From: Lichenifustis flavocetrariae
GTDB taxonomy: Bacteria > Pseudomonadota > Alphaproteobacteria > Rhizobiales > Beijerinckiaceae
NCBI RefSeq assembly: GCF_026130545.1
Contig: NZ_JAMOIM010000032.1
Coordinates: 1 to 53,042, forward strand
Reading direction: 5' to 3'
Length of the DNA stretch: 53,042 nt
Numbering within the stretch: position 1 is the stretch's first letter; the number at the start of each line of letters is the position of its first letter. Made by a program: the position numbers and the translations under genes. Below, in pieces: positions 1 through 53,042 of the stretch. Under the pieces are notes generated by a model. The model was not told the DNA's origin. It searched no databases and saw nothing but the letters and a program-made list of their open reading frames with translations.

Positions 1-2
1 GA

Positions 3-71
3 AGACGGAAAATGGCAGCGTGGAACAACCAATACATGGAGCAAATCCTCACAGGCGTCTTTCATGCGTAA
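3..71 (+). CDS. Possible C-terminal end of a gene cut by the window edge
   Basis: An open frame enters from the left edge and stops with TAA at 69-71, giving a tail that ends WNNQYMEQILTGVFHA. The residue mix looks protein-like, but only about 22 codons are visible and no family can be named. It may equally be chance reading. The sequence left of the window would settle it. Confidence 0.2.
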   Translation, partial: RRKMAAWNNQYMEQILTGVFHA

Positions 72-108
72 CCCCTGCAGCAGTTCGCAACCGATCGACG
101 GGAGAGCA

Positions 109-441
109 TCATGAGCGTCCGCTGGCCTTGACAAAGTGCCCGTGCCTCGACCCTGCGGAGTCCCGGTAGATGCCGCAGGCCTTGATCTCGGCACCGCATC
201 GACGCTCATTGGTGTCGTCAAGGCCGATTACCAAGGGTCCAGAAGCCGCGAACCGACCGACCAGCGTCAGGAACAGGATGCGGGCGGCCGCCAAGGCGGA
301 CCAGTGGCACCGGTTCAGCACGGCATGGTAGAGGGCGAAACCGCATCGGTACTTTTGCCGGTGGCGCGGAGTGCTATACTGATGATGCGCCGATGGGGCG
401 TCAAAATTGCGCCCTCGACCAGAACGCGGACGCGCCGTCAT
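109..441 (-). pseudogene. Remnant of an IS701-type (DDE_5 superfamily) transposase
   Basis: The minus-strand frame holds the conserved core of DDE_5/IS701-type transposases: the FALYHAVLNRCHWSALAAAR stretch, then GLDDT (the first catalytic Asp region), then GIYRDSAGSRHGHFVKASG. In intact family members (about 400 aa) this lies in the N-terminal third and RWLSLM follows. Here the frame breaks right after KASG; a neighbouring frame still reads TLMMLS near 95-115 and then homology ends. No start region, later catalytic residues or terminal inverted repeats are visible. I read it as a decayed internal fragment left by an old insertion at the edge of the island. The family call rests on motif recall, without alignment. 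Confidence 0.65.
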
Positions 442-609
442 GTCGGATGCGTGAACAGAACAGTACCTGAAAGGGAACCAGCCAGTCCGCTGATCGGATC
501 ACAAGCAGGGCCGATCATCGCCGTCACTCCCAGATGAGGTTACCTCTTGGGGAGTCGAAAGCCGTCGGAATCGACTCAGCGACGGTCTTCAAAATGCGCA
601 AAGTCGAGC

Positions 610-1734
610 TCAGGATCCAGCTGAAATCCACAAGGCCAGCTCGCCGACGGTCGTCCCGAATGCGGTATCGAGCGCCTCGACCGAGGTGGCGGCGTCTTCG
701 GACGGACAGGGCACCTTGGCTTCGAAGAGCTTTGTACTCAGGACGCGCCCATCGGCGGACAGAAGCTTGGCCGAAAAGGCGACCTCCGCCATTCCGTCCG
801 GTTTGGGTGTAAGATTGAACGCCCGTAGGTCGATCTGCAGCTGGCGATCATCCTTCCCGAACGTGGCCGGCGCGGTCAGGGTCGCGGCCAACCCTGCATC
901 GTCAAAACTTTGCAGGATCTTGGCCTGAATCAGGGTCGGGAGCGCGTCGCTCCACTGCATCTCGCCGACCGTGGCGAGCTGACCGTCGGGAGAGCGGATG
1001 AGGAGCCGTTGCGTTTGCAAGGCGACGACGGCGGTTGGATTGACGACGAAAATTTGGCCCGGCGGCTTTGCGGCCGCCAAGCCTGACAGTTTCGGCGCGC
1101 TGAGATCGTAGAGCGGCGGCAGCACCTTGGCGGGACCGCCTCCGGTCATGCGCTCGAGGCCCGCCACCAAGCCGTCGACCTTGCCAGCGTTGCGGGCGAG
1201 CGCCCCCGTAAAAGTCTTCAAGCTGTCCATCGTGGATTTGATGGCATCGGCATTGTCGCCGAGGATTGTGTCAACCTGTTTCAGGGTGTCGCGCGCCATG
1301 TCGGTAAGGCTGCGGCCGGCTGCGGGGTCGGCGACGAGGGTGCCGAGCTCCGCGCCTTGACGGACCAGCGGCAGCGCCGACGGGCTTCCGCCCTGGAGCG
1401 ACACGGCTGCCGTTCCCATCAGACCCTGGCTCTCGATACCGGCCACCGTGTCCTGCCGCACAGGCGTGCCTGTTGCGACCGCAATGGTCGCCAGCACGTG
1501 CCGGGGATCCTGGGGGTCGAGCGAGACGCGTGACACCGCGCCGACCCGCATGCCGTCGAACAGCACAGCCGCGCCGGGCTGCAGCCCGGACACCGATCCA
1601 CCGAACCGCACCTGATACGTGTCCTGCACCCCGAAACCGTTCGTGCGATTGAGCCAGAGCACGAAGCCGAAGACCGCCACGATGACGGCAAGCGCGAAGG
1701 TGCCGATCGTGAGATAGCGCGCGTTGGTTTCCAT
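610..1734 (-). CDS. mlaD: MlaD-type MCE protein fused to a PqiC-like auxiliary domain
   Basis: Periplasmic substrate-binding component of a Mla/MCE phospholipid transporter, 374 aa. Residues about 8-27 form one N-terminal membrane anchor and about 39-118 the MCE domain (YQVRFGGSVSGLQPGAAVLFDG). A helical stretch runs to about 200. From about 205 to the end the sequence looks like the ABC-type transport auxiliary (PqiC/DUF330) domain, with IFVVNPTAVVALQTQRLLIR, WSDALPTLIQAKILQSFDD and a final helix ending TVGELALWI. In many bacteria that domain is a separate outer-membrane lipoprotein; here it has no lipobox and is tethered to MlaD. The ATG overlaps the mlaF stop (ATGA), so the two are translationally coupled. 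It is the last gene of the long minus-strand operon. The MCE call is firm, the PqiC call good. Confidence 0.88.
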   Translation of the reverse strand: METNARYLTIGTFALAVIVAVFGFVLWLNRTNGFGVQDTYQVRFGGSVSGLQPGAAVLFDGMRVGAVSRVSLDPQDPRHVLATIAVATGTPVRQDTVAGIESQGLMGTAAVSLQGGSPSALPLVRQGAELGTLVADPAAGRSLTDMARDTLKQVDTILGDNADAIKSTMDSLKTFTGALARNAGKVDGLVAGLERMTGGGPAKVLPPLYDLSAPKLSGLAAAKPPGQIFVVNPTAVVALQTQRLLIRSPDGQLATVGEMQWSDALPTLIQAKILQSFDDAGLAATLTAPATFGKDDRQLQIDLRAFNLTPKPDGMAEVAFSAKLLSADGRVLSTKLFEAKVPCPSEDAATSVEALDTAFGTTVGELALWISAGS

Positions 1735-2522
1735 CAGGGTTGCTCCGGCGATGGCTGCGGACCGCCGGCTCGCGCCCGCTTGCCGCCGAAATAGGCCTTC
1801 ACCCAGGGGTGTTCGCAGGCCAGCATGGTGGCCATGGGTCCGAGCGCGACGATTCTGCCGTCCGCCAGCGCCGCAATGCGGTCGCAGACGGCTTCCAGGC
1901 TGTCGAGATCGTGCGTGGCCATGAAGACGGTCAGGCCGAGAGTCTTCTGGAGCGTCTTGATCAGGGCATCGAACGCGCCGGCCGCGATCGGGTCGAGCCC
2001 GGAGGTGGGCTCGTCCAAAAATACGATGTCGGGTTCGAGCGCCAGCGCGCGAGCCAGAGCCACGCGCTTGGTCATGCCGCCCGAGAGTTCGGCCGGGTAT
2101 TTCTCCGCATCATCGGGGCTGAGGCCGACCATCCCGAGCTTGGTCAGCGCGACCTCGGTCCGCAGCCGGTCGGGCAGATCAAGATATTCGCGCATGGGAA
2201 ATTCGACGTTCTGGCAAACCGTCAAGGCGGAGAAGAGCGCGCCTTGCTGGAATAGAACGCCCCAGCGGCGCTCGACGGTGCGCATTGCCTCGGGGCTGAT
2301 TGCATCGCGATCCGCGCCCAGAATGTCGATACGTCCGCTCGTCTTCGGCAACAGCCCGAGAATGGTCCGCATCAGCACGGATTTGCCGCCCCCAGAGGCG
2401 CCGACGAGCCCGAGCACCTCGCCGCGGCGAACATCGAGGCTGAGGTGGTCGAGGACGATCTTGTCGCCGAAGCCGACGACAAGATCGTGGACGCTGATGG
2501 CCGGGGTCGTGGGAGCGTCCAT
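1734..2522 (-). CDS. mlaF: Mla lipid transporter ATP-binding protein
   Basis: Cytoplasmic ABC ATPase, 262 aa, that powers MlaE/MlaD lipid movement between inner and outer membrane. The Walker A motif GASGGGKS lies near residues 42-49, the ABC signature is LSGGM followed by TKRVALARAL, Walker B is VFLDEPTSGLDP and the switch His is in MATHDLDS. The length is normal for MlaF. It begins 3 bases after the mlaE stop (TAGGGGATGG, which also supplies part of the ribosome-binding sequence) and its stop overlaps the mlaD start. The usual mlaB is absent; a STAS domain is fused to the permease instead. Confidence 0.95.
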   Translation of the reverse strand: MDAPTTPAISVHDLVVGFGDKIVLDHLSLDVRRGEVLGLVGASGGGKSVLMRTILGLLPKTSGRIDILGADRDAISPEAMRTVERRWGVLFQQGALFSALTVCQNVEFPMREYLDLPDRLRTEVALTKLGMVGLSPDDAEKYPAELSGGMTKRVALARALALEPDIVFLDEPTSGLDPIAAGAFDALIKTLQKTLGLTVFMATHDLDSLEAVCDRIAALADGRIVALGPMATMLACEHPWVKAYFGGKRARAGGPQPSPEQP

Positions 2523-2525
2523 CCC

Positions 2526-3668
2526 CTACATTCCGATCGCGGCGAAGATCATGGCGAACAAGCCGTCGAGGACGATCACCAGGAAGATCGATTCGACCAC
2601 GGAGGCTGTTGTGCGGAGGCCGAGCGACTCGGCGCTGCCTTGCACCCGCATCCCCTCAGCGCAGGCGACGACGCCGATCACCAGCGCCATGAACGGCGCC
2701 TTGAGGAGCCCCACTTCGAGATGCGTGACCGAGACGGCTTCCCGCAGCCGTGCGAGGTAAATGCCCGGATTCATGCCGCCGTAGAACCAAGCCACCAGCC
2801 CGCCACCCAGGAGCGCCGCCATGGCGCCGATAAAGGCGAGGCACGGCAGCGCCACCACGAGCGCGATGATGCGCGGCAGGATCAGCACCTCGACGGGATC
2901 GAGCCCCATGGTCCGCAAGGCGTCGATCTCCTCGCGCATCTTCATGGACCCGAGCTCGGCCGTGTAGGAGCTGCCGGAGCGACCTGCCACCATGATGGCG
3001 ACCACCAGCACGCCAAGCTCCCGGAGCACCAGGATGCCGACGAGGTCGACGACATAGCTTTCGGCGCCGAACTTGCGGAAATTGAAGATGCCCTGCTGGG
3101 CCACGATGGCGCCGATCAGGAGCGTGATCAGCGCGATGATCGGGATCGCCTGGAACCCGACGCGATCGAGTTGATGGACGGCCGAGGTGAGGCGGAAGCG
3201 TCGGGGGTGTCGGATCAGGCGTCCCGCCGCGGCGCTGATCGCGCCGAGCATGGTCAGAAAGACCGTGACATCATGGGCCGTGTTGCTGAGACCGCGGCCG
3301 AGCCCTGCGACGGCGGCAAAACGATCGGCATTTTGGGGTGCTGCGGGCTCACGCAGACCGACGCGCTCGACGGCCGCCAACAGGCCGCTGTAGCCCTTAG
3401 GCAACCCTGATATGGACACCGTCTGCCCGCGCGCTCTCGCCGTCGCGATCAGTCGGTCCAGAAGACATGCACCGAAGGTATCGACAGTGCTCACCGCATG
3501 AAGATCGACCGCAACCGCTCCCGAACGCGACGCATCGCTGGCGGCCTGAACCAGCGGATCGAGGCCAGCCACAGTGGCGACAGTCCAGGATCCCTCCGCC
3601 ACAATGGACGTCGACCCGCCGGCGAGGGCCGTCCAGCGGAGATGGTCCCCCGATGCTGAGACGGTCAC
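2526..3668 (-). CDS. mlaE: MlaE-type lipid ABC permease with N-terminal STAS domain
   Basis: Inner-membrane permease of the Mla transporter, 380 aa. Residues 1 to about 110 form a STAS domain of the MlaB type (AVDLHAVSTVDTFGACLLDR). The MlaE permease fold follows from about 130, with LTLLIGAIVAQQGIFNFRKFGA, the VAGRSGSSYTAELGSMKMREEIDALRTMG loop (here split only for length), and C-terminal helices. Fusion of STAS to permease is common in alphaproteobacteria and replaces separate mlaB. The start is a GTG with a weak ribosome-binding site. A 72-base gap without a visible terminator separates it from cioB upstream, so I place it in the same operon. Confidence 0.93.
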   Translation of the reverse strand: MTVSASGDHLRWTALAGGSTSIVAEGSWTVATVAGLDPLVQAASDASRSGAVAVDLHAVSTVDTFGACLLDRLIATARARGQTVSISGLPKGYSGLLAAVERVGLREPAAPQNADRFAAVAGLGRGLSNTAHDVTVFLTMLGAISAAAGRLIRHPRRFRLTSAVHQLDRVGFQAIPIIALITLLIGAIVAQQGIFNFRKFGAESYVVDLVGILVLRELGVLVVAIMVAGRSGSSYTAELGSMKMREEIDALRTMGLDPVEVLILPRIIALVVALPCLAFIGAMAALLGGGLVAWFYGGMNPGIYLARLREAVSVTHLEVGLLKAPFMALVIGVVACAEGMRVQGSAESLGLRTTASVVESIFLVIVLDGLFAMIFAAIGM

Positions 3669-3740
3669 CGGCGATTGATCCGCTGCGGCTTTCCGGCCCT
3701 GTCTTTCGTCAGGCCGGACCCGCCGAGCGTTGTCGAACGA

Positions 3741-4754
3741 TTAATGATATCCAATGTCGGCCCGAACCTTTCCGCGGAACACCCAGTAGGACCAGCTGGT
3801 GTAGAGCAGGATGACGGGCAGCAGGATGAGCGTGCCGACCAGCAGGAAGGCCTGACTCTTGGGCGAGGAGGCGGCCTCCCACAGCGTGTAGCGGTAGGGC
3901 ACGATCATCGGCCAGAGACTGATGGCGATCCCGAGATAGGACATCAGGAACAACCCGACCGTGCCCAGGAACGGGCCAAAGCTCGATGCCGCGTGGTCGA
4001 GCGATCGCCACACCGTCCAGGCCAGGAGCGCGGTGACGATCGGGATCGGCAGCAGCAGCGCGGTGTTCGGCCACGAGAACCAGCGCTCGGCGATCTGCGC
4101 CTGCGCGAGCGGCGTCCAGATGCTGACAGTGGCGATACAGGCCAGCACGCCGATCAGGCACCAGCGGCCATGTCGCCGCGCTGCGCGCTGAAGGTCGCCC
4201 TCGAGCTTCATGATCAACCAGCCGGCCCCGAGGAGGCCGTAGCCGAAGACGAGGGCGATGCCGGTGAGGATCGAGAAAGGCGTGAAGCAATCCAGGCTGG
4301 TGCCGACGAATTGCCGCCCGTCGATCTTGAACCCCTGGATGAAGGCACCCAGCACGACGCCTTGAGCGAAGGTTGCGACGATCGACCCATAGGCGAAACC
4401 GTGGTCCCAGAAGGTTCGGTGCGCCGCGTCCCGATAGCGGAACTCGAAGGCCACGCCGCGAAACACCAGCGCCAGCAACATGATGGCGACCGGGAAATAA
4501 ACCGCCGGGATGACGATCACGAAGGCGAGCGGGAAAGCGGCCAGCAAGGCGACGCCCCCGAGGATCAGCCACGTCTCGTTGCCGTCCCAGACCGGTGCGA
4601 TGCTGCTCATCACCAGATTGCGGGATCTCGTGTCGGGCGCCAGACCGTAGAGCATGCCGACTCCGAGATCGAAGCCGTCGAGCAGCACGTAGAGGAACAC
4701 GCCGACGGCCAGGATCACGGTCCAGATCGGCACAAAGCTTTGGACGAAGGTCAT
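3741..4754 (-). CDS. cioB: Cyanide-insensitive / bd-type quinol oxidase subunit II
   Basis: Subunit II of a cytochrome bd-family quinol oxidase, 337 aa, all in the inner membrane. The N-terminus has the CydB landmarks VLLDGFDLGVGMLYG near residues 23-37 and APVWDGNETWLILGG near 53-67. About eight to nine hydrophobic segments follow. I chose the ATG at 4754 because it overlaps the cioA stop (ATGA) and starts at the family N-terminus; the longer open frame upstream runs inside cioA. The protein reduces O2 with electrons from quinol without pumping protons, suited to low O2 or to respiration poisons. Confidence 0.95.
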   Translation of the reverse strand: MTFVQSFVPIWTVILAVGVFLYVLLDGFDLGVGMLYGLAPDTRSRNLVMSSIAPVWDGNETWLILGGVALLAAFPLAFVIVIPAVYFPVAIMLLALVFRGVAFEFRYRDAAHRTFWDHGFAYGSIVATFAQGVVLGAFIQGFKIDGRQFVGTSLDCFTPFSILTGIALVFGYGLLGAGWLIMKLEGDLQRAARRHGRWCLIGVLACIATVSIWTPLAQAQIAERWFSWPNTALLLPIPIVTALLAWTVWRSLDHAASSFGPFLGTVGLFLMSYLGIAISLWPMIVPYRYTLWEAASSPKSQAFLLVGTLILLPVILLYTSWSYWVFRGKVRADIGYH

Positions 4755-6142
4755 GGCGCACTCCCCTCGGCGAGGGGCAGCGCGGCCACGGGTTGCATCG
4801 GCCGACCGCTCTCGATCGTGGCGTCGCCGAGGGCCGCAGGCCCGTGCCGGACGATCTTTGCCATGACCCACAGGCCGCCTGGATAGATGATGAGGTAGAC
4901 CAGGATGTAGCCGATGAAAGTGACGAGCACGTCCCATCCGGTGAGAGAGGGCGTGACGGAATCCGCGGTTCGCATCAGCCCATAGACCGTCCAGGGCTGG
5001 CGGCCGACCTCGGTCGTGGTCCACCCGGCCAGGACGGCGACGAAACCGAGGATCGAGGCGCCCTGACAACTGCGAAGAAACGCGACGCTGGTGACGAACC
5101 GATCGCCCCGTCGCAGTACGGTGCCCCAGATCACCAGGGCCAGCATCAACAGGCCGCACCCGACCATGATGCGGAAGGCGAAGAACGGCGGGCCGACCGG
5201 TGGCCGCTGATCGACGGGCCAGTCCTTCAGCCCTTTGATCTCGCCGCGGAGGCTATGCGTGAGCAGCAAGCTGCCGAGCCAGGGGACCGCCACCTCGTTG
5301 TGCATCACTGCATTCTTGCCGTCCGGGATGCCGAACAGCGTCAGCGGAGCGGGCGAAGCGGTGTCGTAGCGCCCCTCGATCGCGGCCAGTTTCGCGGGCT
5401 GATGTTCGAGCGTGTTGAGCCCGTGCAGGTCACCGAGCACGATCTGCAGGGGCACCAGCGCAAGCAGCAGCCACAGCGTGGTCGACAGCATCAGCCGGCC
5501 CTCGACCACGAATGTGCGCCGCCGGATCAGCCAGGCCGCCACGCCGAGAACCACGAAGCCGGTTGTGATGTAGAAACCGCAAACCGTGTGGGCGAGCCGA
5601 TAGGGGAAGGACGGGTTGAAGATGACCTGCCACCAGTCGGCGGGGAAGAACCGGCCGTCGACCACCTCGTAGCCGGCCGGCGTCTGCATCCAGCTGTTGA
5701 CGGCGAGAATCCAGAACGAGGAGAACAGCGTTCCGAAGGCCACCATCAGGGCGGCGACGAAATGCGCCCAGCGCGGCACGAGGTTCCGGCCGAACAGCAG
5801 CACGCCGAGGAAGGCCGCTTCGAGAAAGAAGGCAGTCAAGCCCTCATAGGCCAGCAAAGGTGCGACGACATTTGCGGTCGCATCCGAGAAGCGGCTCCAA
5901 TTGGTGCCGAACTGGAACGGCATGATGATGCCGGACACGACGCCCATGCCGAAACTGACCGAGAAGAGCTTGATCCAGAAGCCCGAGACCTGGAGGTAGA
6001 TCTCCCGCTTTGTGACAAAATGCATCCCCTCCATGACGGCGATGAACGAGGCGACGCCGACCGTGAAGGCGGGCAGCAGGATATGCCAGGCGATGACCCA
6101 CACAAACTGCAGGCGTGACAGGATCAGCGGGTCGAGATGCAT
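4751..6142 (-). CDS. cioA: Cyanide-insensitive / bd-type quinol oxidase subunit I
   Basis: Heme-bearing subunit I of a bd-family quinol oxidase, 463 aa. Visible landmarks are the N-terminal RLQFVWVIAWHILLPAFTVG (His ligand near residue 19), PFQFGTNWSRFS, the AHFVAAL and RLAHTVCGFY helices (His ligand), and the GRQPWTVYGLMRT block that follows the quinol loop. The quinol loop is short, as in the CIO subgroup rather than E. coli CydA. No cydX-like small gene or cydDC assembly genes are visible nearby. The gene lies 73 bases after oleate hydratase and overlaps cioB by 4 bases. Confidence 0.95.
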   Translation of the reverse strand: MHLDPLILSRLQFVWVIAWHILLPAFTVGVASFIAVMEGMHFVTKREIYLQVSGFWIKLFSVSFGMGVVSGIIMPFQFGTNWSRFSDATANVVAPLLAYEGLTAFFLEAAFLGVLLFGRNLVPRWAHFVAALMVAFGTLFSSFWILAVNSWMQTPAGYEVVDGRFFPADWWQVIFNPSFPYRLAHTVCGFYITTGFVVLGVAAWLIRRRTFVVEGRLMLSTTLWLLLALVPLQIVLGDLHGLNTLEHQPAKLAAIEGRYDTASPAPLTLFGIPDGKNAVMHNEVAVPWLGSLLLTHSLRGEIKGLKDWPVDQRPPVGPPFFAFRIMVGCGLLMLALVIWGTVLRRGDRFVTSVAFLRSCQGASILGFVAVLAGWTTTEVGRQPWTVYGLMRTADSVTPSLTGWDVLVTFIGYILVYLIIYPGGLWVMAKIVRHGPAALGDATIESGRPMQPVAALPLAEGSAP

Positions 6143-6215
6143 GGCTTTTGCCTTCGCACGGAGGTCATCGCGGCGGCAGACATGCCCTGGATGTCGAAAC
6201 GAAAGTGAAGCGCGC

Positions 6216-7850
6216 TCACGCGGGAATGTCGTGCAAGGCTAGAAACGCCTTGGCGAGCACGCGCGGGTCGAAGCGGCCCTGATAGACAGGAGGTGGCTCG
6301 CGATTAAGACCGAGCAGGGCGTAGGTCGCCGTCTGGGCCGAGCGGATCGAATATTCGACCGTGAACACCACATCGTCGGCTTGCTCGCAGAACTGGCCGA
6401 TGAAGGCGAAATTCTTGGTGCCTTCGGGAGTGATCTGCGGGCGATCACCTTTTTCACGCCGGAGAAACTGGCTGGTGATGAAAGGCATCATGCAGGGGAT
6501 GCAAATGCAGCTCTCGATGATTTCATGCGCCTCGGCGGTGATTCCCAGATGCCCGAGGATCTCCATCATGATCTCGCGGCCCGTGCAGTCCGACATCGGC
6601 TTGCCGACGAAATCTCCCGGTCGATCGACAACGAGACCGTAGCCCCAGCAGACGCCGACATCGGTCGGCTGACTGATGAAATGCGGCTGATGCGGGATGA
6701 CGATCGAGGCGAGCCAACTGGATTCGGGAAAAGTGATGAGGCCGCCCTCGCCGGGCACATTGCCGGTGATCTCACGCACCCGCGTCAGAAACGTCTCGCT
6801 ATGAAGGGTTGTGGTGAAAGACACCCATTTCGACTCGTCGACGTGGCCGGCGAAGACCGAGGGACGACCGAAAGCAGGGCGACCTTCGGCCATGTCCTCC
6901 CAAAGCGCCCAGGCGCCGCCGTCGTATTTGCCCTTGAGCTCAGGAACCTGATCCATGCCGCCGAGACTGGAGGCCTCCGTCATGGAGCCGAGCGTCACAA
7001 GAACGAGATCGTCCGGGCCGATGGCGATATCCTCGGGTTGCGTCCCGCGGCGGCAGACGATGGCCTCGACTCTCTCGGCGTCGCCATCGTCGCAGAACTT
7101 GAGTTTAGTAACCTGAGTGCGAAGTTCGAAGTTCACGCCCCGCTCGACCAGCCATTGCTGCAGCGGGCGGATCATGGAATCGTACTGGTTGTACACCGTC
7201 CGCATGATGCCCTCGAGCCGGCTGAAGCCCGAGACCATATGGGCGAACCGGACGAGATAGCGCTTGAACTCGATCGCGCTATGCCAGGGCTGAAACGCGA
7301 AGGTGGTGCACCACATGAACCAGAAATTGGTTTTGAAGAACGCCGGATCGAACTGATCCGCAATGCTCGTGCCGTCGAGCATGGCTTCAGGTTCCAAGGC
7401 GAGACGCTCGATCGTGAGGATGTGGGTCTCGCTCAATCCGAAGTCGGGCGCCGTTTGCCGTTTCCTATCGCGAACGAGCCGCGATTTCGACGACGTCTTC
7501 ATCGTCTCGTTCCAGGTGAAGATTTCCTGCGTCACGGTCCGGCAGCCGTCGAGGGTGGGAATCGAGGCGAACAGATCGTAGGTGCAGAGATATTTGCGCT
7601 CGATCATGCGCCCGCCACGCAGGACATAGCCATCCCGTGCCGATCCCGCGCCGTCGAGACTGCCGCCGATCTTGTCCGATTCTTCGAGGAGGGTGATCGA
7701 CTGTCCGAGAATATCGCCGTCGCGGATCATGAAGGCCGCCGCCGCCATGGATGCGATGCCGCCGCCCACCAGGTAGATCTTCGCTGCGTCCGGGTCGGCG
7801 CGCCGCCTGAGCGGAGTGTTGACCACCATGTCTCGACTGGAACCTTCCAT
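6216..7850 (-). CDS. ohyA: Oleate hydratase (FAD-dependent, MCRA family)
   Basis: Adds water to the cis-9 double bond of unsaturated fatty acids to give 10-hydroxy acids; 544 aa from the chosen start, normal for the family. The N-terminal dinucleotide-binding motif VGGGIASMAAAAFMIRDG is near residue 21, with GGSLDGAG and GYVLRGGRMIERKYLCTYDL following, and WFMWCTTFAFQPWHSAIEF and the C-terminal QFCEQADDVVFTVEYS region are diagnostic. The ATG at 7850 has AAGGAAGGG 7-15 bases upstream; the open frame runs farther into the BON gene but without a better site. It starts 24 bases after the BON stop and precedes cioA. Placement with an oxidase and a lipid transporter suggests membrane fatty-acid detoxification or remodelling (inference). 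Confidence 0.93.
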   Translation of the reverse strand: MEGSSRDMVVNTPLRRRADPDAAKIYLVGGGIASMAAAAFMIRDGDILGQSITLLEESDKIGGSLDGAGSARDGYVLRGGRMIERKYLCTYDLFASIPTLDGCRTVTQEIFTWNETMKTSSKSRLVRDRKRQTAPDFGLSETHILTIERLALEPEAMLDGTSIADQFDPAFFKTNFWFMWCTTFAFQPWHSAIEFKRYLVRFAHMVSGFSRLEGIMRTVYNQYDSMIRPLQQWLVERGVNFELRTQVTKLKFCDDGDAERVEAIVCRRGTQPEDIAIGPDDLVLVTLGSMTEASSLGGMDQVPELKGKYDGGAWALWEDMAEGRPAFGRPSVFAGHVDESKWVSFTTTLHSETFLTRVREITGNVPGEGGLITFPESSWLASIVIPHQPHFISQPTDVGVCWGYGLVVDRPGDFVGKPMSDCTGREIMMEILGHLGITAEAHEIIESCICIPCMMPFITSQFLRREKGDRPQITPEGTKNFAFIGQFCEQADDVVFTVEYSIRSAQTATYALLGLNREPPPVYQGRFDPRVLAKAFLALHDIPA

Positions 7851-7873
7851 GCGGCGCCCTTCCTTACAGCTGC

Positions 7874-8524
7874 TCAGACGATCGACAAATTGTTCTCGAC
7901 CATGGTGACGCCTGGCGCGGCCCATGCGGTTTGGGCGGCGAGTTTTCTTTCATGAGATGATCGAACCGTCCCATTCAGCCGGATCGTTCCGGCTTCGGCG
8001 CTGACGTCGATGGTCTTCGGGTCGAAGAACCAGGAGCGATGCAGCGCATGGGTGATGTCATCGCTGACATTCGACACGATGACCCGCGGCTTGATCGTGA
8101 TCTGATTGTCCAGGCCCACGACGCCCGGGAGGCGGCGGATCTCGGATTCAGTGGCTTCCTTCTGAAAATGCCACTCGACTTGCCCTGAGAGGGTCATCCA
8201 GCCTTTCTCGACCTTGATGGCGACCTTGTATTCAGGGTCCACCACATGCCAGGCGAGCCTGCCAATGGCTTCCCTTGCGATGTCATCGTCGTTGAGGAGA
8301 CAGTCGGACTTCAGCCGGACTTCGAGCTCTTCCACCACGGCCTTCACGCCCTTGACCCGGCGCGTGGCAGCCTCCGCGGCGTGCTTCTCGCCGTAGCTTT
8401 CGACATGTCCGGAAAGCGAGACCACCCCCTGGTCGGCGGTGACGCCGATATGCGCCGCCGTCACGCTGGGGTCCCAGCTCAGTTCGGCGAGAACGGATTT
8501 CTGCAAGTCACGATCGTGGATCAT
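7874..8524 (-). CDS. Triple BON-domain protein
   Basis: A 216-aa protein made almost wholly of three BON domains, at about residues 8-70, 78-145 and 150-216. Each shows the GxVxLSGxV strand pattern (VVSLSGHV, WMTLSGQV, TIRLNGTV) followed by a helix and a VxxVxN end. BON domains bind phospholipid or lie at membranes. There is no signal peptide, so it may be cytoplasmic. I chose the ATG at 8524 because CGAGGGTGAC lies just before it; an ATG at 8542 has no ribosome-binding sequence. It is the first gene of the seven-gene minus-strand operon and has the recurrent 17-base element 222 bases upstream. Confidence 0.87.
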   Translation of the reverse strand: MIHDRDLQKSVLAELSWDPSVTAAHIGVTADQGVVSLSGHVESYGEKHAAEAATRRVKGVKAVVEELEVRLKSDCLLNDDDIAREAIGRLAWHVVDPEYKVAIKVEKGWMTLSGQVEWHFQKEATESEIRRLPGVVGLDNQITIKPRVIVSNVSDDITHALHRSWFFDPKTIDVSAEAGTIRLNGTVRSSHERKLAAQTAWAAPGVTMVENNLSIV

Positions 8525-8745
8525 GTCACCCTCGTTGAACATCGGCCAATCGTGTCGGGCAAGACCATGTCAGATTTGGAAATGGCGTGCCCGACCGAAC
8601 AAGCGGACGTAGTCGTACAAACATCGCCAAGCTAGAATTGACCGGGGCGATGCCAAAAGCCGCGTCGACGCTCTTCGTTCTTTTGCTGTTTGGTGTCCCC
8701 CAACCCCTTGCAACCTAGTCTACGGACTCAGAACGGGCTTAGAAA

Positions 8746-8762
8746 GATTCGGAAACTACTCA
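8746..8762 (-). promoter_or_regulatory. Recurrent element, copy 1 (upstream of the BON-ohyA-cio-mla operon)
   Basis: Read toward the operon, the site is TGAGTAGTTTCCGAATC, two bases from the core consensus TGAGTAGTTTCCGAGCC. A TA-containing candidate -10 (CGTAGACTA) lies about 25 bases downstream, near 8715. The BON start is 222 bases away, the longest leader but one among the copies. Confidence 0.65.
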
Positions 8763-9305
8763 GGCCATAGTTCGCGAAGGCATTGCGCTGGTTTGTTTGG
8801 TGTAAGTCAGTTGACTTGCGGGACCCGGATCGTGATCGTCATGGCATGTCACCCTTCGATCGTTGCTTTTCGCGCCTCCAATCGCTTGTAGAAGGCAAGC
8901 ATGAGAGTGCCGTCGTGATGGCGGAAAGCTCGCTCGAATAGCTTCTGCAAGCATCGCTCGGCGGCCGCGTAGACTCGGCCCGGATCCGGGGTGAATTATA
9001 GTCCCTGCTCCTGTGCCGAACTGTGAGGTGGCTCAGTTTGGCTAAACGACGTGCGACATCGGTTCCGCAACGATGTCGAGGTTCGGAAACTACCTATGGC
9101 GCCTGGGCACGCTTGGCGGCATCCGGATAGGACAGCGCCGTCTCCAATCCGGCACGAAAAGCCTCAAAGTTGACCGCCATCACGAACGCCACCAGTCGAC
9201 CGTCGAGCTCTTCACCCGCGCCGCCTGACTGGGCCGCGATCGGCCAGAGTTGCGATTAGGTCTTTTCGTGTCTCTGGGCAGGCGGGGCGCCACATTTGCG
9301 GTTGT
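8763..9305. other. Gene-poor stretch with two decayed minus-strand reading frames
   Basis: No intact gene is recognised between the BON and alcohol dehydrogenase genes. On the minus strand, 8849-8995 reads AAAERCLQKLFERAFRHHD and ends ARKATIEG, and 9094-9260 ends FRAGLETALSYPDAAKRAQAP. Both look protein-like but lack a start codon with a ribosome-binding site, and neither matches a family I know. A copy of the recurrent element separates them. I take them as remains of lost genes. Confidence 0.35.
9080..9096 (-). promoter_or_regulatory. Recurrent element, copy 2 (orphan, no intact gene downstream)
   Basis: Read leftward the site is TAGGTAGTTTCCGAACC followed by T, a near-perfect copy and one with the imperfect dyad TAGG...CCT. 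The only reading frame it faces is the decayed one at 8849-8995, so it may be the surviving promoter of a lost gene. Confidence 0.6.
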
Positions 9306-10289
9306 TCACGGCACGAGCACTGCGGCGCCATCGAACCGGCCAGCGCGCAGGTCCTCAAGCGCTTTGTTGGCTTGTTCGAGCGGGTAGACCGTCGTTTTGA
9401 CGACAATGCCGATCTTCGGAACCAGCCCGAGGAAATCGATTCCATCCTGGCGGGTAAGGTTGGCAACTGACAGCAGTTGGCGCTCTTCCCAAAGAATTTG
9501 GTACGGAAAGCTTGGGATGTCGCTCATATGGATCCCGGCGCAAACCACGCGCCCGCCCTTGCGGACTGCCTTCAGCGCCTGGGGAACGAGGTCACCCACG
9601 GTTGCGTAGATGATTGCCGCGTCGAGCGGCTCCGGGGGCATCTCATCAGAGCCGCCTGCCCAAGTGACGCCCAGGGTGCGAGCAAAGATCTGCGTGCCTG
9701 TATCCCCGGGCCGAGTGAAGGCGAAGACCTCCCGGCCCTGCCACTTGGCGACCTGGGCGACGATGTGGCCAGCGGCGCCGAACCCGTAGAGTCCCAACCG
9801 CTTACCGTCGCCGGCGATCTTCAGGGAGCGCCAGCCGATCAGGCCGGCGCAAAGTAGCGGCGCCAGTGACACGTCGCTGCCGGTCTCGCCGAGCGGAAAA
9901 GCAAAGCGCGCGTCGGCGATGACTGCGGTCGCGAAGCCTCCGTCACGTGTGTAGCCCGTGAACAGCGGCGCGTCGCAAAGATTTTCCCTATTTGCTTCGC
10001 AATAGGGGCAGACGCCGCAGGTATGGCCGAGCCAGGGAATTCCCACCCGCTCACCCATGGCGAGCCCTGCAACGCCTGGTCCGATCGCATCGATACGGCC
10101 AACGATCTCGTGGCCGGGGATGACCGGTGACTTCGGGTCGGGCAATTCACCGTCCAGAACGTGCAGGTCGGTGCGACAGACGCCGCATGCGAGGACCTTG
10201 ATCCGCACCTCGCCGTCCCCGGGCTGTCGGTCAGGCAATTCCGTCCATTTGAGCGGGGACCCCGGCCTGTTGAGCACCATCGCCTTCAT
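9306..10289 (-). CDS. Zinc-dependent alcohol dehydrogenase
   Basis: A medium-chain dehydrogenase, 327 aa, that probably interconverts alcohols and aldehydes with NAD(P). The N-terminal GroES-like half carries the catalytic zinc residues (ACGVCRTDLH near 34-43, GHEIVGRID near 60) and the structural zinc cluster CGVCPYCEANRENLC near 92-106. The Rossmann motif is YGFGAAGHIVAQVAKWQG. The length and pattern fit the AdhA-like Zn-ADH group found in low-oxygen gene clusters of other proteobacteria. AAGGACG precedes the ATG. It follows the nnr gene by 63 bases on the same strand and probably shares its promoter. Substrate is not visible from sequence. Confidence 0.9.
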   Translation of the reverse strand: MKAMVLNRPGSPLKWTELPDRQPGDGEVRIKVLACGVCRTDLHVLDGELPDPKSPVIPGHEIVGRIDAIGPGVAGLAMGERVGIPWLGHTCGVCPYCEANRENLCDAPLFTGYTRDGGFATAVIADARFAFPLGETGSDVSLAPLLCAGLIGWRSLKIAGDGKRLGLYGFGAAGHIVAQVAKWQGREVFAFTRPGDTGTQIFARTLGVTWAGGSDEMPPEPLDAAIIYATVGDLVPQALKAVRKGGRVVCAGIHMSDIPSFPYQILWEERQLLSVANLTRQDGIDFLGLVPKIGIVVKTTVYPLEQANKALEDLRAGRFDGAAVLVP

Positions 10290-10352
10290 GGTTTCGTCCT
10301 TGGTCTGATTGGGCGAGTGGTCGCTGGCAACAGTGAAATGCTTGTCAGCTGA

Positions 10353-11846
10353 CTATGCATCCAATTGCGCCCTGAGCTTTTGCAGCACCCGTGGCAGAAC
10401 CCCTTGTAGATCCTCTGCGACGAGCCCCAGCCCGAATTCCGCCGCTGCCGCGCCGTGAATCCAGGCGCCAGCCGCGGCGGCCTCGAACCCGGTCATTCCC
10501 TGGGCCAGCAGCCCGCTGATAAAACCAGTCAGGACATCACCGCTCCCGCCGGTCGCGAGCTGCGGCGGCGCATTGGAATTGATGATCGCGCGCCCGTCCG
10601 GTGCCGCGATGACGGTATCCGACCCCTTGAGCAGGACAATGGCTCCGCTTTGCCTGGCGGCTGCGCGCGCGCGCTCCAGTTTGTCGCCCTCGAAATGAAA
10701 CAGGCGCATGAACTCCCCATCGTGCGGGGTCATCACGCAGGGCCCATCGATCGCACGAAACAGATCCTCTGGCGCTTCGGCGAAAGAGGTCAGCGCGTCG
10801 GCATCGAGCACTGTCGCCCGTTTCATTGCCAGCGCGGCGGCGACGTAACGACGGGTCAGCGTTCCGACGCCCGCGCCCGGGCCGATTGCGATGACCGTAC
10901 GACGCTTGTCAGCCAGCAAAGCCTGCCAGCCCGAGACTCCCTCAAAGCTGTCCACCATCACATTGGTCAAGGCCGTGGCGTAGATGCTCCACACCGCCTT
11001 TGGCGCCGCCAGCGTCACCATGCCGGCGCCGGCGCGGGACGCGGCCAAGGCGGTCATTCGACTGGCCCCCGTTATCGCCTCTCCACCGAGGACCAGGACC
11101 TCGCCGCGCTTATACTTGTAGCTTTCGGGCTCTGGCCATGGATAGCCGCCCAGCCAAAGGCCGGGACCGTTCTCCCAGGTGTTCGGGCCGATGGCGTCAA
11201 GCACCGACACTGGAGTGCCGATGTCGGCCACCAAGATGTCGCCGCACAGCGCTCGTCCCGGATAGAGCAGGTGCCCGGGCTTCTTGCGAAAAAAGGTCAC
11301 CGTCAGGTCAGCCGGCGCCGCCGCACCGCGCACTCTCCCGGAGGCGCCGTCGAGGCCACTCGGGACATCGACAGCACAAATGGGAACACGGCGCGATTTC
11401 ATGGCCTCAACGAGGATAGCCGCTTGGCCGTCCAAAGCACGAGACAGTCCAGCACCGAAGAGTGCATCGACGATCACCCCAGCGCCATCGAGACTGTCTG
11501 GTGTGAATGGCGCCAGCTCGTCTTTCCACATGCTGGCGACCCGAGCAGCGTCTCCAGATAGCTTTTCGCGTGAGCCAAGCAAAGCCACTTTCACCGGCCA
11601 CCCCGCAGCGCTGAGATGGCGGGCAACGACGAAGCCATCGCCACCATTGTTGCCGGGGCCACACAGAACCGTAACCGGTCGCATCTGCCAGCGCTCGCCA
11701 ACCGCGACTGCGACAGCGCCGCCGGCCGCCTCCATCATCGCAGCGCCGCTTACGCCGGCCGCCTCAGCTGCGCGGTCGGCGTCACCCATCTGGGTGGGCG
11801 TCAGAAGCGAGAGTTCGCTGTGTTCAAACTTAAGTTCGGTGATCAT
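10353..11846 (-). CDS. nnr: Bifunctional NAD(P)H-hydrate epimerase / ADP-dependent dehydratase
   Basis: Repairs hydrated NADH and NADPH; 497 aa with both activities fused, as usual in bacteria. The N-terminal epimerase half (to about 215) has CGPGNNGGDGFVVARHL. The C-terminal ribokinase-like dehydratase half has AIGPGAGVG, MTPHDGEFMRLF and the catalytic NAPPQLATGGSGDVLTGF loop. The ribosome-binding site at the 11846 ATG is weak; a later Met (MGDADRAAEAAG) is possible but would cut into the family N-terminus. A recurrent element lies 52 bases upstream, back to back with that of gnd. Nicotinamide repair beside dehydrogenases fits a redox-stressed cell. Confidence 0.93.
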   Translation of the reverse strand: MITELKFEHSELSLLTPTQMGDADRAAEAAGVSGAAMMEAAGGAVAVAVGERWQMRPVTVLCGPGNNGGDGFVVARHLSAAGWPVKVALLGSREKLSGDAARVASMWKDELAPFTPDSLDGAGVIVDALFGAGLSRALDGQAAILVEAMKSRRVPICAVDVPSGLDGASGRVRGAAAPADLTVTFFRKKPGHLLYPGRALCGDILVADIGTPVSVLDAIGPNTWENGPGLWLGGYPWPEPESYKYKRGEVLVLGGEAITGASRMTALAASRAGAGMVTLAAPKAVWSIYATALTNVMVDSFEGVSGWQALLADKRRTVIAIGPGAGVGTLTRRYVAAALAMKRATVLDADALTSFAEAPEDLFRAIDGPCVMTPHDGEFMRLFHFEGDKLERARAAARQSGAIVLLKGSDTVIAAPDGRAIINSNAPPQLATGGSGDVLTGFISGLLAQGMTGFEAAAAGAWIHGAAAAEFGLGLVAEDLQGVLPRVLQKLRAQLDA

Positions 11847-11897
11847 GTCCGTCCGCCAGCGAGAGTCACGATGGGCACCATCGATCCTCGCGGGACA

Positions 11898-11914
11898 GGA
11901 TCGGAATTTACTCA
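11898..11914 (-). promoter_or_regulatory. Recurrent element, copy 3 (upstream of nnr-adh)
   Basis: Read toward nnr the site is TGAGTAAATTCCGATCC then T, with two changes in the central G-T-T. It is 52 bases before the nnr ATG and only 12 bases from copy 4, which faces the other way. Confidence 0.55.
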
Positions 11915-11926
11915 GTAGAAGCCGTC

Positions 11927-11943
11927 TGAGTATTTTCCGATCC
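11927..11943 (+). promoter_or_regulatory. Recurrent element, copy 4 (upstream of gnd)
   Basis: TGAGTATTTTCCGATCC followed by TA, one change in the central run plus the variable base. It faces gnd, whose start is 255 bases away, the longest leader in the set. Confidence 0.55.
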
Positions 11944-12197
11944 TACCGAACAGACATGAAATCGGCATTCTCACCAAGACTACCAGGAGGATCCAGGGGG
12001 GCCGATGATTGCTGTAAACGGCAACTTGCATGGGTCAAGGCTCCAGGTGGAACCTGTCACAGCCGTCCTAGCCTCGTCGCAAGGCTCGGCCGTCGCTTGC
12101 AGACGTCCTCATCCGCAACCCGCTGGAATTCCTCGCCAGCGTTCAGCCAGTCTCTTGGGTGAGAACACCAACCTGGGCACGCCGCAAAAGGAAGGCG

Positions 12198-13229
12198 ATG
12201 ACGATGCAAATAGGAATGATAGGCCTTGGACGGATGGGCGGAAAGATGGCCATCCGCTTGGTCAAGGCAGGCCACGACTGCGTCGTCTATGACCATGACA
12301 GCAGCGAGATCGCGACCGCTGCCGCCGAAGGCGCAAGGAGTGCGAAGAACCTTCCTGACTTGGTGAAGCTGTTGGAACGACCGCGGGCGGTGTGGCTCAT
12401 GGTGCCGGCCGCTGCGGTCGATGCGGTGATCTCGACGCTGACGCCGCTTCTTTCGCCGGGTGACGTCGTGCTCGATGGTGGCAATTCCTACTACCATGAT
12501 GACATCCGGCGCGCGGGCGAGTTGCGCACGAAGGACTTGCACTATGTCGACGTTGGCGTAAGCGGCGGCGTTTGGGGCCTGGAGCGTGGCTTCTGCCACA
12601 TGATCGGTGGCGATACAGACATCGTGCAGCGGCTCGACCCGATCTTTCGTGCATTGGCGCCAGGCGTCGACGCCGCATCGAGAACCGTCGGCGCGACCGG
12701 CAAACCGTCGAATGCAGAGATGGGTTTCCTCCATTGTGGGCCGACCGGCGCCGGGCATTTCGTGAAGATGGTCCACAACGGGATCGAATACGGGATGATG
12801 GCCTCTTACGCCGAAGGCTTGAACATCCTCAAACACGCCAATGCCGGGCTTCTTGCCCCGGCGAAGACAGATGCCGAAACCACGCCGTTACGTCGGCCCG
12901 ATCTCTACAAATACGACATCGACCTGCCGCAGGTTGCCGAGATGTGGCGGCGCGGCAGCGTTATCTCCTCATGGCTGCTGGACCTCGCTGCGGCGGCACT
13001 CAGGGAAAGTCCAGCGCTGGATGGCTATGCCGGGCGGGTATCCGATTCTGGTGAAGGCCGGTGGACCCTGCAGGCAGCCATCGACGAGAGCGTGCCGGCG
13101 CCGGTGATCTCGGCCGCCCTGTTCGCCCGCTTTGGTTCCCGCGGCGAGGCCGACTACGCCGACCGGGTCCTTTCAGCACTCCGCTTCGGGTTCGGCGGCC
13201 ATCTGGAAAAGACCGATGAACGACATTGA
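12198..13229 (+). CDS. gnd: 6-phosphogluconate dehydrogenase (decarboxylating, short form)
   Basis: Oxidises 6-phosphogluconate to ribulose 5-phosphate and CO2; 343 aa, the short GndA-like class rather than the 470-aa class. The N-terminal Rossmann motif is GLGRMGGKMAIRL. Family motifs DGGNSYYHDD, VDVGVSGGVWGLERGFC and HCGPTGAGHFVKMVHNGIEY (with catalytic Lys and the substrate Asn) are all present. The ATG at 12198 is preceded by AAGGAAGG at the right distance; the longer open frame upstream is not needed. No zwf or pgl is nearby, so 6-phosphogluconate must come from elsewhere. It supplies pentose phosphates to RpiA, Tal and Xfp encoded in this island. Confidence 0.94.
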   Translation: MTMQIGMIGLGRMGGKMAIRLVKAGHDCVVYDHDSSEIATAAAEGARSAKNLPDLVKLLERPRAVWLMVPAAAVDAVISTLTPLLSPGDVVLDGGNSYYHDDIRRAGELRTKDLHYVDVGVSGGVWGLERGFCHMIGGDTDIVQRLDPIFRALAPGVDAASRTVGATGKPSNAEMGFLHCGPTGAGHFVKMVHNGIEYGMMASYAEGLNILKHANAGLLAPAKTDAETTPLRRPDLYKYDIDLPQVAEMWRRGSVISSWLLDLAAAALRESPALDGYAGRVSDSGEGRWTLQAAIDESVPAPVISAALFARFGSRGEADYADRVLSALRFGFGGHLEKTDERH

Positions 13230-13331
13230 GGCACGCTTCATCACCCGCGATCTCTACAACGTGACCTTGAGGCTGTGTACCGGGTCGACCGCCATCCGCC
13301 GGAGGCCATCGTTCTGCATTGGGAGGGGCCT

Positions 13332-14258
13332 ATGATGGATTGGGACGATCTCCGCTTCTTTCTCGCGATCGCCCGCACCGGCGGCCTGTCCGGAGCCGCC
13401 AAGAGCTTGCACGTGGCCCAGTCAACGGTGGGCCGCCGCCTCGCGTCGCTCGAGGCGAACCTCGGCGTTCGCCTCCTGAACCGGACTCCAAACGGCTACG
13501 TGCCCACCTTGGCCGGCAGCGACGTTCTCAAGCAGGCCGAACGCGTCGAGGTGGAGGCCCGTGCGCTGGAGCGGCAAGTTGTCGGACGCGACTTGCGCAT
13601 GGCGGGCTATGTCCGTGTCACCTGCGCGGAGACGATCGCCAGCAACCTCGTCGCGCCCTGCCTCGGGACACTGTACGAAACACAACCCGACATCCTGATC
13701 GAATTGATCCCCAACCCGAAGGAACTAAGTCTCGCAATGCGTGAGGCCGACATTTCCATCCGGCTCCGACCGCCCCTCCAGCACGATCTGGTTGTCCGCC
13801 GCATCGGGACACTCGCCTTCGGGCTCTACGCCAGCCCCGGCTACTTCGAACGGCACGGCGAATGCGATTACGATGCGGGCTGTCCCGGCCACCGCCTGAT
13901 CACCCAGCTCGAAGGCATGCAGGACGCGACCCAGACGGACTGGCTGGCAGAGCTTGCGCCCCGGGCACGCATTGCCATGCAGACCACCAGCCACGCCGCA
14001 GCACTGGCGGCCGCAAAACAGGGCGGAGGCTTGGCCTGCCTCGTTCGCTTCTGCGCGGACGCCGACGTTGGGCTCGTTCGGCTCAAGTCACCGCCGGTTC
14101 CGGTCCCGAGCACCGGCATTTGGCAGGTCGTGCACAAGGACAATCGCGATACCCCTCGCATCCGGGTCGCCCTCGATCACATCACAAAATGGGTCCGCCA
14201 ACGCGGCGACGAACTCGATCCCGCACAAGACCGACCCCAATGCGCGTCGGCAGCATGA
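13332..14258 (+). CDS. LysR-family transcriptional regulator
   Basis: A 308-aa LysR protein. The winged helix-turn-helix spans about residues 1-60 (WDDLRFFLAIARTGGLSGAA, then AQSTVGRRLASLEANLGVRL), and the rest is the periplasmic-binding-like effector domain. The ATG at 13332 is chosen because GGGAGGGG sits just before it and the HTH starts at the usual distance. It follows gnd by about 100 bases on the same strand and may be co-transcribed or separate. The final residues are polar and low in homology. Effector and targets cannot be inferred. Confidence 0.9.
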   Translation: MMDWDDLRFFLAIARTGGLSGAAKSLHVAQSTVGRRLASLEANLGVRLLNRTPNGYVPTLAGSDVLKQAERVEVEARALERQVVGRDLRMAGYVRVTCAETIASNLVAPCLGTLYETQPDILIELIPNPKELSLAMREADISIRLRPPLQHDLVVRRIGTLAFGLYASPGYFERHGECDYDAGCPGHRLITQLEGMQDATQTDWLAELAPRARIAMQTTSHAAALAAAKQGGGLACLVRFCADADVGLVRLKSPPVPVPSTGIWQVVHKDNRDTPRIRVALDHITKWVRQRGDELDPAQDRPQCASAA

Positions 14259-14367
14259 CGGCGCGTTATCCGATGTCGATAGAAGGGCTGCCAGATTCTG
14301 CATGATAGAAGGGCCGCGCGGCCTTCTCGGGGCGGAGGCAGGGTCGACCAACGTGTGAACAGTTCGC

Positions 14368-14395
14368 CCCATTCGCTGCTCGGCATGCGAATGGG
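14368..14395. terminator. Candidate bidirectional terminator hairpin between convergent genes
   Basis: CCCATTCGC at 14368-14376 and GCGAATGGG at 14387-14395 form a perfect 9-base-pair stem around a 10-base loop. It lies between the ends of the LysR gene and the giant kinase gene, which converge. There is no T run on either side, so factor-independent termination is only possible. Confidence 0.45.
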
Positions 14396-14440
14396 ACTTA
14401 CGTAAAATGCGAAAAACGGTGGGTGGCCCCGATCGGCGCG

Positions 14441-17400
14441 CTACTCGGCAGCAATCGGCTCGAAAGGTGGCTCCTCCGCATCGTCCGCCGCCGCCGCCAG
14501 GGCCAGGCGCGCGAGGGCTGGCATAGACTTCGAACCCGTTCGCTTCATGATCGACGCCCGGTGGTTTTCGACGGTGCGTTGACTGATGCCAAGGTCCGCA
14601 GCGATGTTCTTGCTGGGCTGGCCCCCGAGAACGAGATCCATGATCTGGTGCTGGCGCGGCGTGAGGTCGGCCACTTGGCGGGCGGCCTTTTCCCGCCAGG
14701 CGAACAGCTTGCTCTGATCGCGTGATTGGTCGAGGGCGCGGTTGACGGCGGCAAGCAGCTCGTCGCGCCCGACCGGCTTCTCGATGAAGTCCGACGCGCC
14801 CGCCTTCATGGCCCTGACCGCCATGGGCACGTCGCTGCGCCCGGTGATCATGATGGCCGGGAGGCGATGTCTCTCGGCCCTCAGCCGCCGCAGGAGTTCA
14901 AACCCGTCCATGCCGGGCAGGTAGGCATCGATGAGGAGGCACGTGCCGTGTCCGGGATGGTAGGCTTCGAGAAACGCCTCGCATGAGGCGAATGCCTTAA
15001 CGCGATGGCCGGCCTCCTCAAGGACGATTTGCACGGCATCGCTCACCGTCTTGTCGTCGTCGACGACGAAGATGGTTGGAGGCGCAGCACCGTTCGCAGG
15101 CGCGGAGGTTACTTGCGGGCGTGGAAGCGAGACCAATGGACCATGAGGCAGCAGACGCCGTACGGCTTCCATCAAGGCCTCTAATTTCACCGGCTTTGTG
15201 AGCAGGACGCATTTGCTGAGGGAGATGTCCCGCAGGGTTTGCGTCGATATATCCCCGGTCAAAACGATGACCGGGATCTCGCGCTTGAGGACTTCGCCAA
15301 GCTTGAGACCGGCTTCGAGCCCGTTAGGCCCGTTCGGAAGATTGTAGTCGGCGAGAAGGAGATCTGGATGGATCTCGCCCCGGGCCACGAGTTCAAGCGC
15401 CATGGGGACGTCGGACGCTGTCGTCACCTGGTAACCATCGTCCTTGAGGAACAGGGCTAGGGCGTCCCGGACTGTCGGATCATCTTCGATAACCAGGATC
15501 ATTGTCTTGCGGACACCATCGGCAGCCTCCTCGCGCCGACGGGGCGGCGGAGCGGACGCCGGCCTGGCCGTTCCGTTAGGCACGATTCGGACTTCGATCA
15601 TGAAGGCCGATCCCTTGCCGGTCGTGGAGCGGACGCGTACCGGATGACCGAGCATGCTTCCGAGACGCTGCACGATGGAAAGCCCGAGCCCGAGCCCCAG
15701 ATGACGTTCCCGCGCCTTGTTGTCGATCTGGTGATATTCGTCGAAGATGGCCTGCAGCTCATCTTGGGGGATCCCGATGCCGGTGTCCCAGATCTCGATG
15801 GAGAGCGTCGCCCCATGGCGTCGGCATCCGATCAGGACTTTGCCGCGCTTCGTGTATTTCAGAGCGTTTGACAACAGGTTGCGGATCATCTGCTCAAGCA
15901 GATGCGGGTCGGTTTCGACCGCGAGGCTGCACGGGACCACGTGAAACCCGAGATCCTGCTCGCCGGCGTGCCAGCTGAACTCCGCCCGCAACCGGTCGAG
16001 GAGATCGTTCATGGCAAAGGCCGTGACCGCCGTGTCGACCGTGCCGGCCTCGAGTTGGTTGATGTCGAGCATCGTGTTCAGCATCGTCGACATTGAGGAC
16101 GCCGTGTCATCGAGCTTGGCGACGAGTTCCAAGGCCTGCTCGGTGCGCCGCTCCAAAATCCGTTTGGCCAGAACCCCGCGGATCAGCTTGAGCGCCTGCA
16201 GTGGTTGACGAAGATCGTGACTGGCAGCCGCGAGAAACCGGGATTTCGCGATATTGGCCGTCTCGGCCTGCTGCTGCGAGGCCTCCAGCGACTTGGCCAC
16301 GCGCTTTCGCTCGGTGATGTCGGTGAAGGTGATCACCACCCCTTCCACTCCTCTGTCCGAGGTGTGGTAAGGCAGAATCCGACGTACAAACCATAACCCT
16401 TGCTGCCCCTCGATTTCGCGCTCGAGGGTCGAGCCATCCCGCAGCACCGCATGCGCGTCGGCCACAAGGGCGCCGTCCATGGCCAAAGCATGAAGGTCCG
16501 TGAGGGGCCGGCCGACGTCACTGGGGATGATACTGAACAGCGACTTGGTGGCCGGCGTGAAGAAGCGGATGCTCAGCTCGGTGTCGAGGAAGAGCGTCGC
16601 GACATCCGTGCTGTAGAGCACGTTCTGGAGATCGTTCGACGTCGTGCGCTGCCGCTCCAGGGTCTCCTGAAGCTGGCTGTTCAGAGCCGTCAGCTCCTCG
16701 ATGAGCGCCTGCAACTCCTCCTTGGAGGCGAGCAGTTCCTCGTTGGTCGACTGATATTCTTCACGCACCGAGGAGGCTTCCTCGTTGATCGCCTTCTGCT
16801 CTTCGGCGGAGGCGTCGAGACTCCGGGTCACATCCTGGAGCTCCTGTCGTGCGGCATCGAGTTCGCGTTCGAGATCGGCGATGCGCGGCGACCCGCTCGC
16901 AGCCACGGGATGGCCGTCGTCGTGCCCATGGCGCGGCGTATCGACGAAGCAGACAAGCAGGAGATCTTCGCCCTCGCTGATGAGGGGCTGGACGTCGATG
17001 CTGAACGATGTCGTCTGGCCGTCCTGCTTGAGCCGACCGCCTGCCAGGACGACCCTGCCATTCTCGCGCGCGGCCCTCTGGAGGGCCGACCGGAGCTTGG
17101 TCCGCACGTCTGGGCGCGCCATGACGAGAAGATCCTGACTTGGCTGACCCAGGGCCACCTGCAGGAATCGATCGATCGGTCCGAGCGAAAACAGACACTC
17201 GTGCCGACGGTTCAACAGCACAGTTGCCGGCGCATGCGCATCCAGCACGGTCGTCCGACAGAGTTGCGCAAGGACGCTCTGGCGGGATGGCACTGCCGGC
17301 GCTTCGACGCGGGCAATCGATTTCACCCCGTCGCCTGCCCCCCGCAGAAAGGCGAACTCCCCCATCCGGTTGCGGCCGACGCGCCGATAGAGGCGTTCCG

Positions 17401-18874
17401 TCTTCGCGATCACCTCGAACCGCCCCTCAGCCCTGCCGACCGTCTCGGCGCTGCCGAGCAGCAGGATGCCGCCTGGGCGAAGCGCGAAATGGAGGAGCGC
17501 AACCACATTCGCCTGCGCTTCAGGACCGAGATAAATCATCAGGTTTCGGCAGGAGACGACATCGAGCCGCGAGAAAGGCGGATCGGACAGGAGATCCTGG
17601 ACCGTGAACACCACGAGGGCGCGGAGGTCTGGAAGCACCCGATAGTGACCGTCCTCCTTGGCGAAGAAGCGGGTCAGTCGGCGTCGCGAGACATCCGCCT
17701 CGATGGTCTCGGGATAGAGCCCTTCGCGCGCCAGAGCGACGGCATCAGGGTCGACATCGGACGCGAAGATCTGCAGCTTGATCTCCCGCTTCGCGGCCGT
17801 GATCGCTTCCCGAAACAGCATGGCGAGCGAATAGGCCTCCTCGCCCGTGCTGCACCCGGCGATCCAGATGCGAAGGAGTTGGTCCGGCGGGTGGGTGCGG
17901 AGCATGTCGGGGACCACGTCCTTCGCCAGTTTGGCGAAGACCGCCGGGTCGCGGAAGAAGCTCGTGACGTTGATCAGGAGATCCTTGGCTAGCAGCTCGA
18001 CCTCGTCAGGATCGACGCGCAGTCGCTCCAGATAGCGGCCCATGTCGAGTGTCTCGATCGAGGCCATGGCCATGCGACGCTCAATCCGCCGCTGTAGCGT
18101 TCCCGTCTTGTAGGATGTGAAATCATGCGAGGTCCGCGTTCGCAGGAGTTCGACGATCTCCGGCAGCCGATTGGTCGAAGGCGGCGTCGGCGCCGTCTGC
18201 GTCGGCTCATGCATCTCGCTTTGTCGGCTATGCGAGAGAAGAGCTGCGGCGATCTTGGCGACCGGAAGCACGAGATCGACGGCGCCCGTCGCGATGGCGC
18301 TCTGCGGCATGCCGTCATAGCCGGCTTCGCGCGGGTCTTGAGCGATGATGAGCCCGCCTTTCTCCTTGATGGTGGCAAGCCCCAGGCTGCCGTCGCTCCC
18401 GGTCCCCGACAGGATCACGCAGACCGTGCGTTGACCGCAGTCCTCCGCCAGCGAATGCAGAAGCACGTCGAAGGGCAGGCGCGGGCCGCGTTGGGTCCGT
18501 GGCTTGGCGAGGTGCAGAGTGCCCAGGCGCACAGAGAGATATTGCCCAGGCGGAATGACATAGAGGTGGTCGGATTCGAGCCGCACCCCGTCGGCCGCCT
18601 CTTGCACGACCATCGACGTATGGGTGGCCAGCAGATCCACCATCATGCTGGCGTGGTTTGGCTCGAGATGCTGGACAAGGATGAAGGCCATGCCGCTTTT
18701 GGCCGGCATGGCTTCGATCAGCTTGGTGCAGGCATCGAGCCCGCCCGCGGAAGCCCCGACACCGACGATCGGGAAGTCGCCGGATGATGGGGTCGGCGGC
18801 CCGCGCGCCAAGATTGACCGCGGGTTCGACTGAGTTCCGTCCGCTTCGCCGCGCAGAGCACGCTTCTCTGACAT
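14441..18874 (-). CDS. Giant CheB-CheR-PAS hybrid histidine kinase with two receivers and a FixJ-like LuxR HTH
   Basis: A 1477-aa one-protein signalling chain. In order: CheB methylesterase about 33-215 (GASAGG nucleophile Ser, VQHLEPNH, GTGSDGS); CheR about 240-490 (SAM motif WIAGCSTGEEAYSLAM); a coiled coil about 660-735 rich in E/Q; a PAS domain to about 845; HisKA with ASHDLRQPLQ; HATPase with NLLSNALKYT and GLGLGLSIV; receiver 1 (acceptor Asp in LLADYNLPNG); receiver 2 (acceptor in LLIDAYLPGM); and a C-terminal LuxR HTH (LTPRQHQIMDLVLGG, ISQRTVENHRASIMKR). Receiver 2 plus HTH resemble FixJ, including FIEKPVGRDELL. No membrane segment is seen, so it is likely cytoplasmic. The start is uncertain: 18874 lacks a clear ribosome-binding site and 18940 is an alternative. 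It is the best local candidate to bind the recurrent element; its own leader has no copy facing it. Confidence 0.9.
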   Translation of the reverse strand: MSEKRALRGEADGTQSNPRSILARGPPTPSSGDFPIVGVGASAGGLDACTKLIEAMPAKSGMAFILVQHLEPNHASMMVDLLATHTSMVVQEAADGVRLESDHLYVIPPGQYLSVRLGTLHLAKPRTQRGPRLPFDVLLHSLAEDCGQRTVCVILSGTGSDGSLGLATIKEKGGLIIAQDPREAGYDGMPQSAIATGAVDLVLPVAKIAAALLSHSRQSEMHEPTQTAPTPPSTNRLPEIVELLRTRTSHDFTSYKTGTLQRRIERRMAMASIETLDMGRYLERLRVDPDEVELLAKDLLINVTSFFRDPAVFAKLAKDVVPDMLRTHPPDQLLRIWIAGCSTGEEAYSLAMLFREAITAAKREIKLQIFASDVDPDAVALAREGLYPETIEADVSRRRLTRFFAKEDGHYRVLPDLRALVVFTVQDLLSDPPFSRLDVVSCRNLMIYLGPEAQANVVALLHFALRPGGILLLGSAETVGRAEGRFEVIAKTERLYRRVGRNRMGEFAFLRGAGDGVKSIARVEAPAVPSRQSVLAQLCRTTVLDAHAPATVLLNRRHECLFSLGPIDRFLQVALGQPSQDLLVMARPDVRTKLRSALQRAARENGRVVLAGGRLKQDGQTTSFSIDVQPLISEGEDLLLVCFVDTPRHGHDDGHPVAASGSPRIADLERELDAARQELQDVTRSLDASAEEQKAINEEASSVREEYQSTNEELLASKEELQALIEELTALNSQLQETLERQRTTSNDLQNVLYSTDVATLFLDTELSIRFFTPATKSLFSIIPSDVGRPLTDLHALAMDGALVADAHAVLRDGSTLEREIEGQQGLWFVRRILPYHTSDRGVEGVVITFTDITERKRVAKSLEASQQQAETANIAKSRFLAAASHDLRQPLQALKLIRGVLAKRILERRTEQALELVAKLDDTASSMSTMLNTMLDINQLEAGTVDTAVTAFAMNDLLDRLRAEFSWHAGEQDLGFHVVPCSLAVETDPHLLEQMIRNLLSNALKYTKRGKVLIGCRRHGATLSIEIWDTGIGIPQDELQAIFDEYHQIDNKARERHLGLGLGLSIVQRLGSMLGHPVRVRSTTGKGSAFMIEVRIVPNGTARPASAPPPRRREEAADGVRKTMILVIEDDPTVRDALALFLKDDGYQVTTASDVPMALELVARGEIHPDLLLADYNLPNGPNGLEAGLKLGEVLKREIPVIVLTGDISTQTLRDISLSKCVLLTKPVKLEALMEAVRRLLPHGPLVSLPRPQVTSAPANGAAPPTIFVVDDDKTVSDAVQIVLEEAGHRVKAFASCEAFLEAYHPGHGTCLLIDAYLPGMDGFELLRRLRAERHRLPAIMITGRSDVPMAVRAMKAGASDFIEKPVGRDELLAAVNRALDQSRDQSKLFAWREKAARQVADLTPRQHQIMDLVLGGQPSKNIAADLGISQRTVENHRASIMKRTGSKSMPALARLALAAAADDAEEPPFEPIAAE

Positions 18875-19383
18875 GATGGAGGCTTTCGTTCGACGCGCAG
18901 CTTCAGCGTAGCATAGGCCAGCGGGCTCGTCGCGATCCATCGCGCCGTCCGGCTTTTCAAATAATATCAAAGCATAGAGGAGTCCTGATCGTGCAATAGA
19001 CGTTCAGAATAAACTCTTCTCAAGTCTGCCGGTCGGTTATCGTCTTCAACAGCGACAAAGCGACGATGCGGGATCGTGTCCTAAGCTGGCAAGAGCATGA
19101 TCTCGTGACGGATTGCTCAACCGGTTCCCCGCATGGCGCACCACCAGACCCGACGGGTGGCCGATTGCGACGGAAATCGCTTGCCACCTGATCTCCACGC
19201 CGTGGGACGCATAGGTAATTTCCGACCCTACCGCCTCGGCCTTTCGGCGTGCTCTACAAATCAGGAACCGTTTATGAGCGCCTCCCAATCTGCAACGGCA
19301 GACCTTGAAGGTGCCAGACCGATCTGCTCGTCGAACTTCAGCACTTACGACGAGCAACTCTTTCCCTTCCGCGGACGAATTCA
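18875..19383. other. Long divergent intergenic region between the giant kinase and slipin
   Basis: About 510 bases with no convincing gene. It should hold the promoters of both the kinase (leftward) and the slipin operon (rightward). The only clear signal is one recurrent element at 19212-19228 facing slipin. A plus-strand frame covering 19133-19387 has unremarkable composition and I do not accept it. Confidence 0.5.
19212..19228 (+). promoter_or_regulatory. Recurrent element, copy 5 (upstream of slipin)
   Basis: TAGGTAATTTCCGACCC followed by TA, which makes the dyad TAGG...CCTA complete. A candidate -10 (CTCTACAAA) lies about 25 bases downstream. The slipin ATG is 156 bases away. Confidence 0.65.
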
Positions 19384-20241
19384 ATGATTACCCTCTCATA
19401 TTACCTCTTACCCACCCTGGTCGTTGTCGCTTTGATCTTGCTCGGCATGAGCATCAGGATTCTCCGGCAATATGAGCGGGCGGTCGTGTTTACCCTCGGC
19501 AAATTCCAGCGCGTCAAAGGGCCGGGCCTCGTCCTGCTGATCCCCTTCGTCCAGGAAATGGTCCGCGTCGATCTGCGCATCCAGGTCGTCGAAATTCCAA
19601 GCCAGGATGTGATCTCCCACGACAACGTGTCGATGAAGGTCGATGCGGTGCTGTACTTCAATGTGATCAATCCCGAACGGGCGATCATCCAGGTTCAACG
19701 CTATTTGTCGGCGACGACGATGCTGGCCCAGACGACGTTGCGGGCGGTGCTCGGTCAGCACGAGCTCGACGAGATGCTGTCCGAACGCAAGAAGCTGAGC
19801 ACGGACGTGCAAAGTATCCTCGATACGCAGACGGAAGCCTGGGGCATCAAAGTCAGCAATGTCGAAATTAGAACGGTCGAACTCACCGACAATATGGTGC
19901 GGGCCATCGCCAAGCAGGCCGAGGCCGAGCGCGACCGGCGCGCCAAGGTCATTCACGCGGAAGCCGAATTCCAGGCGTCGCAGACCCTCGTCAATGCCGC
20001 CAAGATCTTGTCGAGCATTCCGGCTGCCATGCAGTTGCGCTACCTGCAGACCCTGACGGAGATCGGCGCCGAACAGAACTCGACCGTCGTATTTCCAATG
20101 CCGATCGACATCATCAAGCCGTTCCTCGACATCGTCGACAAGGTCGCAAAACCCTCCGGCGCGAATGGGGGCCTGACGACCCCGATCAGCCCCAACGCCG
20201 GGCTTGTCCTGACGAACGGCAGCGCGAACCACACCAAGTAG
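19384..20241 (+). CDS. Slipin / stomatin-like SPFH membrane protein
   Basis: A 285-aa SPFH-domain protein. Residues about 5-25 form the membrane hairpin, the SPFH domain follows to about 180 (RAVVFTLGKFQRVKGPGLVL, IQVVEIPSQDVISHDNVSMK), then an Ala/Glu/Arg coiled coil (AKQAEAERDRRAKVIHAEAE) that drives oligomerisation. The C-terminal tail carries GANGGLTTPISPNAG. Bacterial slipins usually pair with an NfeD protein in one operon; none is present here, and a broken tpiA follows. A scaffold role in membrane quality control is the family view. It is probably controlled by the upstream recurrent element. Confidence 0.92.
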   Translation: MITLSYYLLPTLVVVALILLGMSIRILRQYERAVVFTLGKFQRVKGPGLVLLIPFVQEMVRVDLRIQVVEIPSQDVISHDNVSMKVDAVLYFNVINPERAIIQVQRYLSATTMLAQTTLRAVLGQHELDEMLSERKKLSTDVQSILDTQTEAWGIKVSNVEIRTVELTDNMVRAIAKQAEAERDRRAKVIHAEAEFQASQTLVNAAKILSSIPAAMQLRYLQTLTEIGAEQNSTVVFPMPIDIIKPFLDIVDKVAKPSGANGGLTTPISPNAGLVLTNGSANHTK

Positions 20242-20314
20242 AGGCAATCTCCTGGCGGTCGGAGCGCCGGAAGCCGAAAGCATCGAGCGACCCAGTTCGA
20301 CGACGAGGGACATC

Positions 20315-21061
20315 ATGCGGCGCTTGATTGCGGGAAACTGGAAGATGCATGGCCTGGCCGCACAGCTGGCCGAGATCGAGGCGATCGCCGCTTCCGTCGC
20401 TGCCACGCCGCCAAAAGCCGACACGCTGATCTGCGTGCCTGCAACCCTGATCTCTCGCGCTGTGCAGACCGCCTCAGGCCGCGTCCCCCTCGGCGGGGAA
20501 GATTGCCACGCGGCGGTCGAGGGGGCGTTTACGGGCGATACCAGTGCCGAGATGCTGAAGGATGCGGGGGCCTCCGCAGTCATCGTCGGCCATTCGGAAC
20601 GGCGGCATTATCACGGCGAGACCGACGCAGCCGTGGCCGCAAAGGCAACGGCGGCATGACGTGCGGGCCTCCTGGCCATCATCTGCATCGGCGAGAATGA
20701 AGCGGAACGGCGGGACGGTCTGGCCTTGTCGGTATGCGGCGATCAGATTGCCGGCAGCGTGCCCGAGACTCTGGTCCACCCCGGCATACTGGCAATCGCT
20801 TATGAGCCTCTCTGGGCGATCGGCACCGGGCACATGCCGGCTGCGAACGAGATCGTGGAGATGCACGCACACATCCGCCAATGCCTCGCAAAGCGCTTCG
20901 GGGCTGCCACTGGGGAAAAGATACGGATCCTCTATGGCGGATCGGTCAAACCCGCCAATGCGCGGGAGATCCTGGCACTGCCGGACGTTGGCGGCGCTTT
21001 GGTCGGCGGGGCAAGCCTGCATGCCGCGGATTTCAACGCGATCATCCGCGCGGCTGAGTAG
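20315..21061 (+). pseudogene. tpiA: Triosephosphate isomerase interrupted by an in-frame TGA
   Basis: The 248-codon frame is a complete TIM barrel in one reading frame, except that codon 115 (20657-20659) is TGA. The order is AGNWKMHG (substrate Lys), IVGHSERRHYHGET (catalytic His), KATAA-stop-RAGLLAIICIGENE, AYEPLWAIGTG (catalytic Glu), and the phosphate loop LYGGSVKPANA. Related enzymes usually have a Trp, Leu or similar codon at the stop, so TGG to TGA is the simplest event. All other catalytic parts are intact, so the lesion is recent, a sequence error, or subject to readthrough. A second tpiA elsewhere would make loss harmless. It follows slipin by 73 bases. Confidence 0.85.
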
Positions 21062-21071
21062 TTTCCGATCC
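21055..21071 (+). promoter_or_regulatory. Recurrent element, copy 6 (upstream of the H+-ATPase)
   Basis: TGAGTAGTTTCCGATCC then T, matching the core except at the variable base. It overlaps the tpiA stop codon (TAG at 21059-21061). A CGTAGCTT candidate -10 follows at about 25 bases. The ATPase ATG is 171 bases downstream. Confidence 0.7.
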
Positions 21072-21241
21072 TGTCCCACGGCAGCAGCCGAAGCGTAGCT
21101 TGTCCCGCCTGGAGCGGATTCACGTGCGGGCGTTCTTCTCGGACCGTCGCGAGGGCCCAGGCGGCGTGCCCATCGAGACGGCGTGAGCGCAAACCTTACG
21201 CCGCCCAAGCCCTTTTGCCCATGAATATTCGAGGAGCACCC

Positions 21242-24139
21242 ATGGCGACGCCCAACAAAGATGAGGCCATGGCGCGCGATGCCAAATCGGATCCCAAGGT
21301 CAAGGCCGCCGACGATCTGAAGACTCTCCCCCTGCCGGAGGTCGAGAAAAGGCTGGGATCGTCGTCGGACGGGCTCACGCAGTCGGAGGCCGAAAAGCGG
21401 CTGACCCAATACGGGCAGAATGAGATTGCCGAGAAAAAAACCAATCTCATCTTCAAGTTCCTGTCGTACTTCTGGGGCCCGATCCCTTGGATGATCGAAG
21501 TTGCGGTCATCCTCTCGGGGGTCGTCCGGCACTGGCCGGATTTCTTCATCATTCTCCTGTTGCTCGTTGCGAATGCCTGCGTCGGATTTTGGGAAGAACG
21601 TCAGGCCGGCAATGCCATCGAGGCGCTGAAGGCGAAGCTCGCGATCAAGGCCAGGGTCAAGCGGGATGGCAAATGGGTCACCCCGGCAGCGCGGGACCTG
21701 GTGCCGGGCGACGTCATCCGCCTGCGTCGGGGTGATATCGTGCCGGCTGACGCCCGTTTGCTCGACGGTGATGAGATCTCGGTCGATCAGTCGGCGCTGA
21801 CGGGAGAATCGCTCCCGGCCACGCGGAAATCCGGCGACGCCGTGTTTTCTGGTTCGATCCTGCGCCGTGGTGAGATCGGCGCGTTGGTCTATGCGACGGG
21901 CACAAAGACCTATTTCGGCAAGACGGCGGAACTGGTCGAGACGGCCGTCACGGTCAGTCATTTCCAGAAGGCCGTCCTGAAGATCGGCAATTACCTGATC
22001 GTTCTGGCGGTGGTCCTGGTGGCGGTGATCATCGCGGTGGCGCTCTACCGCGGCGACCCAATCCTTTCGACCTTGCAGTTTGCTTTGGTGCTGACGGTCG
22101 CGGCGATCCCCGTTGCGATGCCGACCGTTCTGTCCGTTACCATGGCGGTCGGCGCGCGGCTGCTCGCCAAGAAGCAGGCGATCGTGAGCCGCCTCGTCGC
22201 CATCGAGGAACTCGCTGGCGTCGATATGCTCTGCGCCGACAAGACCGGGACGCTCACGCAGAACAAGCTGACACTGGGGGACCCGTTCAGCGTCGGCGAT
22301 ATGGCTGCCGATCAGGTGATCCTGAATGCCGCGCTCGCGTCGCGCTCCGACAATGACGACACCATCGATCTTGCCGTCCTGGGCGGCGTCAAGGACGACA
22401 AGCTCCTGCACGGCTACAATGTCGTTCATTTCACGCCGTTCGATGCCGTGCACAAGCGGACCGAAGCGACCGTCAAATCCGAGGACGGAAGCACCTTCAA
22501 GGTGGCGAAGGGTGCTCCTCAGGTCATTCTGGAGATGTCGGACAATGCCGCAGCCGTGAAGACCGCCGTCGACGCGGCGGTCAATGGGTTTGCGGCACGC
22601 GGCTTTCGTGCGCTTGGCGTGGCCCGCACCGACGGCGACGGCAAGTGGCAACTTGTCGGCGTCCTGCCGCTCTTCGATCCGCCGCGCGAGGACGCCAAGG
22701 CGACGGTCGCAACCGCGCGCCAGATGGGCGTGAAGATCAAGATGGTGACCGGCGATGCGCTCGCGATTGCCCGCGAGACCGCCAAGACGCTGGACATGGG
22801 CGCCGATATCCTCGACGGCGCGGGCCTCGGCGACGCCAAGCATGACGAAACCCCGGCGGTCGCCAAATCCATCGAGGACGCGGACGGCTTCGCCCAGGTG
22901 TTCCCCGAGCATAAGTTCCACATCGTGGATGTGTTGCAGAAGCGGGGGCACATCGTCGGCATGACGGGCGACGGCGTGAACGATGCCCCCGCGCTGAAGA
23001 AGGCCGACTGCGGGATCGCCGTGTCCGGGGCGACGGATGCGGCGCGAGCGGCAGCTTCGATCGTGCTGCTGACCCCCGGCCTGTCGGTGATCATCGACGC
23101 GATCCAGGAGAGCCGCCGGATCTTCCAGCGCATGAACAGCTATGCGATCTACCGGATCGCCGAGACGCTGCGCGTCCTGTTCTTCATGACGCTCGCCATC
23201 CTGGTCTTCAACTTCTACCCGCTCACGGCGGTCATGATCGTCATGCTGGCGTTGCTCAACGACGGCGCGATCCTGTCGATCGCCTATGACAACGTCCAGT
23301 ACAGGAATGCGCCGGAAGCCTGGAACATGCGCCTCGTTCTCGGCGTGTCCACAGTCCTGGGCGTGCTTGGCGTCGTGGCGGCTTTCGGCCTGTTCTACCT
23401 CGGCGAGCGCGTGTTTCATCTCGACCGGCCGCACATCCAAACCCTGATGTATTTGAAGCTTTCGGTTGCCGGACATCTGACAATCTTTCTGACGCGGACG
23501 CGTGGGCCGTTCTGGTCCATTCGTCCCGCCAAGATCCTTTGGATGGCGGTGCTCGGAACCCAGACCGTCGCGACCTTGATTGCGATCTTCGGGTTTGGTC
23601 TGGTGACACCGCTGGGCTGGTATTGGGCGCTGCTGGTTTGGGGCTATGCCCTCGCCTGGGCTCTCGTGAACGACCGCGCGAAATTGCTCACCTACAGGCT
23701 TCTCGACGACGTCAAAGCTGAAGAGAAGCCCGCCGCAGAAGAAAAACCGCGCCTGGCTAGCAAGAGTGTCAGCACGCCCGCGGCGTCGGACAAGACGGGA
23801 CCGAGGGCTACGACCAACGTCTCTTCCGATGCTCACCCCAAGCCGGACCCCGTCGTCAAAGTCGGCGCGCCGCCTGATGTCAAAGCCGAGTCGCACCCAA
23901 AGACCGACCTCCTGTCCGAGTTCCAGTCCAAGATAGGAACCCCTGCCAATTCAAACCTGGCCACGCTGATCGACACAAAGCTCGGGGACATCATCTTGGA
24001 GGCCGTCCTCAAAGATCCAGACGTCGCAGGGCACATCGTGGCCAAGGCCATTGCCGAGGCTGAGGCATCCGCCGCGGGTCGCTCCCAGGACGCCAAGAGC
24101 GGATCGCCGCCGGATGCAACGCCGCAAGCTGCCGAATGA
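21242..24139 (+). CDS. P-type plasma-membrane H+-ATPase (type IIIA)
   Basis: Exports protons at the cost of ATP; 965 aa. N-terminal actuator motif [18 protein letters not shown], phosphorylation motif [16 protein letters not shown] near residue 333, hinge [20 protein letters not shown], and about ten membrane helices are all typical of the yeast/plant Pma type also found in some bacteria. GAGGAGC precedes the ATG. Beyond the last helix there is an extra tail of about 150 aa, rich in Lys, Glu, Ala, Pro and Ser, ending in a more ordered helix ([20 protein letters not shown]). Such tails are autoinhibitory in eukaryotic pumps; here that is only a suggestion. PPK2 follows directly, so energy supply and proton export are linked in one unit. 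Confidence 0.93.
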
Positions 24140-24216
24140 ATGCCGATCTATCTGCGCGCATGAGCGACGGGTCACAGACGACGACCGATGCGGCGCGCGC
24201 CGCGAAAGGAACGACA

Positions 24217-25086
24217 ATGAAAATCCATTCGAAAGATTTCCGCGTCCGCGAAGGCGACGAAGTTGACCTCAAGAAATGGCCGACGATCACCGATCCGATC
24301 TGCAAATCGAGTGAGGAGTACAGACAGCTTCTGGCGGAGCATGTGGATCGGCTGAGCGCTTTGCAGCAATTGCACTACGCCTCGAATCGCTATGCCGTAC
24401 TCCTGATTTTCCAGGCCATGGATGCGGCCGGAAAGGATGGCGCGATCAGGCACGTCATGTCGGGCGTCAATCCCCAGGGGTGCCAGGTCTTCAGTTTCAA
24501 GCACCCGAGCGCGGCCGAATTGGAACACGACTTTCTCTGGCGCACCACCCGCGATCTGCCGGAACGAGGACGGATCGGCATCTTCAACCGCTCCTACTAC
24601 GAGGAGGTGCTGGTGGTCCGCGTGCACCGTGACATCCTTCTCAGCGAGGGACTGCCCGACGCGCCCCGTCACGACAGCAAGCTCTGGCACGACCGCTACC
24701 GCTCCATCGTCGATCTGGAGAAGCACCTGCACGCGAACGGCACCCGCATCGTCAAGTTCTTCCTCCATCTATCGAAGGACGAGCAGTGCCAGCGGTTTCT
24801 GGCCCGGATCGACGAGCCGGACAAGAATTGGAAATTCAGCCTCGCTGATGTGGAGGAACGGAAGTTCTGGAAGCAATACCGAACCGCCTATGAGGAATGC
24901 CTCAGCGCAACCAGTACCGAGCATTCACCCTGGTATGTCGTGCCAGCGGACGACAAGGAGAACGCCCGGCTGATCGTCTCTCAGATCGTGCTCGACACAT
25001 TAGACGGGCTCAAGATGAGCTACCCCGAAGTGAGCGTCGAGCGGGAGCAGCAACTCCAGGCCATCCGGCACGAGTTGATCCATTGA
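24217..25086 (+). CDS. ppk2: Polyphosphate kinase 2 family protein
   Basis: Transfers phosphate between polyphosphate and nucleotides; 289 aa from the chosen ATG. The P-loop [19 protein letters not shown] (Walker A GKDG), the Walker B-like [19 protein letters not shown] and the lid Arg region are present. The Walker A Asp pattern MDAAGKDG is that of single-domain PPK2. AAAGGAAC lies before 24217, and family members start at MKIHSKDF. An in-frame ATG at 24136 overlaps the ATPase stop by 4 bases and would add 27 residues; translation coupling makes it possible. Whether it makes ATP/ADP from polyphosphate or the reverse cannot be read here. Confidence 0.92.
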
Positions 25087-25114
25087 GGTATCCCGGAAGC
25101 TGGCATTCGGATCG

Positions 25115-25130
25115 TAGGTGTTTCCGAACC
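25115..25130 (+). promoter_or_regulatory. Recurrent element, copy 7 (upstream of tal-pgi-rpiA)
   Basis: TAGGTGTTTCCGAACC then T: the core with one base missing between GGT and GTTT. A good candidate -10 (ATAATAG) follows about 20-27 bases downstream. The tal ATG is 117 bases away. Confidence 0.55.
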
Positions 25131-25246
25131 TGGCGCCGCATCAAGGTCGATAATAGCTCCTTGTACGCTGAAGTGACGGCATTCCCATCTGCAGGGCAGC
25201 CGACCGCTCACCCACTGTCCCGGCAACGTAATGAAGGAACCGAACG

Positions 25247-26329
25247 ATGACCTCAGGCGCACCCAGGGCCCTTAACGAGCTCGGCCAAAGCCTGTGGCTC
25301 GACAACATCACCCGCGATCTGCTCGATAGCGGGAGGCTGCAGGGCTACATCGATGACTTGTCGGTGACCGGGCTGACCTCCAATCCGACGATCTTCGATC
25401 ACGCCATCTCGCGCAGTGCCGCCTATGACGTGGAGATCCACCGCCAACTGGATGCGGGCCAGTCGGGTGAGGAATTGTTCTTCAACCTCGCCGTTCAAGA
25501 CCTCACCCGTGCGGCCGACCTGTTCGCACCTGTCCATGCGCGAACCGGCACGGTGGACGGGTTCGTGTCGCTGGAAGTTTCGCCGCTGCTCGCCTACGAC
25601 ACGCGAGCCACCGTCGCGCAAGCCAAGGCGCTGCACGCCCAGGCAAACAGGCCCAATCTATTCATCAAAATCCCCGGCACCACGGAAGGTCTGCAGGCGA
25701 TCGAGCAAGCGATCTTCGCCGGCGTTCCGGTGAACGTGACCCTGCTGTTCTCCACCGTCCAGTACAAGGCTGCTGCCGATGCCTATCTGAAGGGCTTGGA
25801 GCGGCGTGTCGCCGCCGGCCTGTCGCCCGATGTGCGATCGGTCGCGTCGCTGTTCGTCAGCCGGTGGGACCGCGCCGTGACGGCGCAGCTGCCCGCCGCG
25901 ATGCGCAACACACTCGGCATCGCGGTCAGCCGTCAGGCCTACAAGGCCTATCGCGACGTGCTGGAGAGCGATCGATTCCAGCGCTTGGAGAATGTCGGCG
26001 CTCGCGCGCAGCGGCTGCTGTTTGCCAGCACCGGGACGAAGGACAAGCATGCGTCGGACACATTGTACATCTCTGGTCTTGCCGCACCCAATACGGTGAA
26101 CACGATGCCGGAGGAGACGCTGCTCGCCTTCGCCGATCATGGCGCGGCCCCTCACACGCTCCCGCGCGACGGAGGCGATGCGGACGTGGTGCTGGCCGCT
26201 CACGCGAAGGCGGGTATCGACCTGACCGCATTGGCGGCAAAGTTGCAATCCGACGGAGCCAAGGGCTTCGTCGAGTCCTGGTACGAGCTGCACGGCGCAA
26301 TCGACGCCAAGAGCAGGGTTTTGGCCTGA
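25247..26329 (+). CDS. tal: Transaldolase
   Basis: Moves a dihydroxyacetone unit between sugar phosphates in the non-oxidative pentose pathway; 360 aa. The N-terminus has the family pattern SLWLDNITRDLL and GLTSNPTIFDHAIS. The Schiff-base Lys is in NLFIKIPGTTEG near residue 140, and VNVTLLFS, SLFVSRWD and YISGLAAPNTVNTMPE follow. This is the longer TalB-like type seen in actinobacteria and cyanobacteria, and here it is not fused to pgi as it is in some bacteria, though pgi follows after 15 bases. It starts the tal-pgi-rpiA operon. Confidence 0.94.
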   Translation: MTSGAPRALNELGQSLWLDNITRDLLDSGRLQGYIDDLSVTGLTSNPTIFDHAISRSAAYDVEIHRQLDAGQSGEELFFNLAVQDLTRAADLFAPVHARTGTVDGFVSLEVSPLLAYDTRATVAQAKALHAQANRPNLFIKIPGTTEGLQAIEQAIFAGVPVNVTLLFSTVQYKAAADAYLKGLERRVAAGLSPDVRSVASLFVSRWDRAVTAQLPAAMRNTLGIAVSRQAYKAYRDVLESDRFQRLENVGARAQRLLFASTGTKDKHASDTLYISGLAAPNTVNTMPEETLLAFADHGAAPHTLPRDGGDADVVLAAHAKAGIDLTALAAKLQSDGAKGFVESWYELHGAIDAKSRVLA

Positions 26330-26344
26330 TTTCGGAGACTGCTC

Positions 26345-27967
26345 ATGACCGCTCTTGCCGCTCTCCCGTCCTGGCAGGCGCTCTCCGCCCACTACGCTCG
26401 TATCAAGGACGCGCATCTGCGTAGTCTGTTCGCTGACGACCCCGGGCGGGCAGAGCGCTTCTCGGCTGAGGGTGCTGGCCTGTTCCTCGACTACTCAAAG
26501 AACCGCCTCACCGACGAGACGCTGCGGCTCCTGCTTGCGCTGGCGGCTGAGCGCGGCGTGGCCGAGCGGCGCGATGCGATGTTTGCGGGCGAAACGATCA
26601 ACACGACCGAACGTCGTGCCGTGCTGCACGTGGCGCTGCGCGCCCCGCGCGGAACCCGTATCGAGGTCGACGGCACCGATGTCGTGCCTGAGGTGCACAA
26701 GGTGCTCGACGCGATGGCTGATTTCGCCAACCGCCTGCGGAGCGGGGCATCAACCGGGCACACTGGCAAACGCATCCGCAACGTCATCAATATCGGCATC
26801 GGCGGGTCCTTTTTGGGTCCCGAAATGGCCTATCGCGCGCTACGGCCGTTCAGCGACCGGTCGATGACCTTCCGCTTCGTCGCCAACGTGGATGGGGCGG
26901 ATTTGACGGAAGCCACCCAGGACCTGGACGCGGCGGAGACGCTGTTCATCGTGGCGTCCAAAACCTTCACCACGCTGGAAACGATGACCAACGCGGCCGC
27001 GGCACGCGAATGGCTGGTGCGAAAGCTCGGCACGGACGCGGCCGTTGCAAAACATTTCGCCGCGGTCTCCACCAACATCGGATCCGCTACCGAGTTCGGC
27101 ATCACGCCGGCCAATATCTTCGGCTTCTGGGACTGGGTGGGCGGCCGCTACTCGATGGACAGCGCGATCGGCCTGTCCACCATGATCGCGGTCGGGCCCG
27201 ATCACTTCCGAGCCATGCTCGGCGGCTTCCACGCCATGGACGAACATTTCCGCCGCGCCCCCGCCGCAAGCAACCTGCCGATGCTGCTTGGACTTCTAAC
27301 GATATGGTACGACAACTTCTTCGGCGCGCAGACGATCGGCATTATGCCCTACGCGGCGCACCTCGCCCGCTTTCCCGCTTATCTCCAGCAGTTGCAGATG
27401 GAGAGCAACGGCAAGCACGTCGGCTTCGATGGCGGCGTCGTGGATTACCAAACCGGCCCCATCATCTGGGGCGAGCCCGGCACGGACGGCCAGCACTCAT
27501 TCTACCAGCTTCTGCATCAGGGCACGAAGCTGGTCCCCTGCGACATGATCGGGTTCTGCCAGCCGCTGAGCCCGCTCACTGACCAGCACGATCTTTTGAT
27601 GGCGAACCTGTTCGCGCAGGCAGAGGCGCTCGGCTTCGGCAAGACCGCGGAAGAGCTGAAGGCGGAAGGCTCGCCCGACTTCCAGACGCCGTTCCGCGTG
27701 ACGGAGGGCAACCGGCCGACCAACATGATTCTGGCCGATAGGCTCGATCCCGCCTCGCTCGGCAGCCTGGTGGCGCTCTATGAGCACAGCGTGTTCACGC
27801 AAGGGGCGATCTGGGCAATCGACAGCTTCGACCAATGGGGTGTCGAACTGGGCAAGGTCTTGGCCAGCCACATCATCCCGGAATTGGATCGCGACGTTCA
27901 GCCAACGCTGAGCCACGACTCCTCCACCAACGCGCTGATCAATCGCTACAGGCGGATGCGCAGATGA
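26345..27967 (+). CDS. pgi: Glucose-6-phosphate isomerase
   Basis: Interconverts glucose 6-phosphate and fructose 6-phosphate; 540 aa, full length. Visible signatures: [48 protein letters not shown], the catalytic-Glu block [14 protein letters not shown], and [19 protein letters not shown]. The stop overlaps the rpiA start (ATGA). It lies between transaldolase and ribose-5-phosphate isomerase and joins hexose phosphates from glycogen or GH65 products to the pentose and phosphoketolase routes. Confidence 0.96.
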
Positions 27968-28680
27968 CCGACGACGCGGTTCGCTTCAAACAGCAGGCTG
28001 GGATCGAGGCCGCGGCGCTGGTCGAATCCGGCATGGTGGTCGGACTGGGCACCGGTTCTACGGCGATTTTCGCCACTCGCCGTGTCGCAGAGCGACTGCA
28101 TTCGGGCGAACTCTGCAACATCGTCGCGATCGCCACCTCCCACGCCACCGACGCTGCGGCGCGAGAACTTGGCATTCCGATGCTGACAGACGACATCCCC
28201 CGCGAGATCGACATCACCATCGACGGTGCCGATGAAGTTGACCCTTCGCTGGACCTCATCAAAGGCGGTGGTGGCGCGTTGCTTCGCGAGAAGATCGTGG
28301 CACAGGCCAGTCGGCGGCAGGTGATCGTGGTCGATGAGAGCAAGCTATCGCCCAGGCTCGGCACGCATTGGCCGCTGCCGGTGGAGGTCTTGGAGTTCGG
28401 CTGGCGTTCGCAAAAACGGTTCCTTGAACGCCTCGGCGCGGTTGTCACCCCGCGCAAAAACAATGGCGACCTCTATCGTACCGATCAAGGCAACATGATC
28501 CTCGACAGCCGCTTTGGCCCTTTCATTCACGATGTCCCTGTCCTCGCCCAGGGACTCGGTGCAAGGGCCGGCATCATCGAACACGGCCTTTTTATTGGCA
28601 TCGCGCAAGACCTGATCGTGGCAGGCGTGAGCGGGGTGCGACACATGCGGCGCGGCTCGAGTGCCGCGGTGCATGTTTGA
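27964..28680 (+). CDS. rpiA: Ribose-5-phosphate isomerase A
   Basis: Interconverts ribulose 5-phosphate and ribose 5-phosphate; 238 aa. Motifs [40 protein letters not shown] (catalytic Asp region) and [12 protein letters not shown] are typical of RpiA. The ATG at 27964 overlaps the pgi stop and matches the family start; the upstream extension of the frame runs inside pgi. It completes the interconversion set needed to feed phosphoketolase with xylulose 5-phosphate (through an epimerase not in this window). Confidence 0.96.
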
Positions 28681-28767
28681 CGTCACTGTCCTGGATTGCC
28701 GCCTCGGCGTGTCGCCCGTCTTGGCGAGGGTCCATTGCGGTGCCGATTAACAGCCTGCCGCCGCACC

Positions 28768-28784
28768 TGAGTAGTTTCCGAGCC
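28768..28784 (+). promoter_or_regulatory. Recurrent element, copy 8 (upstream of HAD-GH65)
   Basis: TGAGTAGTTTCCGAGCC then TA, the exact core. A GCATAACT candidate -10 follows about 24-31 bases downstream. The HAD ATG is 137 bases away. Confidence 0.75.
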
Positions 28785-28920
28785 TATCCGCTCAGAACAA
28801 CTGCCGCATAACTGGGTGAATTCCTCCGCCTGGGCAAACCTCCATTCCGACCTCATTCAACTCAATGCGCATAGGGCAAGCTCAGACGCGGCGACCTGAA
28901 CACAGCCAAGGTGCCGATCC

Positions 28921-29664
28921 ATGATAACCCAGAGGCAGTCCGCCGCCCACACCGAGCGCCCCAGGACGCTGACTGCGGTCATCTTCGACGTCGATGGCGT
29001 CCTGCTCGCATCGCCTCATGAGCAAGCCTGGCGTGAGGCGCTTGAGGGATTCGCGGAGCCGGACCGTTTCACAACGGCCATGTACCAGGCTCAGGTCGCG
29101 GGCAAGCCGCGCCTCGCCGGCGCTCTGGCGGCCCTGGAGGCCCTCGGGGTGCCAGATGCGGCGCGGCAGGTCGCCGTCTACGCCGAGCGGAAGCAGAAGC
29201 GCTTGGAGGCGTTGATCGCCGCCGGACACGTGAAGGCGTTCCCCGATGCGCTGCGTTTCGTTGTGGCGATCCGCGCGTTGGGATGGCCCATGGCGGTCGC
29301 CTCCTCCTCGAAGAACGCCAACGGTATGATGCGGACGATCCGTCTACCGTCCGGCGAGAGCCTGTTCGACGTGTTCGGCGCCAATGTCTGCGGGCGCGAT
29401 CTGAAAAAGGGCAAGCCGGACCCGGAGATCTTCCTCCTGGCGGCCGAGGCGCTGCACATCGCCCCGGCGCACTGTGTCGTCATTGAGGATGCGCCCGCCG
29501 GGATCGCGGCGGCCAGGGCCGGCGCGATGGGGGCGCTCGGGGTCGCCCGCCACGACGACGCGGCCCTGCTCCACGCGGCGGGTGCCGATCTCGTGGTGAC
29601 GAGCCTCGACGCCGTTGCGGTCGACGCCTTGGCCGGCGGGCGGCTCTGCCAGGTGCCGGCATGA
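28921..29664 (+). CDS. HAD-family hydrolase, beta-phosphoglucomutase-like
   Basis: A 247-aa HAD protein with motif I VIFDVDGVLLASP (nucleophile Asp and +2 Asp), a helical cap, motif II VASSSKNAN, motif III Lys in KKGKPDPEIFLLAAEAL and motif IV VIEDAPAGIAAARAG. The DxDG pattern and the partner point to a beta-phosphoglucomutase that converts beta-glucose 1-phosphate to glucose 6-phosphate. It overlaps the GH65 gene by 4 bases (ATGA), the classic pairing for inverting disaccharide phosphorylases. Phosphatase activity on other sugars cannot be excluded. Confidence 0.88.
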   Translation: MITQRQSAAHTERPRTLTAVIFDVDGVLLASPHEQAWREALEGFAEPDRFTTAMYQAQVAGKPRLAGALAALEALGVPDAARQVAVYAERKQKRLEALIAAGHVKAFPDALRFVVAIRALGWPMAVASSSKNANGMMRTIRLPSGESLFDVFGANVCGRDLKKGKPDPEIFLLAAEALHIAPAHCVVIEDAPAGIAAARAGAMGALGVARHDDAALLHAAGADLVVTSLDAVAVDALAGGRLCQVPA

Positions 29665-31961
29665 CCCAGCCGAAAACCCTTGAACAGCTGCTCGCGCCGA
29701 CGGGCGACCCTGCCTGGGTGTTGATCGAGGAGGGCTTCGATCCGCTACGCGAAACCAGCGTCGAATCACGGTTCGCAATCAGCAACGGGTTCCTCGGCGT
29801 CAGAGGTGTGCGGGCGACGACCCGCGGCACCCGCTGGGTGGCGCCGGCCCGCACCTATGTGGCGGGCCTGTTCGATACGCCCGACACCACCTACGCGACG
29901 CCAGGGCTCGTTCCCGCCGCGGATTGGTTGCAGATCCGTCTTCTGGTGAATGGCGAACCGCTGGTGCAGCACCCCGGCGAGGTTCGCTCCCACCGGATGA
30001 CGCTCGACCTGCGGCGAGGCGCCCTGCTCAGCGAAAGCAGCGGGTTGACGAGGGCGGACCTCAACGTGCATCTCAAGACCTTGCGTCTGGTCTCGATGAG
30101 CGAGCGCGCGCTTGGACTGCAACTGATTGAGATGACTGTCGAGGCCGGCGTGGTCGATGTCACGGTCGAGGCCTCGTTCGAAGGCGTTGGGTTGGGATTG
30201 TTGAGCGACCGTTTGGATCAGGATCTCGGCGTGTGGCATACCGCCCATTCCGGCAAAGGGCTCGCGATGGCAACCGCGGCGGCGCTCCAGATCGACGGCC
30301 GCGATGTTCCGGCCACGGCGCTCGGCCCGTTCAAATTGACCTGGTCATGGACGACGCAGCCCGGTCAGGCCGTGAGTTTTCAGCGCTCGGTTGCCATCGC
30401 GCGCGGCGACGTCAAAGATGTCGATCCGGGCCACGAAGCTCGGGACCAGCTCGACCGTGGGCAACGGATCGGCTGGCGCGGCGTGCTCGTCGCTCACGAG
30501 GCGGCCTGGTCCTCTCGCTGGCAGCGCAGCGACGTCACGGTCGAGGGTGATGCCAAGGCGCAGAAGGCGCTCCGCTTTGCGCTCTACCACCTGAACAGCG
30601 CGGCCAATCCCGGTGACGAGCGCGTCTCCATCGGGGCGCGCGCGCTGACCGGCGACGACTATCGTGGTCATGTGTTCTGGGACACCGAGATCTTCCTCCT
30701 CCCGTTCTACACCCTGACCTGGCCCGAGGCGGCACGCGCGCTGCTGATGTATCGCTTTCACACCCTCGACGCGGCGCGCGCGAAGGCCACCGGAATGGGC
30801 TATCGCGGCGCCTTCTACGCCTGGGAATCGGCCGACACCGGGGACGAGATGACGCCGACGCAGGCGGTGGGTCCGGATCGTAAGATCATCAAGATCCTGT
30901 GTGGCACGCAAGAACAGCACATCAGCGCCGACGTCGCCTATGCGGTCTGGTATTATTGGCAGGCGACCGGCGACGAGGCGTTCCTGCTCGACGCCGGCGC
31001 CGAGATCGTCCTGGAAACCGGGCGGTTCTGGGCGAGCCGTGCTCAGCCCGAGGCGGACGGATTGTGCCACATCCGCGGCGTCATCGGTCCCGACGAGTAT
31101 CACGAACACATCGACGACAATGCCTTCACCAACGTCATGGCGCGCTGGACGATCCGCCGCGCGCTCGATGTCGCAGCCTTGCTGCGGAAGCATTGGCCGG
31201 ATCGCTGGGCCAGCCTGGCCCAACGCCTGAAGCTCAACGAGGTCGAGCTCAAGCAGTGGCAGAACGTGGCGGACGTGATCGCAACCGGGCTCGATCCGAC
31301 AACCGGTCTGTTCGAGCAGTTCGCCGGCTATTTCGCCCTTGAGGACATCGATCTCGCGCTTTACGCGGGTCGCTCGGTGCCGATGGACGTGGTGCTCGGG
31401 CGCGAGCGGACGCAGCAATCACAGGTGGTCAAGCAGGCCGACGTCGTCGCGCTTCTGGGGTTGCTGCCGGAGGAGTTCGCAGGCACCAGCGGGGTAGCGA
31501 ACTTTCGCTACTACGACCAACGATGCAGCCACGGCAGCTCTCTCAGCCGGGCCATGCACGGGCTCGCGGCGGCTCGGCTGGGGCAGTCCGATGTGGCGCT
31601 GCGCTACTTTCTGGAGACCGCCGACATCGATCTCTCGGACACGAAGGTGGCGATCGACGGCGGCGTGCATATCGCGGCGCTTGGGGGAATCTGGATGGTG
31701 GCGGTCTTCGGTTTCGGAGGGCTGACAATCCGTGACGACGGCATCGCCATCGATCCGCACTTGCCGGCGAGCTGGCTCAGACTCGCCTTCAGCCTCCAGT
31801 GGCGTCGCAGCCACCTGAAGGTCAGAATCGAACAGGCCAGGACGTTGATCGAGGCGACACTGGAGAGTGGCGAGCCAATGACGATTTTTATTGGCGGGGA
31901 GCCTTATGAGCTCCGACCTGGCAGTCCGGTGCGCAGAAGCGCCGAGGCAGCCCTCAATTGA
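29661..31961 (+). CDS. Glycoside hydrolase family 65 disaccharide phosphorylase
   Basis: A 766-aa GH65 enzyme: N-terminal beta-sandwich to about 270, then the (alpha/alpha)6 catalytic barrel, then a small C-terminal beta domain. The general-acid Glu lies in GVIGPDEYHEHIDDNAFTN near residue 480, and the phosphate-binding region RCSHGSSLSRAMHG is present, which marks a phosphorylase rather than a hydrolase. Members phosphorolyse trehalose, maltose, kojibiose or nigerose into beta-glucose 1-phosphate plus glucose; the substrate is not clear from sequence. The adjacent HAD would handle the product. Its end overlaps the convergent fba end by 8 bases. Confidence 0.9.
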   Translation: MTQPKTLEQLLAPTGDPAWVLIEEGFDPLRETSVESRFAISNGFLGVRGVRATTRGTRWVAPARTYVAGLFDTPDTTYATPGLVPAADWLQIRLLVNGEPLVQHPGEVRSHRMTLDLRRGALLSESSGLTRADLNVHLKTLRLVSMSERALGLQLIEMTVEAGVVDVTVEASFEGVGLGLLSDRLDQDLGVWHTAHSGKGLAMATAAALQIDGRDVPATALGPFKLTWSWTTQPGQAVSFQRSVAIARGDVKDVDPGHEARDQLDRGQRIGWRGVLVAHEAAWSSRWQRSDVTVEGDAKAQKALRFALYHLNSAANPGDERVSIGARALTGDDYRGHVFWDTEIFLLPFYTLTWPEAARALLMYRFHTLDAARAKATGMGYRGAFYAWESADTGDEMTPTQAVGPDRKIIKILCGTQEQHISADVAYAVWYYWQATGDEAFLLDAGAEIVLETGRFWASRAQPEADGLCHIRGVIGPDEYHEHIDDNAFTNVMARWTIRRALDVAALLRKHWPDRWASLAQRLKLNEVELKQWQNVADVIATGLDPTTGLFEQFAGYFALEDIDLALYAGRSVPMDVVLGRERTQQSQVVKQADVVALLGLLPEEFAGTSGVANFRYYDQRCSHGSSLSRAMHGLAAARLGQSDVALRYFLETADIDLSDTKVAIDGGVHIAALGGIWMVAVFGFGGLTIRDDGIAIDPHLPASWLRLAFSLQWRRSHLKVRIEQARTLIEATLESGEPMTIFIGGEPYELRPGSPVRRSAEAALN

Positions 31962-32985
31962 CGTCCATCGACGAAGCGTAGTCGCCGCGTCGCGCCGCTA
32001 CGTTGCAGTGTGCCCGGTGGTACAGGGCGCGCTGCGCCGGGACGACATTCGACGCCTCGCCGCGCCAGATCTTTAGTGCCGGCTGCTGGATGGCGCGGGC
32101 GTAAGAGAAGGCGAGAGCCCAGGGTAACGGCGTTGCCCATTCCTTGGAGCGGCGGTTCATTGCGTTGAGACGCGCCGATGCGAGTTTCGCGGACTGGCCG
32201 CCCGACAGGAAGGCAATTCCGGGAACGGCGGCCGGAACCGTATGCAATAGGACGCGAACCGTCGCGTCAGCCACCTCTTCCACGGATTTCTGCTGAACAC
32301 TGCTTAACCCCGGAAGGACCATGTTCGGCTTGAGGATCAGGCCCTCCAGCATCACGCCTTGCAGGTGAAGCTGCGCGAACACCGTCAGCAGAACCTGCTC
32401 GGTCGTGGCACCGCATCGCTCCATCGTATGATCGCCGGCCATCAGCACCTCCGGCTCCACGATCGGGACCAGTCCGACCTCCTGGCATAGGGCCGCATAG
32501 CGGGCTAAAGCCTGCGCATTGGTCTCGATGCAGGCCTGGGTCGGCAGGCCGTCCCCGAGCGCAATGACGGCGCGCCACTTGGCGAAGCGGGCGCCCATAT
32601 CGAAATACGCCTTGAGTCGGTCGCGTAAACCGTCGAGCCCTTCGGTGATCGTCTCGCCGAGATGACCCGCCAGATCCTTGGCGCCGATGTCGACCTTGAT
32701 GCCGGGAATGATGCCGGCCTCTTGGATGACTTCGAGAAAGGGCGTGCCATTCTTTTTGCTCTGCCGGATGGTCTCGTCGTAGAGGATCACGCCGCTGATG
32801 CATTCGCCGAGATGGGGCGTCGTCACGATCAGTTCGCGATAGGCGCGCCGCGCCTCCTCGGTCTGAGGAATACCCTGCTGGGCGAAGCGCTTGTTGCAGG
32901 TGCCGTTGCTCTCGTCCATCGCCAGCAGGCCCTTGTCGCCTGCCACCAAGGCTCGTGCCGTGTCTGCCAGAGTTCGCGCGCTCAT
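31954..32985 (-). CDS. fba: Fructose-bisphosphate aldolase class I
   Basis: Cleaves fructose 1,6-bisphosphate into two triose phosphates by Schiff-base chemistry; 343 aa. Family signatures are [50 protein letters not shown] and the Schiff-base Lys in [14 protein letters not shown]. The ATG at 32985 overlaps the xfp stop, so the two genes are coupled; a slightly longer upstream frame is inside xfp. A metal-free class I aldolase beside phosphoketolase suggests a glycolytic bypass module. Confidence 0.95.
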
Positions 32986-35411
32986 GTGGCAGTGCCCCAC
33001 GTCCAGTTCACGATCTCCGGCATGTCCTTGCCGTGCCGGTCGATGTAGTGCTTGTGCGCGATCAACCTGTCCTTGACGAACTGCTTGAGATAGGCCCCGC
33101 GACTACCCAAATGCGGTAGACGATCCACCACATCCTGCACGAGGTGATAGCGGTCGAGGTCGTTCTGCACCCGCATGTCGAAGGGCGTCGTGATCGTGCC
33201 CTCTTCCTTGTAGCCGCGCACATGCAGGTTGCGGTTGGCGCGGCGGTAGGTCAGCCGGTGGATGAGCCACGGATAGCCGTGGTAGCCGAAGATGATGTGC
33301 TTATCCTTGGTGAACAACGAATCGTAGTCCGTGTCGCTCAGCCCGTGCGGATGCTCGCTTTCGGGCTGCAGGCGCATCAGGTCGACGACGTTGATCACCC
33401 GGATCTTCAGCTCGGGGAGATGCTCACGCAGGATCGAGACGGCCGCCAGGATTTCCAGCGTTGGCGTGTCGCCGCAGCAAGCCATCACCACATCGGGTTC
33501 ACCGTCCTGATCGTTGCTGGCCCATTGCCAGATGCCGAGCCCTTGCGTGCAATGCACGACGGCCGCTTCCATGGTGAGCCATTGCGGCAGCGCGTGCTTG
33601 CCGGCTACCACAACGTTGACGTAGTGCCGGCTGCGAAGGCAGTGGTCGAAGACCGACAGTAGGCAGTTGGCGTCCGGCGGCAGGTAGACCCGCACGATGT
33701 CCGCCTTCTTGTTCACCACGTGGTCGATGAAGCCGGGGTCCTGGTGCGTGAACCCGTTGTGGTCCTGTTGCCAGACGTGGGAGGCAAGCAGGTAGTTCAG
33801 CGAGGCGATATCGCGGCGCCAGGGCAGCTCCTTCGTCACCTTCAGCCATTTGGCGTGCTGGCTGAACATCGAGTCGACGATGCGAATGAAGGCCTCGTAG
33901 CTGTTGAAAAGCCCATGCCGTCCAGTTAGAAGGTAGCCCTCCAGAAACCCTTCGCACTGGTGCTCGCTCAGCATGGAATCGACGACCCGGCCGTCGGGCG
34001 CGAGGAACTCGTCCATGCTCTCCGTTCGGGCGTCCCACTGCCGGTCGGTGACCTCGAAGACGGCCCCGAGCAGGTTCGAGAGCGTCTCGTCCGGGCCGAA
34101 GATGCGGAAGTTCCGTTTCTCCTGGTTCAGCTTGGCGACATCGCGCAGGAAATGACCCAGCACGAGCGTGTCCTGGCCCATGACGGCACCGGGCGCAGGA
34201 ACAGTTACGGCATGATCGCGAAAGTCCGGCATGCGCAGGTCGCGCAGGAGCAGGCCGCCGTTGGCGTGCGGATTGGCGCCCATGCGGCGGTCACGCTTCG
34301 GCGCCAAGTCGGCCAGTTCGGGGATGAGGCGTCCGGATTGGTCGAACAGTTCCTCGGCCTTGTAGCTCTGCATCCAGCTTTCGAGCAAGGCCACGTGCTC
34401 CGGATGCTGCTCGTCGACGAGGAGCGGCACCTGGTGAGCGCGCGAAGTCCCTTCGATCCTCAGCCCGTCGACGACCTTTGGGCCGGTCCAACCCTTCGGC
34501 GAACGAAGCACGATCATGGGCCAGCGCGGTCGGGCGGTGGATGCGTCGGCGCGTGCAGTCTTCTGAATAAGTCGGATCTGCTCGACGGCCTTCTCAACTG
34601 TAGTGGCCATCAGTTCATGCATCGTGTCCGGGTCGTCGCCCTCCACGAAGAGCGGGGTCCAGCCGCAGCCTCGAAAGAACTGTTCCAGTTCCTCGTGCTC
34701 GATGCGGGCAAGGATCGTCGGATTGTTGATCTTGAAGCCGTTGAGATGAAGGATTGGCAGCACCGCCCCGTCCGACACCGGGTTGAGCAGCTTGTTCGAC
34801 TGCCAGGCCGTGGCCAGCGGGCCGGTCTCGGCTTCGCCGTCGCCGACCACGCAGGCGACGATCAGGTCGGGATTGTCGAAGACGGCCCCGAAGGCGTGGC
34901 TTAACGAATAGCCGAGTTCGCCTCCTTCGTGAATGGACCCCGGCGTTGTCGGCGCGACGTGGCTCGAGATTCCACCCGGAAACGAGAACTGCGTGAACAG
35001 CTTCTTCATCCCGGCCTCGTCCTGGCTGATGTCGGGGTAGATCTCGCTGTAGGTGCCTTCGAGATAGGTGTTGCCGACCAGCGCCGGGCCGCCGTGACCG
35101 GGTCCCGCGATGTAGAACATGTCGAGGTCGTATTTCTTGATCACCCGGTTCAAGTGCACGTAGATGAAGTTCTGCCCCGGGGTCGTGCCCCAATGGCCGA
35201 CCACGAGAGGTTTCACATGCGCCAGCGTCAGAGGCTCGCGCAGCAACGGGTTGTCGTAGAGGTAGATCTGCCCCACCGAGAGGTAGTTGGCGGCACGCCA
35301 GTAGGCGTTCATCTTGCGCATTTCGCCGGAACCCAATGTCCCGCGCTTGTCCGGAATTCGATCACCGGCGGTGCTGACCGGCGGCTCACGCGTGAGGGTT
35401 GGTGCGTCCAT
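32982..35411 (-). CDS. xfp: Phosphoketolase
   Basis: Splits xylulose 5-phosphate (and perhaps fructose 6-phosphate) with phosphate to acetyl phosphate; 809 aa, full length. Key blocks: [31 protein letters not shown] (His residues), thiamine-diphosphate motif [14 protein letters not shown] with NGFKINNPT, and the C-terminal [13 protein letters not shown] and [12 protein letters not shown] start at 35411 ([12 protein letters not shown]) because AAGGATCC lies upstream; a frame to 35573 exists but reads Arg-rich non-homologous residues. Acetyl phosphate could yield ATP through acetate kinase, though no ackA or pta is in this window. Confidence 0.95.
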
Positions 35412-35760
35412 GTCGGGTGGATCCTTAAGGGGTTCGGCGCGCTCGCCGCGTGTCATGTTTGGGGTGAAGCGCGCGCACGAGGATGGCTGGCGCTTCGAAT
35501 CGAGATGCGGCTCACGCCCTGATCGCGACGTTCTGACCGAAGGTTGGCGTTCTGCGATCGAAGCCGAGCTCATCTATTTCGGCTTAAACGGCGATCGCAC
35601 CGAAGGTCCGGAGCACAGGGTCGGCCTTGACCCCGGCAAAGGCAAGTTCGGAAACTACTCACATGTCCCGTGACGCCGGACGGACATCCGTAAAGATGCC
35701 CACCCGGCAGAGTTGCAGATGCCTCTCATGCAAACAGCAATGACAGCCCCAGCGGCGGGT
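35412..35760. other. Intergenic leader of xfp-fba and 3' end of the PRC gene
   Basis: About 350 bases without an accepted gene. It carries the recurrent element at 35645-35661 facing xfp; the remainder up to the xfp start shows no clear signal. The plus-strand frame from 35314 into this region has an Arg-rich composition and I do not accept it. Confidence 0.45.
35645..35661 (-). promoter_or_regulatory. Recurrent element, copy 9 (upstream of xfp-fba)
   Basis: Read toward xfp the site is TGAGTAGTTTCCGAACT. It agrees with the core to the penultimate base. The xfp ATG is 234 bases away, a long leader; no good -10 hexamer stands out. Confidence 0.6.
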
Positions 35761-36648
35761 TTAGTTTGCCGCGAGATGGGTTTTCCAATAACCATCCACC
35801 TTCTGGCTGGCTGCGGTATATTGCTCAGGCGTGAGGAACTGATTGTGCTTAACCTGCGGGGCGCCATCCATGGTGCTCTTGGCACTGTCGAGGACCAGAA
35901 TACTCATGTTCGGGCTTGCCTTGATGTCCGTCCAAGGAACCGGAACGTAGTTCTGGTCGATGCCGAAAATCCCGCCCCGTGCGATGATCAGATAGGCGAT
36001 CTTTCCAGTGGTCGGGCTCAGGATCAGGTCATCGACACTGCCGAGCTCCTCATCTTTTTTGTTGCGGAGCTCCGTGCCGATCAACTCGTCCGAACGCATG
36101 GCGGAGGTCTTGTCCGTCACCGGCTGCGCAGCATCAATCTGCTGCCGCATCCAGCCCTTGCCGTCGACCATCTCGGATTTGCCGTTACGCATGTCCAAAG
36201 CATATTGGTTGTAGATCACGTTGGTCGTCGAGAGAAGATCCTCGCAGCGCTGTTGCTGACCTTGCCGGGCAAGGATATTGGCGGAGGCTAGAAGATTTCG
36301 GACCTCGTATCCCGGCCTTGCGTTCTGGTAGCCGATGCCGACAGGCGGTCGGTAGCCACCCATCCCGTAGCCGTCGTAGCCATAACCAAGTCCCCATCCA
36401 CCGGCAGGGTATCCGTATCCGTAACCGGCGCCGCCCAGCTGAAAGCCATCCTTGTCGATCTTGGCGTTGAAGGCGCGGAGGTCCTGTAGGCACGCGTCTG
36501 CCGGCTTCGCCGCGGAAGCATTGTTTTGATCGGCCGCGGGAGTTGCCGCCGCGGTACTACTTGCGATCGCCTCAGCCGCGAGCGTGGGATCGGGAAGGCC
36601 GAGAGAAAGGCATCCCACAATGGAACTGAACAGAACAATATGTTTCAT
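35761..36648 (-). CDS. Exported PRC-barrel protein with Gly/Tyr-rich linker
   Basis: A 295-aa protein with a signal peptide (MKHIVLFSSIVGCLSLGLPD, cleavage likely after TLAAEA). A middle segment near residues 80-115 is rich in Gly and Tyr (GYGYPAGGWGLGYGYDGYG), and the PRC-barrel lies in the last third (LIGTELRNKKDEELGSVDDL, IAYLIIARGG, YVPVPWTDI). PRC domains bind proteins or small ligands. It likely sits in the periplasm or outer envelope. The ATG at 36648 begins the signal peptide; the frame upstream is not coding. Its partner element is 73 bases upstream. Role is unknown beyond envelope stress association. Confidence 0.85.
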   Translation of the reverse strand: MKHIVLFSSIVGCLSLGLPDPTLAAEAIASSTAAATPAADQNNASAAKPADACLQDLRAFNAKIDKDGFQLGGAGYGYGYPAGGWGLGYGYDGYGMGGYRPPVGIGYQNARPGYEVRNLLASANILARQGQQQRCEDLLSTTNVIYNQYALDMRNGKSEMVDGKGWMRQQIDAAQPVTDKTSAMRSDELIGTELRNKKDEELGSVDDLILSPTTGKIAYLIIARGGIFGIDQNYVPVPWTDIKASPNMSILVLDSAKSTMDGAPQVKHNQFLTPEQYTAASQKVDGYWKTHLAAN

Positions 36649-36720
36649 GGCTTTCACTCTGGTTGTTGGACCAAGGAATTCGATCTTCCTCAAGCTGGAT
36701 CTCGCGGCATCGAGGAAACA

Positions 36721-36737
36721 GGTTCGGAAACTACTCA
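36721..36737 (-). promoter_or_regulatory. Recurrent element, copy 10 (upstream of the exported PRC protein)
   Basis: Read toward the gene the site is TGAGTAGTTTCCGAACC then T, a near-perfect copy, 73 bases before the ATG. The spacing would fit an activator site next to the -35 region. Confidence 0.7.
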
Positions 36738-36760
36738 GACGTCCGCCTCAGCATCGACCA

Positions 36761-37297
36761 TCAGACGGGTTCGAGGACTTCGGCCTGGTGATGCAGATCG
36801 ACTTGCGACGATCCTGCGGTCCCGAGGATCACCTTGGCCCGGGACATCTCCTCCTTGGTTCCGCGCGCCATCACCAGGAAGCTGTCCGCCGCCAATGCCG
36901 CCTCATAGCTGAGGACGCTGTCCTTCGGGATGCCGGCGCTGTAGAGCGCTGCGCCAAGCGCACTGAGCCCGCCGACGACTGCGGCGGTCTCGACGGCTGA
37001 GACTGCGGCAGTGGCAAGATATCCAAGCACGACGACGTGACCCACGACCGGAATGGTCAAGAAGAGGCCACCGAAGAAGAGGCCCCAGAGCCCGCCCCAA
37101 TAGGCCCCGCGCGTGCCCCAGAACCGGACGCGGTCGCCCATGTTGTAGAAGCCTGTCACCTTCTCGTCGGTGTGATACCCCTTGCCGACGATGCTCAGGT
37201 CTTTCATCGGAAAGCCGGCCGCGGCCAGTTTCTTCACAGCGCCTTCTGCCGCGAGATGATCGGCAAAGACGCCGACAGCCGCATCATAGTGGTCCAT
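36761..37297 (-). CDS. DUF1269-like / general stress membrane protein
   Basis: A 178-aa protein: an N-terminal ferredoxin-like part (VGVFADHLAAEGAVKKLAAAGF, DLSIVGKGY), then two hydrophobic segments with Gly-rich packing (GAYWGGLWGLFFGGLFL, AVSAVETAAVVGGLSALGAAL), then a C-terminal part with FLVMARGTKEEMSRAKVIL and an end QVDLHHQAEV. This is the layout of membrane DUF1269 and YflT-like general stress proteins. Function in detail is unknown. A related layout is seen in the protein at 43690-44457. A variant recurrent element lies 140 bases upstream. Confidence 0.82.
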   Translation of the reverse strand: MDHYDAAVGVFADHLAAEGAVKKLAAAGFPMKDLSIVGKGYHTDEKVTGFYNMGDRVRFWGTRGAYWGGLWGLFFGGLFLTIPVVGHVVVLGYLATAAVSAVETAAVVGGLSALGAALYSAGIPKDSVLSYEAALAADSFLVMARGTKEEMSRAKVILGTAGSSQVDLHHQAEVLEPV

Positions 37298-37436
37298 AGT
37301 CCTGACTTTCGAACGAGAGGAGGGAACGTGCCGTTGCCTTGCTGGCGATCACGCGGCCGAGAAGGCCCGCATTGCTCAGCCTTCACGTGGAGCGCACTGC
37401 CGGATCCACGTTAAGGAGTTTGAGCCTTGCCCGGCA

Positions 37437-37453
37437 GGTTCGGGATCTACTCA
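37437..37453 (-). promoter_or_regulatory. Recurrent element, copy 11 (upstream of the DUF1269-like gene)
   Basis: Read toward the gene the site is TTGAGTAGATCCCGAACC, the core with two changes (TTT to ATC). A TTAACG hexamer lies about 22-28 bases downstream. The ATG is 140 bases away. Confidence 0.5.
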
Positions 37454-37589
37454 AGCCGTGCCCTGAGCGATCACGACGAACGCCGCTCGTCGCCGAAGAC
37501 TCAACCGCAACCATCGGTCCATCGGCCGGCATGGCCGAGCGGTCCGGATCTGGAGCCATGGGTGTCACGTGGGGAGATAGGCAAGCGGT

Positions 37590-37606
37590 TGAGTAGTTTC
37601 CGAGCC
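37590..37606 (+). promoter_or_regulatory. Recurrent element, copy 12 (upstream of the short BON gene)
   Basis: TGAGTAGTTTCCGAGCC then T, the exact core. A CCTATCG hexamer follows at about 22-28 bases. It lies only 28 bases before the first start codon proposed for the BON gene, which suggests translation begins at a later codon such as 37695. Confidence 0.7.
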
Positions 37607-37634
37607 TCTATTCCGTATCATCCAGCGCCTATCG

Positions 37635-38195
37635 TTGGACGCCGACAATCGGGTCGTTTTTTTCGCAACATCGAGGTGTCCCTTGTCCCATTCCATGAGA
37701 CTCAACCAGGTCTCGGCTGGTGAAGACGTGCTGGAACCAGGCGTTGCAGGTGCGACACGGCTGGAAGGCGCGCTGAGTTTCCGGATCCCCTTCGAATTGT
37801 TGTTCGATGCGTCCGCAGAAGATGCAGACCTCCTCCGGATCGATCGGGAGAAGACCGGAGCTGGATCCGCCAAGAGTCACCGCGCTTCCTGTCCGGGAGG
37901 GGATGACGCGGACATCGCGGCGGCGGCGGCCGTGCGTTTCGCCTGGCATGACGTGGACCCTGGCTATGCGGTTCTGATGAAGGTCGACAAGGGATGGGTC
38001 ACCCTGAGCGGGCGTGTCGATCAGACCTTCAAAAAGGTTGCCGCCGAAATGGATGTCCTCCGGGTGCCCGGCGTGGCCGGCGTGACAAACACGATCGTTG
38101 GTCCGGCGGACGTTGTCGCTCGGCGCTGTCGCGATGTGATCCCGCATGACGCGGGCCGTGATGTCGGCCAAAACTTTGTCCGGGCCGGAGCATAA
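37635..38195 (+). CDS. BON-domain protein with an altered N-terminus
   Basis: Up to 186 aa. The C-terminal part is a clear BON domain: ADIAAAAAVRFAWHDVDPGY, KVDKGWVTLSGRVDQTFKK, VLRVPGVAGVTNTI. It resembles the middle BON of the protein at 7874-8524 (WHVVDPEYKV, KGWMTLSGQV), so the two are paralogues. The first hundred residues do not look like BON, and the expected preceding domain is missing. The start is uncertain: 37635 sits too close to the recurrent element, and 37695 (MRLNQVSAGEDV) is more likely. It is followed directly by a GTG-started gene. It may be a shortened copy of the triple-BON type. Confidence 0.6.
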   Translation: MDADNRVVFFATSRCPLSHSMRLNQVSAGEDVLEPGVAGATRLEGALSFRIPFELLFDASAEDADLLRIDREKTGAGSAKSHRASCPGGDDADIAAAAAVRFAWHDVDPGYAVLMKVDKGWVTLSGRVDQTFKKVAAEMDVLRVPGVAGVTNTIVGPADVVARRCRDVIPHDAGRDVGQNFVRAGA

Positions 38196-38639
38196 GTGGC
38201 GCTGGTGCGCTATTTCCTCGATGCCGAGTTCAACGGTTTCGGCGGCCAGCTCATCTCCATAGCGCTCGTGCCCCAGGATCCGCACTCAGCAGTCTTCTAC
38301 GAAGCGCTGCCGTGCGCAGCGCCTGAGCCCTGGGTTGCAGCGCATGTCCTCCCGGTCCTCCGGACGACACCAACCTCGCGTCCCGCGATGATCGCCAAGC
38401 TGGCCGCGTATCTCAGCAGCGATCCGGAACCGGTGGTGGTGGCAGACTGGCCCGAAGACATTGCCCATCTGGCGCTGCTGATGGTCACAGGTCCGGGGTA
38501 TCGCTTGGCCTCGCCCCGGCTGATGTTCGAATTGCTCGACCTGCCGCTCTTCAATTCCGAGGCGCTCAGCGAGGTGCCGCACAACGCCCGTCACGACGCA
38601 GCCGCGTTGCGGACCTACGTTCTGGCGGAACAGCGCTGA
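38196..38639 (+). CDS. Small RNase H-fold protein, 3'-5' exoribonuclease-like
   Basis: A 147-aa protein with the DEDD exonuclease pattern: FLDAEFNGFGG at the start (Asp-x-Glu), VVADWPEDIAHL in the middle and HNARHDAAALRTYVL at the end (His and Asp). This matches small 3'-5' exoribonucleases of the DUF5051 type that use DNA or RNA ends; the substrate is unknown. The start is a GTG immediately after the BON stop, so translation is probably coupled. No partner toxin or phage gene is near, so a housekeeping or stress RNA role is more likely. Confidence 0.75.
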   Translation: MALVRYFLDAEFNGFGGQLISIALVPQDPHSAVFYEALPCAAPEPWVAAHVLPVLRTTPTSRPAMIAKLAAYLSSDPEPVVVADWPEDIAHLALLMVTGPGYRLASPRLMFELLDLPLFNSEALSEVPHNARHDAAALRTYVLAEQR

Positions 38640-38731
38640 CGCCTCGTTCGCGATGGACGAGCCGTTCGCCCGGCACCCCTTGGCGTCTCGGGCCCGGGTG
38701 GGTACGAACGGGTCCGTCCTGAGGCGACGAT

Positions 38732-38748
38732 TGAGTAGTTTCCGAGCC
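38732..38748 (+). promoter_or_regulatory. Recurrent element, copy 13 (upstream of 38829-41045)
   Basis: TGAGTAGTTTCCGAGCC then T, the exact core. CCATATCTT follows about 22-30 bases downstream, the best -10 match of the set. The first ATG is 81 bases away. Confidence 0.75.
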
Positions 38749-38828
38749 TGACGGCCTCAGTCGCCGGGCCATATCTTGGGTCCAACAGGCGCTGGCAAGG
38801 GCCTCCGCCTCCTGCTCGGTGACCCGCC

Positions 38829-39335
38829 ATGAGCTTCCCCATAGTCAAGACGAAACGCCCTGTCGCATTGCTTGGGCCTGAGTTCGGACCCTTCCTCTAC
38901 GCTCCAATCGGCCACGAAGAAAACGGGATGACGCTCAGCCTTCTGTCCACGCTGGCACGACGGAACCTCGATCCTTGGCAAGAGGCCGCCGAACTCGCGG
39001 CTTTGCCGGTCGAGGTCGCAACGAACCGACTTGCAGCAGTCATTTCGGGAATGCCTGGTGTGGCTCAGCGACTTGATGCCGGTATGACTGCCCATCGCCT
39101 GATGAAGCTTCTCCCGCAGCTGACCAGTTCGACGGCATCCCGCAGCGCGACAGTCCACGACGCCGTTGGGCTGACAACCTCCTGGCTCGTCATATGGGCG
39201 ATCACGATGGGTTTAATCATGGGCGTGCAGGCTATTGCCGGGAGCCAACAGCCGTCCGTGCAAACAGCCGGCTCCCAGGCTTCAACGACGGTTGCGGTCC
39301 CGCCACTCAAGCAGCCGCTTGCCTCCGGCCAATGA
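38829..39335 (+). CDS. Uncharacterised protein with one C-terminal membrane segment
   Basis: A 168-aa protein I do not recognise. Residues about 115-135 (LTTSWLVIWAITMGLIMGVQ) form a single membrane helix, followed by a short Ser/Thr/Gln-rich tail. The soluble part has SLLSTLARRNLDPWQEAAEL, reminiscent of cytoplasmic bodies of small stress-regulated proteins, and precedes a DUF6894 gene. The ribosome-binding site of the first ATG is weak; a Met at position 33 (MTLSLLSTLARR) is an alternative. It probably forms an operon with DUF6894 and the MFS transporter. Confidence 0.65.
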   Translation: MSFPIVKTKRPVALLGPEFGPFLYAPIGHEENGMTLSLLSTLARRNLDPWQEAAELAALPVEVATNRLAAVISGMPGVAQRLDAGMTAHRLMKLLPQLTSSTASRSATVHDAVGLTTSWLVIWAITMGLIMGVQAIAGSQQPSVQTAGSQASTTVAVPPLKQPLASGQ

Positions 39336-39363
39336 GCGTCCGTTAGCCTGATCGAGAGCGCCC

Positions 39364-39633
39364 ATGCCCCGCTACCATTTCAACACCCATGACGGTCAGA
39401 CCACGCTGGATCGGGAGGGAACCGTCCTGTCGGGTCTACGTGCCGCGCGACGCCGGGCGATCAGGCTCTCCGGTGCCCTGATCGAGTCCGACTTCGCCCG
39501 CATGCAACTCGGAGAGGATTGGCGGATGGAGGTCACAGACGATCACGGCCGTCTTCTGTTCCGGCTCGACTTCACCGTTCTCGAGTTTCGAGAGCCAAGC
39601 GACGCCATTGAACTCCAGGGCGCCGGGGCGTGA
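39364..39633 (+). CDS. DUF6894 family protein
   Basis: An 89-aa protein starting MPRYHFNTHDGQTTLDREGT and ending in LLFRLDFTVLEF, the compact beta-rich DUF6894 layout frequent in Methylobacterium and Bradyrhizobium, often in many copies. Function unknown. GAGAGCG precedes the ATG; it overlaps the transporter gene by 4 bases. Confidence 0.82.
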   Translation: MPRYHFNTHDGQTTLDREGTVLSGLRAARRRAIRLSGALIESDFARMQLGEDWRMEVTDDHGRLLFRLDFTVLEFREPSDAIELQGAGA

Positions 39634-41045
39634 CCCCGCGATCAGCGGCCACCTCCCGTGTCAAGCCTGATTCTGCCACGTCAAACGGAGGGCCGGAGCG
39701 CCAGCGCCTTGTCTACCTCGCGACCGCCATCTCGGCGCTTGGCGGCATGCTGTTCGGCTATGACATCGGCGTCATCTCCGGGGCCATCCTGTTCATCAAG
39801 ACGGAATTCGCGCTCTCCTCCAGCGCCGAGGAGGTCGTCGTCAGCGCGGTCTTGCTGGGATCGCTTGTCGGAGCGATCGCGGGTGGGATGATCGCCGACA
39901 GGCTGGGACGCCGCAAACTGTCGATCGTGACCGCGGCTGTCTTCGGTGTGGGGGCGATCGGTGCGGCCCTGGCGCCGGGAACGGGGTGGCTGATCGCGGC
40001 CCGGCTCTTGGCCGGCACCGCGATCGGCGTCGCCTCGTTCGTCGCGCCACTCTACATATCCGAGATCGCGCCGGTCGCTATTCGGGGAAAGCTTGTTTCC
40101 GTCAATCAGGTCGCGCTAACGAGCGGCATCGTCATCTCGTACCTCGTCGACTACGCGTTCGCGGGCGCGCAAGCGTGGCGCTGGATGTTCGCGCTTGCTG
40201 TGATCCCCGCGGCGGCCTTCGGCATCGGATTGATGTTCATTCCCGACAGTCCGCGATGGCTCGTCGGGCGCGGCCGGGTCGACGAGGCCCGGGCGGTGCT
40301 GAAGCGCATCCGAAGTCCGGACCAGGCGGAACGCGAGCTGAAGGAGATCCAATCCGGCGCGGCGCAGCAGAAGGGACGTTGGTCCGAACTGCTCAGCCCG
40401 ACGTTGCGGCCGGCGATGATCGTTGGCGTCGGCCTCGCGATCGCGCAGCAGATCACCGGCATCAACACGGTCATCTATTATGCGCCGACGATCTTTAAAT
40501 TCGCCGGCCTGTCCTCCGCCTCGGGAGCGATCCTGGCCAGTGTCGGCGTCGGGGTCATCAATGTCGCCTTCACCCTCGTGGCCATGCAGTTGATCGACAA
40601 GGTCGGGCGGCGGCCTCTTCTTCTGGTCAGCCTGGCCGGCATGGCACTCGGCCTCATCGTGTTGGGGCTGGCCTTCGCGCTTCCGCAACTATCTGGCAGC
40701 CTGGGATGGATCGCGGTTGGAAGCCTCATGGTCTATGTCGGCGCGTTCGCGGTCGGCTTGGGTCCGGTTTTCTGGCTCATGTTGTCAGAGATCTACCCGC
40801 TGCGCATTCGCGGCCGCGCCATGAGCGTCGGCACCGTCGCGAACTGGGCAGCCAACCTGGTGGTGGCCCTCTCGTTCCTGACGCTCACCCAGGTGCTGGG
40901 CAAGCCGGCGACATTCTGGCTCTATGGCGCCGTCACGCTTGGGTCGTGGGTCTTCGCCTATCTCCTGGTGCCCGAAACCAAGGGCAAGACCCTCGAACAG
41001 ATCGAAGCGCATTGGCGCGACGGAAAGCCCGCGCGCGACCTGTGA
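39630..41045 (+). CDS. Sugar porter MFS transporter (GalP/XylE-like)
   Basis: A 471-aa 12-helix sugar:H+ symporter-like protein. Signatures: GYDIGVISGAILFIK in helix 1, the loop GGMIADRLGRRKLSIV, PDSPRWLVGRGR after helix 6, the substrate-binding AQQITGINTVIYYAPTIF in helix 7, and PETKGKTLEQIE at the end. The start is a GTG that overlaps the DUF6894 stop (GTGA). Uptake of hexose or pentose would feed the sugar-phosphate enzymes of the island. No sugar kinase is in view. Confidence 0.93.
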   Translation: MTPRSAATSRVKPDSATSNGGPERQRLVYLATAISALGGMLFGYDIGVISGAILFIKTEFALSSSAEEVVVSAVLLGSLVGAIAGGMIADRLGRRKLSIVTAAVFGVGAIGAALAPGTGWLIAARLLAGTAIGVASFVAPLYISEIAPVAIRGKLVSVNQVALTSGIVISYLVDYAFAGAQAWRWMFALAVIPAAAFGIGLMFIPDSPRWLVGRGRVDEARAVLKRIRSPDQAERELKEIQSGAAQQKGRWSELLSPTLRPAMIVGVGLAIAQQITGINTVIYYAPTIFKFAGLSSASGAILASVGVGVINVAFTLVAMQLIDKVGRRPLLLVSLAGMALGLIVLGLAFALPQLSGSLGWIAVGSLMVYVGAFAVGLGPVFWLMLSEIYPLRIRGRAMSVGTVANWAANLVVALSFLTLTQVLGKPATFWLYGAVTLGSWVFAYLLVPETKGKTLEQIEAHWRDGKPARDL

Positions 41046-41170
41046 CGGTCGTGACGGACCCTTTACCGTCATGGTCCGCTATGGGCGACCGCCCAACGGG
41101 GATTGATGACCCGCGATGCTGGGCGGCACGGCTCGACGTAGGATGGTAGGCAGGCGAGTGAGAAAGTCGA

Positions 41171-41407
41171 ATGTTTGAATCACGCATCATTGAAGAGAGC
41201 GGACGCACCTTGACGGTCGCGAACGATGACGGCGATCGTTTCACGTTCGAGTTTCCGACAGCTCACGTGGTCGACATTCGCCTGGCAGGACCACCGATTT
41301 GGAAGAGCGGCACCGAGCCCGATGTGGCGGCCATCTGGATCGACGACGCGAGGCACGTCGCGACCCAGGCGGCGCGCGACAGGGGCTGGTTGCCGCACGC
41401 AAGCTGA
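41171..41407 (+). CDS. Small conserved-looking hypothetical protein
   Basis: A 78-aa protein, MFESRIIEESGRTLTVANDD at the start and DDARHVATQAARDRGWLPHA at the end. It has alternating hydrophobic strands (TFEFPTAHVVDIRLAG) and one terminal helix but no family I can name. A purine-rich GAGAAAG lies before the ATG. No recurrent element precedes it. Confidence 0.6.
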   Translation: MFESRIIEESGRTLTVANDDGDRFTFEFPTAHVVDIRLAGPPIWKSGTEPDVAAIWIDDARHVATQAARDRGWLPHAS

Positions 41408-41423
41408 CACATCCGCTCTCACG

Positions 41424-41444
41424 CACAACCGAGATTCGGCTGTG
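41424..41444. terminator. Candidate hairpin between convergent ends
   Basis: CACAACCG and CGGCTGTG pair over eight positions with one mismatch around AGATT. It sits between the 78-aa gene (plus) and the HAD gene (minus). No T run, so the call is tentative. Confidence 0.35.
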
Positions 41445-41465
41445 GTTACGCCGTGCCCGCTACAT

Positions 41466-41480
41466 CATCGGAAATACTCA
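41466..41480 (-). promoter_or_regulatory. Recurrent element, copy 14 (variant at a gene end)
   Basis: Read leftward: TGAGTATTTCCGATG, one base short and imperfect at the end. It overlaps the stop codon of the HAD gene and faces no minus-strand gene. It is the weakest member of the set and may be chance or a dead copy. Confidence 0.3.
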
Positions 41481-42302
41481 GGCGGTTGCCGGCTGCAAAA
41501 TGAAGCGCCTCACCGCCTTGGCGAAACCCTCGTGCTCGGTGTTATCCGTCACAGCGTGCGCCTGCTCTTTCACGTCGTCGCTCGCGTTCCCCATGGCGAT
41601 AGAAAAGCCGCTCTTGCGGAACATCGGGATGTCGTTCGGCATGTCGCCAATCGTCGCGATTTCGGTGAGCGGGATGTGGTGCAGCCTGGACAAGGCAACG
41701 GCGACGGCACCCTTGTTGGCCTCCGGGTGGGTCACGTCGAGATAGAACGGCTGCGAGCGCTCCGCGCTGACCGTCGCGCCCAGCGTCTCCTGCGCTGCCT
41801 TCTCGCAGGCCGCCACCAGGGCGAGGTTGTCTGAAATCCCGACGATCTTTACGACCTGCGCCAGATGCTCGGGCGTGAAGGATGGCACGATCGTGGCGCC
41901 GAACCTGACGTTGGACGTCTCGTGCGTGACGTGCGGCGCCTTGGGATCGCGGATCAACCAGTCGTTGGTCGTATAAATCCACACGTCGAGGCCACGGCCC
42001 AGGATTAAGTCGACGGTCTGCCGGGCCGTTGCGGGATCGAGACGATGGCTCTCGATGACGGACATGTCGGGATTGAACAGAACGCCGCCATTGAAGCCGG
42101 CGATGGCCCCGTCGAGCCCAAGGGGCTCGATCAGCATCCGCATGCCGCGCGGGGGCCGGCCGCTGGTGATCGCAAAGACGATGCCGGCTCGCCGTAGTTC
42201 GTGGACGGCCGCTTTTGCGTCCTCAGTCAGCACTTTGTCGCGGGTCAACAAGGTCCCATCGACATCGGCGAGGAGGAGGCGGATTTTAGAATGTATGGTC
42301 AA
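41478..42302 (-). CDS. HAD-superfamily Cof-type hydrolase
   Basis: A 274-aa Cof/type IIB HAD phosphatase. Motif I LLLADVDGTLLTRDK, motif II ITSGRPPRG, the cap in the middle, motif III Lys in HPEANKGAVAVAL and motif IV IGDMPNDIPMF are all present. Members hydrolyse sugar phosphates; substrate unknown. No recurrent element is found upstream of its start, so its control may differ from its neighbours. Confidence 0.9.
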   Translation of the reverse strand: MTIHSKIRLLLADVDGTLLTRDKVLTEDAKAAVHELRRAGIVFAITSGRPPRGMRMLIEPLGLDGAIAGFNGGVLFNPDMSVIESHRLDPATARQTVDLILGRGLDVWIYTTNDWLIRDPKAPHVTHETSNVRFGATIVPSFTPEHLAQVVKIVGISDNLALVAACEKAAQETLGATVSAERSQPFYLDVTHPEANKGAVAVALSRLHHIPLTEIATIGDMPNDIPMFRKSGFSIAMGNASDDVKEQAHAVTDNTEHEGFAKAVRRFILQPATA

Positions 42303-42425
42303 GACGCGGTAACCCAGTTTCGCATATTGTCTCAGTACATCTTCGGCAATCGATGCAAATCTCAGATAGGTGATCTTCGAAAGACGGCTTCTTACTCATC
42401 AGATGACATTCGAAAGGACTTTGTC

Positions 42426-42812
42426 TCACTTTTGGTTCTCGCCGGCATGAACGACGTTGGCGATGGCTGCAGACACGACCACACTTTCAAGAAGCTCCCT
42501 CGCGCGTTCGATGGCCGGCAACGCGCCGATTTCGGCGCCAAGTTCGCTTCCATGGTAGAGGACGAGGACGCGCGATTGACACCCTGTTCCGATGACCTGC
42601 ATGCGCCCGCAATGTGTCTCTCCGGAATGGACGCAGGAGACACTCAGAACGGACGATGTAGCTTCGCCCGTCTCGCGATCAGCGAAAATGGCGCTGCCGG
42701 ATACCCGATGGGCGCTCCCCAGACCCTGTATGCGTGATTGCAGTCTTTTATCGGTCATCATTGGCGCAGCCGAGCCGTTGCGGGACTGCTCCATTTTGTC
42801 ATCGTGTTGCAT
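42426..42812 (-). CDS. Uncharacterised 128-aa protein
   Basis: No family is recognised. The start MQHDDKMEQSRNG at 42812 is supported by GAGGTCAG just before it; an upstream extension lacks a site. Three Cys lie within 20 residues (SCVHSGETHCGRMQVIGTGC) and a Glu/Ala-rich helix closes the protein. A recurrent element 63 bases upstream in the right orientation supports it as a real gene. Confidence 0.55.
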   Translation of the reverse strand: MQHDDKMEQSRNGSAAPMMTDKRLQSRIQGLGSAHRVSGSAIFADRETGEATSSVLSVSCVHSGETHCGRMQVIGTGCQSRVLVLYHGSELGAEIGALPAIERARELLESVVVSAAIANVVHAGENQK

Positions 42813-42874
42813 TGCTCTGACCTCGCCAAAATCAATGTTCGTGACAGGGAAGGACATTCACGAGCCGGCAGATA

Positions 42875-42891
42875 GCATCGGAAACTACTTA
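42875..42891 (-). promoter_or_regulatory. Recurrent element, copy 15 (upstream of the 128-aa gene)
   Basis: Read toward the gene: TAAGTAGTTTCCGATGC then TA, one base from the core plus variable positions. The ATG is 63 bases away. Confidence 0.6.
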
Positions 42892-43089
42892 TCGATGGAA
42901 GTGCGCGGGGCTTCGGTTCTGGTTCTCCGGCGAGAGTGACCGCCATAAAGGCGAGGTTGGCCGCGCCGCCCGACCCACGACTCCTGCATTCGCCGGCTGC
43001 TGAATAAACCGCCGCACAGCTTATTACCTGCATCCTGGCGCTAACGTCACCGCATTCATCCCGATATCGGAACGTACCCATGTGACCCA
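42892..43089. other. Divergent intergenic stretch without a gene
   Basis: Between two recurrent elements facing opposite directions there are about 200 bases with no convincing frame or repeat. It is the gap between the promoters of the 128-aa gene and of the exported 132-aa protein. Confidence 0.4.
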
Positions 43090-43106
43090 TAGGTATTTTC
43101 CGAAGC
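43090..43106 (+). promoter_or_regulatory. Recurrent element, copy 16 (upstream of the exported small protein)
   Basis: TAGGTATTTTCCGAAGC then TA; TAGG...CTA partial dyad. CCTATCC follows at about 21-27 bases and overlaps the left arm of the hairpin at 43132. The ATG is 63 bases away. Confidence 0.6.
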
Positions 43107-43131
43107 TAGGATTCGGTGGTTGCTTTCCTAT

Positions 43132-43161
43132 CCTCTTGATCAGCGAGAGCTGATCAAGAGG
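43132..43161 (+). promoter_or_regulatory. Perfect 13-bp inverted repeat over the ribosome-binding site
   Basis: CCTCTTGATCAGC (43132-43144), a GAGA loop, and GCTGATCAAGAGG (43149-43161) form an uninterrupted 13-base-pair stem capped by a GNRA tetraloop. The right arm contains AAGAGG, the ribosome-binding site of the ATG at 43169. As RNA it would hide that site, as in RNA thermometers or other leader switches. As DNA it is a palindrome that a dimeric repressor could bind. The predicted -10 overlaps the left arm, so the true transcript start decides between these. Confidence 0.65.
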
Positions 43162-43168
43162 TGTGAAA

Positions 43169-43564
43169 ATGAAATGTCTCCTAATTTTGGCAAGTTGTGC
43201 TGTTTTTCTCTCAGTCGCTCCTGTTGCTGCAGACGCAGCGACGACCCCAGCGGCGAAGGATGCCGGTCCGGTTATCCAAAATAGCCAGGCCATGGCCGCC
43301 GCCGATCAGATGGGTCGCCCTATGAACATGCGGCAGCAGATCCAGGACCAGCTCACCAAGGACGGCTACTCGACCATCTCAGTAACGCCGTCGTCCTTCT
43401 TTGTGCGCGCCAAAGACAAGGCAGGCAATCCGGTCGCAATGGTGATCGGCCCCGATAGTTTTACCGAAGTCACGGACGTGATGCCCAAGGCCGCGGCCAA
43501 CGGCGCACCCTCACCAAAGGCCGGTGGGACGGACGATCCAACCCCGGTTGCTGCCCAGAAGTAA
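43169..43564 (+). CDS. Small exported protein
   Basis: A 131-aa protein with a clear signal peptide (MKCLLILASCAVFLSVAPVA, likely cut after VAADA). The mature part has MRQQIQDQLTKDGYSTISVT and FFVRAKDKAGNPVAMVIGPD, a pattern of secreted PepSY-like or periplasmic small proteins, but I cannot name the family. The ATG at 43169 is chosen because AAGAGG lies at the right distance; the GTG at 43163 is too close. The leader holds the 13-bp hairpin, so its translation is likely regulated. Confidence 0.8.
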   Translation: MKCLLILASCAVFLSVAPVAADAATTPAAKDAGPVIQNSQAMAAADQMGRPMNMRQQIQDQLTKDGYSTISVTPSSFFVRAKDKAGNPVAMVIGPDSFTEVTDVMPKAAANGAPSPKAGGTDDPTPVAAQK

Positions 43565-43689
43565 GGATCGGGTTTCAGTACGTGGTTTCGCCGAGAAGAC
43601 CTCCTCGACCATCAGCGGGGCCGGGCGGCCGGGGGGATAAGTTCCGGAACTCGGCATTGTTCGAAATCCCGCGCCCAATGGAGCTGAAG

Positions 43690-44457
43690 ATGATGGCGGA
43701 AACCAAGCCTGATGAGGGGACGGAGGGCTATGCCGCCCGAGAAGTCGTGGGGGTCTTCGATACCCCCGAAGCTTTGGAGGCGGCCGTCGATCGGCTGCAA
43801 ATATCGGGCTTCGACCGTGCCGCCATTTCGGTTCTCGCGAGCGACAAGATTGTTAAGGAGCGCTTGGGTCGTCTCTATGACTCGGTCGCTGAGATCGTCG
43901 ACGATCCGCGAGCGCCTCTGGCCGCGTTCGTGTCCCAGGACTCGCGGATGGAGGGCAAGGCGGCTGCTGTGGGTGCCCCTCTCTTCATCGGCGGGATCGC
44001 GGGGGGGCTTGCCGTCGTCGCATCTGGGGGCGCACTTGCGGCGGCAATTGTCGCGGCCATGGCCGCCGGTGCCGTCGGAGCCGGCATTGGTGGGCTGCTC
44101 GCGCGCCTGATGTCGCACCACCACATCGACCGTGTCGAGCAGCAACTGGCCCAAGGCGGCTTGGTCCTCTGGGTGTCCGTCCGTGACGACGCGGCGGGGG
44201 CAAATGCGCTCGAGATCTTGATCCATGGAGGCGCTCGCGACGCTCATTTACATGAGATCCAAAGGGAATGGCACCTGAAGGATTGGTCCTCCACCCTGGG
44301 AGGACCCGATCCGTTCCTCGAAAGCGATCCTGCCACGCCTTTACGAGGAACGTCGTTGCCAAACGGAAGGATCGAACGCTTCGGGACGCGGCTGGCTGTC
44401 GAATGGCAAACTGCCGCCGTTTCACTCACGGCCGATATCGATAGCGAGGGCCATTAA
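43690..44457 (+). CDS. Glycine-zipper DUF1269-like stress protein
   Basis: A 255-aa protein. N-terminal part REVVGVFDTPEALEAAVDRL and ISVLASDKIVKERLG resembles the ferredoxin-like start of YflT/DUF1269 proteins. A long glycine zipper (AAIVAAMAAGAVGAGIGGLL) gives a membrane hairpin, then HHHIDRVEQQLAQGGLVLWV, and a tail with HGGARDAHLHEIQREW and DPFLESDP. The ATG at 43690 is chosen because GGAG lies 6 bases upstream; earlier in-frame starts lack a site. Its tail is echoed in the short protein at 52121-52435. Confidence 0.78.
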   Translation: MMAETKPDEGTEGYAAREVVGVFDTPEALEAAVDRLQISGFDRAAISVLASDKIVKERLGRLYDSVAEIVDDPRAPLAAFVSQDSRMEGKAAAVGAPLFIGGIAGGLAVVASGGALAAAIVAAMAAGAVGAGIGGLLARLMSHHHIDRVEQQLAQGGLVLWVSVRDDAAGANALEILIHGGARDAHLHEIQREWHLKDWSSTLGGPDPFLESDPATPLRGTSLPNGRIERFGTRLAVEWQTAAVSLTADIDSEGH

Positions 44458-44528
44458 GGTGAAACTCTGTTCGATGGTCACTCATTACATGGCGACAAAC
44501 ACCCGTGCCTCAAACCGAATGTGCGGCA

Positions 44529-44545
44529 TAGGTCATTCCCGAGCC
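44529..44545 (+). promoter_or_regulatory. Recurrent element, copy 17 (upstream of the exported 164-aa protein)
   Basis: TAGGTCATTCCCGAGCC then T: two or three changes in the central run. A GGCTACG hexamer follows at about 27 bases. It is 99 bases before the TTG start at 44644. Confidence 0.45.
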
Positions 44546-44643
44546 TGCCATGGGCTGCAATGAGCAAATTGGCTACGACGGGGCGTCGGCAACCTCGGTT
44601 GGCTCGTTCTCCTTGCGTCCAGCTCACACGACGAGAGGGTCCC

Positions 44644-45138
44644 TTGTTCAAATCCTGTGAGTTCGCTCCGCTGTTCGCTTTCACGGCGCTCTTGACATTG
44701 AGCGATCCTTCGTCTGCGGCGTTTCAATGCCCTGCAACAAACCCGTCGTCGGAGAGCGGATCAAGCGTCGCTGCTGATGCGGTTCTCCAGAACGATCCAA
44801 GTGTCAGCAGTTCTGTGATGACCGCTATCGATCGGTTGCGGGCGAAAGGCCTGAAGAGCGGCGAGATCGTGGATCAGCTCGTGACCAGCTATTGTTCGCG
44901 CATCGGTTCGGAGGCTGGACTTTCGGATGAGAGCAAAGCTGAACAGGTCCGGCAATTCGCCTCCAGTCTGGCCAGTGTTGTCTTTCGCTCGCCCGGAAGT
45001 TCCCCGGAGGACACTCTGATAAACGTCCCGGTTCCCACCAAGCTCTATGATCAGTTGCGACAAGCGGCCAAGACTGCAAAGGTCAGCGAGAGCGCGTGGA
45101 TGCTCGGTGCCATCAGAAATCGCCTTGCCGCCCCGTGA
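44644..45138 (+). CDS. Exported protein of unknown function
   Basis: A 164-aa protein from a TTG at 44644 with GAGAGGG four bases upstream; this places the hydrophobic signal (FAPLFAFTALLTLSDPSSAA) at the N-terminus. An ATG at 44560 with no site would put it 28 residues in. The mature part has a lone CPATNPSS, then helical repeats (MTAIDRLRAKGLKSGEIVDQ, SKAEQVRQFASSLASVVF). No known family; a weak similarity to CcmH-like helical layout was noted but I do not claim it. Confidence 0.6.
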   Translation: MFKSCEFAPLFAFTALLTLSDPSSAAFQCPATNPSSESGSSVAADAVLQNDPSVSSSVMTAIDRLRAKGLKSGEIVDQLVTSYCSRIGSEAGLSDESKAEQVRQFASSLASVVFRSPGSSPEDTLINVPVPTKLYDQLRQAAKTAKVSESAWMLGAIRNRLAAP

Positions 45139-45223
45139 CGAGCAGCTCTGTTTGGACAGTCCACCAAGGGCGCGGATCGTCCCTGAAGTTGATGTGGCGG
45201 GTGATTGTGCCTGAAGGACTGAC

Positions 45224-47392
45224 ATGACGCTCGAGATCAAAGTCGGTCCGCCCCAGCTCGCGGTTCATCAGGGCTACACCGTGATGGTCAGCGATCCGGA
45301 TGGGCAGATCAGCGTCGAAGGGGACAAGGGTCTCTATTTTCTCGACACGCGGCTCATCAGTGCCTGGGCCATGTTCGCCGATGGCGTACCCTGGAAGCTG
45401 CTCAACGGCGGTGCGCTGTCGGCCTCCGCGGCCCGGATCTATTGCACCAACCTGCCGATCCTCACGGCTGGCGGAACGATCGCGGAAAACACCCTTGGGC
45501 TCGTGTTCGGGCGGCATATCGACGGCGGCATGCATGAAGACGTCGATATTATCAACTATGGCGCCACGCCGGTGTGCTTCAGTCTCGAACTCGCGATCCG
45601 AAGCGACTTCGCTGATCTTTTCGAGGTGAAGGGCAAGACGGTCACACGCCGGGGCCAGATCCGAACCGACTGGTCTCCGGAGAAACAGGCCTTGACGACC
45701 ACCTACAGCCATGAAGATTTTTCGAGAGCGCTGAAGGTGACGGCCATCAACCAGCACACGGCGATGACCTATGCGAACGGCCGCTTGAACTTCACCGTTG
45801 ACATTGAGCCGGGCGCCTCGTGGCATACCGGTCTGCTCTACGATTTCGCCAGTGGCGAGACGTGGAGCAAGGCCCCCAAGCAGGCCGTTGCCGACTACAT
45901 GAGTTCGGACGCGATGAAGGCGCAAAAGCGCTGGGCGGACAGCGTGCTCAAGGTGGAGACCGAGAACCAGACCTTTGCCACGGCTTTCGCGCAGGCGATC
46001 GACGACATGTCCGCATTGCGCCTGCCGATCGAGGGCACGGATCACCTGCAGTTCGTACCGGCGGCCGGCCTGCCGTGGTTCGTCGCGCTGTTCGGTCGCG
46101 ACAGCCTGATCATCTCGCTGCAGAACGCCATCGTGCATCCCGAATTTGCGCGCGGTGCGTTGCTGGTTATGGCGCAATGGCAGGCAACCGAACGCGACGA
46201 CTACCGCGACGCCGAACCGGGCAAGATCCATCATGAGCTGCGGCGGGGCGAACTCGCCCATTTCAAGCTCATCCCGCACACGCCCTATTACGGAACAGCG
46301 GACGCGACCCCGCTCTACCTGATCACGCTGCACACCGCCTGGACCTGCACGGGCGACCGGACGCTGCTCGCCAAGCACCTCGATACGGCGGAGCGATGCC
46401 TCGCGTGGATCGACCGCTATGGCGATCGCGACGGCGACGGCTTTCAGGAATATGAAACCCGCTCGCCCGTCGGCTACGCCAATCAGGGCTGGAAGGATTC
46501 GGGCGACGCCGTCATGAACGTCGACGGCTCGCTGGTCCAGGGGCCAAAGGCGCTTTGCGAGCTGCAGGGCTACGTCTACGACGCCTGGCTGCGCATGGCC
46601 CAGATCTACGATGCCTTGGAAAACCGCCAACGTGCCGGCGAACTCCGCCGGAAGGCGGCTGTGCTGTTCGACCAGTTCAACGCCACCTTCTGGAACGAGG
46701 CGGAGGGGTTCTACGCCTTTGCGCTGGATGGCGACAAGAAGCCGGTCATGTCGATCGCGTCTAACCCCGGGCAATGCCTCTGGTCGGGCATCGTGCCGCC
46801 GGATCGGGCGCGTCGGGTCGCGGATCGTCTCATGCAGCCGGACATGTGGAGTGGCTGGGGTATCCGGACCCTCTCGGCTGGTCACAAGGGCTTCAATCCC
46901 TATAACTATCAGACTGGCGCGGTCTGGCCACATGACAATGGCTTCATCGCGCAGGGCATGAAGCGCTACGGCTTCCACGACGAGACCTGCCGCGTCGCCG
47001 AAGCCATCACGCGCGCGGCCGGCTATTTCGCCATGGACCAGATGCCGGAACTCTACGCCGGCACGCAGCGCGACGATTCGAATTTTCCCGTGCAGTACAT
47101 CGGCGCCAACGTTCCGCAAGGCTGGGCCGCCGGGTCGATCTTCTCGCTACTCCAGGCCATGCTCGGGTTTCAACCGGACGCGCCAAACGGGAAGCTTTAC
47201 GTCGATCCGGCGCTGCCGGACTGGATGTCGAGCCTCACGGTTCGCGACCTGCGGGTCGGGGCGATGAGCTTCAACATCCGCTTCGAGCGGAAGGGCGGTC
47301 GAACCGATTTTGCGGTGATCGAGGGCCCACAGGACGCCGTCGTCCGTCGATCGATGGCCGACTGGGCAAGGGGGTTGCGCAGCGGGTCCTGA
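45224..47392 (+). CDS. Glycogen debranching enzyme (amylo-alpha-1,6-glucosidase family)
   Basis: A 722-aa two-domain protein. The N-terminal beta-rich GDE_N domain (to about 230; GDKGLYFLDTRLISAWAMF) precedes the (alpha/alpha)6 barrel with the family block GLPWFVALFGRDSLIISLQ near residue 282 and the C-terminal YNYQTGAVWPHDNGFIAQGM. The catalytic acidic residues fall in these blocks. It would release glucose at branch points of glycogen or related polymers, feeding hexose phosphates. Substrate preference is not visible. The gene stands alone, 85 bases after the exported protein and convergent with the LOV kinase. Confidence 0.9.
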   Translation: MTLEIKVGPPQLAVHQGYTVMVSDPDGQISVEGDKGLYFLDTRLISAWAMFADGVPWKLLNGGALSASAARIYCTNLPILTAGGTIAENTLGLVFGRHIDGGMHEDVDIINYGATPVCFSLELAIRSDFADLFEVKGKTVTRRGQIRTDWSPEKQALTTTYSHEDFSRALKVTAINQHTAMTYANGRLNFTVDIEPGASWHTGLLYDFASGETWSKAPKQAVADYMSSDAMKAQKRWADSVLKVETENQTFATAFAQAIDDMSALRLPIEGTDHLQFVPAAGLPWFVALFGRDSLIISLQNAIVHPEFARGALLVMAQWQATERDDYRDAEPGKIHHELRRGELAHFKLIPHTPYYGTADATPLYLITLHTAWTCTGDRTLLAKHLDTAERCLAWIDRYGDRDGDGFQEYETRSPVGYANQGWKDSGDAVMNVDGSLVQGPKALCELQGYVYDAWLRMAQIYDALENRQRAGELRRKAAVLFDQFNATFWNEAEGFYAFALDGDKKPVMSIASNPGQCLWSGIVPPDRARRVADRLMQPDMWSGWGIRTLSAGHKGFNPYNYQTGAVWPHDNGFIAQGMKRYGFHDETCRVAEAITRAAGYFAMDQMPELYAGTQRDDSNFPVQYIGANVPQGWAAGSIFSLLQAMLGFQPDAPNGKLYVDPALPDWMSSLTVRDLRVGAMSFNIRFERKGGRTDFAVIEGPQDAVVRRSMADWARGLRSGS

Positions 47393-47441
47393 CCGAAAGA
47401 CTGGTCACGTGCCCGTAGTTCGGCGTTGGGTCGGACCTTGA

Positions 47442-49019
47442 TCAGACAGCGCTCTCCGCTACGGTCGGCCCGATACGGATCATGTCTCCGATGAGGCTCG
47501 TCAGGGCCTCTGCCGAATAGGGTTTCCGCAGGATCCGGAAATCGCCAGACAGCTCCTCCTGTCTGGCCAGGACGTTGCTGTAGCCGGTTGTCAGAAGCAC
47601 CGGCAGTCCCGGCCATCGGCGGTTCAGTTCGTGCGCAAGATCGACGCCGTTCATGTGTCCCGGCATCAGCACGTCGCTGAAGACGAGATCGAAGTCCCGC
47701 TCGCTGCCTTCGATCGCCGCCAAAGCCGCAGCGGCGTTGGTAACAGAGCGGACCTCATAACCGAGATCCTCCAGGATTTCAGAGGTGATTTCTGCAATCT
47801 GAACGTGGTGCTCGACCATGAGAAGTCGTCGCTGTCCTGTTGGTCTCGCTTGAATTCGCGCCATCGTGGCCATCGGCTCCGCTTGGGCATAGGGCAGGAA
47901 AAGGGTAAACGTCGTGCCGCGGTCGACCTCGCTCTCCACACGCACCTCCCCGCCCATCTGTGTGACGAAACCCTGGACCTGCGAAAGGCCGAGACCGGTC
48001 CCAGCGCCCACCGCCTTGGTCGTGTAAAGCGGCTGAAAGATCTGATCGAGTTGTCCGGACGGGATGCCCGTGCCCGTGTCGCTCACGGCCACGGCGATGA
48101 CGTCGCGGGATACTGCCACGTGTCCTCCCCACTCAGGAACATCGGACATCTGTCTGACCGAGATCGTGAGATGCCCCTGGCCATTCATCGCATCGCGCCC
48201 GTTCACGGCCAAATTGACCAGAGCCGTTTCGAACTGGCTGATGTCGCCTCTGACAAAGCAACGATCCGATGTGAGTTCGGTGGTGATTTCGATCTGCGAG
48301 CCCACGATCGTTTGCAGCATGTCGGCCGTGCGACGCACCTGAACTGCTGCGTCGAAGACGGTTGGCTCGACGGGTTGCTTGCGGGCAAAGGCGAGAAGCT
48401 GTCCGGTCAGTCTCGCAGCCCGGTCGGCTGTCGTGCCGATCGCGTCGATATAGCGGCTCCGGCTCTCCTGGGAGAGACTTTTTCGCCGAAGCGCCTCGAC
48501 GCTGCCCATGATGACCGTCAGGAGATTGTTGAAGTCGTGTGCCACGCCACCCGTGAGCTGCCCGATCGCTTCCATCTTCTGCAATTGGTGCAGCGCTTGC
48601 TCGGCGGTCCGCCGCTGGCTGACGTCGACCTGATTGCCGACGAAATGCCGAAGTTCGCCGTCCGCGTCGAAGACCGGTCCGAGGCAGAGAGCGTTCCAGA
48701 ACAAGGTGCCGTCGCGCTTCCTGTTGAGGATTTCGATCGAGATCGGACGCCGTGTGGCAAGGGCCTCGCGGAGAGTGCGGATCGCTGCAGGATCGGTCTC
48801 GGGAGCTTGAAGGAACCGGCAATTGCGCCCGATGATCTCATCGGACGCAAAGCCCGTAAGCTTGGAAAACGCCTCGTTCGCAAAGACGATCGGATGATCC
48901 GGGCGGTGAGGATCGGTCAGCACCGTGGCGATCCCCGACGTGTTCATCGCCGCGAGAAAGATGTCGGCCCCGCTCCTCCGTTCAACCTCAGGCTCAGGCT
49001 GTATGGGCTGGCTGAGCAT
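47442..49019 (-). CDS. LOV-domain hybrid histidine kinase
   Basis: A 525-aa protein. The N-terminal PAS is a LOV domain: GRNCRFLQAPETDP carries the photo-adduct Cys, and NRKRDGTLFWNALCLGPVFD and HFVGNQVDVSQRR complete it. HisKA follows with GGVAHDFNNLLTVIMGS, then HATPase (NLAVNGRDAM, VSDTGTGIPSG, GTGLGLSQVQGF) and a receiver (LVFSDVLMPGHMNG). It is predicted to bind flavin and respond to blue light, and flavin LOV proteins may also report redox. No response regulator with an output domain lies beside it; phosphotransfer to the giant kinase is only a guess. Confidence 0.92.
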   Translation of the reverse strand: MLSQPIQPEPEVERRSGADIFLAAMNTSGIATVLTDPHRPDHPIVFANEAFSKLTGFASDEIIGRNCRFLQAPETDPAAIRTLREALATRRPISIEILNRKRDGTLFWNALCLGPVFDADGELRHFVGNQVDVSQRRTAEQALHQLQKMEAIGQLTGGVAHDFNNLLTVIMGSVEALRRKSLSQESRSRYIDAIGTTADRAARLTGQLLAFARKQPVEPTVFDAAVQVRRTADMLQTIVGSQIEITTELTSDRCFVRGDISQFETALVNLAVNGRDAMNGQGHLTISVRQMSDVPEWGGHVAVSRDVIAVAVSDTGTGIPSGQLDQIFQPLYTTKAVGAGTGLGLSQVQGFVTQMGGEVRVESEVDRGTTFTLFLPYAQAEPMATMARIQARPTGQRRLLMVEHHVQIAEITSEILEDLGYEVRSVTNAAAALAAIEGSERDFDLVFSDVLMPGHMNGVDLAHELNRRWPGLPVLLTTGYSNVLARQEELSGDFRILRKPYSAEALTSLIGDMIRIGPTVAESAV

Positions 49020-49058
49020 GGAGGGATCGCTCCGATCGACTGTTCGTTCCGAACCGAT

Positions 49059-49817
49059 CTAGAATCCGTAACCCCGCCAACCGTAGTGGTTGTGAAGACT
49101 TTTTTCGTAGACCTGATCGATCATGGCGATCGGGTCCCAGGCCGGACTTGTTTTGACCCGATCGCGGGTGACGTCGAGCCGGATCGTGTGCTCCGACCAC
49201 GCGATCCCTTTAACGGCGTAAGGCGAGATCAGGACGTGCTTTCCGAACCACCAGTTCTTGGTGTCGACGATGAGATAGCGAATGTCCCAGCTCGCATCGT
49301 CGATCAACATGTTCTCGACATGGCCGATCTCGCCATCGGTCGCCTGAAGGTGCGAACCGGTCACGGTGGTGATGCTGCGCAAATGCGGATCACCCTCGTC
49401 CGAGGCATGCCGGTTCGGCATTCGAGGCGCTCCCATGTCGGAATAGCCCAAAGAGCCCACCATGCCGAGCCCGCCTCCGAAATAGCCACTGCCACCCCAG
49501 ACAGGGTCCCAGCCGTAATAGTCGTAAAGCTGACTTTGCATCTGGAGCGAGACAGGCCGGTCTCGGGCGAGGTCGGGACTGCGCTCGATCTGCGCCTTCG
49601 ACATCCGAACCGGCAATTCCTGCGCGCGGTGATCGACCTGGCCGATGGCTGACGGGTGAACCAGGACTTTACGCTCTGACAACCAGGTTCCGGTGTCGAC
49701 GACCAGCCATCGAAGCCTCCACGATTCGTCATCGAACAGAACGTCGCTGACACTGCCGATGCGGCCGTCAGTGGCGAGGATGGCATAACCCTTCAAGGCT
49801 GAAACAGCGATAAGCAT
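49059..49817 (-). CDS. Double PRC-barrel protein
   Basis: A 252-aa protein with two PRC-barrel repeats: residues 1-75 (LKGYAILATDGRIGSVSDVLF, RLRWLVVDTGTWLSERKVLV) and about 155-230 (LQATDGEIGHVENMLIDD, IRYLIVDTKNWWFGKHVLIS). A Gly/Tyr-rich linker (DYYGWDPVWGGSGYFGGG) joins them. No signal peptide. The ATG at 49817 lies at the start of the first repeat. A recurrent element is 135 bases upstream. This class is widespread in alphaproteobacteria; function unknown. Confidence 0.85.
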   Translation of the reverse strand: MLIAVSALKGYAILATDGRIGSVSDVLFDDESWRLRWLVVDTGTWLSERKVLVHPSAIGQVDHRAQELPVRMSKAQIERSPDLARDRPVSLQMQSQLYDYYGWDPVWGGSGYFGGGLGMVGSLGYSDMGAPRMPNRHASDEGDPHLRSITTVTGSHLQATDGEIGHVENMLIDDASWDIRYLIVDTKNWWFGKHVLISPYAVKGIAWSEHTIRLDVTRDRVKTSPAWDPIAMIDQVYEKSLHNHYGWRGYGF

Positions 49818-49951
49818 GGGATGATCCTCTTTGGTTCGGCGCGCTTCAGTCTTCGTCGGTGCTATGGCGGGACACGCCAAGGGGGGGCGGCGCCAGCGGC
49901 AAATCACGCTCTTGATGACGGAAGACTAGATTTGTTTGCCGCGGACGAAGA

Positions 49952-49968
49952 GGCTCGGAAACTACCTA
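49952..49968 (-). promoter_or_regulatory. Recurrent element, copy 18 (upstream of the double PRC gene)
   Basis: Read toward the gene: TAGGTAGTTTCCGAGCC then T, the exact TAGG form of the core. ATCTAGT lies about 21-27 bases downstream. The ATG is 135 bases away. Confidence 0.7.
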
Positions 49969-50051
49969 TGCTCTGCGTGGCGCGCGAGGACACTCGCGCT
50001 TTTCGAAAGCGGCTCGCCGATGTCCAACTCACCTTCGGGCTGAAGTAGGGA

Positions 50052-50072
50052 CGGCTCCGGACAGCGGAGCCG
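50052..50072 (-). terminator. Hairpin after the Do protease gene
   Basis: CGGCTCCG and CGGAGCCG form a perfect 8-base-pair GC-rich stem around GACAG, 14 bases beyond the protease stop. No U run follows on the minus strand, so it is a candidate terminator only. Confidence 0.5.
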
Positions 50073-50085
50073 CATCACCGCTTCC

Positions 50086-51615
50086 TCAGCCGAAGGCATT
50101 GGCGCCGAGCGCGAGGTAATGCACGTTATCTCCGGACTTTACGCGCAGCAGAACGGGTTTGCGCTCCTGCTTGGCCGCGCTGAAGGCGGTCGTAAGATCC
50201 GCCGGTCGCGAGACGGTCTTGCCATTCGCTTGCAGGATGACGTCGCCGACACTCAGGCCGTTCTGGGCCGCGATGCCGTCCTGGTCGACGGCAGCGATCG
50301 TCACGCCGTCCTTTGCCCCACCCGGCACCACAGAAGACGGGACGAGCGTCATGCCGAGCGAAGACAGTTCGGTCTTGTCCGTTTCAGCCGAGGCATCCGC
50401 CTTCGCCTCCTTGTCCCCCGGTAGCTTGCCGAGCGTGATCGGGATCATCTTGTCTGCACCATCGCGCCACACGGTGAGCGTGACCTGCTTGTCCGGGCCA
50501 AAGGCGGCGATGCTGCGCGACAGGTCACGCGGGCCTTCGACGGCCGTTCCATTCACGGCTTCGACGACATCGCCGGACTTCACACCCGCGTCAGCAGCGG
50601 GCGAACCCTTCTGCGGCTCGGAAACCAACGCGCCCTTCGTGCTCTTCAAGCCCAGGCTGTCGGCGATGTCGGCACTGACGGGTTGAATCTGCAGCCCGAG
50701 CCAGCCGCGCGATACGACGCCGTTGGCCTTCAATTCCGCAATAACGCCCTTTGCGACCTCGGCCGGAATGGCGAACCCGATGCCGACGCTGCCGCCAGAC
50801 GGCGAGAAGATGGCGGTGTTGATGCCAACGACTTGGCCCTGCGTATTGAAGGTCGGTCCCCCGGAATTCCCTTTGTTCACAGGAGCGTCAATCTGCAGAA
50901 AATCGTCATAGGGTCCCGCGCCGATGTCGCGTCCCCGCGCCGAAACGATGCCGGCTGTCACCGTACCACCGAGGCCGAACGGATTGCCGACCGCCATGAC
51001 CCAGTCGCCGACCCGAGGGGTGCTGTTGCCCCACGGCACGAATGGGTAGTTGTCGCCGGTTTTGGTCTTGAGCAGGGCGAGATCCGTCTTCTTATCCGTG
51101 CCGACGACGGTCGCGGGTACGGTACGACCATCCTGCAACGTCAGTTCGACGGTCGTTGCGTGTTCGACGACGTGGTTGTTGGTGACGACGTAGCCGTCCT
51201 TGGAGATGAAGAAGCCCGAGCCGAGCGCCATGCCGACGCGCGAGTTCGGATGGACCGGTCCGTTGTTTTCGCCGAACTGCTTGAAGAAGCGGTACATCGG
51301 ATCATCCTTGGGGACGCTCGGCATGCTGGGCGGCTGCTGGCCAGCACCATTTCCATCCTGGCTCGCGGCGACATCGTCCTCAGTAATCTTCACCTTGACG
51401 GACACGACGGCCGGGCTAACCCGAGCCACAATGTCAGCAAAGGAGCCGGGTGCGATCTCGGCGGGGGCCGGCTCGCTGGCGATCTGGGCGGCGTGCGAGG
51501 GCGTGGTGCCGAGAAGCGTGGTTTCCGTGGCGACGCCACCGACCGCAACGATGGCGACGGCACCGAGTAACGCAGCGCGAAGCCGGGACGGGTTACGGAT
51601 ATTGATGATGTTCAT
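50086..51615 (-). CDS. Do-family periplasmic serine protease (DegP/DegQ-like)
   Basis: A 509-aa trypsin-like protease with a signal or anchor segment near residues 12-45. The catalytic triad is His148 in VTNNHVV, Asp178 in TDLALLK and Ser251 in GNSGGP. Two PDZ domains follow, the first with GWLGLQIQPVSADIADSLGL and the second with GVTIAAVDQDGIAAQNGLSV. It degrades or refolds damaged envelope proteins. The ATG at 51615 follows CGAGGCAA and begins MNIINIRNPSRLR; a longer frame to 51645 has no site. It lacks the recurrent element, unlike most units here. Confidence 0.94.
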   Translation of the reverse strand: MNIINIRNPSRLRAALLGAVAIVAVGGVATETTLLGTTPSHAAQIASEPAPAEIAPGSFADIVARVSPAVVSVKVKITEDDVAASQDGNGAGQQPPSMPSVPKDDPMYRFFKQFGENNGPVHPNSRVGMALGSGFFISKDGYVVTNNHVVEHATTVELTLQDGRTVPATVVGTDKKTDLALLKTKTGDNYPFVPWGNSTPRVGDWVMAVGNPFGLGGTVTAGIVSARGRDIGAGPYDDFLQIDAPVNKGNSGGPTFNTQGQVVGINTAIFSPSGGSVGIGFAIPAEVAKGVIAELKANGVVSRGWLGLQIQPVSADIADSLGLKSTKGALVSEPQKGSPAADAGVKSGDVVEAVNGTAVEGPRDLSRSIAAFGPDKQVTLTVWRDGADKMIPITLGKLPGDKEAKADASAETDKTELSSLGMTLVPSSVVPGGAKDGVTIAAVDQDGIAAQNGLSVGDVILQANGKTVSRPADLTTAFSAAKQERKPVLLRVKSGDNVHYLALGANAFG

Positions 51616-51811
51616 CTGATTGCCTCGGTGGTCGCCTTGTCGCACGGCTCGATCAGCGTGCTGATGAACGTAGGGTGCATGAACCCATGTTACGAGACGA
51701 TGTCCGCCGCGTTAGTATTTATTAATTACTTGATATTGACGAAAATTTACATTGCATAACTTTAAGCCAAAATCTCACAGAAATCGTATGACTTCTACTT
51801 ATGTGCCGGGC
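51616..51811. other. AT-rich leader of the Do protease gene
   Basis: About 200 bases of clearly lower GC than the rest of the window (for example TATTTATTAATTACTTGATA near 51716-51735). It probably holds the protease promoter. No convincing gene or repeat is seen. Together with the small gene at 51812 it forms the only notable AT-rich patch in the window. Confidence 0.5.
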
Positions 51812-51988
51812 TCAATCCCTAGCATAGGGCAAAACAAGATCGAGAACTTTTCTATAAACTGAAATTTCAAGCTGATTGCTATGCGCCTCGACAAAATCGA
51901 CAAAAGCCTTGGCGCTATCATGTATGTCGTCGCCGTCATATTCATTCCCGCTCAATCCCAGCAGACTTTTCAACCAGCGATGTGACAT
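51812..51988 (-). CDS. Small hypothetical protein in an AT-rich patch
   Basis: A 58-aa protein, MSHRWLKSLLGLSGNEYDGD at the start, then KAFVDFVEAHSNQLEISVYR and LVLPYARD. Base use is lower in GC than its neighbours. No family is recognised. Its start lies beside the recurrent element, which faces the opposite way. It may be real because the acidic and hydrophobic pattern is regular, but homologues were not checked. Confidence 0.45.
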   Translation of the reverse strand: MSHRWLKSLLGLSGNEYDGDDIHDSAKAFVDFVEAHSNQLEISVYRKVLDLVLPYARD

Positions 51989-51996
51989 GCGGAGCG

Positions 51997-52013
51997 TAGG
52001 TAGATTCCGAGCC
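51997..52013 (+). promoter_or_regulatory. Recurrent element, copy 19 (upstream of the 104-aa gene)
   Basis: TAGGTAGATTCCGAGCC then T, one change in the central run. TGTTATTG lies about 22-29 bases downstream. The chosen ATG is 108 bases away. Confidence 0.6.
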
Positions 52014-52120
52014 TGTTGGGATCCCACGATCAAGTGTTATTGACGTCACTCGGCAGGGCGGCGCTTCGAGCCATACCGGCTACAGGCCGCCCTTCACATA
52101 TGGCGGAACTGGAGACGCTC

Positions 52121-52435
52121 ATGGCGACGGAAGCCGAGGCCCGCTTCAAGGAACAGGCGGCTTCGCTGGCTAAGCCCGTCATGGTGGCGGGCCCTGGCAC
52201 CAAACGTGCGGCGATGTTTGCCATCCGTCGCATTATCGCTCGGACCCGCGCCATCGATCTCACCGACATCCTGACCGACGGCACGGCAGTGGGGCGCCCG
52301 GTCACGGTTTTGATCAATGCTAAAGCTCACGACGGCCATTTGCACGAATTCGAAAAGGACTTGGCTTCGAAAAATCACCACTCCAGAGAGGCGCAAGCTG
52401 ACCCATTCCTCAAAGCGGAACCCGTCGAGCGTTGA
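52121..52435 (+). CDS. Short stress-type protein sharing a tail with the DUF1269-like protein
   Basis: A 104-aa protein. The ATG at 52121 is chosen because GGAGACG lies before it; an ATG at 52100 has no site. The C-terminal half reads VTVLINAKAHDGHLHEFEKD and ends ADPFLKAEP, which mirrors the tail of the protein at 43690-44457 (ILIHGGARDAHLHEIQRE, PDPFLESDP). The zipper-type membrane part of that protein is missing here. It could be a shortened relative. It is followed by a small membrane protein, overlapping by 4 bases. Confidence 0.65.
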   Translation: MATEAEARFKEQAASLAKPVMVAGPGTKRAAMFAIRRIIARTRAIDLTDILTDGTAVGRPVTVLINAKAHDGHLHEFEKDLASKNHHSREAQADPFLKAEPVER

Positions 52436-52635
52436 CCAAAAGCTCAATCACGGAGCGGCCCGTGCGGGACTGGCGGCGCGTCCATCATTCGCCGTGGTTT
52501 TGGGTTGGTGTCACGATGTTTCTAACCGCGATCCTGACCTACGTCTTTTCGGAAGACCTCTCAATTCGTCCGCATCGCCAAGGATCGGTGGAGCGGGTCG
52601 AGGGTCGATCCCTGGCTATTCCACAGAGCCCATGA
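52432..52635 (+). CDS. Small one-helix membrane protein
   Basis: A 67-aa protein from a TTG that overlaps the previous stop (TTGA). The pattern RDWRRVHHSPWFWVGVTMFL is typical of short alphaproteobacterial membrane proteins found beside stress genes. One membrane helix near 20-40 is followed by a basic tail. Function unknown. Confidence 0.6.
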   Translation: MTKSSITERPVRDWRRVHHSPWFWVGVTMFLTAILTYVFSEDLSIRPHRQGSVERVEGRSLAIPQSP

Positions 52636-52641
52636 TGCGCT

Positions 52642-52974
52642 TTGCGTTCATTCGAGCGCGAATGGGAAGGTCAAGGCGCCGGACTTCATTCATCCGCGGT
52701 CGATGCATCGACCAGGGACAGGTTTGTAGGTTTCTCAGACTTTCGGGAAGACAACGCCAATAAGCAGGGCGTGCGAATTTGGAAGACGCCGGCTCAGCGC
52801 CCCGATGAATACCAGCCGTTGTGGTTGCGCAGAAATGGATATCGAAGCAAGTCCGATCCGCCGAACCCTGCTCGCGCTCCCGTCGTGCCGTCCGTTAGCC
52901 TGCCCACGCCAATCGCCGTCTCGGGCCAGCGGGAGGCCGTCCTCAGCGCATTGCGCCGTGCCATCGCAGCGTGA
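52642..52974 (+). CDS. Doubtful reading frame near the right edge
   Basis: A 110-aa frame from a TTG with no ribosome-binding site. The composition is Arg/Pro/Ser-rich and matches no family. It may be a remnant or non-coding; it is recorded so that the last 400 bases are not left blank. Confidence 0.2.
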   Translation: MRSFEREWEGQGAGLHSSAVDASTRDRFVGFSDFREDNANKQGVRIWKTPAQRPDEYQPLWLRRNGYRSKSDPPNPARAPVVPSVSLPTPIAVSGQREAVLSALRRAIAA

Positions 52975-53042
52975 GGAGCTGTTCAGGATGGCGGCGATGT
53001 CGGTGCGGCGCTGGAGGACGTGATGGGTTCGAGCGTGAGGGG

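Follow-up and report, generated by a model that had tools for sequence, protein, structure and literature searches.

An 18-bp element precedes nearly every transcription unit of a Lichenifustis flavocetrariae island and is probably read by the island's own FixJ-like hybrid regulator

We found an 18-bp element ahead of 17 of the 19 transcription units in the window, by which we mean the whole stretch of 53,042 nucleotides from Lichenifustis flavocetrariae that was analysed (16 units if one 17-base variant is discounted; two doubtful short ORFs, 35455 and 41171, are omitted from the count of 19). In its own genome the element is confined to this contig, it is oriented to genes and lies at a constant distance from a -10-like hexamer, and across genomes it occurs together with a large hybrid signalling protein. 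We consider it very likely that the element serves as operator for a single activator of the island, most likely this hybrid, which would act in the class II manner and switch on nearly every unit. The preliminary description had seen the element before nearly every unit and had extended the control to the whole island; the former agrees with our count, and the latter would apply to nearly all units but not to the regulator gene, which no element faces and which, with htrA, makes up the two units without one. The features are given below, where minus-strand copies begin one base to the left of the positions reported earlier.

8745..8762, minus strand: element ahead of the BON/MCRA/cydAB/Mla unit (610-8542); exact TANNNT at offset 41
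9079..9096, minus strand: element without a convincing gene of its own; followed leftwards by the BON unit
11897..11914, minus strand: element ahead of the NNR (YjeF)/ADH unit; back to back with 11927
11927..11944, plus strand: element ahead of the 6PGD-like/LysR unit
14441..18970, minus strand: hybrid regulator of 1,509 aa, start codon uncertain; CheB, CheR, PAS, HisKA, HATPase, REC, REC, GerE (Pfam)
14501..14665, minus strand: LuxR/GerE DNA-binding domain of the hybrid, residues 1436-1490 (Pfam)
14741..15073, minus strand: second receiver domain of the hybrid, residues 1300-1410 (Pfam)
19212..19229, plus strand: element between the divergent hybrid regulator and SPFH genes; faces SPFH, none faces the regulator
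21055..21072, plus strand: element ahead of P-type ATPase/PPK2; TANNNT at offset 42
25115..25131, plus strand: weak, plausible 17-base variant ahead of transaldolase/PGI/RpiA; 7.2 bits (matrix), 12.5 bits, E 1.46 (model)
28768..28785, plus strand: element ahead of HAD hydrolase/GH65
35644..35661, minus strand: element ahead of phosphoketolase/class I aldolase
36720..36737, minus strand: element ahead of a PRC-barrel gene; 34.5 bits
37436..37453, minus strand: element ahead of a YflT-domain gene; TANNNT at offset 41
37590..37607, plus strand: element ahead of a BON gene; TANNNT at offset 41
38732..38749, plus strand: element ahead of orf38829/DUF6894/MFS sugar transporter; TANNNT at offset 41
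42874..42891, minus strand: element ahead of orf42426/HAD
43090..43107, plus strand: element ahead of orf43292/YflT-2; TANNNT at offset 40
44529..44546, plus strand: element, weakest of the 17, ahead of orf44818/glycogen-debranching-like; 22.5 bits (matrix), 12.6 bits (model)
49951..49968, minus strand: element ahead of PRC-2/kinase-REC; TANNNT at offset 41
51997..52014, plus strand: element ahead of orf52100

Nineteen copies had been listed earlier, and 17 of them matched TRRGTAGTTTCCGANCCT with at most three mismatches in a pattern search of the window, against 0.14 matches expected by chance (largest number 1 in 100 shuffles). A matrix built from these 17 firm copies scored them at 22.5 (copy 44529) to 34.5 bits (copy 36720), and no other place in the window exceeded 10.9 bits. 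Copy 25115 can plausibly be taken as a variant of 17 bases, correctly placed ahead of the transaldolase unit; it is the sole example of this form in the 2.1 Mb examined, and a family of spacing variants was therefore rejected. The remaining listed copy, 41466, was counted as unsupported, because it overlaps the 3' end of the gene at 41478-42302, on the same strand, and no TA..T was seen at the offset. According to our own gene calls, 16 of the 17 firm copies were outside genes, in keeping with the preliminary description, which had noticed none inside genes; the exceptions are copy 35644, which overlaps only a doubtful 72-aa ORF, and the unsupported copy 41466. The imperfect dyad TAGG...CCTA described previously is weak, since its final A is present in 5 of the 17 copies and positions 2-3 are split between GA (10) and AG (6).

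The genome, a draft of 180 contigs, was searched with a model of the site plus its -10, and 150 of the 2,711 first-look candidates were scored. All 16 matches of at least 14.4 bits were on this contig, as the preliminary description had led us to expect, while the best off-contig match had 13.3 bits (E 0.77); copies 44529 and 25115 were below this noise level of the genome. In the pattern search, one off-contig place had two mismatches (C178:6408), and three mismatches were background, with 36 genome matches in all versus 36 for the reversed pattern.

To describe the surroundings of the element, 267 sites from the window and relatives were used; duplicates by 50-base context, loci L168 and L172, sites below 20 bits and sites at most 120 bases from the end of a stretch are omitted from this set. 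A -10-like TANNNT was present at offsets 40, 41 and 42 in 20, 59 and 55 sites, respectively (together 134 of 267), and at any other offset in about one site, at most four. It was the sole other clear feature around the element, and no conserved -35 was found where one would be expected. Exact TANNNT occurs at offset 41-42 in 6 of the 17 window copies, or in 7 at offset 40-42. The spacing in this half of the 267 sites implies an element span near -52 to -35 with its centre near -43.5, in agreement with the -52 to -36 suggested earlier; in silico, these 134 sites have the class II geometry, that is, a centre near -41 to -44 and a fixed distance to the -10. Moreover, 253 of 261 sites were intergenic, although 81% of the DNA was called coding (six sites in loci shorter than 9 kb were set aside, and our home-made gene caller gives approximate gene ends). 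With three of the 253 intergenic sites removed because no downstream neighbour was called, 227 of 250 faced a codirectional next gene, as previously described for the window, and the gene behind the element was divergent in 127 of 250. Homologous leaders also carried the element: at 79 of the 267 sites, 16 of them the window's own, an ORF homologous to a window gene lay at most 450 bases ahead, and in the opposite direction there were 58 such sites, 34 of them with the hybrid gene. The 95 proteins examined were chosen from 145 of 230 candidates and are mostly the longer ones; downstream ORFs were chosen by length and some are wrong, and the genomes and sites are kin, so the counts are not independent.

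The reader of the element is probably the island's own hybrid (14441-18970), because this protein has a FixJ-like C-terminus, is by far the best FixJ-model match of its genome and co-occurs with the element; the NarL/FixJ lead of the preliminary description was right and is thereby made specific. The best PDB match of its C-terminal REC-GerE part was FixJ (5xso, 1.5e-42), over both domains. Among the proteins of its genome, the hybrid scored best on the FixJ model, with 204.7 bits spanning both domains, followed by 83 bits for the next protein, in the receiver part, and at most 60.3 bits for the other matches reaching the HTH part; the hybrid's 226.9 bits on the NCBIfam FixJ model did not reach the cut-off of 255 bits. 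The kinase is fused in the same frame, in place of a separate FixL-type partner kinase. H918, D1208 and D1348, which we take to be the residues expected for a phosphorelay, were invariant across 18 aligned hybrids, and the GerE helix RTVENHRA was nearly invariant among orthologues. The PAS stretch (residues 731-937) had no PDB match at 1e-3, a result that neither supports nor rules out heme-PAS oxygen sensing by the kinase. Autoactivation of the hybrid by the same geometry was not supported: among 36 hybrids with a site at most 900 bp upstream, 35 had one facing away and 1 had one facing toward the gene. No site of 16 bits was present within this distance in 15 of 51 full-length hybrid rows, two of which had a shorter flank (the 51 count L172 and L126, which are one genome).

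In 385 alphaproteobacterial genomes, in each of which the hybrid search scored two candidates, the element pattern was present in 15 of 17 genomes with the hybrid versus 9 of 368 without it (Fisher 5e-19), and in 14 of 16 when the own genome was excluded (Fisher 7e-18); the reversed pattern was found in 5 of 385. Three of the 17 (G239, G258, G379) are partial matches that extend to the C-terminus. Two hybrid genomes lacked the pattern (G213, G233), and 9 of the 24 pattern genomes had no hybrid in the same search; one genome with the pattern and no hybrid found, G264, contains a frame of 916 aa whose REC-GerE is 49% identical. In G170, the model of the site plus its -10 had 59 matches at E 1 or less. 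Sites were present in 33 of 41 hybrid-type loci (L154-L193, L198), with 92 sites of at least 18 bits and 1 on the reversed sequence, versus 1 site and 1 on the reversed sequence in 39 weaker loci (L194-L233 minus L198), most of which match mainly the NahK/ErcS'-like kinase-REC core. Eight of the 41 had no 18-bit site in the stretch examined, including those of Rhodoblastus (L172) and Caballeronia arationis (L180). The hybrid and element sites also occur together on plasmids, and six sites surround the hybrid on a betaproteobacterial Caballeronia plasmid. The PLSDB gene tables are incomplete, and plasmid records mostly name proteins of this family 'chemotaxis protein CheB' or 'CheR family methyltransferase'. 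IS elements were numerous in several of the hybrid-bearing plasmid stretches, and transposases surround several of the Acidiphilium sites.

There are other potential explanations of these distributions. A separate FixJ/NarL protein encoded elsewhere might read the element, with the hybrid merely a neighbour or a target. Genomes of the genera g42 and g40, with element-like sites (one or two per stretch examined), separate FixJ-like proteins (38-40% identity) and no full hybrid, fit this idea; nevertheless, we regard it as improbable in view of the 60.3 versus 204.7 bits of the other both-domain matches and the hybrid, the co-occurrence across 385 genomes, and the joint presence on plasmids, one of them betaproteobacterial. 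Repression, in which the bound protein would block polymerase, is unlikely as well. Repressors tolerate variable operator positions, and we prefer an activator because the fixed -10 distance, the polarity and the missing conserved -35 better suit an activator-dependent promoter, even though an element in this position (-52 to -35) would cover part of the -35 region and R. palustris FixJ is reported to repress nifHDK (PMC13327599). Least of all do we expect a mobile repeat (an integration site or the end of a transposon) or a leader motif that acts post-transcriptionally. The element is indeed repeated and confined to the island, and the IS-rich plasmid stretches and the Acidiphilium sites would suit mobility, but 18 bp are conserved beyond which only the -10 is clearly shared, and the element is oriented to genes. 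The window had no Rfam match and no tRNA, and an RNA element was rejected on these grounds.

Considering the activator reading together with known systems, the hybrid shares its REC-GerE C-terminus with FixJ of Sinorhizobium meliloti and Bradyrhizobium, and the element shares the DNA core GTAGTTTCC, published as a FixJ SELEX core. The left 12 positions of the element agree with the SELEX core GTAGTTTCCC and the fixK site TAAGTAATTTCCCTTA (PMC4999443). Of the 16-bp TAAG...CTTA palindrome described for FixJ, the left half fits, whereas the right half of the element is GANCCT and not CTTA. Unlike FixLJ, the hybrid joins sensor and regulator in a single polypeptide that also contains CheB, CheR and an additional REC, and the island would have many targets, while those of FixJ are mainly fixK and nifA. 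The FixK2 microoxic regulon of Bradyrhizobium diazoefficiens (PMC9104804) includes oleate hydratase, phosphoketolase and a HAD hydrolase, functions shared with the island; its units carry FixK2 boxes, and those of the island the FixJ-like element instead. FixK control of the island was rejected, since FixK-type boxes were not above chance: the window had 8 places with at most two mismatches to TTGAT-N4-ATCAA versus 5.7 expected and 1 loose match versus 0.4 expected, and none of the FixK-type places listed was on this contig. By gene content, the Caballeronia plasmid region with the hybrid resembles the lxa locus of Burkholderia cenocepacia (BCAM0275-0323), a stress locus activated by low oxygen that includes genes for a BON protein and for universal stress proteins (PMC6127331); no universal stress protein was found among the window proteins given to Pfam. 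The kinase-REC core also matches the NCBIfam model near_NosP_CTERM of NahK/ErcS' hybrid kinases (368.2 bits, cut-off 400), best over residues 903-1271 and not over the FixJ-like output. Bacteroides HTCS proteins, which are membrane proteins with AraC domains, unite a sensor kinase with a receiver and a DNA-binding domain in a single chain; the hybrid is likewise a one-protein system, but with CheB/CheR/PAS and a FixJ-type LuxR domain.

Based on these sequence features, we infer that input via the CheB/CheR/PAS part would change the hybrid's kinase, that phosphate would move to the receiver domains inside the same polypeptide, and that the C-terminal FixJ-like LuxR domain would then bind the 18-bp element. 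The bound hybrid would cover about -52 to -35, over the usual place of the -35 hexamer, and may recruit polymerase to the -10 (TANNNT), at an offset of 40-42 bases from the start of the element, giving class II activation rather than repression. Its targets would include phosphoketolase, pentose/hexose-phosphate enzymes, the GH65 enzyme, polyphosphate kinase, bd oxidase and oleate hydratase, as well as envelope and stress proteins. The signal may be low oxygen or energy shortage.

No description of the hybrid family was found in open-licence PMC papers among the matches listed, and a text search of these papers for the motif letters gave unrelated papers among the matches listed. The results assign to a widespread family of giant signalling proteins a candidate motif for binding, a candidate geometry of the promoter and a candidate set of targets. 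We see about an even chance that the island is a portable, self-insulated regulon, in which one polypeptide senses, relays and binds, nearly every operon that joined carries a private 18-bp tag, and plasmids carry the whole from genus to genus and even across classes; survival genes overlapping the FixK2 microoxic regulon would then be controlled by a FixJ-like output directly, without the FixLJ-FixK cascade. The element would be a readable tag for listing members of this mobile survival regulon in other genomes, and the island a clear case for asking how recruited genes gain its control element.

The window is the complete contig C106 (53,042 bases) of a 7.5-Mb genome. A pattern search with TRRGTAGTTTCCGANCCT at no more than 3 mismatches gave 17 matches in it, against 0.14 in shuffled sequences. 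A matrix built from these 17 copies separated them cleanly from the rest of the window, with the lowest copy at 22.5 bits and the next place at 10.9 bits; the conserved block was 18 bases long. The element is thus real, and of the 19 copies claimed in the preliminary description 17 are firm by the matrix. Position 25115 is a correctly placed variant one base shorter, but 41466 was without support as a copy. According to codon-model gene calls, 16 of the 17 copies lie outside genes, and copy 35644 overlaps a doubtful 72-aa open reading frame. At 11897-11944, two elements occupy the space between divergent units, arranged back to back with a 12-base gap. Element 9079 faces about 320 bases (8760-9080) without a convincing gene, followed by a second element; it possibly serves a small RNA or is a distal tandem promoter.

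When genes were grouped by strand and gaps of less than 130 bases, 17 of 19 window units (16 if the 25115 variant is excluded) had an element oriented toward them no more than 320 bases away. No such element was found for the gene of the hybrid regulator, a 1,509-aa protein encoded at 14441-18970 (-), or for htrA.

Contents of the transcription units, assigned by Pfam
BON, oleate hydratase (MCRA), cytochrome bd I and II, Mla transporter
NNR, alcohol dehydrogenase
6PGD-like, LysR
SPFH, split triosephosphate isomerase
P-type ATPase, PPK2
transaldolase, PGI, RpiA
HAD, GH65
phosphoketolase, aldolase
PRC, YflT, BON
sugar MFS
debranching-like
kinase-REC

The triosephosphate isomerase is in two frames (20315-21061, +): 20315-20659 covers profile positions 2-112 of 245, and 20726-21061 positions 138-244.

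The own genome was scanned with R1, a 50-position model of the element plus the -10. With 150 of 2,711 candidates scored, the 16 best matches, at 14.4 bits or more, were confined to the window contig, which answers favorably the proposal of a full-genome scan; the best match elsewhere reached 13.3 bits (E 0.77), and copies 44529 and 25115 scored lower. At 3 mismatches the pattern and its reverse each gave 36 matches in this genome. The sole two-mismatch copy found off the contig (L033, 6408-6425) lies 125 bases from the end of contig C178, and may be a broken-off piece of the island. In one relative (G170) the regulon is far larger: 59 model matches at E ≤1 were spread over many contigs, and the regulon can thus outgrow the island.

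The candidate reader of the element is the hybrid, in which Pfam recognized CheB, CheR, PAS, HisKA, HATPase, two REC, and GerE domains; for the PAS stretch no PDB relative was found at 1e-3. Its last 219 residues matched FixJ best (5xso, 1.5e-42) and then 1yio. Searching the own genome with a FixJ model gave 204.7 bits for the hybrid over both domains, while the next match (83 bits) covered the receiver part and others reaching the HTH part had at most 60.3 bits. What we take to be its recognition helix, RTVENHRA, is nearly invariant among orthologues; the aligned 5xso has RTIEVYRA. A second, remoter CheB-CheR relative (G000:C101:56383-59073) is 36% identical over residues 11-919; two stops interrupt this match.

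The distributions of element and hybrid were then compared. A family search of 199 genomes for a 15-mer core and the hybrid led to 60 stretches chosen around hybrids and core matches, which held 170 sites of at least 20 bits, against none of at least 16 bits on reversed sequence. The full hybrid was patchy, occurring in 2 of 6 own-genus genomes (G000, G086). The family includes Rhodoblastus acidophilus: all 15,749 31-mers of L172 recur in stretch L126 of family genome G071. A profile search of genome contigs with 18 aligned hybrids (A1) returned 80 loci. Among them, 33 of 41 hybrid-type loci held 92 sites of at least 18 bits, against one on reversed sequence; the hybrids with sites nearby include those of Parvibaculum, Rhodopila, Nitrospirillum, Acidisoma, Hyphomicrobium, and Novosphingobium. 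In the 39 weaker loci (identity 34-43%, with the kinase core making up the main match in most), there was one such site, and likewise one on their reversed sequence. Across 385 class genomes, a hybrid reaching the DNA-binding end was present in 17, the 18-mer pattern in 24 (reversed pattern, 5), and both together in 15 (Fisher 5e-19). The pattern was not found in two hybrid genomes (G213, G233), nor, in that search, the hybrid in nine pattern genomes. Of the latter, G264 encodes a REC-GerE part of 49% identity within a frame of 916 aa, G357 has only one of 33% identity, and G296, G370, G384, G446, G458, G538, and G566 no REC-GerE relative at 1e-30.

The hybrid is also carried by plasmids (20 tblastn records covering at least 80% of it), whose hosts include Methylocystis, Phyllobacterium, Lichenicola, Acidiphilium, and the betaproteobacterium Caballeronia. 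All six plasmid stretches examined had sites (27 of at least 20 bits). In Caballeronia SBC2, five of six sites were directed at a same-strand gene and one at the hybrid's 3' end, the genes faced including general stress protein, universal stress protein, BON, and HAD; unlike SBC2, C. arationis L180 yielded no site. The Phyllobacterium plasmid has one site before adhP-phosphoketolase-acetate kinase, and that of Lichenicola has sites before units with acetate kinase, gluconokinase, tpiA, and phosphoketolase.

Promoter geometry was examined in 267 distinct sites (the window, L094-L153, and L154-L233 minus two duplicates). Upstream of the element, conservation was limited to a trace at positions -3 to 0; downstream there was one clear feature, T41 A42 ... 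T46 T47. The exact -10-like hexamer TANNNT began at offset 40 in 20 sites, 41 in 59, and 42 in 55, together 134 of 267, against about one at other offsets. In the window it lies at 41-42 in 6 of 17 copies (8745, 21055, 37436, 37590, 38732, 49951) and at 40 in copy 43090. If its first T at offset 41 is taken in silico as -12, the element would span -52 to -35, so that a separate -35 would not be needed, and its predicted centre of -43.5 agrees with the fixed -43 centre expected earlier. Among 261 sites in loci longer than 9 kb, 253 were intergenic, though 81% of the DNA was called coding. A codirectional gene was faced by 227 of 250 sites with a downstream neighbour, and the gene behind was divergent in 127 of 250 with a neighbour there. 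Such polarity would be expected of an activator-dependent promoter. In 36 of 51 full-length hybrid rows (L172 and L126 being one genome), a site of at least 16 bits lay within 900 bases upstream; 35 pointed away and 1 toward, and the conserved neighbour site thus appears from its orientation to serve the divergent gene. This gene varies: SPFH in the window, and a single receiver, a PhyR-like sigma, or a CRP or LuxR protein in the few others scanned.

PMC4999443 gives the FixJ SELEX core GTAGTTTCCC and the fixK site TAAGTAATTTCCCTTA. The left 12 bases of the element fit these sites, but the right end does not, and position 7, A in the FixJ site, is A in 12% of element sites. Four genomes of genus g42 without the full hybrid (L137-L140) share a conserved site GTTCGTAGTTTCCGAACCTTT, with GTAATTT in one, perhaps that of a separate FixJ-like protein.

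Based on polarity, fixed TANNNT spacing, and co-occurrence, the earlier idea of one activator for the island is upheld and sharpened to a candidate: the element is a predicted FixJ-like class II operator set, in all likelihood read by the fused CheB-CheR-kinase-FixJ-type protein. The signal would likely be low oxygen or energy shortage, considering the bd oxidase here and that FixK2-dependent genes of microoxic B. diazoefficiens include oleate hydratase and phosphoketolase-acetate kinase (PMC9104804). This kind of mechanism was known already; the present case departs from it in its fused regulator, its altered right half-site, and the mobile tagging of a whole island.
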